DNA of 38,375 nt, from the NCBI GenBank assembly GCA_003136315.1, contig PLDW01000492.1:1-38375 (forward strand). The letters are read 5' to 3'. Under the pieces are notes generated by a model. It made no database searches. It saw only the letters and a list, made by a program, of their open reading frames with translations, and was not told the DNA's origin. The DNA is from Gemmataceae bacterium (lineage in GTDB: Bacteria > Planctomycetota > Planctomycetia > Gemmatales > Gemmataceae). The position numbers and the translations under genes are program-made. Of the stretch, positions 1 through 38,375 are shown piece after piece; positions within the stretch are counted from its first letter, which is position 1, and each line of letters opens with the position of its first letter.

Positions 1-71
1 AATGCTGTTTGAGAGATGCGGCAATAGCCCCTACAGTGGGATCAGCCAGAGGCGAGCCTGGAGAACCGCCC

Positions 72-368
72 ATGAACCTGCGAAGTCGACTGGCGAAGTT
101 GTCGAAACTGTCTGCCGCCCGGGCACCAGCGGGGAGGTTGACCATCGTCTTCGCACGAGTCGGAACAGCAACGGCCACGGGCCGCCCACCGGGGATCTAC
201 GGGAACACCGGGGAGTGGGAGGCCGATGTGGTTTTCGATGGACACGAGCCTGACGAGGGGCTGGTGGCCTCTGCCCGAGCCCGTCTCGGCAAATCGGCAA
301 CGGCGGTCGTCCTCGGTGCGGAGGTGATTCCCCCGCCAAACAACTACCCAGACGATCCGCTGTGGTGA
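72..368 (+). CDS. Small hypothetical protein
   Basis: A 98-residue reading frame starting at ATG 72, preceded by a GGAG-like ribosome site (in gcctggagaac). A longer in-frame start at position 9 exists but lacks a convincing ribosome site. The N-terminus is basic (MNLRSRLAKLSKL). The middle reads TIVFARVG and the tail is proline-rich (IPPPNNYPDD). I recognise no family, catalytic motif, signal peptide or membrane segment. The next gene, on the same strand, begins 229 bases downstream. It could be a real small protein or chance coding in GC-rich DNA; the good start context and codon use favour the former. Confidence 0.45.
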   Translation: MNLRSRLAKLSKLSAARAPAGRLTIVFARVGTATATGRPPGIYGNTGEWEADVVFDGHEPDEGLVASARARLGKSATAVVLGAEVIPPPNNYPDDPLW

Positions 369-597
369 CGGGGGGAGCGAAGGGGATGCTGGATCAACCC
401 AGGAACCGAAGGATGAGTCGGAAGATGTTCAGCGTACTGAAGCCCTCATGAAGCTGACTTCTCGTTACCGTTAGCCACCAAACCCGCGAAGTCGTCGTTC
501 CGTCGAATCTGATTAGACATGAACAGTTTACGGCAATTGCATCGAGCGGGATCGGCGAACGCGCCCAATTGATTTCGGAGAAACCGGAGGATCGGCG

Positions 598-1212
598 ATG
601 GGCGGACTCGGCAGCGGGCAGCGGGGGTCGAAGAAGACGGTCGTCGAAAGCTGTTACAGCATCGACACGTCAGATCTGAAGCAATGGAATCTCCTGGTGC
701 CGGGGATCACCGGTAGGACCGGGTCGTTCCAGTGGCGACGCGGTAGGGAGGCGGAAGCGTCTTCATCGGCGAGTTACTCGATCACGATGGAGCAGCACAC
801 CGGGAGACTTCGGCTCATGTACTCCACGAAGTCCGCGAATGCCAAGCTCGATTACACGGTACGACTGGTGACTACGGAATGCCACCTCGGCGGGGTGCGG
901 TGGTGGTTCATCTGCCCGTTGTCGCGGAACGAGGTGACTTGCGGACGACGGGTGCGGAAGCTGTATCTGCTTGGGAAATACTTCGGTTGCCGCTGTTGTC
1001 ATGCCCTGTCCTACACGAGTTGCCAGGAGAGTGACAACCGGGTCTATGCAGCACTCCGCCAGGGGCTTGACTACGACGGGTTCGGCGATCCAAGCGGGAT
1101 GTCCCTCGGGCAACTCGGGTTCGCGCTGAAGGTGGTGATGGCCCAAAGAAAGCGGCGGGATCGGATCGGGCGACGAAGGGGTACAAGCACAACTGGCACC
1201 ACAGGCGAATAA
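598..1212 (+). CDS. Conserved hypothetical protein with zinc-ribbon-like cysteines
   Basis: A 204-residue protein beginning MGGLGSGQRG. This glycine-rich start (MGGxGSGRR type) is common in short uncharacterised proteins that sit next to mobile elements. The middle holds a cysteine-rich segment: WWFICPL, then TCGRRVRKLYL and FGCRCCHALSY. The spacing fits a small metal-binding ribbon (CP...C...C.CC). The C-terminus is strongly basic (QRKRRDRIGRRRG). These features suggest a nucleic-acid-associated role, but no enzymatic motif is visible and I assign no function. A GGAGGATCGGCG run precedes the ATG at good spacing. The following gene starts 38 bases later on the same strand, so the two are likely cotranscribed. 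Confidence 0.7.
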   Translation: MGGLGSGQRGSKKTVVESCYSIDTSDLKQWNLLVPGITGRTGSFQWRRGREAEASSSASYSITMEQHTGRLRLMYSTKSANAKLDYTVRLVTTECHLGGVRWWFICPLSRNEVTCGRRVRKLYLLGKYFGCRCCHALSYTSCQESDNRVYAALRQGLDYDGFGDPSGMSLGQLGFALKVVMAQRKRRDRIGRRRGTSTTGTTGE

Positions 1213-1250
1213 TGTCGCAGGCACACCACACCTACGAGGAGGACGGCACC

Positions 1251-2276
1251 ATGACAACGCTCGCGAAGATCGAGGCCAACCGCCGCAACGCCCTGTTGTC
1301 GACGGGACCACGAACAACCGAAGGGAAACTCATCGTGGGCCGCAACTCGACCTCACACGGCATCTTCGCCGCCGTCCCCGTGATCCCCGGTGAGTGTCCC
1401 GACGAGTGGGAGGCCCACCGCGCTCGGGTGGTCGCCTCCCTGGCACCTTCCGGGCTATTGGAAGTGAACTTGGCTGAGCGGGCGGGACTGCTTCTGTGGC
1501 GTCTCCAGAGGCTGGCCCGGTACGAAGCCGAGATCGTGACCGCCGACATGGAGGAACTCGAAGTCCCCCCACTCCCACCGCCGCAGGATCAATACAGCCA
1601 CCTCATCCCATCGCCGAAGCAGAAGACCCGCCAGGAACAACTCCAGGATCTTCGCCAGGAACTCCGGACCGCTCGCCAGGAGTTGGCCGAGGTACTCCCT
1701 GCGTACAACTTTTTCGTAGACGGGGGGAACGCGGGGAATGCGGTTGTGCCGTTTGAAGTGGTCGAGACGATCCTTGAGGCAGCGTTGGGCCGAGCCGAGA
1801 TCGCGGAGGGTCTGCGGACCGACCCGCCGCAATTCGAGAGCAAGAAATTCCTGAAACAGTTGGGAGTCACCGAAACGGACGCGGAGAATGTGGCGTGGAC
1901 GTCTGACCTCATCCACCGGGGGTTGCTTCTTTACGCTGGCTTCACTCAGGAGCCGGCTGAGCAGTTTCTGGAGTCGGTGCGGATGGACCTGGAGGAGCAG
2001 GCGGAGGAACACACCCGTGCCGTTCGTCGTCTGGATCGCGAAGCCGGTGCCGTGGCCCGGTTGCTGGACAATGGGATCACCCGCCATCAGGTCAGGACAT
2101 TGCTCCCAAGCAACGGTCGTGACGAGCGGATCGCCAAGTATGAGCGGCACCTTCACACGCTCTTGACCTCGACCTTACACGAACTGGAGCGGCTCCAGGC
2201 CCGGCGCGAGGGTGGAGCGATCCCACCGCCAGCCGTGGTCGACGTGAATGTGAACGTGGTCACCAGCACGGATTGA
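1251..2276 (+). CDS. Conserved hypothetical protein with NRRNALLSTGPRT N-terminal motif
   Basis: A 341-residue protein. ATG 1251 is chosen because GAGGAGG lies about eight bases upstream; an in-frame start at 1212 overlaps the previous stop and lacks this site. The N-terminus (residues ~7-40) carries the motif NRRNALLSTGPRT..GK....NS..HG, found in a large family of uncharacterised proteins in planctomycetes and acidobacteria. The central part is charged and helical, with a glutamine/arginine-rich coiled-coil-like stretch around residues 125-150 (QEQLQDLRQELRTARQEL). The C-terminal third is also helical (EQAEEHTRAVRRLDREAG). No catalytic motif is visible. Function is unknown; family membership is fairly secure. 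Confidence 0.7.
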   Translation: MTTLAKIEANRRNALLSTGPRTTEGKLIVGRNSTSHGIFAAVPVIPGECPDEWEAHRARVVASLAPSGLLEVNLAERAGLLLWRLQRLARYEAEIVTADMEELEVPPLPPPQDQYSHLIPSPKQKTRQEQLQDLRQELRTARQELAEVLPAYNFFVDGGNAGNAVVPFEVVETILEAALGRAEIAEGLRTDPPQFESKKFLKQLGVTETDAENVAWTSDLIHRGLLLYAGFTQEPAEQFLESVRMDLEEQAEEHTRAVRRLDREAGAVARLLDNGITRHQVRTLLPSNGRDERIAKYERHLHTLLTSTLHELERLQARREGGAIPPPAVVDVNVNVVTSTD

Positions 2277-2524
2277 AGTTCAGGCGGTGGGTTTGTTTTG
2301 GCAGACCCGTTCTGCTGGGATCTCCAGTGGTCGCAGATCAGATGGTTGGGAACCCGGAGTAGGTCGCGGGTTCGCGGGTGATGTTTCCGCGAGCCGACCC
2401 TTTGGCCAGCATCGGAAAGACAACCGGATGTGGGTTGCCCCCAGCCGAACTGCCCAAATGTTCCGCCGGGTTGAACATCACCGGTGGTCAGGGTTCAGTT
2501 CGGCGAGGCCGGGTCAGCGATTGC

Positions 2525-3058
2525 CTACGACGGTGTTGCGATCTGAAGAGGTCGGAAGCTTGGCCCGATCACCTCGTCACACACGGACGCGGGGTGGACG
2601 GTAATCAGAGGTTGGCGGAGGATCGCGGGGGAGCCGGGCAGGGCTGTGATTGTGATCGGGTCAACCAGCCGCCGCGGCCTCTTCCCCAGTACCACGACTG
2701 CCACGCCTGGCAACACGGCCTCCGGTTGGGCATCACAATACGACCGGCGGGCCACGCGGCGGAAGACCCACCCGGCTGCCGCCGAGATCATGAGCAGCCC
2801 GCCCGCAGTGAATGCAGGGGCCGCGAAGCGGGCGATCTCTAGCGACCAGGGGATCGGGGCCAGGGGGTTGTCCGGAATGTTCGAGTGCAAGGCGAATAAT
2901 TGGGCGCTGAGCATTAGCCAGTCCGCAGCGCAGCGGTCCGGTCGAACGACCGAGAAGCCGTGCGCGCCGAGTGACCAGATGATCGCGAAGACCAGCAATA
3001 CGGCAACAGAGCCCTGGCGGGTGGTCGCGCTGGTGAAGTGTTGGTGGTGATGTAACAC
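2525..3058 (-). pseudogene. Two-helix membrane protein, possibly a truncated TrkA/channel-type protein
   Basis: A 177-residue frame from GTG 3058, preceded by a perfect AGGAGG seven bases upstream. Two hydrophobic helices are visible: around residues 20-38 (VAVLLVFAIIWSLGAHGF) and 75-98 (FAAPAFTAGGLLMISAAAGWV). Between them, AQLFALHS and PWSLEIARF resemble the N-terminal pore and membrane part of large proteins that continue into a TrkA-N (NAD-binding) domain. After the second helix a possible remnant, VAVVVLGKRPRRLV, is followed by sequence without further domain character, so the gene may be truncated. It lies directly downstream of the DGR template repeat on the same strand. It could instead be an intact small membrane protein; the TrkA assignment is from memory of the family pattern. 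Confidence 0.4.
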
Positions 3059-3264
3059 TTGTCGTCCTCCTGGTTGGTACACCCGGAGGAAGGCACGCCA
3101 GATTGGTCAGCAGTGGCGAAGAAAGGTATCGGGCGGTGAGGAAAGGACCGACCCCGGGAGGGTTCGCCGACGCTACTACCACCCGGGGCCAGAGTTGTCA
3201 TTCGCCCGCCGTGAGGCGGGACAGGGAACCGACCGGTTCCTGTGGGACATCCGTCCCGCCGGGG

Positions 3265-3389
3265 CTGCGGCCAAGCGGAACCCGTAGTTGTTGTTCCGGT
3301 TCGCGGGATCGTTCCTGTTGCGGTTCGCTGACCGGCAGTTCCTGCCGTTGTTGTTCCAGCTACCACCGCGGAGCACCCGAGACGAAGCC
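3265..3389 (-). repeat. DGR template repeat (TR)
   Basis: This 125-bp segment aligns without gaps to three copies elsewhere: VR1 5113-5237, VR2 13171-13295 and VR3 15774-15898. Read on the minus strand it is rich in AAC codons; in the frame used by the VRs it would encode RGGSWNNNGRNCRSANRNRN followed by more Asn-rich sequence ending in YGFRLA. It has 29 adenines on that strand, and 28 differ in at least one VR, while nearly all other bases are constant. That is the signature of adenine-specific mutagenic retrohoming. It lies immediately downstream of, and overlaps by 30 bases, the reverse transcriptase gene. A short frame (3176-3376) covers most of it, but this is template, not a likely protein. 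Confidence 0.97.
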
Positions 3390-4400
3390 TTGGTCGGTCC
3401 CCGGGGTGTGCTGTACGACCCGGCTACGAAACCGCCAACTCTTCACCCCGGCGGCCTGCGCGAACGCCACCAGGGCCTGCCCCCGCTGCTGGGCGTCAAG
3501 TTCGGGGATTTGACCCCGTTCTACGGCCGCAGCCAGCGTTGTCACTTTCCGCCGGAACCGCACCCGGCTCCGTCGGTTCAAAACCAGATGCGTCGGAAAC
3601 ACCCGACAACCGAGGAAATCCATGCCGCGAGCCGTCTGGTTCGTGTAGGGCTCGGGCTTGACGGCGAGGAGCAAGACGTCGGCGAGAAACACGCGAATGG
3701 CCCCGAGTGTGTCACGAAGATCGGTCGAGGACTGGCCCCATACCGCGATGTCGTCCATGTACCGGGCGTACCCTGGAGCGTGGCGGCCTTCCTTGACGAA
3801 TCGGTCACATCCCCCGAGGTAGAAGTTGGCAAAGTGCTGAGAGGTGAGACTCCCGATTGGTAGGCCCTTCCCAAGAGTGACAGCGTACCCATCGATCACC
3901 TGGGCGAACAGCGTAAGCAACCGCTGGTCCTTGAACCGCCGCTCCAAAAGTCCCTTGAGCGTGGCGTGATCGATGCTGTCGAAATACCGGCGAATATCGA
4001 GTTTCAGGAAGAACGGGAATCGGCTGGCGAACGTCCTTGCCTGGAGCAGGCACGCCACCCGTCCCTTCCTCCGGCGGCAGGCGTAGGTGTCGTGGACCAG
4101 CCACCGCTCAAACACTGGCTCGCAGATGTTGATGATCGCGTGGTGGAGTACCCGCTCGGCAAAGCATGGGGCGGTGATCAGCCGCTCTTTCGGATCGTGG
4201 ATCGTGAACTGGTGGTATTGCCCGACCGGTACGGAATCGGTGAGAAGCTGTTCGCGGAGTCTGCGGAGATTGGCATCCAGATCGGCAACGTATGCCCGGG
4301 CATCCGCCTTCGGCCGCTTACCGCGGAGTGCCCGGGCCGCTGCGAGCCGGAGGTTTTCCCACGCTGCGATCCCCTCCATCAGGTTCCCGGCCCGCTTCAT
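3360..4400 (-). CDS. DGR reverse transcriptase
   Basis: A 346-residue reverse transcriptase that copies the TR transcript into mutagenized cDNA. Palm motifs are visible: LDIRRYFDSID (134-144, first catalytic Asp), IGSLTSQ (182-188), YMDD (214-217) and FLGCRV (263-268). The IGxxxSQ motif in place of the retroviral/group II QGxxxSP is diagnostic of DGR enzymes and is linked to adenine infidelity. ATG 4400 is chosen because MKRAGNLM begins the conserved domain; a longer in-frame start at 4478 lies deep inside the HRDC gene. The gene overlaps that upstream gene by 83 bases, so they are probably co-translated. The last ten codons and the TAG stop lie inside the TR, so the enzyme's C-terminus is encoded by template sequence. 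Confidence 0.96.
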   Translation of the reverse strand: MKRAGNLMEGIAAWENLRLAAARALRGKRPKADARAYVADLDANLRRLREQLLTDSVPVGQYHQFTIHDPKERLITAPCFAERVLHHAIINICEPVFERWLVHDTYACRRRKGRVACLLQARTFASRFPFFLKLDIRRYFDSIDHATLKGLLERRFKDQRLLTLFAQVIDGYAVTLGKGLPIGSLTSQHFANFYLGGCDRFVKEGRHAPGYARYMDDIAVWGQSSTDLRDTLGAIRVFLADVLLLAVKPEPYTNQTARGMDFLGCRVFPTHLVLNRRSRVRFRRKVTTLAAAVERGQIPELDAQQRGQALVAFAQAAGVKSWRFRSRVVQHTPGTDQGFVSGAPRW

Positions 4401-4857
4401 GACCTGCCCTCGCTGGGGCAGAAGCTGCGAGGAACTGCGCCCCGTACTTCGCGACCCTGGCGTCCCCAACCCCGACAATCGTCTCCAACTCTGCCGGAGT
4501 GGTCATTCGTCGGCGAGCCATTTCGGCGAGTTGTTCGTTGGTGAAGATCGTGTACACGGGGACCGCCTCCCGTTGGGCCAGTTCCTTCCGCAGATCCCGG
4601 AGCTTGACGAACACGGCGAAGTCGGCCGGCGTCAGGAGTTCCCTGTAATCGACACGCCCCTTCCGCCCGCCCGGCTGACCCGGCGGGCCGGCAGCGGATG
4701 ACAGGAAATCGACGCAGATCGACCAGAACGAATTCTCTCCAGCATCTACGAATCGACGGTCGGCGACGAGGACGCGGTGGGATGCGAGGAAGGCGTTCAC
4801 CTCCGCCTCTTGGGCGGATGGGTCGCGGACCGGAATCGTGAAGAACTTGAACGCCAT
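4318..4857 (-). CDS. HRDC-domain DGR accessory protein
   Basis: A 179-residue protein, from ATG 4857 (AGGGGA just upstream; an in-frame TTG lies 15 bases earlier). Residues 1-75 begin MAFKFFTIPVRDP and contain FVDAGENSFWSICVDFL. Residues ~76-146 form an HRDC-type helical nucleic-acid-binding domain (LRDLRKELAQREAVPVY, IFTNEQLAEMARRR, ETIVGVGDARVAKYG). HRDC proteins are a known alternative to Avd as accessory factors beside DGR reverse transcriptases, presumably binding template RNA, cDNA or the target. The gene sits immediately upstream of, and overlaps, the reverse transcriptase. Its last ~35 residues are low-complexity (Arg/Gly/Pro) and are read from DNA that also encodes the RT N-terminus. 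No Avd gene is visible in the window. Confidence 0.9.
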   Translation of the reverse strand: MAFKFFTIPVRDPSAQEAEVNAFLASHRVLVADRRFVDAGENSFWSICVDFLSSAAGPPGQPGGRKGRVDYRELLTPADFAVFVKLRDLRKELAQREAVPVYTIFTNEQLAEMARRRMTTPAELETIVGVGDARVAKYGAQFLAASAPARAGHEAGREPDGGDRSVGKPPARSGPGTPR

Positions 4858-4879
4858 CCGTCCCCTGATCAATCCATTC

Positions 4880-4918
4880 GGAGTAATAATATAATCGCTT
4901 GATTATCAGATTAAAATG
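4880..4918 (-). promoter_or_regulatory. AT-rich patch upstream of the HRDC-RT cassette
   Basis: A short stretch of very low GC in otherwise GC-rich DNA, located 23-60 bases upstream of the HRDC start. It contains an inverted repeat, ATAATC-GCTT-GATTAT (4891-4906), and on the minus strand the TATA-like run ATTATATTATTAC. It is a plausible promoter or operator for the HRDC-RT-TR transcript, but no clear -35/-10 pair can be assigned. Confidence 0.35.
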
Positions 4919-4980
4919 GCTCTTTGGAATCGGTTGCGCTCGCTACGATCGCGGGGGGAAGTCGAACACCCCCTCACCTC

Positions 4981-5112
4981 GCTCCACTCCGGCCCTTCGG
5001 CCCCGCTACGGCATCTCCGGCTCCGCTCCGCTCCGCCTCCGTGCCTTCGCTGGGCCTGCGGGCCTCCGTTCCGCTTTCTATACACCTGTGTACTTGGCCC
5101 CGGCTTCAGGAA
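4981..5112 (-). repeat. Post-VR repeat R1 (copy after VR1)
   Basis: A 132-bp unit directly downstream of VR1 on the coding strand. It is repeated at the same distance after VR2 (13039-13170) and VR3 (15642-15773). R1 and R3 differ at about six positions and R1 and R2 at about fifteen, with no indels. It includes the end of the target gene and its stop codon. It contains GGCC-CTTC-GGCC and GGCC-TGCG-GGCC hairpins and iterated GCTCC units. In R1 the TGA used by the other two targets has changed, so this protein runs four codons further (YTGV). Confidence 0.85.
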
Positions 5113-7636
5113 CTGCGGCCAAGCGGAACCCGTAGTTGCTGAACCGGTTCGCGGGATCGTACCAGTAGCGGAACGCAGACCGGCAGAGCCTGCCGCCGTA
5201 GCTCCAGCACCCGCCACGGAGCACCCGAGACGAAGCCTGCTCGGCGTTTACGGGATCGGTCTTCTGTCCCCCCTCACTTCGATAAAACCTTGGTGCGAAC
5301 CAATCCGCACACCATTCAAACACATTGCCGTGCATTTGGACAAAAGTCCATTTGTTCTCACCAAGGGCATTGACCGGGATTGTTCGCCCTCGGTATTCCC
5401 CCGCTTTCGCTCCCGGGCCGAACGGTGCCTTGCCATAGAAGTTGCACACGTCCGCTGTACAGGTCTTGCCCTCGTGGTCTGGACCGAACGAGAACGGCTG
5501 GTCGGGACCAGCCCCGGCCCGGCAGGCGTATTCCCACTGGGCCTCGGTTGGCAGGGTGATGGTGTACGCGATCCCATTGTGACGGGCAACCCCGAGCCAC
5601 CTCGCGAAACACCAGGCATCGTACCATGACACATTCACAGCCGGACACCGGTCGTCGGCGGAGGCATCCCCGGATTTCTGGACATCCGGGTGCGGTTTGC
5701 CGCTCCATCGGCGATCCCGATGTCGAGGATCGAACAGTTCGTATTCGACGTTCGAGACGCAATACCGGTGAAGTCGGTAGTGGGTGAGCGTTACCGGGTG
5801 GAGGGGATTCATCTGGCCATCGCCCTGCCCGTCCCAGCCTGCGTCCTCGCCCTCCGGTGCCCCCATCGTGAACTGGCCGGTATCACCTGGCAGTTGATTC
5901 CGGACCAGATCGACGAAGCCGGCCAGCATCGTTTGGGCGAGTGGTCGGCTCGGATGGTCGGGGCCTTCCGGCCCGAGTATCTTCGGGAACTCGGCCAGGA
6001 AGTCCGCTCGGGCCTTGGTCCCGCCCATCCGTTTCCAACTTCGGCAGATGAACTCGCACGACCGCACTTGCCGACCTGCCGTATCAAGGGCCGACCCATC
6101 ATACAGCGGAGACATGATCCCCACCCAGGCATCGCGGCGCGATGCGGTGGGGTCGGTGGCAGCCGTGTCGCCGAGTTCGCAAGCGAACCGCCAGAACTCC
6201 CGATATTCGCCGTAGCGATCATCCTCCGGGGCCACCACCCACCCACGGAGACGCTCGAAGTCGGCCGGTGTGCCGTTTCGACCCACCCACGCCGCAGCGA
6301 AGAACGCCTGCATGGTCGGGTTCCGCCAGCGAATATCGCGATGCCGGCCGAGGGCATCGAGCAGGTAGTTCTCCAGCGGCCCCGCATTCATCGCTGCGAC
6401 GGCGTTGAAGTTGACCGAGAAGCGACGGAGGGAGGCGGCCCCCAGGGTCTCGACATCCTCGAACCGGCCCTCCGACTCGTGGGCAACCCGGGCCGCTGCC
6501 AGGCGGGAGTAAACTTGCCGGAGGAAGGTATCGGAGGCGGCTGCATCCACGTGCGAGAGGTTCGGTCGTTGCGGACCATCGGGCACAGCGGTGGGGTTCA
6601 CGTACATCTCAAACGCAACCGCCCCAAGGATGTTCCGGGCAATGTCCCGCTGAACCCCGCGGTAGGTCGCTGGAACCTCACCATCCTTTGGCTCCCACTC
6701 CAGGGTGTTCCCCGCTTTGTCGGCCTTCAACCCCTCCAGGAGCATGTCTCCGGTACATCGCCAGTAAACGTCGGCAAGTGTCCGGATGCCGTCGTAGTCC
6801 TTGCGGTGAGTCCCGAGTTTCCGCAGCATGTCGATCACGCGCGGGACACCGAGCAGTGTTCGACCTTCTGCGGGGATGAGGTCGAATCGATCAATCCGGG
6901 CTTCCCCGACAGGATCGCGCTCGTCTACGACCGTGCCAAGCAGAAATCGCTGCTGCTGTTCATCGAGTTGCTCGATCCGGACAAACCGCCAGTCATTCTC
7001 ATGCGGGGCGAAGAGGGAGTCCCACTGGCTGGTGAGAGCGTGGGGACGGGTGCTGACAACAATCGGGCAAGCCCCCCAGTCGCTTCGCGTGAGTAGCAAT
7101 TGAAGCGTCTTGACGGCTCCCGGACGAGAAAGGGCCTGGTCCAGGCTATCCAGGACAAGCGTGAGGTGCCCTGTGTCGCGGCGTCGTCGTAGCGCCCGGA
7201 GGGCGTGATCGGGGGGCAAGCTCTGAAGGTCACATCCCAGGCCGTTCCGCCAGTGATCCCGGATCAACATCTCCAACAGATCATCCGGATCGTCGGGCAA
7301 GCGATCGATGCCGAGGAAGAACACCATCTGCGAAGGGCGAGCGGTGGTCAGCCGGGCCGCCAGCCAGCCGAGGTTGGTGGTCTTCCCGAGGCCAGCGTCG
7401 GCGACCACGATTGTGCGGAGGAGTTCGCCGCCGGGACATGTCTTGTCGAGCCAGTCGGGTCGGGGCAAGTTCTTCCAGGGGGAGTCGCCCCCGGGCTCGC
7501 GGAACCCGCCGCGGTCGCGGAGGTCGCGGGCCGCAGCCACATCGAGCAGAGGCAACGGAGCGTGGCCAGGATCGAGCAATGAAAGCCGCTGATCGCGGAG
7601 GAAGTTCGAGTGCCTGCGCGGGGGCGAAGCGGTCAT
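5078..7636 (-). CDS. NACHT/STAND-like ATPase with C-terminal FGE-type variable domain (DGR target 1)
   Basis: 852 residues from ATG 7636, which overlaps the upstream stop as ATGA; a longer in-frame start is less likely. The N-terminal motif NFLRDQRLSLLDP (11-23) is shared with the other two targets. The P-loop [10 protein letters not shown] is at 79-88, a Walker B strand with acidic pair LTLVLDSLDQ at 158-167, and a sensor-like VVSTRPHAL near 195, as in NACHT/STAND switch ATPases. A helical region follows, with an AFFAAAW motif typical of NACHT C-flanks. The last ~260 residues form an FGE-sulfatase/C-type-lectin-like fold (LPTEAQWEYACRAG, MHGNVFEWC, RGGCW, GFRLA) ending in VR1. The GFRLA end lacks the second active-site Cys expected of a true formylglycine enzyme (GFRC), so the domain probably binds ligand rather than oxidising sulfatases. 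Confidence 0.92.
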   Translation of the reverse strand: MTASPPRRHSNFLRDQRLSLLDPGHAPLPLLDVAAARDLRDRGGFREPGGDSPWKNLPRPDWLDKTCPGGELLRTIVVADAGLGKTTNLGWLAARLTTARPSQMVFFLGIDRLPDDPDDLLEMLIRDHWRNGLGCDLQSLPPDHALRALRRRRDTGHLTLVLDSLDQALSRPGAVKTLQLLLTRSDWGACPIVVSTRPHALTSQWDSLFAPHENDWRFVRIEQLDEQQQRFLLGTVVDERDPVGEARIDRFDLIPAEGRTLLGVPRVIDMLRKLGTHRKDYDGIRTLADVYWRCTGDMLLEGLKADKAGNTLEWEPKDGEVPATYRGVQRDIARNILGAVAFEMYVNPTAVPDGPQRPNLSHVDAAASDTFLRQVYSRLAAARVAHESEGRFEDVETLGAASLRRFSVNFNAVAAMNAGPLENYLLDALGRHRDIRWRNPTMQAFFAAAWVGRNGTPADFERLRGWVVAPEDDRYGEYREFWRFACELGDTAATDPTASRRDAWVGIMSPLYDGSALDTAGRQVRSCEFICRSWKRMGGTKARADFLAEFPKILGPEGPDHPSRPLAQTMLAGFVDLVRNQLPGDTGQFTMGAPEGEDAGWDGQGDGQMNPLHPVTLTHYRLHRYCVSNVEYELFDPRHRDRRWSGKPHPDVQKSGDASADDRCPAVNVSWYDAWCFARWLGVARHNGIAYTITLPTEAQWEYACRAGAGPDQPFSFGPDHEGKTCTADVCNFYGKAPFGPGAKAGEYRGRTIPVNALGENKWTFVQMHGNVFEWCADWFAPRFYRSEGGQKTDPVNAEQASSRVLRGGCWSYGGRLCRSAFRYWYDPANRFSNYGFRLAAVPEAGAKYTGV
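5113..5237 (-). repeat. DGR variable repeat VR1
   Basis: Aligned to the TR without gaps, it has 19 differences, 16 of them at template adenines. The three other changes cluster at the 5' end (coding sense), in the codons for RGGC, and look like ordinary drift outside the homing tract. It encodes the end of the 852-residue ATPase; changed residues include WSYGGRLC, FRYWYDP and RFSNYG where the template has Asn. Confidence 0.96.
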
Positions 7637-8835
7637 TTGGCGGCCTCCTCCCGGGGGGTATCCACCTCCACCCACTCGTCATCGAATTGTGCCCGGACCC
7701 ATCCACGGTAGGCCCGGATGTACTGGTTGGTCGCGCTGATCTCCATGATTGCGTCGGCCACGGTGGCAACACGGGTGAAGGATGGGTGCGTGGGAAGCGG
7801 ATCGGGCCGTTGCCCGGCGGCCACGAGCACCTCGCGAAGGCCGGCGCTCTCGACAGCCTGAAACTTTCCCGGGATGGTGCCCTCATTGACTGTTCCGAGT
7901 CGACGCCGTCGCACGTCCGGGTGGTCGTTGGGTACTGTCGCCGTAATCGCTACGGAAGGGTTGAGGACAGGGTGACTGCGATGAGTGAGGCGCTCATACA
8001 CAGCGTGGCCAAGGCACACCACAGCGGCCTCCCCCGACCGGCCGGTGATTGGGGCCACCCAGGGTGTGTCCTCCGCACGGCGTTCCTCTAACCGCCACCG
8101 CAGACGGTAGGGTTTTTGCCGATCGGCAACCTCTCGCAACAAGCCTTGGGTCGACGCGACAAAGTCGGCGAACCGGTCCTTGTCCGCCGCACTGGCGTGG
8201 GGCACTGGCTGGGAGAATACAATCAGCCCCATCGGCCACCAGTCTGGCGTCACGAGTCCGGGCGGGCCTGGGAGAAGTTCGGCGACGAGCCGGAGGGCAT
8301 AGTTGGGTCCAGTGCCCGCGCTGACCACCAGGAACGCGGTTTCCTCCCGTATTTCGAGACCGTCGCCGGAACGGCCAGTCTGACCGGGTTTGGAGTGTTG
8401 CAGGTGCCACAGCACGTCATACACCAGCCATGCCCCAAGTCGGTCGAGTTTGAAATCAAAACCGAACGGCAAGGTCGGTGCGTCCTTGACCGGCTCCACT
8501 CTGGGGAGGGCACCCAACCAGGCGTCCTCAAACGCTTCGGCAGCCCGGTTGAGCCCCTGTTCATCCTTTCCAACGACTGCCGAGAGCGTATTGACGAGGC
8601 CGCACAGGCGTCCGTCGAGTGTCCGATCCCGTTTCTTCTCGCCGAGCCCAACGAGTTGGGTTTGGAGTCGTTGCAAGCCGTCCAAAAATCGCCCGCAGTC
8701 GTCTGGTGTCGCTTCGTGAATGGCGAATCTCGTCGCTCGCCACAGGGCCGATCCGGTTCCACAACAGAGTGTGGCTCGCTGGTATGGAGCCTGCCCGCAG
8801 TCGATTATGCTGAGAAAAGCATCAATAGCAGTCAC
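7633..8835 (-). CDS. Hypothetical protein with Lon-like (S16) Ser/Lys pattern
   Basis: 400 residues from GTG 8835, overlapping the upstream stop as GTGA; its own stop overlaps the start of the ATPase as ATGA, so the genes are translationally coupled. The first ~250 residues match nothing I recognise. Residues ~260-345 resemble the Lon/S16 protease fold: TGRSGEAAVV (264-273, candidate nucleophile Ser267), a strand VAITATVP (295-302), and GTIPGKFQAVESAGLREVLV (319-338, candidate Lys324). In Lon the catalytic Ser lies in GPSAG and the Lys about 43 residues later before an AAxxAG helix; here the spacing is 57. If correct, this could be a proteolytic effector regulated by the variable ATPase. It could also be an inactive S16-like scaffold. 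Confidence 0.65.
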   Translation of the reverse strand: MTAIDAFLSIIDCGQAPYQRATLCCGTGSALWRATRFAIHEATPDDCGRFLDGLQRLQTQLVGLGEKKRDRTLDGRLCGLVNTLSAVVGKDEQGLNRAAEAFEDAWLGALPRVEPVKDAPTLPFGFDFKLDRLGAWLVYDVLWHLQHSKPGQTGRSGDGLEIREETAFLVVSAGTGPNYALRLVAELLPGPPGLVTPDWWPMGLIVFSQPVPHASAADKDRFADFVASTQGLLREVADRQKPYRLRWRLEERRAEDTPWVAPITGRSGEAAVVCLGHAVYERLTHRSHPVLNPSVAITATVPNDHPDVRRRRLGTVNEGTIPGKFQAVESAGLREVLVAAGQRPDPLPTHPSFTRVATVADAIMEISATNQYIRAYRGWVRAQFDDEWVEVDTPREEAAK

Positions 8836-9587
8836 GACTGCCCTCCCTGTTCGAGCCGACGCACAAAGATTTCGATCGTCTCCTGAACCTCCCAGTCACC
8901 GTTGCAATTGTCCCCGAGTTTCCGGACATCGGCGATGGGGAACTCGGCCAGGTTCTCTTCAGTTGCGGGGACGACGTACACGACCCCGGCATTTCGGTCC
9001 GGCCGGAAGCCGAGATTGGTCAACCCGACATCGGCCTGGCGGACATCCTGACCACCGGCCTGTTCGATCCGGAACACCACGATCGCTTCCCCAGCCGGGG
9101 TTCCGTCGATTTCCGACGTCACTCGGGCGACTCCATACGGAATGTCGGACGCCAAGTACGTGAGTCGGATCACCCCTGCCTGCTGGTTGATCTCGTGGGA
9201 CGGAAATACCTTTGGTCGGGGGACAGTTGGAGTAGATGGACCAGGGTCAGCGACCAGGGGGCACTCGATCCGAACCTCGGCCCGGAACCCGGTACTGGTT
9301 CGGATGACGCAGCCCGAGCCGCCCTCGGAGCCATTTTCACTCGGCACCACTAGGTTGAATGGTTCGGCTGGTTTCAGAGCTTCCGGAAAGACCCATCTGG
9401 CAAGCTCCGCGCCGATCTCGCGGAAGAGAGCCGGCAGCGGCTCGCGGTCCTCGTCTTTCGTCAACGAGAACCAGTGGCGGACCAGGGGATCGAACTCGCG
9501 TGCGTGCTCGATCGCCTGACGCAGTTGCGGGTTCGTAACGCGTCCCATCTTGTACTCGATCACATCGTCTTGAGTAATGTCTGACAT
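8832..9587 (-). CDS. Anti-sigma-like regulatory protein
   Basis: 251 residues from ATG 9587, with AGAGGA eight bases upstream. The N-terminal ~45 residues (DVIEYKMGR, PQLRQAIEHAREFDP) resemble the helical sigma-binding segment of anti-sigma factors, but the HxxxCxxC zinc motif is absent. The rest (about 95-240) is rich in beta-strand-like sequence, for example AGVIRLTYLA and GEAIVVFRIEQ. There is no obvious transmembrane helix, so it would act in the cytoplasm. It lies 51 bases after a sigma-factor-like gene and overlaps the next gene. The assignment rests mainly on the N-terminus and on this neighbourhood; the remainder is of unknown function. Confidence 0.5.
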   Translation of the reverse strand: MSDITQDDVIEYKMGRVTNPQLRQAIEHAREFDPLVRHWFSLTKDEDREPLPALFREIGAELARWVFPEALKPAEPFNLVVPSENGSEGGSGCVIRTSTGFRAEVRIECPLVADPGPSTPTVPRPKVFPSHEINQQAGVIRLTYLASDIPYGVARVTSEIDGTPAGEAIVVFRIEQAGGQDVRQADVGLTNLGFRPDRNAGVVYVVPATEENLAEFPIADVRKLGDNCNGDWEVQETIEIFVRRLEQGGQS

Positions 9588-9638
9588 GGTTTATTCCTCT
9601 CAGTTATATGTTTTGAGCCAGGATCGTACTCGCAGCTC

Positions 9639-10589
9639 TTACTCGTGGAAGTCATCGGGGAGTCGTTGACGCAGTTTTTTCTTCGCCGATTCCCAGTGTT
9701 TCTTGGCTTGCGCGACGGAACACCCCATCGCAGTCGCGATTTCCTCCCAGGTCAGGCCCTCCCAGCATTTCAGTTGAATCACCTGTTGCTCCCCGGGCAG
9801 CAAAAGAGCGAGCATGTCCTTGAGACGGCTGTCGCGTTCCTCATCCTCGGCCATCGCGGCGGGCTGTTCCGATTCGTCGGTCCCGGGTGAGCGATCGAGC
9901 CGGTTCTCGTCCTCGTGACGATCGAGATCGGTGTGGTTCTTGGTGCGTGGACTCCCCTTCGAGGGCGGTTCCTGGACAGGGTCCGCGGTCGCGATCGTTT
10001 CATCCCGGCGAGACGCGACCTTTCCCGTCTCGATTCCGCTGACATCTCCCGTCATGGCCCGTTTCCCGAAGAGCATGGCATCGTCCAGCCAGGTCTGTCC
10101 TTCCGGCAATCCCTTCCGCACGCGATCAAGCAGGTATTCCGCCTTGCCGATAATAATCCGTACGATCTGCCAAGCGACATAGCCGAACTCATCCTCGATC
10201 TCGGCCATCGGGTTATTCGATCGTGGTTGATGCGATCGAGCCCTGCGCGCGTGTGCCCAGGAATGTAAACGCTGGGCGAGTTTGTTAAGGAACTTCTCGG
10301 ACTTCATCAAGTCCCGCGCGACCTGTTCCCAGATCGGGCAACGCCCACCAGGCTTGCGATTCTCGAAGATGTTCAGCAACTCCGGGAATTCGTTCACATA
10401 ATTCACTGCCTTGGTCGCGGCATCATTCGGCCATTTGGCGGGATTGGCCAGGGCCTCGGACGCTTTCTCGTACTTCTCGGCGCCGTTGTCAGAATCGAGC
10501 GGCATGTTCAGGCAATCGCTCACGGCCCGGTTGCACCTCACAAGGCACTCCAGGTATTCCACGCTTTCGAGTTCCAGAGGTGGACTCAT
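9639..10589 (-). CDS. Sigma-70-family-like transcription factor
   Basis: 316 residues from ATG 10589, with AGGAGG eight bases upstream. The C-terminal ~60 residues are a clear sigma region 4 helix-turn-helix: LLPGEQQVIQLKCWEGLTWE, then EIATAMGCSVAQAKKHW and a basic recognition end. A charged low-complexity linker (about 190-250) precedes it. The N-terminal half is helical with conserved Trp/Arg clusters (FGYVAWQIVRIIIG) where region 2 would be, but classic region 2 motifs are not obvious. It is the first gene of a tightly spaced run (anti-sigma-like, Lon-like protein, ATPase), suggesting that it controls expression of the locus. It could also be a non-sigma regulator that borrowed the domain. 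Confidence 0.7.
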   Translation of the reverse strand: MSPPLELESVEYLECLVRCNRAVSDCLNMPLDSDNGAEKYEKASEALANPAKWPNDAATKAVNYVNEFPELLNIFENRKPGGRCPIWEQVARDLMKSEKFLNKLAQRLHSWAHARRARSHQPRSNNPMAEIEDEFGYVAWQIVRIIIGKAEYLLDRVRKGLPEGQTWLDDAMLFGKRAMTGDVSGIETGKVASRRDETIATADPVQEPPSKGSPRTKNHTDLDRHEDENRLDRSPGTDESEQPAAMAEDEERDSRLKDMLALLLPGEQQVIQLKCWEGLTWEEIATAMGCSVAQAKKHWESAKKKLRQRLPDDFHE

Positions 10590-10684
10590 GCGACGATCCT
10601 CCTTTCCAATCGTTACAAGGCATCATCGACAGGGCCGCAGAGCGATTTTTTCGCGATTTTTTCAACCCCTCTCCCCACCACCAC

Positions 10685-11932
10685 TTACGCTGCCCGACGA
10701 CCCCCTCCCCGGCACACCGGGCAATCCGCCCCCGCTCCGACCAGCCCGGCTGCGACCTCCAGCCCGCGACCCGGAACCCATCGCTGCCGGTGCCAGGTTG
10801 ATCCGCCCAGGTCGCCGTTCACGAGGTCGAGCCACAACTGCACCCCGGTTGCCGCCGCGATCCCGTTGAGCGTCGGCAGCGAGCCCAGCCGACCCCGGGC
10901 GTCCCACGGTTCGGGTGGTCGCCGGGGGGCCGCTCCTGGCGGAGCACGCAGTTCATACTCCGCCTGGTCGAGATCCCCGAGCCCGCCCACGCACCTCACG
11001 CACCCCATCCCGGGGAGCAAGAGCCGCACATCCGCCGCGAGTTGACGGCCCTCCGGTCGATGGGTGACCCCGGTTCCCACATCCAGATGAACCACCCCAT
11101 GCTCCGCCGCCCAGTGGGCCACCTTCAGGCGACCTGCGTCTCGATCGACCGTGGTCACGATCAGGTCGATGTCGCGGAGAAGAACCCGTCGGTCGAGGAT
11201 GTCGTGGGCGAAAGCCGTGACAGCCAGATCGGGGCGGAACGCGACGAGGTTTCGGGCCAGCGCGACCACCTTCGCCTCGCCCACATCTACCGCCCGCACA
11301 CCCACCATTCCCACGACATTGTGATCCTCCAGTCGGTCCGGATCGACGAGTACCAGCCGTCGGATGCCGACCCCCGCAAGCTGGAACGCCACCGCCGACC
11401 CCAGCCGCGATGCCCCCACCACTGCTGCCGAACTCTGGATCACCTTTCCGAACGCCCGCTCGCCCACGGCCTGGATCGTTCGCGACCACAGCGAATCGGC
11501 CACGGATCGGCCCGTGGTCGCGGTCTTCGGCAGTCCCGGTCCGATGACACGGAACCCGGCCAGCGGAGCGACCTCTCCGGCCTCGAACACCCACCCTCGC
11601 CACCCCGATAGTGCTGGCGCCAGACCGACGAGTAACACCACCAGTCGCTGCGTATTCCACGGTCGGAGGCGGGAGAGCCAGTAATCCGGTTCGCCCGCCT
11701 CGGTCGCAGTCGTGGCAGCCAGCACGAGCCAGGAATCCAGCGGCCTGCGATCGTCCCCGCTGCCCGGGCTCGCGAGTCGTAGCCCCGATGCGAGCAGCGT
11801 GGGTGGCAAACGGGTGAAATCCGGAATCGCCTCCCCGATCGCCGTTCGCGACCGGTCGGTCAGGAGAGGCCCCAACACAGCCCGATCACCCGGGGCCGCG
11901 ATCACCAGTTCGTAGGAAGTGGGCGTCTTCAT
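10685..11932 (-). CDS. E1/ThiF-like adenylating enzyme
   Basis: 415 residues from ATG 11932, with GAGG just upstream. Residues ~165-395 form the E1/ThiF/MoeB Rossmann fold: SAAVVGASRLGSAVAFQLAG (nucleotide-binding loop), RRLVLVDPDRLEDHN (acidic residue and Arg/Asn of the adenylation site), DLIVTTVDRD, and LNGIAAATGVQLWLDLV. Two CxxC pairs, GCVRC and DCPVC, would hold the structural zinc. The N-terminal ~160 residues are not recognised; they may be a partner-binding domain. Such enzymes adenylate the C-terminus of ubiquitin-like or sulfur-carrier proteins. In phage-defence and conflict loci they occur with JAB or E2-like partners, but no certain one is visible here. It is on the same strand as the DGR targets, 95 bases upstream of the sigma-like gene. 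Confidence 0.88.
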   Translation of the reverse strand: MKTPTSYELVIAAPGDRAVLGPLLTDRSRTAIGEAIPDFTRLPPTLLASGLRLASPGSGDDRRPLDSWLVLAATTATEAGEPDYWLSRLRPWNTQRLVVLLVGLAPALSGWRGWVFEAGEVAPLAGFRVIGPGLPKTATTGRSVADSLWSRTIQAVGERAFGKVIQSSAAVVGASRLGSAVAFQLAGVGIRRLVLVDPDRLEDHNVVGMVGVRAVDVGEAKVVALARNLVAFRPDLAVTAFAHDILDRRVLLRDIDLIVTTVDRDAGRLKVAHWAAEHGVVHLDVGTGVTHRPEGRQLAADVRLLLPGMGCVRCVGGLGDLDQAEYELRAPPGAAPRRPPEPWDARGRLGSLPTLNGIAAATGVQLWLDLVNGDLGGSTWHRQRWVPGRGLEVAAGLVGAGADCPVCRGGGRRAA

Positions 11933-11986
11933 GGTTACCTCGGTGTGGGATGGGTAGGCCGCAAGCGGCCCGCCCGCCCACGCGGG

Positions 11987-12196
11987 TCAGTCTCGGTCCT
12001 GGATCGCGCGGAGGCGGGCCAGTTCCTCGGCTCTCCGCCGGTCGACCTCAACTTGCCGCTGCTGGAGCCCCCCGAACCACCCGGCCAGTTCTGCCGAGGG
12101 GGGGAAAGCGACCGGGCCGACCTCGTGTGTCGGTATGGTTGGAACCACCGGCTGCGGCTCGATCGCCGGGGCCGGTGCGGGAATCGTCGCGTTCAC
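11987..12196 (-). CDS. Small proline-rich protein upstream of the E1-like gene
   Basis: 69 residues from a GTG start at 12196, preceded by a G-rich run (gggggacgaaac). The N-terminal half is Pro/Ala/Val-rich and likely disordered (IPAPAPAIEPQPVVPTIP). The C-terminal half is a charged helix (QQRQVEVDRRRAEELARLRA). The C-terminus (AIQDRD) does not end in Gly, so it does not look like a mature ubiquitin-like substrate. It lies 54 bases upstream of the E1-like gene and 56 bases downstream of another small gene, so it is probably part of the same transcript. Function is unknown. Confidence 0.5.
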   Translation of the reverse strand: MNATIPAPAPAIEPQPVVPTIPTHEVGPVAFPPSAELAGWFGGLQQRQVEVDRRRAEELARLRAIQDRD

Positions 12197-12252
12197 GTTT
12201 CGTCCCCCTTGGGTTCGAGATACCGCGGCGGGGTTGGCCGCCGCTCAGGACA

Positions 12253-12615
12253 TCACGCCGCGGACATGGCCGCCACGGCGACCACCGGCGGCCCCATCCG
12301 TCGCAAGGCCGCGTAGACGCGGTCGTGCGTTTTGCCGACCATCAGATTCGGCTCCGACCGTAACGGCGTCAGCCGCGGGTTCTCCAGGTGGTAGGTGTGA
12401 ACCCCGACCCGAACGCCTCTCCGGGCCGCCCCGACCGCAGTCGTCGCCGCCAGATCGGTGTCGCCAAAGAGGACGTGGTCGAAGTCGATCACCAGGATCT
12501 CATCCCGCTCCAACACCCCCACTTCGCCCGGGTGCTGGCACACCTGCCGGTAGCCGCGGATCAACGCCCCGGCTCGTTCCACTTCGTCTGCCGATACATA
12601 TGCGCCCTGAAGCAT
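12253..12615 (-). CDS. Hypothetical 120-residue protein, partner gene of the E1-like enzyme
   Basis: 120 residues from ATG 12615, chosen because GGGGAGG lies just upstream; the frame stays open to 12957, but that extension runs through hairpin repeats and is unlikely to be translated. Residues 4-30 form a helix (SADEVERAGALIRGYRQV). Then come alternating strands and helices: DEILVIDFDHVLFGD, a helix AATTAVGAARRG, and RVGVHTYHLENPRL, suggesting a small alpha/beta fold. The HTYHL stretch is faintly reminiscent of a metal-binding HxH but does not match the JAB motif. The position, first in a run of three small-to-medium genes ending with the E1-like enzyme, suggests a shared pathway. I assign no function. 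Confidence 0.6.
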   Translation of the reverse strand: MLQGAYVSADEVERAGALIRGYRQVCQHPGEVGVLERDEILVIDFDHVLFGDTDLAATTAVGAARRGVRVGVHTYHLENPRLTPLRSEPNLMVGKTHDRVYAALRRMGPPVVAVAAMSAA

Positions 12616-12731
12616 GACTGCCTCCCCACCCCGGCCGGTCGCATCTTGCGTTGGCCAGGGCCTCGGTTGCTTTCGCGTCCCTTCACTGGTAGGAAGGCAC
12701 ACTCGACAGGGTCGCAACAAACCATTCCGCG

Positions 12732-12964
12732 CATCCGACCAATCAAACTCAACAAGAATTATCTCCCTCGTTCCCACGCTCTGCGTGGGAACGCCGTCTT
12801 CGACGCTCTGCGTCGTGGCCTGACCGGAACGTACGCTTGTGCGGAGATACGATAAGCGTCGTCCACAGCGTGTTGGCCCACCCCGCGGAGCGGGGAAAAC
12901 CCAGTTCCCACGCAGAGCGTAGGAACCAGGGGTAAACAATTTCGCCCATCCGACCAATCAAACT
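12732..12964. repeat. Hairpin cluster flanked by an 18-bp direct repeat
   Basis: This lies in the 532-base gap between 12615 and the end of DGR target 2. The 18-mer CATCCGACCAATCAAACT occurs at 12732-12749 and 12947-12964. Between the copies lie a perfect hairpin CGTTCCCACGC-TCT-GCGTGGGAACG (12769-12793), a smaller one CGACGC-TCT-GCGTCG (12801-12815), and a third with one mismatch (12904-12926). The layout suggests an inserted, non-coding repeat element flanked by its duplicated target or ends. The rest of the gap, 12965-13020, is AT-rich and may carry a promoter. Confidence 0.7.
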
Positions 12965-13038
12965 TAATTAAATTATATTATTACGTATATAGCAATGATG
13001 TGATTTTCATTTTTCTGGCGCTTCGCTTACCCCAACCT

Positions 13039-13170
13039 GCTCCACTCCGGCCCTTCGGCTTCGCAGTGGCATCTCCGGCTGCGCTCCGCTCCGCCTCCGT
13101 GCCACCGCTGCGCCTGCGGGCCTCCGTTTCGCTTTCTGGACACCCGTTCACTTGGCCCCGGCTTCAGGAA
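13039..13170 (-). repeat. Post-VR repeat R2 (copy after VR2)
   Basis: Same 132-bp unit as R1 and R3, ungapped, the most diverged of the three (about fifteen differences from R1). The stop codon of target 2 (TGA, 13148-13150) lies inside it. The GGCC-CTTC-GGCC hairpin is kept. Confidence 0.83.
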
Positions 13171-15592
13171 CTGCGGCCAAGCGGAACCCGCAGCCGTCGT
13201 ACCGGATCGCGGGATCGTTCCTGACGCGGCGCGCTGACCGGCAGTCCCTGCCGAAGCTGCTCCAGCTACCACCGCGGAGCACCCGAGACGAAGCCCGAAC
13301 CGGCCCACAAGGATCGGTCCGTCGCCCTATATTATAATATTCGCTTGCGTAAAAATCCTGACACCATTCCCATACGTTCCCGTGCATATCTTGGAGGTGC
13401 CACAGGTTCGGGGGGTACGAGTTTGGCGGTGTGGTCGTTCGCAGGTATGGTCCTTTGTTTTCTGTTCCATAGGGATATTCCCCATTGTGGTTCGCCAGGT
13501 CTCCCCGCAAGATCGACCCAAAGTGAAACGGGGTGGTAGTTCCCGCCCGGCAGGCGTACTCCCACTCCGCCTCGGTCGGCAGGCGATACCCCGCCCACCG
13601 GGCAAAACAGCACGCCTGATACCACGTCACATTCACTGCCGGGTGGCGGTCAGCATCATCCCCGGCCGGGTGGGGCTCGGAGCCAGGCGACCACCCCCAC
13701 CGCTCCTTCGCATGGGTCGGATCGAACAACTCGTACTGGGCGTTCGTGACGAGAAACTCGTGCAGCGCAAATGGCGACACCACCACCTCGTGTTGGTGCT
13801 CGTCGTCATCTCGTTCTGTCTCGGTTTCTGGTGAGCCCATCAGGAAGGGCTTGCGGTCGTCGCCAGGAGCGGGTGGGCAGCGACGGAACCCCGCCGGGAT
13901 TTGTCGAGCCACATCGCCGCGGGGGCCAGGGTCGGCCAGAAGTGATTGGAACTCATTCCGCCAGGTGGCTATCACTTTCCGACCGGCCCGTGATCGTCGC
14001 ATCGCGGGCCACGCCCGGAACATCATCTCGCAACAGCGGGTCGCCCCGGGCTCGAACAGCACCCCGACCGCAGCCGCCCACAGCGGGTCTTTTCGCACCG
14101 CCCGCGGCATCTCCACCAGGAAACCCCACAGCGGAGCGTACAGGCTCTTGCCCGTCTCATCTCGCGTGTCGTCGTAACGCCACTCCCGCAAACGCTCGAT
14201 GTCTTTGGGGGTCGCGTATCGGGAGAGCCACCAGGCCGCGAAAAACTCCTGCAACGACCGATCGTACCAGCGGAAATCGCCCTGCCGGGTCGGCCGCGTG
14301 TCGAGCAAGTCGAACTGGATCGTATCGTTCAATTCGGCCAGCGCATCCAGGTCGTCCTCCAGGTCGCGGAGATCGTACTCCCGACCGCGTACGCCCGCGC
14401 CCTGAAGGCACGTCAGAACCCGCCCGAGGAACTTCTCCATCCCCGCCACCGGGATGTGGGACACATTCGGGCGGAACGGTCCCTCCCGGCCTTTCGAGCC
14501 CGGCGCGGGGGACCGGTACATCGTGTAGGCCAGCGCTCCCAGCAAATCGAGGGCGAAGGCGATCTGCCGCTCCTGGGCGTGCGGGGGTGGGGGCCGGTCC
14601 TTCCGCACCCCGAGCAGCCGGGCCTTCGGGTTCGTCATCCCGTACCGCACGCGGTGGTCCGCCGCACCCGCAAACATGTGCGATGCGGTACGCAGATCGG
14701 CGAGTGTGTAATCGACCAGGCGGCAGGGTTCGCGCGAGGGACGGGGGCGGTCGGGTTTGTCCCCACACTTGCGGATGTATTCGATATTCCGTGGGTTCTC
14801 CGCCAGCCCCCGCCCACCCGGAGGCAGCCGACGATACCGGGCGGCCCCCAACCGCCGCCGCTCGGCAGAATCGGGGCCGTCCGGACCGAGCAGGAGTTCG
14901 CGTTCCGGCCGGGCCAGGGGTTCGACCCGGGCAAACCGCCAGGCCCCTTCGTTCGGGACGATCAACTCATCCCACCCATCGAAAACGGCATGGGGTCGAG
15001 CGCTCACCACCACCGGGCAATTCGCCCACACCCCCGATTCGAGAACGGCCCGCAGCAGTTGCAAGCCGTTCTTGTGGGCCTGATCGATACTGTCGAACAG
15101 CAGGGTGATCCGCCCAGCCTCTCGCAGTCGTCGAAGGGTCGGGAGGACGCGATCATTGGGCAGGTCGGCGTTCGCTGTTGGCTTCCGGAAGCGATCCGGG
15201 AGGGTGCGTTTCCAGAAGTCGGTGTAAGTGTTCGGGAGGTCAGGGTGATCGAGGGTAAACAGGAATGGCACCTGGCCCTTGTCAGCAAGTTCCTTGGCCA
15301 GCCACACGAGGTTGGTACTCTTCCCCAGTCCGGCCGCGCATACAACCGCCAGCCGTCGAATCTTGCCCCCAGCCGTGAGTTGGCGGACGAAAAACGCCCG
15401 TTTCTTCGCTCGCCACGGCGGGCGGGGCCGCTCCTCCCCGCCGGATCGGCCAGCGTGCCGGTCCTCCCAAAACTGCCTCCCGGAGAGGTACTCGCGAACG
15501 TTTTGCTGCGGTTGAAGGAGCGATAACCGCTGGCCCGTCGCAAAAGCCAGCTTATCATTCTTATTATTGTTATTATTTATGGTGGTATTCAT
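13148..15592 (-). CDS. NACHT/STAND-like ATPase with C-terminal FGE-type variable domain (DGR target 2)
   Basis: 814 residues from ATG 15592; a GTG at 15631 is in frame, but neither has a strong ribosome site, so the start is uncertain. The N-terminus is Asn-rich (MNTTINNNNNKND), encoded by an AT-rich patch. Then come the shared GQRLSLLQP motif (20-28), P-loop AAGLGKSTN (86-94) and Walker B ITLLFDSIDQ (162-171), with VVVSARPHA as the sensor strand. QEFFAAWWLSRY in the middle is the typical NACHT C-flanking motif. The C-terminal ~250 residues form the FGE-like domain: [64 protein letters not shown] and GFRLA, ending in VR2. GFRLA lacks the catalytic Cys, so a binding role is likelier than enzymatic activity. 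Confidence 0.92.
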   Translation of the reverse strand: MNTTINNNNNKNDKLAFATGQRLSLLQPQQNVREYLSGRQFWEDRHAGRSGGEERPRPPWRAKKRAFFVRQLTAGGKIRRLAVVCAAGLGKSTNLVWLAKELADKGQVPFLFTLDHPDLPNTYTDFWKRTLPDRFRKPTANADLPNDRVLPTLRRLREAGRITLLFDSIDQAHKNGLQLLRAVLESGVWANCPVVVSARPHAVFDGWDELIVPNEGAWRFARVEPLARPERELLLGPDGPDSAERRRLGAARYRRLPPGGRGLAENPRNIEYIRKCGDKPDRPRPSREPCRLVDYTLADLRTASHMFAGAADHRVRYGMTNPKARLLGVRKDRPPPPHAQERQIAFALDLLGALAYTMYRSPAPGSKGREGPFRPNVSHIPVAGMEKFLGRVLTCLQGAGVRGREYDLRDLEDDLDALAELNDTIQFDLLDTRPTRQGDFRWYDRSLQEFFAAWWLSRYATPKDIERLREWRYDDTRDETGKSLYAPLWGFLVEMPRAVRKDPLWAAAVGVLFEPGATRCCEMMFRAWPAMRRSRAGRKVIATWRNEFQSLLADPGPRGDVARQIPAGFRRCPPAPGDDRKPFLMGSPETETERDDDEHQHEVVVSPFALHEFLVTNAQYELFDPTHAKERWGWSPGSEPHPAGDDADRHPAVNVTWYQACCFARWAGYRLPTEAEWEYACRAGTTTPFHFGSILRGDLANHNGEYPYGTENKGPYLRTTTPPNSYPPNLWHLQDMHGNVWEWCQDFYASEYYNIGRRTDPCGPVRASSRVLRGGSWSSFGRDCRSARRVRNDPAIRYDGCGFRLAAVPEAGAK
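13171..13295 (-). repeat. DGR variable repeat VR2
   Basis: Ungapped match to the TR with 15 differences, all at template adenines (coding strand). It encodes the end of target 2, where template Asn codons have become Ser, Phe, Asp, Arg, Val, Ile and Tyr (WSSFGRDC, RRVRNDP, IRYDGCG). The absence of any non-adenine change suggests recent homing. Confidence 0.97.
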
Positions 15593-15641
15593 TTTTGTTG
15601 CGATCGCTACGCTCGCTTGGGAGTTCGCCACTCAACACCCC

Positions 15642-15773
15642 GCTCCACTCCGGCCCTTCGGCCCCGCTACGGCATCTCCGGCTCCGCTCCGCTCCGCCTC
15701 CGTGCCTTCGCAGGGCCTGCGGGCCTCCGTTCCGCTTTCTGGACACCTGTTCACCTGGCCCCGGCTTCAGGAA
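15642..15773 (-). repeat. Post-VR repeat R3 (copy after VR3)
   Basis: 132-bp unit, about six differences from R1. It includes the TGA stop of target 3 (15751-15753) and the GGCC-CTTC-GGCC and GGCC-TGCG-GGCC hairpins. It fills most of the 158-base gap between targets 3 and 2. Confidence 0.85.
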
Positions 15774-18114
15774 CTGCGGCCAAGCGGAACCCGCAGTAGT
15801 CGAACCGGTACGCGGGAACGATCCTGTAGCGGTCCGCTGACCGGCAGTACCAGCCGTAGTCGTACCAGCTACCGCCGCGGAGCACCCGAGACGAAGCCCG
15901 CTCGTCAAAATGGTCTTCGCACCATTCCCACACGTTCCCGTGCATATCATACAGGTCGTACTGATTCGGTCGAAGTTCTCCTACGGGGTGGGTCGAGCCT
16001 TTTCTCCATGCCTCGCCGAACCAGGCATAGTCCTTCAGTGAGGGCTCGTCGTTCCCGAAGCACCAACGATCGGCCGACCCTCCCCGGCAGGCGTACTCCC
16101 ACTCCAGTTCCGTGGCCAGTCGGTGCCCACACCACGCCGCGAAGTTCCAGGCGTCGTACCACGTCACATGTACGACCGGGTAGCGTTCGTCCCCGCGTCT
16201 ACGCCACCAACTCACCAGGGGGTGTTTGCCGTGCCACCGCTCCGCCCGGTGGGCGGGGTCGAACAGCTCGTACATTTCGTTCGTCACCACCCACAGGTGC
16301 ATTCGGAACGCCGCGACGGGGCGGGGGACGCCCTGCACACCGTCCACAGGGTCGGCCCCATACGGGCACACCCCGGCTGGGATGGGGCGGAACCCACCTT
16401 CGATCTCCTGGTGAATTCGGCGCTGGTTTGCCCACCCCTTTTCCAGAGCCCGATACGAGGCACGCCACCTGGTGATCGTTTCGGGTGATCGTCTCTGCAT
16501 GGACCGAAAAGCGTGGTACACCATCCTCCGGTGCCACTGCACCCAGTCGTGAGAGCCTCGTACCGTTTGCGGCGGCGCGAAGTACGGCCGAAACACCGCG
16601 AACCATCGTTCCCGATCAATCAGTTCGTCGGGCAATTCGGCCGCGAACGTCCAAAACTCGTCGAACGCTGCGAGCCCCTCGCCCTTGCCATCGACCACCC
16701 ACCGACGCATCTGGACCCGGTCGTCCGGTGACCCGAAACGCATCCCCCAGTAGGCCGCGAAGAACGCCTGGACGGTACGATCGTGCCAGGCCACGCCCCG
16801 GCGGCCGAGTTCGCGGAAGAGGAGGAAATCGACCGCCCCGGTGTTCATCTGGGTGAGCAGGTCGAAGTCGTTTTGATACTCCGCTGGCGTGCCCAGCCCG
16901 GCCCCCGCGAGTCGCGTGGCAACCGCCGTGTGAAACCCTGGCAGATCCCGCTCAGGAATCCCGACCGTGTTCGGTTCCGGTGGGGCGTCGGGGGTCTTGG
17001 CCGAGAACATCTCGAATGCGATCGCCCCGAGCAGCGCTGCCGCGCGGTCGATCCGGGTCTGATGGTTCCCCCGGCCGGGCTCGCCCCCTTTGGGCAACCC
17101 GATATGGGCGGCTGGCCCGACCAGCCCGGAGGCCAGCAGCCCCCGCCGATTCACCCGCTCGTCGCCGCCCGGTACAAGACGGGCGGGGTCAATGTGCTCT
17201 CCCGGCTCGAAGTAGGCCAGGGCGTACACATCCGTCGCAGTGGTCAGCCCAAGCCCACGGACGGCCTCCCTGGGGTCGCCACCGCTGGCCGTGGCGTCCG
17301 CCACCGCACCCCCAATCAGCCCGGCCATCAAACGGAGCAACCGGGGCACCGCCAGGAGCCCGCGGCCGCCGGTGGGGATGTCGTCGTACCAGTCCCCGCC
17401 CGCCTGCCGGGTCAGGTAGAGCCGGACCTCGGGTTCCCCCAGCGGCTCGACCCGCAGGAATGTCCAGTCCGGGCCAACGAACAGATCCCAAGCACCATCA
17501 AAGGCGTGCGGTCGACCGGCGACCCACACCGGGCAGCCCCGCCACCCGTCCGACCCGAGTACATCCCCCAGAAGCCCCGGGACGCCATCGCGAGAGAGAG
17601 CGTGGTCGAGGCCATCAATGAGCAGTGTGATCCGGCCATCCGCCTGCAACCGCTCGACAGACCGCCGGTTCTGGGTGAGGTCGCCACCCCCGTTCCGGGA
17701 GATCGCCGACGCGAGATGGTCTAGAACTGCGCCCGGAGTCCGATGTTCGGCTTCGAGGAGGTCGAGGCCGCGGGTCGAATCCAGCCGAATCAGCAGGGGG
17801 AGTGTCCCCGAGCCCGGTCGTCCCGCAAGACTCGCTTCCAGCCACTGGAGGTTCGTGGTTTTGCCCAGCCCGGCATCGCAGACCAGACCGACACGCAACG
17901 GACGAGCCCGACCGGAGGCCAGTTCGAGGAGTTTGGACCGCTCAATCGGCTGCCACGGGTCGCGATCAGGCCGTGACTCTGGGGTCTCGGGTGTAGCTCC
18001 ACCAACGGCCCCACAAACCAGACCCCGCCGCTCCTTCGGATTGGCGACGGGGTCGAGTTGTGACAGCCGCTGCCCGCGTAGGAAGGGCTGCGGGGTATTC
18101 CCGGGCGAATTCAT
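15751..18114 (-). CDS. NACHT/STAND-like ATPase with C-terminal FGE-type variable domain (DGR target 3)
   Basis: 787 residues from ATG 18114. The shared motif [12 protein letters not shown] (11-22) is followed by P-loop [10 protein letters not shown] (79-88), Walker [12 protein letters not shown] (162-172) and a sensor-like [10 protein letters not shown]. The middle has [13 protein letters not shown], the NACHT-flank motif. The C-terminal ~230 residues are FGE-like: [67 protein letters not shown] and GFRLA, ending in VR3. It is the first gene of the minus-strand locus, facing away from the restriction operon across a 363-base gap. Conserved architecture with targets 1 and 2 indicates duplication of the whole gene plus the post-VR repeat. 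The role is probably ligand-triggered switching; the ligand is unknown. Confidence 0.92.
15774..15898 (-). repeat. DGR variable repeat VR3
   Basis: Ungapped match to the TR with 16 differences, 15 at template adenines; the other is a synonymous third-position change in a Gly codon near the 5' end. It encodes [17 protein letters not shown] and RFDYCG at the end of target 3. Even the template Asp of the NDP segment is altered (to Val), so mutagenesis reaches non-Asn codons. Confidence 0.96.
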
Positions 18115-18477
18115 GCGATATCCCGACGACGAGGATCGATGTCCGCCTACTGTACCACACCGAGACGCCCGTTTGTATGCTCCCTGACCGACCCATCCGG
18201 TTCGGAGCGTCCGCGCGGCAGCCGCTACCGGGTAGAAGGCACGGAATAGGGAGGGTGGGAGACAGAATGCGGGAAAATCTGACGAAGAGGTAGGAATAGC
18301 CTTCCCGCGTGAGAAATGGAAACGATTTCAGGGTGTGGTGGCAGGAGTCCGATCGTCATTCTTGGCAATTTCCGAGCGCTGTCACGGACAAACAACATGG
18401 TAAGATAACCCCCTCGGGTCACCTGCTGACACTCCCCTGCGGATCGTCGTTCCGGTGCCCAACCGGGCAGACGTGCC
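18115..18477. other. Divergent intergenic region
   Basis: 363 bases between target 3 (minus) and hsdR (plus). It must hold the promoters of both, but I can assign no convincing -35/-10 pair. It has no clear hairpin, repeat or RNA gene. Confidence 0.5.
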
Positions 18478-20856
18478 ATGAATGAAGCTGAAACGTGCCG
18501 GACACTCGTCCGCCCCAAGCTCGAAACCGTCGGTTGGGCGGCCAACGGGGAACGATTCTACCGCGAACAACTCCACATCACCGACGGGCGGATCGTCGTG
18601 GCCGCGGGGAAGCCGCACCGGCTGAAACGCAAAGTCCCCGACTTCCTCCTCTACTTCACCCGGGACGTTGTTCTCGCAGTCGTCGAGGCGAAGTCCGACC
18701 AGAAGCCCGCCGCCGACGGGCTTCAGCAGGCCAAGGACTACGCCCGGACCCTTGGCCTTTTCTTTGCATTCACCACCAACGGCGCGGAGATCATCGAGTA
18801 TGACGCATTCACACAAGCCGAGACCCCTCGCACAGATTTCCCCACACCTGCCGAGTTGTGGCAGCGCTACCAGATCGGGATGAGCCTCTCGACCGCCACC
18901 CGCGACGCGCTCCTCGTCCCCGACTTCTTCGACCCGAAACGCATCCCCCGGTATTACCAGCGAATCGCGATCGAACGGGCCGTCCGGGCGATCGTCGGCG
19001 GGCAAAAGCGGTGCCTCCTTACCCTCGCCACTGGGACCGGCAAAACGACCGTTGCCTTCCAGATTTGTTGGAAGTTGTGGTCCGCCAACTGGAACGCGAC
19101 CGGCGACCCTGGCCGCAAGCCCCGGATTCTTTTCCTCGCCGACCGGAATAAGCTCGTCGATGACCCGAAGGCGAAGGACTTCAAGCCGTTCGGGAACTCC
19201 GCCTGCAAGATCGAAGGGGGCAAAGCGACGAAGGGGCGAGAAATGTACTTCGCCATCTACCAGGCCCTGGCGGGGGAGGAGAACCGCCCTGGGCTTTACT
19301 GGCAGTACCCGCCGGATTACTTCGACCTGATCGTGATTGATGAGTGTCACCGCGGATCGGCAGGCGACGAGGGCCGATGGCGGGAAATCCTGAACTACTT
19401 TCAACCCGCCTACCAACTCGGCATGACCGCCACCCCGCTCCGCGAGGACAACCGGGATTCTTACCTCTACTTCGGGAACCCACTGTACACCTACAGCCTC
19501 AAGCAGGGCATCGACGACGGGTTTCTCGCCCCATACCGGGTACACCGCATCGTTACCACCTTCGATGCGGCCGGTTGGCGACCGACAAAGGGGCAGCTCG
19601 ACAAGAACAGCCAGCCGATCCCCGACCAGGAATACCACACCAAGGACTTCGAGCGGTTGCTCTCCCTGGAGGCCCGCAACGATGCCATCGCCCGTCACCT
19701 CACCGACTTCTTCCACAAGACCGACCGGTATGCGAAAACGATCGTCTTCTGCGTCGACCAGGAGCACGCCAGCCAGATCCGGGCCGCGCTGCACAAGTTG
19801 AACCCCGATCTCGCGGCCGAAGCGGCGAGTAGGGGAAGTGAGTACGTTGCCCGGGTAACCTCCGACGAGGGCGAGATCGGGGGTGGGTTTCTCGGCAAAT
19901 TTCAGGATCTCGAAGAGCCGTTCCCGGTCGTTCTGACCACTTCCCAACTTCTGACAACCGGGGTGGATGCCCCCACCTGCCGGAACGTCGTCCTGATTCG
20001 GGTGGTTGGCTCGATGACCGAGTTCAAGCAGATCATCGGACGGGGCACCCGCACCCGGGAGGACTACGGGAAACTGTTCTTCAACATCCTCGATTACACC
20101 GGTAGCGCGACCCTCAAGTTCGCAGACCCGGATTTCGACGGGGAACCAGTCGCAGTGACCCCCGAGGAGATTGATGAGTACGGGAAGACGATCACATCCC
20201 CGGATCTGCCTCCGCCCCCTCCGGAGGAGCCCGAAGGGGGTGACGAAGGAGGCTACATCCTCACACCCCCGCTCCCCGGCGGTCGGCAGAAACTCTTTAC
20301 CCACGGGGGGCCGGGCGGGATCGATACCGAGATCATCTACGACCTCGACCCCGCCGGGAAGAAGCTCCGCACGGCGGAAATCACCAAGTACGTCGGAGAG
20401 GAAATGCGGAAGCTGTACATCGACCCGGACGATCTCCGGAAGCGATGGACCAACGCCGAGCAACGGGCCGCGGTAGTGGAGGAACTGACCAGCCGGGGAA
20501 TCGGCCTCCCGGTTCTCGCTGCCGAGGCCGGGCAACCGGATGCCGACCCGTTTGACCTCCTCTGCCACGTTGCCTACAACGCCCCCTTGCTTACCCGGAA
20601 GCAGCGGGCCGAGAAGCTCCGGAAGGCGAAGCCGGATTTCTTCGACCAGTACGGTCCAGACGCCCGCGCGGTGCTGGATGCGATCCTGGAGAAGTACACC
20701 GAACACGGGGTCGGGGAGTTCTCGCTTCCGAGTGTGCTCGAAGTCCCGCCGATCTCATCCCTCGGCAACCTGAACGAGATCGCCGGCCGATTCGGCGGGG
20801 CCGCGAAGCTGAGGGAAGCTGTGGATCGGCTGCAAGAGTACCTGTACGCGGCGTGA
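18478..20856 (+). CDS. hsdR: Type I restriction enzyme, R (endonuclease/translocase) subunit
   Basis: 792 residues. The N-terminal nuclease has the PD-(D/E)xK pattern: PDFLLYF with Asp55, then VVEAKSD with Glu70 and Lys72. The superfamily 2 motor follows: LATGTGKTTVAF (motif I, near 183-194), VIDECHRG (motif II, DECH at 288-291), GMTATPLR (motif III) and, further on, IGRGTRTREDYGK (motif VI). The C-terminal ~200 residues would dock on the methylase complex. It is about 200 residues shorter than the EcoKI-type subunit but normal for HsdR of the EcoEI/type I-B-like branch. The downstream hsdM starts 18 bases later. It cuts DNA lacking the methylation made by HsdM/HsdS after ATP-driven translocation. 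All key motifs are intact. Confidence 0.95.
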   Translation: MNEAETCRTLVRPKLETVGWAANGERFYREQLHITDGRIVVAAGKPHRLKRKVPDFLLYFTRDVVLAVVEAKSDQKPAADGLQQAKDYARTLGLFFAFTTNGAEIIEYDAFTQAETPRTDFPTPAELWQRYQIGMSLSTATRDALLVPDFFDPKRIPRYYQRIAIERAVRAIVGGQKRCLLTLATGTGKTTVAFQICWKLWSANWNATGDPGRKPRILFLADRNKLVDDPKAKDFKPFGNSACKIEGGKATKGREMYFAIYQALAGEENRPGLYWQYPPDYFDLIVIDECHRGSAGDEGRWREILNYFQPAYQLGMTATPLREDNRDSYLYFGNPLYTYSLKQGIDDGFLAPYRVHRIVTTFDAAGWRPTKGQLDKNSQPIPDQEYHTKDFERLLSLEARNDAIARHLTDFFHKTDRYAKTIVFCVDQEHASQIRAALHKLNPDLAAEAASRGSEYVARVTSDEGEIGGGFLGKFQDLEEPFPVVLTTSQLLTTGVDAPTCRNVVLIRVVGSMTEFKQIIGRGTRTREDYGKLFFNILDYTGSATLKFADPDFDGEPVAVTPEEIDEYGKTITSPDLPPPPPEEPEGGDEGGYILTPPLPGGRQKLFTHGGPGGIDTEIIYDLDPAGKKLRTAEITKYVGEEMRKLYIDPDDLRKRWTNAEQRAAVVEELTSRGIGLPVLAAEAGQPDADPFDLLCHVAYNAPLLTRKQRAEKLRKAKPDFFDQYGPDARAVLDAILEKYTEHGVGEFSLPSVLEVPPISSLGNLNEIAGRFGGAAKLREAVDRLQEYLYAA

Positions 20857-20874
20857 TCGGACGGAAAGATACTC

Positions 20875-22692
20875 ATGGCAAGAGCGAAGAAGGCGGCCAG
20901 TGATGCGGCCCCACCAACCACGGCCCAGCGCCTCGGGTCGCTGCTGAAGTCCGCCCGGGACACGATGCGGAAGGACAAGGGGCTCAACGGCGATCTCGAC
21001 CGACTCCCGCTCCTCACCTGGCTCATGTTTCTGAAGTTCCTCGACGATCACGAGACCGCCGCCGAGACCGCCGCCGCACTCTCTCGGCAGAAATACCGGC
21101 CGACGATCGATCCCCCCTACCGGTGGCGGGATTGGGCGCTGAATGACGATCTCACCGGGAAGAACCTCCTGAAGTTCATTTCTCTGGAGGACACCCCCCT
21201 CCCGCGAGCCAAGGGAGCCTCCCCGACCAGCCCACCCACCACTGGCCTCGGGCTGATCCCGTACCTCCGCGGGTTCGTAAGCAGCGCCGACCCGAAGCGC
21301 CGGGTCGTCGGGGAGGTGTTCACCGGGGTCACGAACCGCATGGAGGAAGGGGCGCTCTTCTGGGACATCCTGAAGCAGATCAATGGCATCCACTTCGACT
21401 CGACTGACGAGATTCACACCCTCGGCCACCTCTACGAATCTATGCTCAAGGAGATGCGGGACGCGGCAGGGGATTCGGGCGAGTTCTACACCCCGCGAGC
21501 AGTCGTTCGGTTCATGGTCCAGGCCACCAACCCCCGGCTCGGGGAAACGGTCCTCGACCCGGCTGCCGGGACCGGCGGATTCCTCGTCGAATCCTTCGGC
21601 CACCTTGCTGGGCAGGCGAAGAAGGCCCAGGACCGCGAGACCCTCCAAACCCGGAGCATCTTTGGGCAAGAGGCGAAGCCGCTCCCGCACATGCTCTGCA
21701 TGATGAACCTCCTCCTGCACGGCCTGGAGGCCCCGAGCGTCACGAAGGGGAATAGTCTCGCCGTCACACTCACCGAGCTTGGCGAGTCGGATCGGGTTGA
21801 TGTGATCCTGACGAACCCGCCCTTCGGCGGAGAAGAGGAAAAAGGCATCCAGAACGGGTTCCCGGCGGACAAACAAACGTCCGAAACGGCCTTGCTGTTT
21901 CTCCAACTCATCATGCGGAAACTGCGGAAGACCCCCAAGCCAGGCCGGGCTGCGGTGGTTGTCCCGAACGGGATACTGTTCGGCGATGGGGTATCCGGCC
22001 GAATCAAGCAGGAACTGTTGACGCAGTTCAACCTGCATACGGTGGTTCGACTGCCGAACGGGGTGTTCGCGCCCTACACCTCGATCCCGACGAACATCCT
22101 CTTCTTCGACCGTTCCGCCCCCACGGCCGACGTGTGGTATTACGAGGTCGCACCGCCGGAGGGCCGCAAGCAGTACACCAAGACGGCCCCGATTCCCTTC
22201 GAGGCATTTGCCGATTGCCTTGCGTGGTGGCCGAAGCGGATCGAGAACGAGCGGGCGTGGAAGGTGCCCTTCGCTGCGGAACACGAGGATGCCCGTCGCC
22301 GAGCCACCCCGCACTGGAACGCTGCCACCGTAGCCGACGCACGGGCGAAGGGGTTGCGGGACGAGATCGTGAAACTCGAAGGGGAGATCGACACCCTTGA
22401 AGCCGAGGCCCGCCCCCCCAAGCCCTCCGCGCGGATCACGGCTGCGAAGGAGCAGGTACTCCATTTGGCGGGTGAGGAACGGACCGCGCGAGAGACAGCC
22501 CGCACTGAGCGGGCTGCGGGCGATGCCCAATACTGGCCGGTCTTCAACATCGACCGCAAGAACCCCAGCGCCAGAGTGGACGCCGAACACCTCCCACCCG
22601 AGCACCTCGTCGAAAGCATCCTCGCAAAAGAGGCGAAGATCGCGGCCATCGTTGGCGAGATCAAGGCGTTGCTTGCGGGGGGTGGGGCATGA
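20875..22692 (+). CDS. hsdM: Type I restriction-modification DNA methyltransferase, M subunit
   Basis: 605 residues from ATG 20875, with GGAAAG nearby upstream. An N-terminal helical HsdM domain (LTWLMFLKFLDDHE) precedes the N6-adenine methyltransferase fold. That fold shows FYTPRAVVRFM and DPAAGTGGFLVE (SAM-binding motif I, about 204-240) and ILTNPPFGG (catalytic NPPF near 312). The C-terminal ~120 residues contain a charged coiled-coil-like region (EIVKLEGEIDTLEAEA) suited to binding HsdS. It overlaps hsdS by four bases (ATGA). It methylates adenine in the sequence chosen by HsdS, protecting host DNA. It appears complete. Confidence 0.96.
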   Translation: MARAKKAASDAAPPTTAQRLGSLLKSARDTMRKDKGLNGDLDRLPLLTWLMFLKFLDDHETAAETAAALSRQKYRPTIDPPYRWRDWALNDDLTGKNLLKFISLEDTPLPRAKGASPTSPPTTGLGLIPYLRGFVSSADPKRRVVGEVFTGVTNRMEEGALFWDILKQINGIHFDSTDEIHTLGHLYESMLKEMRDAAGDSGEFYTPRAVVRFMVQATNPRLGETVLDPAAGTGGFLVESFGHLAGQAKKAQDRETLQTRSIFGQEAKPLPHMLCMMNLLLHGLEAPSVTKGNSLAVTLTELGESDRVDVILTNPPFGGEEEKGIQNGFPADKQTSETALLFLQLIMRKLRKTPKPGRAAVVVPNGILFGDGVSGRIKQELLTQFNLHTVVRLPNGVFAPYTSIPTNILFFDRSAPTADVWYYEVAPPEGRKQYTKTAPIPFEAFADCLAWWPKRIENERAWKVPFAAEHEDARRRATPHWNAATVADARAKGLRDEIVKLEGEIDTLEAEARPPKPSARITAAKEQVLHLAGEERTARETARTERAAGDAQYWPVFNIDRKNPSARVDAEHLPPEHLVESILAKEAKIAAIVGEIKALLAGGGA

Positions 22693-23843
22693 GCGCTGAC
22701 TGGCCCCGTGTCCCGTTAGGTGAAGTGCTCACGCTGCGAGAACCGGATGTCGAAGTCGCTCCGGATCAGCAATACAACTTTGCGGGGGTGTACTGTTTCG
22801 GGCGGGGAGCGTTCGTCGGGCGAACGAAAGTGGGGCGAGAGTTTGCCTATCCACGCCTTACTCGCTTGCGAGCAGGTAATTTTGTCTACCCCAAATTGAT
22901 GGCCTGGGAAGGGGCATACGCATTGGTGCCCCGAGAATGTGACGGGTTGGTCGTCTCAACTGAGTACCCCGTCTTCGCCATCAACACAAATCGACTGATT
23001 CCTGCTTTCCTTGAAGCGTACTTCAAACGAGCCTCTATTTGGCCAGAATTCGGTGGGGTAAGCACTGGGACGAATGTTCGGCGAAGGCGGTTGAACCCGG
23101 CAGACTTTTTGAGCTACCGATTCCCCCTCCCACCGCCAGCCGAGCAGCGGCGAATCATGGCTCGGGTAGAGTCGGTAGCGGGCCAGATCGCGGAAGCACG
23201 GCGGTTGCGAGAGGAGGCAACCGCAGAAGCGGACGAACTCTACGGTGCCATACGATTCCATATCTATGAAAAGCTCGCTGAACCGCGCACGCCGCTCGGA
23301 AAAGTATTCCACCTCGTGAACGGACGGGGATTCAAGCCCTCGGAATGGGGAAGCACGGGACGGAGAATTATCCGCATACAGAACTTGAAATATCCTGACG
23401 CGCCGTTCAACTACTTCGATGGAGTTGTCGCTCCTCAGCACCTTGTTCAGCGCGGGGATGTCTTATTTGCGTGGTCGGGCCAAATCGTAAGTCTGGGTGC
23501 TCACATTTGGAATCAGGAAGAGAGTGTACTCAATCAGCATATCTTCCGGGTCGTCAGTAAGTGCGATGTGCTACCTCGCTTCGCCCAGGAAGGGTTAAAC
23601 GCATTAGTGACTCAAATGAAGCGACAAGTACGCGGCCTTGAAATGTTCCACATCCGCAAGCAGGAACTGAACCGCCTTCCGTTCCCACTTCCCACCGTCG
23701 ACGAGCAGTGGCGGATCGTCGCCCACCTGGATGCCCTTCAGGCGAAAGCGGACGCCCTGCGGACCCTCCAATCCGAGACGGCAACCGAGTTGGACGCCCT
23801 TCTCCCCGCGGTGCTGGCGAAGGCGTTCGCGGGCCAGTTGTAG
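22689..23843 (+). CDS. hsdS: Type I restriction-modification specificity subunit
   Basis: 384 residues with the expected two-half layout. Each half has a target-recognition domain followed by a conserved coiled coil: PPPAEQRRIMARVESVAGQI near 150-170, and LPTVDEQWRIVAHLDALQAK near 335-355. The recognition regions (about 1-145 and 195-330) are less GC-rich than the neighbouring genes, as usual for fast-exchanging HsdS domains. It sets the bipartite DNA sequence recognised by the methylase and nuclease. The start overlaps hsdM by four bases. The recognition sequence cannot be read from the protein alone. Confidence 0.95.
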   Translation: MSADWPRVPLGEVLTLREPDVEVAPDQQYNFAGVYCFGRGAFVGRTKVGREFAYPRLTRLRAGNFVYPKLMAWEGAYALVPRECDGLVVSTEYPVFAINTNRLIPAFLEAYFKRASIWPEFGGVSTGTNVRRRRLNPADFLSYRFPLPPPAEQRRIMARVESVAGQIAEARRLREEATAEADELYGAIRFHIYEKLAEPRTPLGKVFHLVNGRGFKPSEWGSTGRRIIRIQNLKYPDAPFNYFDGVVAPQHLVQRGDVLFAWSGQIVSLGAHIWNQEESVLNQHIFRVVSKCDVLPRFAQEGLNALVTQMKRQVRGLEMFHIRKQELNRLPFPLPTVDEQWRIVAHLDALQAKADALRTLQSETATELDALLPAVLAKAFAGQL

Positions 23844-23985
23844 CGGTTGCGCCAATTATGTTGTCCTTACAGTTCTCCCGGCTTGCCCAAACCGCCTTCC
23901 GCTGAACCATTCCCTATCGCCCATCCGATGGATGTGTCATCTCGACACAGTTGGCAACTCGCCTCTTCTCCGAGGGTCCGCTGTG

Positions 23986-24024
23986 CTATACCGTGTATAG
24001 TGGGGTGCATACCTGTGCATACCT
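23986..24024. promoter_or_regulatory. Palindrome plus tandem decamer, candidate operator
   Basis: CTATAC-CGT-GTATAG (23986-24000) is followed at once by two tandem copies of GTGCATACCT (24005-24014 and 24015-24024). They lie about 80-120 bases upstream of the small winged-helix gene at 24104, so they may be its operator or that of the dGTPase transcript. The rest of the 260-base gap after hsdS shows nothing I can name. Confidence 0.45.
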
Positions 24025-24103
24025 CGACACAAGGTCACTCCAAACGGGGAACAGCGATACGGAGGCGGCGGTTGTTCCCCGCCGCCAACCACAGAGGTGA
24101 ACC

Positions 24104-24325
24104 ATGACCGTAGCCCAGCAAAATAGTCTTCAAACTCATGTTTTGGGCATCATCAACGATGCCGGGGCAGACGCACTGAGCATTCCCGAGATTGAGGTCC
24201 AGTTGAAGAATCGGGGCCACTGGGACGCCGACACGTTTGACGTGCGAGACGCGGTGGCCGAACTGGTCCAACAGCGCAGGGCGATGTTCGTCCCGGGGCG
24301 GCTCGTTCGGCGGCTCGACAAGTAA
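24104..24325 (+). CDS. Small winged-helix-like protein
   Basis: 73 residues from ATG 24104, with GAGGTGA a few bases upstream. The pattern of helices and turn (LQTHVLGIINDAG, ALSIPEIEVQLKNRG, VRDAVAELVQQRRA) followed by MFVPGRLVRRL fits a winged helix, where the last part would be the wing. It is probably a DNA-binding regulator. It sits between the restriction operon and the dGTPase, 27 bases before the latter, and could regulate either. The family is not recognised precisely. Confidence 0.6.
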   Translation: MTVAQQNSLQTHVLGIINDAGADALSIPEIEVQLKNRGHWDADTFDVRDAVAELVQQRRAMFVPGRLVRRLDK

Positions 24326-24352
24326 CGCGATGGCGTCCAGCCCGGGGGCACC

Positions 24353-25750
24353 ATGACTGATCCGCGGATTGAGCGGCAAAGCGGCAGGCAGCCTGAAGAC
24401 CCCCGGGAACCCTTCCAACTCGACCGTGACCGCGTCCTCTACTCAATGGCGTTCCGCCGCCTCAGTGGAGTGACGCAGGTCGTCAGCCCGGGAGAAGGAG
24501 AGGTCTTCCACAATCGGTTGACCCACTCCCTCAAGGTCGCCCAGGTCGCCCGCCGCCTGGCGGAAATCCTTCAGAAGAAGCACCCAAGTGAAGCCGAAGC
24601 CTGGGGTGGGCTGTCCCCAGATGTGGTGGAGTCCGCAACCCTGGCCCACGACCTCGGGCACCCGCCCTTCGGCCACATCGCGGAAGAAGAACTCAACAAA
24701 CTGGTCTCGGAAGAACTCTGCCGGGCGGCCGGGAAGGATCCGGCCAAGGAGAAGTGCGAAGGGTACGAGGGAAACGCCCAGTCGTTCCGGATTCTCACGA
24801 ATCTCGCCGTCCGCCGCCCGCCCGAGCCGGGCGATGGACGCCGCACTGAACTGGGCCTCGACCTGACGCGGGCGACCCTGAACGCGACCCTCAAGTATCC
24901 GTGGAAGTTCGAGGAGAACCCAGCGAAACGGAAGAAGTACGGGGCATTTGGTTGTGATGACGGTGCATTTCAGTTCGCTCGCCAGGTGCTCCTCCCGGGG
25001 ATGGCGAATCTGCAATTTGTCCGCTCACTGGAAGCGCAGGTCATGGACTGGGCAGATGATATTACCTACTCCGTGCATGACACGGAGGACTTCTACCGGG
25101 CGGGACTGATCCCTCTCGACCGACTGGCCTCGAACGCGAAGGAGCGGGCTCGTTTCCGCGACAGCATCCTGGCTCGTGCAGAGCGGCGGGGGGATCAAAT
25201 TCCGCAGGACCGAGAGTTCAACAAATACTTCGACGGGCTTTTCGACAGCCTCCGTATCCGCGAGCCGTACGAAGGAACGCGCGAGCAGCAGGCCATTCTC
25301 TATCATTTCGTCTCGTGGAACATCAATAAGTTCGTGACGCAGACCGTGTTGAAGCCCCCGCCCGGAAATGGCGGCGAGGGGCTGGAAACGCCACCAGATG
25401 TGCGTCGGGAAGTCGACCTTCTGAAAGAACTGACCCGGACGTATGTGATCGAAAACCCGGCCTTGGCGGCTCACCAGCGCGGGCAGCGGCAGGCTGTGCG
25501 GACATTGTTCGAGGCATTCAACGAAGCTGTCATCGATGACAAGTACAGGTCGCTGTTCCCACCGTTCTACCGCGAGCGTGCCGAACGGCTCTTTGAAGGC
25601 CACCGTGCGGGTGGGGAAGTTCCGCCCACAGAGCGGGTGCGCCTCGTCGCTGACACCATCGCGTCGCTCACGGATCGACAAGCCCTTATCCTGTATCAGC
25701 AATTCACAGGGGTCTCCCACACCTCGATGCTCGATCCAGTCATTTCGTGA
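24353..25750 (+). CDS. dgt: Deoxyguanosinetriphosphate triphosphohydrolase (dGTPase-like HD protein)
   Basis: 465 residues. HD-domain metal ligands are visible: RLTHSLKVAQVARRL (His58), LAHDLGHPPFGHIAEEEL (His99, Asp100, with His108 following), and MDWADDITYSVHD (the later Asp). The N-terminal FQLDRDRVLYSMAFRRLSGV is typical of the family. It cleaves dGTP, and often other dNTPs, to the nucleoside and tripolyphosphate. Besides nucleotide balance, such enzymes are known to protect bacteria from phage by draining dNTPs. Its place directly after a type I restriction system and a small regulator supports a defence role, but a housekeeping one is equally possible from sequence alone. It appears full-length with motifs intact. 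Confidence 0.93.
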   Translation: MTDPRIERQSGRQPEDPREPFQLDRDRVLYSMAFRRLSGVTQVVSPGEGEVFHNRLTHSLKVAQVARRLAEILQKKHPSEAEAWGGLSPDVVESATLAHDLGHPPFGHIAEEELNKLVSEELCRAAGKDPAKEKCEGYEGNAQSFRILTNLAVRRPPEPGDGRRTELGLDLTRATLNATLKYPWKFEENPAKRKKYGAFGCDDGAFQFARQVLLPGMANLQFVRSLEAQVMDWADDITYSVHDTEDFYRAGLIPLDRLASNAKERARFRDSILARAERRGDQIPQDREFNKYFDGLFDSLRIREPYEGTREQQAILYHFVSWNINKFVTQTVLKPPPGNGGEGLETPPDVRREVDLLKELTRTYVIENPALAAHQRGQRQAVRTLFEAFNEAVIDDKYRSLFPPFYRERAERLFEGHRAGGEVPPTERVRLVADTIASLTDRQALILYQQFTGVSHTSMLDPVIS

Positions 25751-25875
25751 CCGCTCCCGATGGCCGCAGTCGTGTAGAAGGTGTTCGTTGGCCCAATTTG
25801 GCATCTACTGCTATGCCCGGACGGGTCTGGGCATGGTACTCTTCGGAGTGAGATGGTCTCACTCGGAGAATGCCC

Positions 25876-26469
25876 ATGCCCCCACACTGGACCGACTTTC
25901 CCGACCGGGTCGAGACGTTCGGAGACCTGTTCGCCATCCTCGAAACCTTCGCCTACGATCTCGGCAATGATCTGATCGATAGCGGTTCATGCCGGAAAGA
26001 GTCGGACCAGTCGGCCTACTCCGTCGATCTCATGGGTCAGGGGCGATTCATCCCGAATCCCGATCGACTTTCGGGCTGGGATGCCCTCGCCACCATTGCC
26101 GAGCGAGAGTTCCACCGGGTTCCGGATCTCCAGACGCTGCGAGCGATTCGCGGTCGGGCATCGGAAATCTTGGATGTCTCCATTTCCGCGGTGAATGGGA
26201 TGACCATCGTTGCGGTACTCGAAGCCCTCGTGGCAGCCGACCGGGCACCGGTGCCGAGCGACGATCCGCTCAACGAGTTCCTGTGGTTGAAAGTCACCCA
26301 GGTCGAGGCGCTGTTCGGAATTAGTCGGGGGCAGGTCTCGAAGTTGGCCGATGCTGTCACATTCGTCACGAATGGGAAAACCGGCAACGACCGGCGGATC
26401 AATGTTCTCTCGGTGGTGCGTTGGTCGCTCAACCGCCTGGCTACCTCCGCCGATACCTCGGACGCCTAA
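25876..26469 (+). CDS. Hypothetical protein with HTH-like C-terminal region (paralog A)
   Basis: 197 residues; ATG 25876 is preferred over 25870 because GGAG lies seven bases before it. The C-terminal segment (about 133-190) reads FLWLKVTQVEALFGISRGQV, then SKLADAVTFVTNGKTGNDRR and VLSVVRWSLNRL. This resembles an excisionase-like helix-turn-helix with wing. The next gene has the same tail (FRWLKVTQAARVFALTPSRV, TNGKIGYERR, LSLIKWVLDR), so the two are paralogs. The N-terminal halves differ more. They probably bind DNA, perhaps as element regulators. No enzymatic motif is visible. Confidence 0.65.
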   Translation: MPPHWTDFPDRVETFGDLFAILETFAYDLGNDLIDSGSCRKESDQSAYSVDLMGQGRFIPNPDRLSGWDALATIAEREFHRVPDLQTLRAIRGRASEILDVSISAVNGMTIVAVLEALVAADRAPVPSDDPLNEFLWLKVTQVEALFGISRGQVSKLADAVTFVTNGKTGNDRRINVLSVVRWSLNRLATSADTSDA

Positions 26470-26517
26470 CAACCGTCGTGGCTGCATGTCATTGTGGTTT
26501 ACTGTGAGGGCATCCCC

Positions 26518-27150
26518 ATGAATCCTCCTGGCTTGGCTCCCGGCTCAGGGCCATCGGCTGATCCACCCACACCCCGCGAACCCACGCTCGGCGATCTCTT
26601 GGTGTCGGCCCTCTCGGCAGAGATGGCTCGGGAGAACAACCGGCGGACGCTTGAACGCGTTGCCGCACGGAGCAGTGTGGAGGCCGCGCTGTTGAGTGTC
26701 CAGATCGCCGCATACAACTCGGGTGATAGGTGGGGACATATTCCCGCAGCCCTGGCGATTCGCGCGTACACGAACCGGGAGTTCGGCATGGACTTTACCC
26801 CCGAAGCCGTTCGGAGGGTGCGGGGTCGGGTCTGCGAGGCGTTGGACATCGACACGGCCGCCGCGGACGCGCTCCCTCTCAAGCGGGTCGCCGAGGTCTT
26901 GGCCGAGCCCCGGCGATCCGATGACACCTCGGTAGCGGATACGGTCTCTGATTTCCGGTGGCTGAAAGTCACTCAAGCGGCCCGGGTGTTCGCATTGACC
27001 CCCAGCCGGGTGACCAAACTCGCCGACCAGGGGACATTCATCACGAACGGGAAAATTGGATACGAGCGGCGGGTTGATGCCCTCTCACTCATCAAATGGG
27101 TACTTGATCGTGTAGACCGCCCGGACGACCCGGGCGACGAATCCGCGTAG
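26518..27150 (+). CDS. Hypothetical protein with HTH-like C-terminal region (paralog B)
   Basis: 210 residues from ATG 26518, with GAGGG seven bases upstream. The N-terminus is proline-rich, followed by helices (LVSALSAEMARENNRRTLER). Residues ~85-135 (EAVRRVRGRVCEALDIDTAA) match the corresponding part of paralog A (RAIRGRASEILDVSISA). The C-terminal HTH-like tail is shared as described for paralog A. The pair is separated by 48 bases and is followed by a strong intrinsic terminator. Function is unknown; DNA binding is inferred from the tail. Confidence 0.65.
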   Translation: MNPPGLAPGSGPSADPPTPREPTLGDLLVSALSAEMARENNRRTLERVAARSSVEAALLSVQIAAYNSGDRWGHIPAALAIRAYTNREFGMDFTPEAVRRVRGRVCEALDIDTAAADALPLKRVAEVLAEPRRSDDTSVADTVSDFRWLKVTQAARVFALTPSRVTKLADQGTFITNGKIGYERRVDALSLIKWVLDRVDRPDDPGDESA

Positions 27151-27218
27151 GGTGTACGCCCCCTACCAGGGCCTCCGTGGAAACGCAGTTTCCATTCTGT
27201 TTCTTTGAAGTTTTTTTG

Positions 27219-27267
27219 CCGCCCCGTGGTCAGGGAGAAATCCCAGTCCACGGGGCGGTTTTCGTTT
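27219..27267 (+). terminator. Intrinsic terminator after paralog B
   Basis: A perfect 11-bp stem, CCGCCCCGTGG (27219-27229) and CCACGGGGCGG (27248-27258), followed by TTTTCGTTT. It ends the plus-strand transcript of the 25876-27150 genes. Confidence 0.85.
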
Positions 27268-27695
27268 CCATTCCATTTCCCGTGTTTCCAGGCCGTTAAG
27301 GTGGTCCGCAGATGTCGGGGGCTGTCTCCGACGTTGTCGGCCGACAGCACCAGCCTCGAAACTGAACACTGTTGACAGGAGCGGCCCGGTGTACCCGCTA
27401 CCGTGGTGTTTTGGGCACCAAGGAACGCTGATCGCCCGTGTCAGGTTCGAGATGTCGAGAGGGGCGCAGTGTAGCCCTTATCGTGGTCTACCGGCAGGAG
27501 AACGACCCCCGTGTCATCGGATTGACGAGGGATGCGCCGAGTCGACCCGGGAAAAGTGTACCGAGGAAAATATGGCGAGGGCCGAGGACTCCTCGGTCAG
27601 GAGCCAGGCTGGCGAAATGTTCGGGAGAAATCGATCTCACCCCCTGTGACGGTCGCAGGGGATTGGGGGTCGGAGTCACAAATGAGGGAAAGCTC
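27268..27695. other. Intergenic region upstream of the replication module
   Basis: About 430 bases with no supported gene; a frame open from 27438 merges into the AlpA-like gene, but its upstream part has no domain character. TTGACA occurs near 27389-27394 but lacks a partner -10 at the right distance. Confidence 0.4.
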
Positions 27696-27926
27696 GTGGC
27701 AACGCAGTTAGAGACGGAGAGCCGACAGGCGACCGCGCCTGAATCGGCGATGGTGGATGTGGCCTGGATGGCCACAGCGCTCGGCTGTAGCGAGCGCCAC
27801 GTCCACCGGATGCGAGATGCCGGGCTAATGCCGGCCCCGGTCAAACTCGGATCGCTCGTCAGGTGGTCCAGGAAAGTGATCGAGAAGTGGATTGCGGATG
27901 GCTGTCCGGCCGTCCGCAAGAGTTGA
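27696..27926 (+). CDS. AlpA/excisionase-like helix-turn-helix protein
   Basis: 76 residues from GTG 27696, chosen because GAGGGAA lies six bases upstream; a frame start at 27438 is far longer and has no domain content. The core VDVAWMATALGCSERHVHRM, then RDAGLMPAPVKLGSLVRWSR and KVIEKWIADG, is the MerR-like excisionase/AlpA fold (HTH plus the LGxxxRW wing). Such proteins control integrase or excision in integrated elements. It opens a plus-strand run leading to the primase, helicase and integrase, so it may be the element's directionality or transcription factor. Confidence 0.8.
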   Translation: MATQLETESRQATAPESAMVDVAWMATALGCSERHVHRMRDAGLMPAPVKLGSLVRWSRKVIEKWIADGCPAVRKS

Positions 27927-27990
27927 CCCATTAACGCGAGGAACCGGCGGGCTGGCACCCGCCGGTCCTCTTAACTCAGGAGCTTTACCG

Positions 27991-28533
27991 ATGTCGAGTT
28001 ACCCCAAGAAGCCCCTCACCAGCATTCTAGCGGGTGGGGCAGGCGGCAACAATAACGACATCTTCGATCAGTTCGACACGATCGAGGCGGCCGACGATTT
28101 CGGGCCACTCCCGAGAGGAGTCTACACCGCCGTCGCAGTTGGTGGCCAGAAGGGCAAGGCCCAAACGGGCACCGAATGCTACACGATCGAGTTCAGGGTG
28201 ATCGAGGGGGAGTATGCCAGCCGACGCCTCTGGCTGAGCAAATACTTCACCGAGGCTGCACTACCGCACACGAAGCGGGAACTGTCGAAATTCGGAATCG
28301 ACAGCAAGGCGAAACTGAACAGGCCGTTCCCCGCCGATCGGTTTGTCTGTCGGCTGACCGTGGTCCTTCGCAAGGATGATGCGGGGATCGAGCGGAACGA
28401 AATCCGCAATGTCGAGGTGATCCGCGTTCAGGAGCCGCAGGCGGACCCATACGCCCCTACGGCCACTCCCGCCGATGAGCGCGATGGCGACCCGGACTTC
28501 CCCTTCAGTGCCAACGGGGGGCCATCGCCGTGA
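27991..28533 (+). CDS. SSB/DUF669-like DNA-binding protein
   Basis: 180 residues from ATG 27991 with AGGAG nine bases upstream. Its central part (LPRGVYTAVAVGGQKGKAQT, then YTIEFRVIEGEYASRRLWLS) resembles phage DUF669 proteins, which have an OB-like, single-strand-binding role. The acidic tail ending in DPDFPFSANGGPSP is reminiscent of SSB C-termini that recruit partners. Its gene overlaps the primase start (GTGA) and sits at the front of the replication block, consistent with binding single-stranded DNA for the primase/helicase. The family is inferred by pattern, not confirmed. Confidence 0.6.
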   Translation: MSSYPKKPLTSILAGGAGGNNNDIFDQFDTIEAADDFGPLPRGVYTAVAVGGQKGKAQTGTECYTIEFRVIEGEYASRRLWLSKYFTEAALPHTKRELSKFGIDSKAKLNRPFPADRFVCRLTVVLRKDDAGIERNEIRNVEVIRVQEPQADPYAPTATPADERDGDPDFPFSANGGPSP

Positions 28534-29522
28534 CCCGGCCGGACTATTCGTTCGGATTCCGGGTCGTCGGCTCAGTGTCGGAGACGCGGCGGCTGGTGGA
28601 TGCCTCCGCCGCGTTCTCCGCTCACTGCGCTGTTGACCCCCGATCGGAACCCCAACGCGAAATCTACCTGTCGGCGTTCCATTTCGGGGCCGACTTCTGC
28701 GAGTACCTGTCGGCCCACGGGTCTACGAAGGGGTTCGTCGGCTCGTGCTGGTCCCCGTGGCTTTGGCTCGACCTCGACTGCCCCGACGACCTCGCCGCAG
28801 CGCTGACCGATGCCCGCAAGCTCGCCGGGTTCGTGCTGGAGCGTTACCCCACGCTGGACGAGGACGCACTGCTTTACTTCTTCTCCGGGCGGAAGGGGTA
28901 TCATCTCGGGGTTCCACTCGTACACAATCCGGACCCATCTCCGGTCTTCCACCTGACCGCCCGCCGATTGGCCGAGGGACTCGCGGCCTCGGCAGGTGTG
29001 CGAATTGACACGGCCATTTATGATCGGGTGCGGTGTTTCCGGGCACCAAATAGCACCCACCCAAAATCGAAGCTTCACAAACGGCGACTGACCCACGCGG
29101 AGCTATTCGGGCTCACCCCAGCCCGGATCGCGGAATTGGCCCGCGAGCCGGTGGCCTTCGAGGTGCCGATGGTTGGGGAGACGTCGGCCGAACTCGAATC
29201 CGACTGGCAAGAGGCAGGCGAAGCGATCGGGCAGGAGACGGCCGCGCGAGTTGGTCGCCCCCACTCTGGCCGGTTGCAGCGGGCGACCACGGAGTTCCTC
29301 ACCAGTGGGGCCGAGGAGGGGGAGCGCCATCCGCGGCTATTTCGAGCCGCAGCAGACATGGCCGAACTCGCCGGGGTCCGCGGTCTTAATGGTCTGATTC
29401 ACGCACTGCTGACTGATCCGGCCCTCGACACTGGGTTGCCCCCCTCGGAGGTCGAACGGCAAATCCGCTGTGGGATCGACCACGGCCAGCGCCAGGCGGC
29501 CCAAAACGGAGGTACATCATGA
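28530..29522 (+). CDS. Archaeo-eukaryotic-type primase (PrimPol-like)
   Basis: 330 residues from GTG 28530, overlapping the preceding stop. Motifs of the AEP superfamily are visible: WLDLDCPDD (near 75-85, metal-binding DxD), FFSGRKGYHLGVP (near 115-127, SxH-like with the catalytic His) and RCFRAPNSTHPKSKLHK (third motif region). The C-terminal ~110 residues form a helical region (FLTSGAEEGERHPRLFRAAA), as in primases with a PriCT-like tail. It would synthesise RNA or DNA primers for element replication. It overlaps the helicase start by four bases (ATGA). Motifs appear intact. Confidence 0.83.
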   Translation: MTRPDYSFGFRVVGSVSETRRLVDASAAFSAHCAVDPRSEPQREIYLSAFHFGADFCEYLSAHGSTKGFVGSCWSPWLWLDLDCPDDLAAALTDARKLAGFVLERYPTLDEDALLYFFSGRKGYHLGVPLVHNPDPSPVFHLTARRLAEGLAASAGVRIDTAIYDRVRCFRAPNSTHPKSKLHKRRLTHAELFGLTPARIAELAREPVAFEVPMVGETSAELESDWQEAGEAIGQETAARVGRPHSGRLQRATTEFLTSGAEEGERHPRLFRAAADMAELAGVRGLNGLIHALLTDPALDTGLPPSEVERQIRCGIDHGQRQAAQNGGTS

Positions 29523-30436
29523 AGCCGCCGACTTTCACTCTTGCGGCCGACCTGTTCCCTGAGTGGCGCGAGGACGTGCTATCAGGTACACCCCCGACAT
29601 TCTTCCCGGTAGGGGAAGGGGCTCTCGCCCAGATCGAGATCGGCCCGGGGATGGTTACCCTCATTGGAGGCCCACCCGGGGTCGGGAAAACCGCGTTCGT
29701 GATGCAACTGGTCATTGATGCCCTCCGCCTGACCCCAACGCTGAAGGCGCTGGTCGCGAATGTCGAAATGACCCCGAAGGTACTCCTCGATCGCCAACTC
29801 GCCCGTTTGTCCGGGGTCGACCTATCCAGCATCCGACACCGGAAGCTGAAGCCCGAACACCATGAGCGGATCGAAATCGGGATGGAGGCCCTCGCCAAGC
29901 TGATGGGTCAGTTGACGTTCCTCGGGATGCCATACAGCCTGGAGAACGTCCTCAATTCGGCTCAAGTGTTCGATGTCGATCTGATCGTTCTCGACTACCT
30001 CCAGAGGTTCGCCCCGCCGGGGGAGCATTTGCAGAAGAAGGCTGCGGTCGATGCGTCGATGGAGATCGTCCGGGCAATCGCCGATTGCGGGAGGGCCGTC
30101 ATCGTGGTGGCCGCTGTCGGTCGCCAGCGGGATGAGAAGGGGCGTAGCGGCTACGCGGGGCTCAACCTCGCCAGTTTCCGGGAATCGAGCGAACTGGAGT
30201 ATGGTGCAGACGACGCCTTCCTGCTTGTGCCAACGAACGCCGATGACCCGGCCGCGGTAACCCTCAAGCACGTCAAGAGTCGGCATGGGGAGCCCCTCGA
30301 TATTCCCCTTCGTTTCACCGGGTCCGTCCAGCGATTCGACCCCTCGGGCGACCCGGTCGACAACGAGAAGCTCGCCGCCGCGGTCAAAGAGGTGTGGGAC
30401 CAATCGGGCGAGACATACGAAGGGGGTGAGTGGTGA
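29519..30436 (+). CDS. DnaB/RepA-like RecA-fold helicase
   Basis: 305 residues. The RecA-type ATPase core has Walker A GGPPGVGKTAF (about 49-59) and Walker B DLIVLDYLQRF (about 153-163), the latter typical of DnaB-family helicases. KALVANVEMTPKVLLDRQLA lies between them, as in DnaB (the ExxM motif). The small size and lack of a DnaG-interacting N-terminal domain fit RepA/mobile-element helicases. It is translationally coupled to the primase before it and the winged-helix gene after it. It likely unwinds element DNA during replication. Confidence 0.85.
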   Translation: MKPPTFTLAADLFPEWREDVLSGTPPTFFPVGEGALAQIEIGPGMVTLIGGPPGVGKTAFVMQLVIDALRLTPTLKALVANVEMTPKVLLDRQLARLSGVDLSSIRHRKLKPEHHERIEIGMEALAKLMGQLTFLGMPYSLENVLNSAQVFDVDLIVLDYLQRFAPPGEHLQKKAAVDASMEIVRAIADCGRAVIVVAAVGRQRDEKGRSGYAGLNLASFRESSELEYGADDAFLLVPTNADDPAAVTLKHVKSRHGEPLDIPLRFTGSVQRFDPSGDPVDNEKLAAAVKEVWDQSGETYEGGEW

Positions 30437-30834
30437 GCCGCCCGCCCGGCCCCAAGAAACGCGAAGGGCTCATCGGGGCCGGAATGCTCCCGCCGCTCAC
30501 CCCTGCGCCCGCCAAGAAGTCCTCGGCCGGGCGAAAGCACACAGGGGATCGGTTCGCGGAGATCAACGGGTTCGTCGATTTCAGCATGGCAAACCTCACC
30601 CGCGGGGCGCTGGCCGTGTGGTTTATTTTGTGGAGGGACACGAAGCCGAACGGGCTGGCGAAGACCGGGCAAACTGACCTCGCGCGGCGGGCGGGGATGA
30701 CCGAACGAAGTGTCCGGACGGCCCTCACCGAACTGGAGAAAGCGGGGTTAGTGAAAGTAGTCCGTCGCGGTGGTGTGAGGGCGGGAGCCTCGACCTACAA
30801 GGTCCGGGGTGTGAACCCGAGAGGAGGTGAGTAA
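30433..30834 (+). CDS. Winged-helix replication/regulatory protein
   Basis: 133 residues from GTG 30433, overlapping the helicase stop (GTGA). A basic, proline-rich N-terminus precedes the winged helix: LTRGALAVWFILWRD, TDLARRAGMTERSVRTALTE and LEKAGLVKVVRRGGV. This is the fold of plasmid/phage helix-turn-helix initiator or regulator proteins. The three palindromes immediately after its stop codon are candidate binding sites for it. It could be a replication initiator or a repressor; the sequence does not decide. Confidence 0.7.
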   Translation: MSRPPGPKKREGLIGAGMLPPLTPAPAKKSSAGRKHTGDRFAEINGFVDFSMANLTRGALAVWFILWRDTKPNGLAKTGQTDLARRAGMTERSVRTALTELEKAGLVKVVRRGGVRAGASTYKVRGVNPRGGE

Positions 30835-30899
30835 CCGGAAGCCTGCTTCCGGTTATTACCGGAAGTGGGCTTCCTGAGTCTGCGGAAGTGTACTTCCGC
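30835..30899. promoter_or_regulatory. Three phased 18-bp palindromes
   Basis: CCGGAAGC-CT-GCTTCCGG (30835-30852), CCGGAAGT-GG-GCTTCCTG (30859-30876) and GCGGAAGT-GT-ACTTCCGC (30882-30899). Their starts are 24 and 23 bases apart, about two helical turns, and the consensus is ccGGAAGy-nn-rCTTCCgg. The arrangement fits dimer binding to one DNA face, as operators or replication iterons. They lie between the winged-helix gene and the XRE gene. Confidence 0.75.
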
Positions 30900-30920
30900 C
30901 ATCCCATAAAGGGACCATAA

Positions 30921-30947
30921 GCGGCGGTCCGCTGATGCGACCGCCGC
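30921..30947. repeat. Hairpin GCGGCGGTC / GACCGCCGC
   Basis: A perfect 9-bp stem with a 9-base loop, without a T-run, 15 bases before the XRE promoter. It could attenuate the upstream transcript or be part of an origin. Confidence 0.5.
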
Positions 30948-30961
30948 GGACATAACCGAGG

Positions 30962-30990
30962 TTGACAGGTCGACTGCCGTCCGTGATAAT
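30962..30990 (+). promoter_or_regulatory. Sigma-70 promoter of the XRE gene
   Basis: TTGACA (30962-30967), 17-base spacer, GATAAT (30985-30990). The predicted start site, about seven bases later, is at or next to the ATG at 30998, so the mRNA may be leaderless. Confidence 0.75.
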
Positions 30991-30997
30991 TCACACG

Positions 30998-31210
30998 ATG
31001 GCGACTGACTCCCCGATCACCGACGTGTTGCGGCAAGCCATCCTTGACAGTGGGCTGCCGCTCTTGCGAATTGCCGATGAGACGGGGGTTGAGCGGGCGA
31101 GTATCTCCCGGTTTGTCCGGGGCAAAAACTCCCTCCGGCTCGACATGGCGGACAGGTTGGCCGTTTACTTCGGGCTGATGCTGACGCCAATCAAGAAACG
31201 GAAGGGTTGA
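30998..31210 (+). CDS. XRE-family helix-turn-helix regulator
   Basis: 70 residues from ATG 30998. The domain VLRQAILDSGLPLLRIADET, then GVERASISRFVRGKNSLRLD, is a textbook Cro/C1-type HTH (LxxIAxxxGVxxxxISRFxxG). The gene is driven by a consensus promoter that ends almost on its start codon and has no ribosome site, which suggests leaderless translation. Its stop is six bases before the integrase start. It probably represses element functions, perhaps acting at the three palindromes upstream. Confidence 0.85.
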   Translation: MATDSPITDVLRQAILDSGLPLLRIADETGVERASISRFVRGKNSLRLDMADRLAVYFGLMLTPIKKRKG

Positions 31211-31215
31211 AGATC

Positions 31216-32931
31216 ATGGCGAAGGTTTTCAAGAAACAAACGACCATCTGGAAGCTCGCTGGGCGGAAGGTGGCTGCCGGTACGCCTGGGGCCGAGAAGG
31301 TGGTGATCAAATCGGGGAAATGGTACGGCACGGTGAACGGCCGGCACGTCCCCTTGTGCCGGGACAAGCAGACGGCCGAGCGAATGCTCCGAAAACTGGA
31401 AGCCGACGCCGCGCTTGCCGGGGTTGGGCTGGCCGACCCATTTGCGGTTCACAAGAAACGACCACTCGCCGAACACCTCGACGACTTCGAGCAACACTTG
31501 GGGACGAATGGGAGCGTGCCCAAGCACGTCGAGGGAGTGATTGGACACGTCCGTGCGGTGGTCGCGGCTTGCAACTGGACCACGCTCGGCGATCTGGCGG
31601 CTGGGCCGGCGGAAAACTGGCTGAACAGCCAACGCGGGGAGCGGGCGAGTGCCCTTCCGGCCAACCCGCAAGATTTCCAGCCAAAGGATGCGGCCGCTGT
31701 GCTTGGCGTGAGCACACAGGCGGTGTTCGCTGCAATCACCCGTCTCGGGCTCCCCGCTGGGACGGGGCACGGAAAGGCACGTCGCATCGCACGGGAGACA
31801 GTACAATCACTGCTTGAGCACGCTGCCCGCGGACTTGGTCCGACGACCCGCAACTATTACCGGAGGCATTTGAAGCAGTTCGGAGCCTGGCTAGTCCGCG
31901 ATCGCCGGATGGGTACGAACCCATTCGGCTACCTGGAACCTGAACGGACGGATGCCGACCAGCGGCACCGTCGGCGGGCCGCCACTGTCGACGAACTGAC
32001 GCAGTTGATCGATTCCACCCGCCGGTCGCTCCGGACATTCCGCGGACTTTGTGGGGCTGACCGGGCGATGCTGTACATGATGGCGTTCGCCACAGGCTTC
32101 CGGGCGGCCGGGTTGGCGAGCCTCACCCCAGCTCACTTCCGCCTCGATGCCGACCCACCTACGGTCACTCTGGCGGCCCGCGACGACAAGAGTCGGAAGG
32201 GAAAGGTAAACCCACTCCCGCTCGTGGTGGCCGCCGATCTCCGCCTCTATCTCGCCAGTCGGTCGCCCGACTGCCCGATTTGGTCCGGATCATGGGTCGA
32301 CGATGCAGCGGATATGGTGCGTGGCGACCTTGCCGAGGCGGGATTAGAGGGGGTTGGGCGGGATGCCGACGGGTTATTGTTCCTCGATTTCCATGCCATC
32401 GGTCGCCACACCTTTCTGACCCACATCGCCCGGAACGCCCCACTGCACGTCGCCCAGAAACTGGCCGGACATTCGTCCCCGGTGGTGACGGCTCGTTACA
32501 CCCACGCCGCAACCGACGACCTTCGGGCTGCCGTCGAGGGACTGCCGAATGTGATGGGGGACTCCCGGTCAGTTTGCACACAGTTTGCACGGACTCTGTG
32601 CAAATCTGGTCATCGGGAGTCATCGCCTGACGCTGATAAGGGTGTAGGTGGTGTTTCGGATGAATCGTCAGAAGTTGTTGCGGCGAGGGATGTTGTCACC
32701 CCCTGTCCGCCGGAGTCATCGCCTGAACCAAGTACGCCCGGTGGGAATCGAACCCACAACCGGCAGCTTAGAAGGCTGCTGCTCTATCCAGTTGAGCTAC
32801 AGGCGCGTCTGAGTGGATTGTTTCAGCCCCCGCGGGTCGCCGCAAGGGATCTCGTGGAGGGCTTACTCGGAAGGCACTCCACTGAGTTCGGCTCGACCGA
32901 GAACAGCGTAGTCCGGGCCGTCCCGTCGTAA
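31216..32931 (+). CDS. Tyrosine recombinase (integrase)
   Basis: 571 residues from ATG 31216 (a TTG lies nine bases earlier). The catalytic domain shows GFRAAGLASL (Arg296), a Lys in the DDKSRKGKV strand, FHAIGRHTFLTH (motif with Arg397), GHSSPVVTARYTH (His419 and nucleophile Tyr428). In FHAIGRHTF there is one extra residue between His and Arg compared with the usual HxLRHT. Around residues 155-200 an HTH-like segment (PKDAAAVLGVSTQAVFAAIT) sits inside the N-terminal DNA-binding part. From about residue 506 the frame reads through the tRNA-Arg gene and host DNA, so the last ~65 residues are not native to the element. It catalyses integration at the tRNA. Confidence 0.9.
   Translation: MAKVFKKQTTIWKLAGRKVAAGTPGAEKVVIKSGKWYGTVNGRHVPLCRDKQTAERMLRKLEADAALAGVGLADPFAVHKKRPLAEHLDDFEQHLGTNGSVPKHVEGVIGHVRAVVAACNWTTLGDLAAGPAENWLNSQRGERASALPANPQDFQPKDAAAVLGVSTQAVFAAITRLGLPAGTGHGKARRIARETVQSLLEHAARGLGPTTRNYYRRHLKQFGAWLVRDRRMGTNPFGYLEPERTDADQRHRRRAATVDELTQLIDSTRRSLRTFRGLCGADRAMLYMMAFATGFRAAGLASLTPAHFRLDADPPTVTLAARDDKSRKGKVNPLPLVVAADLRLYLASRSPDCPIWSGSWVDDAADMVRGDLAEAGLEGVGRDADGLLFLDFHAIGRHTFLTHIARNAPLHVAQKLAGHSSPVVTARYTHAATDDLRAAVEGLPNVMGDSRSVCTQFARTLCKSGHRESSPDADKGVGGVSDESSEVVAARDVVTPCPPESSPEPSTPGGNRTHNRQLRRLLLYPVELQARLSGLFQPPRVAARDLVEGLLGRHSTEFGSTENSVVRAVPS
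32571..32726. promoter_or_regulatory. Candidate integrase arm sites
   Basis: Repeats just inside the element end: TTTGCAC twice directly (within 32571-32590) and once inverted as GTGCAAA (32598-32604), and GGAGTCATCGCCTGA twice (32616-32630 and 32712-32726). Their place between the integrase catalytic region and the tRNA fits arm-type or excisionase sites. They are also read as integrase codons. Confidence 0.4.
32733..32806 (-). tRNA. tRNA-Arg(TCT)
   Basis: The minus strand folds as a 74-nt tRNA. The acceptor GCGCCTG pairs with CGGGCGT (two wobbles), with a D arm (TAGCTCAACTGGATAGAGC), an anticodon loop CTTCTAA (anticodon TCT), a T arm GTGGG-TTCGATT-CCCAC and discriminator A. CCA is not encoded. 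The 3' end faces the integrase. Confidence 0.96.
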
Positions 32932-33447
32932 CTCGCTACTGTAAACTGCCACCTCGTTCAGCATCGTCCGGCCGCCGTCCCAGGCCAGGAGCTTCGGCAA
33001 CTCCGCCGCCAGGGCGAGTCCATCTTCCTCCCCTTTCACCCGCCCGAGAGTCAAGTGTGCGGTGTAGCCTCGTTCCTCGCGTCGGTAACACCCGAGGTCG
33101 AGCATTTCCTTTTCCAGGAGCGTGTACAACCGGCGGAGGGGTTCCGCCCCATCGGTGATCCCACCCCACACAACCTTCGGTCGGCGGGGGGTCGGGAACG
33201 CCCCCACACCAGACACCCGCAAGGCAAAGGGAGGTTCGCGCTGGGCGACTCTCTCCACCGCACGGCACACCGGGAGAATGTCTCGCTCATCGACCTCCCC
33301 GAGAAAGAGAATCGTTACGTGCATACTTTCGGGTGTGGCCCACTTCACCTCGGCCCCCGTCTTGGCGAGCAACACCTGAAGGGCGACCGCCCTCTTGCGG
33401 ATCTCGGGTCCAATGTCGACCCCAATGAACGTTCGGATGCGGGCCAT
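32863..33447 (-). CDS. thpR: RNA 2',3'-cyclic phosphodiesterase (ThpR/LigT family)
   Basis: 194 residues from ATG 33447 (an open frame extends to 33579 but the family starts at MARIRTFIGVDI). The two HxT/S motifs of the 2H phosphoesterase family are HVTILFLG (near 64-71) and HLTLGR (near 141-146). It hydrolyses 2',3'-cyclic phosphate ends of RNA and, in vitro, ligates tRNA halves. Length and motifs are normal. It is 94 bases downstream of the kinase gene on the same strand and appears to be chromosomal, outside the integrated element. Confidence 0.92.
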   Translation of the reverse strand: MARIRTFIGVDIGPEIRKRAVALQVLLAKTGAEVKWATPESMHVTILFLGEVDERDILPVCRAVERVAQREPPFALRVSGVGAFPTPRRPKVVWGGITDGAEPLRRLYTLLEKEMLDLGCYRREERGYTAHLTLGRVKGEEDGLALAAELPKLLAWDGGRTMLNEVAVYSSELRRDGPDYAVLGRAELSGVPSE

Positions 33448-33541
33448 GAATGGGACTGGGAAAAGGGTGTTCAGGAACGGGCGCGGGGGGACAAGAATCC
33501 AGAAACGGCCATCGGAATCGCGATCGCACGATCTCGGCTCC

Positions 33542-34534
33542 TCATGCCCCCACCGCCTCGGCCCAAAATTGGGCTGCACCGTGGTGGAGCCGGGCTCCGA
33601 TCTGGGTGATGACCTTCATCGCCAGGAAGTTCGCTGCCTTGGCTGCGGTTGCCGGGTGGACGCCGTGGGTCACCCCATACAGGAATGCCCCGGCGAACAT
33701 ATCTCCGGCCCCGGTCAGGTCTTTCGGCTCACACGGGTAGGCTGGAACCTGGACCTCTGCCCCCCCGAACCGGACGAACGCTCCGTTCGGCCCATCCGTG
33801 ACCACACATGCCGGAACCATGTCAGCAAGCCTGGCAAACGCACCAGCAGCTGACCCGGCCTGGGTGACCGCCATCGCCTCACCGGCATTGCAGAACAGCA
33901 GGTCAGCCGCCCCGAGAGCCGCGAAGAAGGCGTCCCCAAAGACCTGGGGAATAAACGCCTCGGAGCAGGTGAGAGCAACCTTCACCCCGTGGCTCTTTGC
34001 TACCCGCACGGCCTCCCGAATCGCGTGCTGGCCTGTGTTCGGGTTGGCGAACACGTACCCCTCAACGAACAACCACTGACTGGCCGCGATCCGGTCGGCA
34101 GAGACGTGTCGGGCTGCCAGGTGGCTGGACACCGCCAGGCTAGTCCGCATCGTCCGCTCGGCGTCCGGGGTGACAATGCTCACGCACGTCCCGGTCGTCT
34201 CCCCGACCAGCGGACGGGTACAGAACTCGATGGCGAGTTGTTCAAACTCGTCGGTGTAGTGGAGCCCATATCGGTCATCCCCGACGCAGCCAATGAACGC
34301 CCCCCGGCCGCCGAGCTGGGAACAGGCGATGATCGAGTTGGCGACCGACCCGCCGCTCACCAACCGGGGCTCGTGGTCGCCGAATCGGTCAAGCAGAGCT
34401 TTCTGCTCATGCGGGTCGACCAGCCGCATCGTCCCTCGCTCGAAGCCCAAGCGGGCGAACTCCTCGTCGGTGAGTTCGAGTAGAATGTCGACCAGGGAAT
34501 TCCCCAGCCCGCATACGTCGAACTCGGCTGCCAT
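33542..34534 (-). CDS. PfkB-family kinase (adenosine kinase-like)
   Basis: 330 residues from ATG 34534, with GAGGGA upstream. The ribokinase/PfkB fold shows an N-terminal CGLGNSLVDILLEL, GGSVANSIIACSQLGG (substrate-site glycines) and FIGCVGDDRYG. The C-terminal signature is DLTGAGDMFAGAFLYG, with the catalytic Asp in GAGD. VVTDGPNGAFVRFGG precedes it. The overall layout is closest to bacterial adenosine kinase-like proteins, but ribose or other sugars are possible. It uses ATP to phosphorylate a nucleoside or sugar in the cytoplasm. It is likely cotranscribed with thpR. Nothing odd is seen. Confidence 0.9.
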   Translation of the reverse strand: MAAEFDVCGLGNSLVDILLELTDEEFARLGFERGTMRLVDPHEQKALLDRFGDHEPRLVSGGSVANSIIACSQLGGRGAFIGCVGDDRYGLHYTDEFEQLAIEFCTRPLVGETTGTCVSIVTPDAERTMRTSLAVSSHLAARHVSADRIAASQWLFVEGYVFANPNTGQHAIREAVRVAKSHGVKVALTCSEAFIPQVFGDAFFAALGAADLLFCNAGEAMAVTQAGSAAGAFARLADMVPACVVTDGPNGAFVRFGGAEVQVPAYPCEPKDLTGAGDMFAGAFLYGVTHGVHPATAAKAANFLAMKVITQIGARLHHGAAQFWAEAVGA

Positions 34535-34660
34535 GAACGATCCCTCACTGGCATACCAGGGCGTTGCTGGGCACAACCCAAGACCTTGCCCCAAAAACCC
34601 AGGGTGTTGCTCTCACCCTTGTCAGGGTGAAAACCCACAAATGGGGAGGCCACACACTTA

Positions 34661-34788
34661 CCCAGGGCGTTGCCCTGGGCTGAGAAATCTCAGCCTTTCA
34701 GGCTGAAAACCCATCGATGTAGAGGCCGTGGTCTGATCTTCTTCACTCTGAAGGAGTGAGAGTTCTCAGCCCAGGGCAACGCCCTGGG
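34661..34788. repeat. 26-bp inverted repeats with nested hairpins
   Basis: CCCAGGGCGTTGCCCTGGGC with following TGAGAA (34661-34686) is inverted at 34763-34788; each arm is itself a CCCAGGGC/GCCCTGGG hairpin. An internal TCAGCC...GGCTGA hairpin follows the left arm. Degenerate relatives lie at 34557-34640. They are non-coding; the right arm overlaps the end of the MaoC-like gene. Confidence 0.75.
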
Positions 34789-35287
34789 TGTGTGGTGTCA
34801 CTTCCGCCGCGGCCTCGCCAGTAGCCGGTTTCGGAAGCGGGCGACACTCGATCAGGGTGACGACCTCACCCTCCTGAACGATCTTCTCCTCCTGGTTCAA
34901 GATCCCCCGATACCACACCACCTCACCCCGTCGACCACGGCCTCGAATGGTCTTCTCGACCACCCGGCTACGGCAGCGGAGCGTATCCCCTGCGAACACG
35001 GGAAGCTGGAAATTCCAGTACCGCACCCGGAGCAGAGCGAGGGTCCGAACTGGCGGGGTCATCACGCCGAGCCCACTGGCGATGGAGAACACCCCGAACC
35101 CGTGCGCGATCGGCCGACGGAACGGGGTTCCCTTGGCAAACTCGTGGTCGATGTGGATCGGGTTGAAGTCGCCGCTGAACCCGGCAAAGTTGACAATATC
35201 CGCCTCGGTGATGGTCCGCCCGCCAGACGTCCACTCGTTCCCGACTTCCAGATCGTCGAAGTACAGGTGGAACGACGAAAAGCTCAT
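34766..35287 (-). CDS. MaoC-like (R)-specific enoyl-CoA hydratase
   Basis: 173 residues from ATG 35287. The hotdog-fold hydratase motif is clear: ITEADIVNFAGFSGDFNPIH (Asp and His catalytic pair), then IDHEFAKGTPFRRPIAHGFG. It hydrates trans-2-enoyl-CoA, usually for fatty-acid or polyhydroxyalkanoate metabolism. The end, after residue ~155, reads into the inverted repeat at 34763, so the last ~10 residues may be acquired. Otherwise the length is normal. The kinase gene follows 231 bases downstream on the same strand, separated by the repeat cluster. Confidence 0.88.
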   Translation of the reverse strand: MSFSSFHLYFDDLEVGNEWTSGGRTITEADIVNFAGFSGDFNPIHIDHEFAKGTPFRRPIAHGFGVFSIASGLGVMTPPVRTLALLRVRYWNFQLPVFAGDTLRCRSRVVEKTIRGRGRRGEVVWYRGILNQEEKIVQEGEVVTLIECRPLPKPATGEAAAEVTPHTQGVALG

Positions 35288-35550
35288 GTCAGCCTCGATA
35301 ACGGCGTTGGGGCGGTAGACCCCGGTCAGAAGATTCTATAGGGGAGGCAGAGGGACGAAGCAAGGCGCAACGGCGATGATCGAGGACTTGACGTCTCCGC
35401 TCTCTCGGTCGGAGCGTCGGCAACTGTGTTGCTGTGCTTCAGCAGGGCCGCAACGCGATTCTCATCGTCACGGATTTTGCGAACCGTGACGATGACATCG
35501 ACGTGCGTTGGCGTCCCGTACAGGAAGCTACTGAGGACTTCCGGAGAAAA

Positions 35551-35641
35551 CCTAACCCCCCAACCCCCTTCCCTAAGAAGGAAGGGGGAGCAGTGTCGGA
35601 ACCTAACCCCCCAACCCCCTTCCCTAAGAAGGAAGGGGGAG
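35551..35641. repeat. Tandem 51-bp repeat with CCCCCTTCC/GGAAGGGGG hairpin
   Basis: Two 40-bp identical cores, 35551-35590 and 35602-35641, with period 51. Each contains CCCCCTTCC-CTAAGAA-GGAAGGGGG. A diverged third copy is at 36363-36401. The family is a dispersed non-coding repeat. Other bases of the 567-base gap (35288-35854), apart from the inverted repeat below, hold nothing I can name. Confidence 0.8.
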
Positions 35642-35738
35642 ACAGAGGGCGGTTTGACTCCCCTCTGCCTCTCAGCCCAGGGGTTTTGTCCGGTGGTCCT
35701 CAGGCTGTCGCATCTCCAGAAAGACGATTAGACATACA

Positions 35739-35806
35739 TATGGGAGTACGATGCTCCTGCCGAGCTGGACCAGCCACACGCTCGGCAGGAGCATCGTACT
35801 CCCATA
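35739..35806. repeat. Perfect 26-bp inverted repeat
   Basis: TATGGGAGTACGATGCTCCT with following GCCGAG (35739-35764) is perfectly inverted at 35781-35806 around a 16-base loop. It resembles a miniature inverted-repeat element or a strong stem-loop, non-coding, lying between the MaoC-like and thioesterase genes. Confidence 0.8.
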
Positions 35807-35854
35807 AGATCAATGATTGCTCCTGGCACGAAACAGCCTCGGCGGGTTCCTGTA

Positions 35855-36325
35855 TCAGGGAGGAGTAGCAGGCGGGCCGGTTCTGTCTCCGCTCTCCGGG
35901 AGTAATTGGACAGGTCGGCGGTCGGAAGTCGCCAGGTCGACTCCGACGAACACCCCCTCGGCCTCGGTGACGTGGATTTTCTCAGCTCCGCGTTCGGCAA
36001 TCACATTAATGTGGATGGTGATCGATGTGCGGCCGAGCCGGACGATGGACGTCTCGAACCTCACCACATCGCCGACAAGAACCGGTTTCTTGAACTCCAC
36101 CCGGTTGAGAGCGACGGTGACGAACGACGCCCGTGGATTCCCTCCCAGGAGTTGGATCTCGCGGCGGGCCGCGATCGCTCCAGCCATGTCAATGTGACTG
36201 AGGATTACCCCGCCGAAGATGGTCCCGTAGAAATGGTTCTGCCCGTATCCGGGGATTGTTGTCGGTAACGGGTTCGCATCCTTTGGCATCATCACCACTT
36301 GCAGAGCGATCCAGGGGTCGGACAC
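35855..36325 (-). CDS. Hotdog-fold acyl-CoA thioesterase (YciA/BACH-like)
   Basis: 156 residues from GTG 36325, with GGAGG six bases upstream; the frame stays open to 36868, but that part is antisense-frame read-through of the histone-like gene. The fold signature is GTIFGGVILSHIDMAGAIAA, followed by FVTVALNRVEFKKPVLVGDV, and then IVRLGRTSITIHINVIAE, matching acyl-CoA thioesterases. It hydrolyses acyl-CoA to free acid and CoA. The N-terminal MMPKDANPLPTTIPGYGQ is longer than in YciA. Convergent or operonic partners are not clear. Confidence 0.88.
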   Translation of the reverse strand: MSDPWIALQVVMMPKDANPLPTTIPGYGQNHFYGTIFGGVILSHIDMAGAIAARREIQLLGGNPRASFVTVALNRVEFKKPVLVGDVVRFETSIVRLGRTSITIHINVIAERGAEKIHVTEAEGVFVGVDLATSDRRPVQLLPESGDRTGPPATPP

Positions 36326-36362
36326 GGCAAGCCTCCACTGGTGTGAGTGACGGTCTCGGAAG

Positions 36363-36468
36363 CTAACCCCGCAACCCCCTTCTCTGGGAAGGAAGGGGGA
36401 GCAGAGGCCAGAACCTACCTCCCGGCACCAACGACGAGCGGGTGGGCTCCGCCCACCCGCTCGTCGTT
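36363..36468. repeat. Repeat copy and 18-bp perfect hairpin
   Basis: A third, diverged copy of the CCCCCTTC/GAAGGGGG repeat lies at 36363-36401. It is followed by a perfect stem AACGACGAGCGGGTGGGC (36430-36447), loop TCC, and its complement (36451-36468). The stem lies just past the stop of the histone-like gene and could act as its transcription end, though without a T-run. Confidence 0.7.
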
Positions 36469-36494
36469 CCCCAAATCTTCGTCGAGTTGGGGGA

Positions 36495-36875
36495 TCAGGG
36501 GGTTGGGGATGCCGGAGGTGTTTCGGGGGCAGGGGCGGGGGCAGGGGCAGGCGCTGGCGCTGTAACCGGAGCCGGGGCTGCAGCGACCGGGGCCTTGGCC
36601 TTCTTGGCAGCAGGCTTCTTCTTCGGGGCCGTCGTCTTGCTCGCCGATGTGGTCGGCTTCGGCTTGGCCGCTGGGGCCTTGGCTTTTTTGGCAGCAGGCT
36701 TCTTCGCTGCGGGTGCGGGTGCAGGTGCGGGTTTCGCTGCGGGTTTCTTGGCGGCAGGCTTCTTCGCCGCTGCGGGTTTTTTGGCGGCGGGGGCCTTTTT
36801 CGCTGCTGCCGCGGGCTTGGCGGCCGCCTTGGCAGCAGGTTTCTTGGCAGCCGCACTCTTCTTCGCAATCGCCAT
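36495..36875 (-). CDS. Histone H1-like Lys/Ala/Pro-rich DNA-binding protein
   Basis: 126 residues from ATG 36875 (an in-frame ATG lies nine bases upstream). The composition is almost entirely Lys, Ala and Pro: repeated AAKKPAAKK units to about residue 95, then an uncharged APAPAPAP tail. This is the eukaryotic H1-like C-terminal type known in planctomycetes, chlamydiae and others (Hc1/Hc2-like). It would bind DNA without sequence specificity and help compact the nucleoid. There is no folded domain or motif beyond this. Repeat-driven length change is likely between strains. Confidence 0.82.
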   Translation of the reverse strand: MAIAKKSAAAKKPAAKAAAKPAAAAKKAPAAKKPAAAKKPAAKKPAAKPAPAPAPAAKKPAAKKAKAPAAKPKPTTSASKTTAPKKKPAAKKAKAPVAAAPAPVTAPAPAPAPAPAPETPPASPTP

Positions 36876-37243
36876 GATGCTCATCCCGTGTAAAGTTTCG
36901 CGACCGGACCGACCGGCCACACCGAATTAACCGATGCCGCACTCATCGTCCCGTACCACTTTCCCTGCCGAGCGAATCAACCAAAGTTGTGTGGCCTTCC
37001 CGAATCACCCGGCTGGCCAACCTCGACAATCGCTGAACATGAGCGAAAGCATCGCATCAAGCGAAAACATCGTATCAGCAAAACCATTGGGAGGCACAAA
37101 CCTGCCAGATCCTCCACAACCGATAAATCCCGACCCAGGATGGGCCGATAACAGAACGGACTGCCTGGCGGAGTTGGCGGTCCGGTGTGTCCGGGGCCGT
37201 GGGCAGGCTGTTTGCGGACGGGGCACGCATTGCGGGGGTCATC
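36876..37243. other. Divergent intergenic region
   Basis: 368 bases between the histone-like gene and the lipoprotein gene. It holds an imperfect 18-bp tandem repeat (37043-37060 and 37061-37078, three mismatches). No promoter can be assigned. Confidence 0.45.
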
Positions 37244-38203
37244 ATGGGGTGGAAACGGGTTGCTTGGACGGGCTGCCTGGTCCCGGTCCTCGGGGGGTGC
37301 CACGGCACAGACCACGTGGCCAACGACCTCGTGGCCAACAAGCTGCTCGGCCACACCGAAGACGCCATCCAACAACGCATTCGCAAGGATGCACGGGAGG
37401 CGTGGAGAGAGGTCCGGGCTCAACACCCGCGACGAGCCTTCACCGCCGAGTTCCACGACGGGTTCCTCGACGGTTACATCGACTACCTCGATCGCGGAGG
37501 GGACGCCCAGCCGCCGGCAGTGCCACCGCCCAAGTACACGCATCACCAGAAGTACTTCACCCCGGAAGGGCACGCCTTGATCCGGGATTACTTCCTCGGC
37601 TTCAAGTACGGGGTCGATGTGGCGATTGCGACCGGACAGCGTCAGTACCTGACCGTCCCGATTCTCCTCCCCGAGGCGGGTGGCCCGACCGTGAATCCGA
37701 CCGTGACAGCACCCGATCCCCCGCCAACATCCGTGCTTGAGCTTCCCGCCCCGCCCGCGCCTACGACAACGGCCCCGAGCAGCGCTCCGCCCATGAAGCT
37801 CCCGACGCCCCGGCCCATGCCGGCTGAGCGATCGCCGGGTCTGGGAACCAAGAACACTGCGCCGACTCCGAAGCCAGTTGCGATCCCACCCGTGCCGGAC
37901 CTCTCGAAATTCTCCTCCTCTGCACCAGAGGTGGAGCCCGTCGCGCCGGCCCCCGGCTCGTTGGGATTGCCCGAGATCCCTGCGATTCCGCCGATTTCGG
38001 AGCTGCCAGCGAGTGAAGGTTCGGCTCCGCCGAAGCCCAGCTTCACGATCAAATTGCCCGATCCCCCACCCGAGGTGCCGGTGCTCCCGCCGGGTGTCGC
38101 TCCCCCGCCGATCCTGGATGAGTTCCCGGTCCAGCCCCCGAACCTCTCACTCCCGCCACCACTCCCGGTCATCCACCCGGATTCGGTGCCGGCCAAGAAG
38201 TGA
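37244..38203 (+). CDS. Proline-rich lipoprotein
   Basis: 319 residues from ATG 37244. The signal is MGWKRVAWTGCLVPVLGGCH: a basic start, a short hydrophobic run and lipobox LGGC, so the mature protein begins with a lipidated Cys and is probably anchored in a membrane. Residues ~25-125 form a helical, charged domain (EDAIQQRIRKDAREAWREVR, FHDGFLDGYIDYLDRGG, FLGFKYGVDVAIATG) that contains the only likely fold. The remaining ~190 residues are Pro/Ala/Ser-rich low complexity, probably a disordered spacer. Such proteins are common in planctomycetes; function is unknown. Confidence 0.78.
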   Translation: MGWKRVAWTGCLVPVLGGCHGTDHVANDLVANKLLGHTEDAIQQRIRKDAREAWREVRAQHPRRAFTAEFHDGFLDGYIDYLDRGGDAQPPAVPPPKYTHHQKYFTPEGHALIRDYFLGFKYGVDVAIATGQRQYLTVPILLPEAGGPTVNPTVTAPDPPPTSVLELPAPPAPTTTAPSSAPPMKLPTPRPMPAERSPGLGTKNTAPTPKPVAIPPVPDLSKFSSSAPEVEPVAPAPGSLGLPEIPAIPPISELPASEGSAPPKPSFTIKLPDPPPEVPVLPPGVAPPPILDEFPVQPPNLSLPPPLPVIHPDSVPAKK

Positions 38204-38375
38204 GAAGCCCGACGGCCTGACGGCGCGAAGACCTGGCCACCTGAAGACGCGAAGACGAGGGGATTCGATGACCCGAACACACCTGTCGCCGTATCCGGCC
38301 CGTGGCACGAACCCGTCTGGGATCTCGCGTCGACAGGAAGACGATTGGACGCACGCACGGGAGGGCGAGGCTCCT

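Follow-up and report, generated by a model that had tools for sequence, protein, structure and literature searches.

A diversity-generating retroelement with an HRDC accessory gene, three NACHT...FGE targets and a shared, predicted 3' hairpin in a Gemmataceae bacterium

How can one template repeat (TR) supply variable repeats (VRs) to three mutually divergent genes, and does it still do so? The question is raised by a locus on contig PLDW01000492.1 of a Gemmataceae bacterium (assembly GCA_003136315.1), from which a stretch of 38,375 nucleotides, here called the window, was analysed. We are highly confident that the locus is an HRDC-accessory diversity-generating retroelement (DGR) in which one TR and a reverse transcriptase (RT) with an SQ motif serve three NACHT...FGE targets, the adenine changes likely arising through error-prone reverse transcription and cDNA copying that is probably guided by a hairpin. 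The locus is mostly of a known kind, the NACHT...FGE protein having been published already as a DGR target type (Doré et al. 2024). Its additions are a common long hairpin flank, rewriting that followed the divergence of the flanks, and a sensor operon largely kept in two relatives. The repeats are as follows.

3265..3389, minus strand: template repeat (TR), 125 bp, with an ungapped, adenine-specific alignment to three VRs
5113..5237, minus strand: VR1, 19 differences from the TR, 16 at adenine
13171..13295, minus strand: VR2, 15 differences from the TR, 15 at adenine
15774..15898, minus strand: VR3, 16 differences from the TR, 15 at adenine

A first-pass annotation made from the sequence had proposed these coordinates and a gap-free 125-bp alignment, all of which are correct on realignment. 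Our recount on the coding (minus) strand of the 125-bp alignments also agrees with its claim that 46 of the 50 TR/VR differences lie at template adenines, and with its count of 28 of the 29 TR adenines changed at least once, position 124 being the invariant one. The adenine bias is strong in each repeat (Fisher tests: VR1, 7.4e-10; VR2, 8.6e-12; VR3, 1.2e-10). Although the three paralogous genes have a domain in common, plain duplication or gene conversion plus drift is refuted by the concentration of changes on one base (Fisher <1e-9 in each VR) and retains practically no probability. The four non-adenine changes (VR1 positions 22, 25 and 28; VR3 position 25) are all silent. Substitutions at template adenines lead to T in 27 cases, G in 17 and C in 2; the share of A-to-C changes (2/46, vs 41/380 across 22 TR/VR pairs, these three included) is given no weight because the deficit is weaker in the pooled pairs. 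Within the host's own genome, the only full-length TR relatives (E up to 0.01) are VR1, VR2 and VR3. Several VRs per single TR are also found in the Treponema denticola DGR. Partial TR matches in the same genome (C2 and C190) are parts of other DGR clusters. The final 20 nucleotides are fully identical between the TR and the VRs, whereas the BPP-1 IMH and IMH* are called 'nearly identical' in the available text of PMC12875486.

The machinery that would carry out the copying lies beside the TR.

3360..4478, minus strand: DGR-type reverse transcriptase (Pfam RVT_1, 3.1e-11; IGSLTSQ and YMDD motifs)
4318..4872, minus strand: HRDC-domain accessory protein (Pfam HRDC, 1.4e-19), overlapping the RT frame
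3095..3264, minus strand: TR 3' flank, which folds strongly as RNA, with TAGTA in the apical part of the second hairpin; putative function

The RT frame is listed from a TTG, its likely start being an ATG at about 4400, and the 3' end of the gene is overlapped by the first 30 nt of the TR. An SQ-motif RT next to the TR had been noted on first pass, and the IGSLTSQ and YMDD motifs and the RVT_1 match support this; the signature motif of DGR RTs is (I/L/V)GxxxSQ. Among PDB entries the enzyme is closest in sequence to 8ub7 (E 1.4e-48), a chain titled just 'Reverse transcriptase', which we take to be the BPP-1 DGR enzyme. The RT and HRDC reading frames are both open, and their overlap places the element in the HRDC-type DGR subgroup; an HRDC gene is also present with 19 of 27 RT relatives from named genomes. 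With an SQ-motif RT, adenine-specific TR/VR differences, FGE targets and an accessory gene all found, the original identification as a DGR stands. As in the HRDC-type DGR of T. denticola (PMC4891356, available portions), the HRDC gene overlaps the RT gene and the variable protein has an FGE fold (2y3c). In T. denticola, however, TR and RT are separated by the accessory gene, whereas here the TR follows the RT, and the targets there, unlike here, are linked to lipoprotein signals. Searches with the TR/RT/HRDC DNA gave a single 72-bp match in plasmids and none in phages, a search of viral contigs for the RT gave one distant locus, and Rfam gave no match over 2200-18500.

The targets are embedded in an operon, given here in coordinate order.

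5078..7675, minus strand: target T1, NACHT...FGE protein (Pfam FGE 2.4e-38, NACHT 4.9e-8)
7633..8835, minus strand: p400, function unknown; no Pfam, NCBIfam or PADLOC match; place kept in genomes G058 and G059
8832..9587, minus strand: p251, function unknown; no family match; place kept in G058 and G059
9639..10589, minus strand: sigma-factor-like protein, region 4 (Pfam Sigma70_r4_2, 5.1e-9); relative in G058 only
10685..11932, minus strand: ThiF / E1-like protein (Pfam ThiF 3.9e-21; PADLOC E1-E2 3.1e-20)
12253..12957, minus strand: p234, a doubtful operon member between T2 and ThiF; no family match
13148..15631, minus strand: target T2, NACHT...FGE protein (Pfam FGE 6.3e-47; NACHT 1.4e-5, just below the curated Pfam cut-off)
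15751..18114, minus strand: target T3, NACHT...FGE protein (Pfam FGE 4.6e-39, NACHT 4.7e-6)

T1, T2 and T3 are mutually divergent, and in each of them the 3' end of the gene, which codes for an FGE part (C-type-lectin-type, judged by sequence), carries the VR. In the PDB, this part of T2 hits 2y3c, the variable protein of T. denticola, alongside FGE-family enzymes, and a search for strain variants of T2 found a best non-self protein just 62% identical. A type I restriction operon adjoins the sensor operon. The combination of NACHT with a C-terminal FGE carrying the VR is that of the DGR-diversified NACHT sensors of Doré et al. (2024, PMC10907252), the available text of which describes a NACHT/nSTAND central domain and a C-terminal FGE/CLec domain with the VR, commonly two targets per DGR and several DGRs per genome in Thiohalocapsa PB-PSB1 and clade 5D, and planctomycetes among the named hosts. 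The present DGR is set apart from those by having three targets, by the long 3' hairpin segment that these share, and by the surrounding ThiF/sigma/p400 operon; the main text of that paper nowhere mentions HRDC.

Rewriting can be dated relative to the surrounding DNA. Non-adenine sites at VR positions 29-125 show 0 of 68 differences in every gene pair while the adjoining flanks of the three pairs differ at 19, 9 and 17 of 140 sites (6-14%), so that VR rewriting postdates the divergence of the flanks. The first-pass description 'apparently recently active' is thus upheld relative to the flanks (0/68 vs 9-19/140) and is not established for the present. The neighbouring RT likely rewrote the sensor tips and may continue to do so. 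We consider it improbable that the DGR is a fossil whose VRs were written formerly and which no longer works: the open RT and HRDC frames and the contrast between unchanged VR sites and diverged flanks argue against this, against which stand three silent non-adenine changes near the 5' end of VR1 and a G058 sensor with a rewritten tip of the same kind but no RT in the assembly, which suggests that RT loss may happen.

G058 and G059 are two other genomes of the host's family (Gemmataceae), in which the sensor operon is mostly conserved; the ThiF protein has 67% identity in both. The tip of one sensor differs between them at 20 sites in codon positions 1 and 2 and at 0 in position 3, yet an RT was not found in either assembly, and searches for the G058 VR in plasmids and for its pattern in viral contigs gave none. 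Rewritten tips in assemblies without an RT might mean, on a tentative reading, that the mutator is gained and lost, or that it works from a mobile element.

What the three targets have in common beyond the VR is the DNA that follows it.

4986..5069, minus strand: hairpin predicted after T1, long and with a GGA triloop; the folded 150-nt flank (minimum free energy, MFE) shows six GNA/GNA internal loops
13044..13127, minus strand: hairpin predicted after T2, also long; the folded 150-nt flank (MFE) shows four GNA/GNA loops
15647..15730, minus strand: hairpin predicted after T3, long and with a GGA triloop; the folded 150-nt flank (MFE) shows six GNA/GNA loops

The 120 bp 3' of the VRs are 88-95% identical among T1-T3, whereas on the 5' side of the VRs identity falls to 39-60%, close to that of shuffled controls (54-57%), which argues against a recent whole-gene duplication. 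An inverted repeat 3' of the VR is predicted in 3/3 flanks and greatly exceeds the length of the phage elements described so far. It resembles the target hairpin of the BPP-1 phage DGR (Guo et al. 2011, PMC3240598, available text) in its position 3' of the VR and its sense-strand G..A loop. Published phage elements, however, have a 7-10 bp stem and a 4-nt GRNA loop 4-34 bp from the VR, whereas each of those here covers some 84 nt, contains GNA/GNA internal loops and in two cases (T1 and T3) has a GNA triloop. Phage DGR work has a short hairpin as target signal, and we found no account of how HRDC-class DGRs find their targets in the literature searched, in which few subscription journals are represented; the words 'hairpin', 'cruciform' and 'stem-loop' are absent from the text of PMC4891356. 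The 'Tentaclin' paper was dropped as a precedent, the hairpins in its available portions being protein hairpins.

A scan of the window finds at least two GNA/GNA loops in 6 of 1530 stretches, all 6 on the three VR flanks. On the coding strand, the 15 HRDC VR flanks known when the idea arose hold 24 such loops (vs 0.10 in shuffles), and 21 fetched later hold 9 (vs 0.27). TR flanks have 0/51 (one per TR/VR pair, 40 distinct) and reverse complements 1 in 52. GNA triloops exceed shuffles on both strands (27 vs 1.6 on the VR strand, 6 vs 0.9 on the reverse). The GNA/GNA type also occurs at VRs in other phyla, and L033, a locus without HRDC, has three. No more than 9 of the 27 HRDC loci have it, and it is missing from the two nearest relatives, L071 and L072; L106 and L109, with similar targets, have little common 3' flank (58-59% identity). 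A short consensus, GGCACGNA...GNAGATGCC, proved too loose, matching in 53/95 genomes and mostly outside DGR loci.

The shared flank could instead be a duplication remnant, a terminator or a REP-like repeat with no role as target signal, a reading that we regard as somewhat unlikely. In its favour, no base pair within the T1-T3 hairpins shows a compensatory change, three pairs of the T3 structure are broken in T2 (one of them also in T1), and DNA energy parameters make the hairpins no more stable than shuffles (z 0.00, 0.05 and -1.00), RNA parameters giving the 150-nt flanks a modest excess (z -0.8 to -1.8); the pattern is also missing from 18/27 HRDC loci. Because the covariation test within T1-T3 is negative, the structure rests on the loop pattern and the other loci. 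This reading is opposed by the near-random identity before the VRs, by the presence of only three flank copies in the 11.6-Mb genome, each at a VR, and by the recurrence of this kind of loop next to VRs in other phyla, against 0/40 distinct TRs.

On the favoured reading, the shared long 3' hairpin probably guides copying into the three targets. By inference from other DGRs, the TR RNA would be copied with errors at adenines, the cDNA would then pair with the VR coding strand, and the coding-strand hairpin would hold that strand open or be bound by HRDC/RT. Tentatively, HRDC-type DGRs might tag their targets with a portable cassette, a VR plus a long coding-strand GNA/GNA 'zipper' hairpin read by HRDC/RT, such that any gene gaining the ~265-bp cassette becomes a target, with sensors persisting while their mutator is gained and lost or operates from a mobile element; such a cassette could explain how one template serves three divergent sensor genes. 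A long, loop-patterned, largely strand-specific element at three divergent target ends is a removable object for direct test.

The three targets are predicted immune sensors by analogy with published NACHT/STAND systems, in which case the FGE tip would detect a molecule of an invader, with signalling left to the NACHT part. That diversified FGE proteins here serve other binding, such as surface or self recognition, seems rather doubtful. No effector domain is recognised in targets or neighbours by Pfam, NCBIfam or PADLOC, p400, p251 and p234 match nothing, and PADLOC gives just ThiF, RT and HRDC homologies, all of which would suit a non-immune role; the adjoining restriction operon speaks against it, as does the description of DGR NACHT...FGE targets as putative antigen sensors in the available text of PMC10907252. 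DGR-linked FGE-type domains and a ubiquitin-like association are features that the predicted immune sensors share with the NTP-dependent conflict systems of Kaur et al. (2020; PMC7159879, available text). The DGR cases described there, however, are vWA-FGE proteins that belong to cyanobacterial and gammaproteobacterial VMAP-ternary systems, and a Pfam scan of 20 window proteins revealed neither a MoxR nor a vWA domain. A conserved sensor operon with and without an adjoining DGR offers a natural comparison of mutator gain and loss at a predicted immune system. As for p234, the idea that its place is kept in relatives was dropped, the partial matches in G058 and G059 lying on the opposite side of the T2-like gene; the protein has short matches elsewhere in its own genome.

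The locus is a diversity-generating retroelement (DGR) of the HRDC type with three NACHT-FGE targets, a kind that is already known. Within the literature searched, two things appear to be new: a long, common, loop-patterned element 3′ of the variable repeats (VRs), and signs of rewriting in relatives where no reverse transcriptase (RT) was detected. Together they make target choice in HRDC-type DGRs testable. The parts of the locus are:
3265-3389, minus, template repeat (TR)
3360-4478, RT frame
4318-4872, HRDC-domain gene, upstream of the RT frame and overlapping it
5078-7675, minus, target gene T1, holding VR1 (5113-5237)
13148-15631, minus, target gene T2, holding VR2 (13171-13295)
15751-18114, minus, target gene T3, holding VR3 (15774-15898)

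Realignment returned exactly the coordinates that the first-pass annotation had given for the TR and its VRs, and upheld its claim of adenine-specific change. On the coding (minus) strand, the TR gives ungapped alignments with VR1, VR2 and VR3, which differ from it at 19 (16 at adenine), 15 (15) and 16 (15) sites (Fisher 7.4e-10, 8.6e-12 and 1.2e-10). Changes are thus concentrated at template adenines (46/50) rather than spread over the four bases; of the 29 template adenines, 28 are altered in one VR or more. The four non-adenine changes fall at positions 22-28 and are all silent; none of the three VRs contains a stop codon. In the three VRs, template adenines changed to T (27), G (17) and only twice to C; 22 pooled TR/VR pairs, these three included, gave 179 G, 160 T and 41 C.

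The SQ-motif RT reported beside the TR is also present, with IGSLTSQ and YMDD motifs and a Pfam RVT_1 match. Its top PDB match is 8ub7 (chain titled 'Reverse transcriptase', E 1.4e-48), which we take to be the BPP-1 DGR enzyme. The RT stop codon lies inside the TR, the two overlapping by 30 nt, and a similar overlap occurs in the nearest relative, L071. An HRDC gene accompanies 19 of 27 RT relatives from named genomes (tblastn and profile), drawn from Verrucomicrobia, Bacteroidales, Spirochaetes, Deltaproteobacteria, Planctomycetota and others. In the available text on the HRDC-type DGR of Treponema denticola (PMC4891356), HRDC and RT genes overlap as they do here but, unlike here, the accessory gene lies between TR and RT. 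Relatives of the RT are rare: at E 1e-20 they occur in one of six genomes of the genus (its own) and 9/95 of the family (counting its own and other DGR classes), and at 1e-60 in 12/392 of the phylum (own included). In L071 (RT 60%, HRDC 64%; genome G015) the target is a kinase-DUF4062-FGE protein; with TrwC relaxase and ParB genes nearby, this DGR may be carried on a conjugative element. In another locus, L033, a Y1 transposase (Pfam Y1_Tnp, 4682-5485), by our own reading of the REP-associated type, fills the target-RT slot where other loci have HRDC. TAGTA occurs within 170 nt after the TR in 9/26 HRDC loci (1.5 expected) and 1/14 others (0.3 expected), the window's flank at 3095-3264 being among those considered; the motif may contribute to a priming structure in the template RNA.

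All three targets are NACHT-FGE proteins by Pfam, the NACHT score of T2 being slightly below cut-off, and their mutual identity is only 33-36%. In a PDB search, the FGE part of T2 matches FGE-family enzymes and the T. denticola variable protein 2y3c. The best non-self relative of T2 among 5.8 billion proteins is 62% identical. This target type is already published for DGRs: NACHT/nSTAND proteins with C-terminal FGE/CLec VRs are described as putative antigen sensors in the accessible portion of Doré et al. 2024 (PMC10907252).

At VR positions 29-125, every target pair has 0 differences at 68 non-adenine sites, whereas in the 140 bp 3′ of the VR the pairs show 19, 9 and 17 differences (Fisher 5e-4, 0.03 and 2e-3). 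Over all 96 non-adenine VR sites there are 3, 2 and 1 differences, which weakens the contrast (0.006, 0.21 and 0.0009). Because these sites are identical while the flanks differ, the VRs were, most simply, copied from the TR after the flanks parted. The earlier suggestion of recent activity is partly supported in this sense, as rewriting apparently younger than flank divergence.

The 120 bp 3′ of the VRs are 88-95% identical among T1-T3, and the DNA 5′ of the VRs is 39-60% identical, about the level of shuffled controls (54-57%, one per pair). Searched against its own 11.6-Mb genome, the T1 3′ segment finds three copies, all at VRs. The hairpin part of the element lies 3′ of the target stop codons. 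With RNA parameters, it is predicted to fold over ~84 nt into short stems alternating with symmetric 5′-GNA-3′/5′-GNA-3′ internal loops, four to six per 150-nt VR flank. At least one such loop occurs in 18 of 1530 window stretches (150 nt, both strands), and at least two in six, all on the three VR flanks. Among T1-T3 there are no compensatory changes, and three pairs are broken in T2, one of them also in T1; folding is no more stable than in shuffles under DNA parameters, and just modestly more so under RNA parameters (z -0.8 to -1.8). Other loci with at least two VRs differ: flank similarity is high but upstream DNA is similar too (L073, L105), flanks are moderately alike (L018, L051, L100), or little flank is common (L099, L106, L109). 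Among these loci, therefore, unlike upstream DNA with near-identical flanks is seen in the window only.

Loops were counted in 52 VR flanks from script-found TR/VR pairs in fetched loci and, for comparison, in 30 dinucleotide shuffles of each flank. HRDC loci already known when the loop pattern was first proposed gave 24 loops vs 0.10 expected (7/15 flanks, 5/13 loci), and those fetched later gave 9 vs 0.27 (5/21 flanks, 4/14 loci). Loci without detected HRDC gave 3 vs 0.07 in 8 flanks, all in L033, and 0 vs 0.03 in a further 8. TR flanks have none (0/51; one per pair, 40 distinct, one flank too short), and reverse complements of VR flanks have 1 in 52. Hairpins tipped by a GNA triloop number 27 in 52 VR flanks vs 1.6 expected, 6 in 52 reverse complements vs 0.9, and 2 in 51 TR flanks vs 1.3. 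A G-N-A element 3′ of the VR is therefore widespread and mostly on the coding strand. Its chained GNA/GNA form occurs in one third of HRDC loci and is absent from the two nearest relatives, L071 and L072.

The excerpts consulted of Guo et al. 2011 (PMC3240598) describe BPP-1 hairpins with 7-10 bp stems and 4-nt GRNA loops on the sense strand, required for efficient retrohoming. According to the available sections of a 2026 reconstitution (PMC12875486), targets co-directional with replication are edited preferentially, the lagging-strand template then being the strand complementary to the cDNA; a stem-loop is suggested to hold the target open, and primase tests of this model were inconclusive. 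Since the cDNA would pair with the coding strand, which mostly carries the GNA motifs, their placement is consistent with such a model. A long GNA-looped target hairpin was not found described in the portions available of the literature searched on DGR hairpins and HRDC.

Between T2 and T1 lie genes for p234, a ThiF/E1-like protein, a sigma-factor-like protein, p251 and p400, the p-numbered proteins matching nothing in Pfam, NCBIfam or PADLOC. The order T2-like, ThiF, (sigma), p251, p400, T1-like is kept in 2/94 other family genomes, G058 and G059; the sigma gene is matched in G058 and not G059, and a p234-like match lies on the opposite side of the T2-like gene in both. Relatives of p400 and of the NACHT-FGE proteins (protein search) share two contig sizes, 49987 and 35326, a hint that they are linked there as well. 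Searching G058 and G059 for the RT family PF00078 gave no match (0/2 at E 0.001), and no template-like DNA copy was found in them. Over 41 codons their T1 tips nevertheless show 20 differences (11, 9 and 0 at codon positions 1, 2 and 3); 17 of the 20 lie in 25 core codons, and the remainder include one plain silent CTG/TTG change. The 196 FGE codons upstream differ by 26/21/43 and 562 further codons by 102/84/199; given the upstream rate, 40 codons would lack any third-position change with a probability of 5e-5. By its codon positions, this is the trace that would be expected of a DGR; T2 tips lack such a pattern (17/16/24). A DGR may have been lost, may act in trans, or may be unassembled in G059, whose contig ends 413 bp past T1; that of G058 continues for ~277 kb on that side.

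At least four more TR/VR clusters are present in the genome from which the window comes, on contigs C2, C190, C362 and C159, with no HRDC in the stretches fetched. Their targets include caspase-FGE proteins (C2) and kinase-FGE proteins (C190, C362), and C190, a 7.2-kb contig, has TR and VR but gave no RT match. A GAA-triloop hairpin follows 3/5 of the VRs of these clusters. Within the window, a type I restriction-modification operon (R, M, S; 18478-23843) adjoins T3 divergently, and a further segment, judged from its gene content, looks like an integrated element:
27438-32931, integrase, DnaB-like helicase, weak primase match and HTH gene
32732-32806, minus, tRNA-Arg, inside the end of the integrase frame
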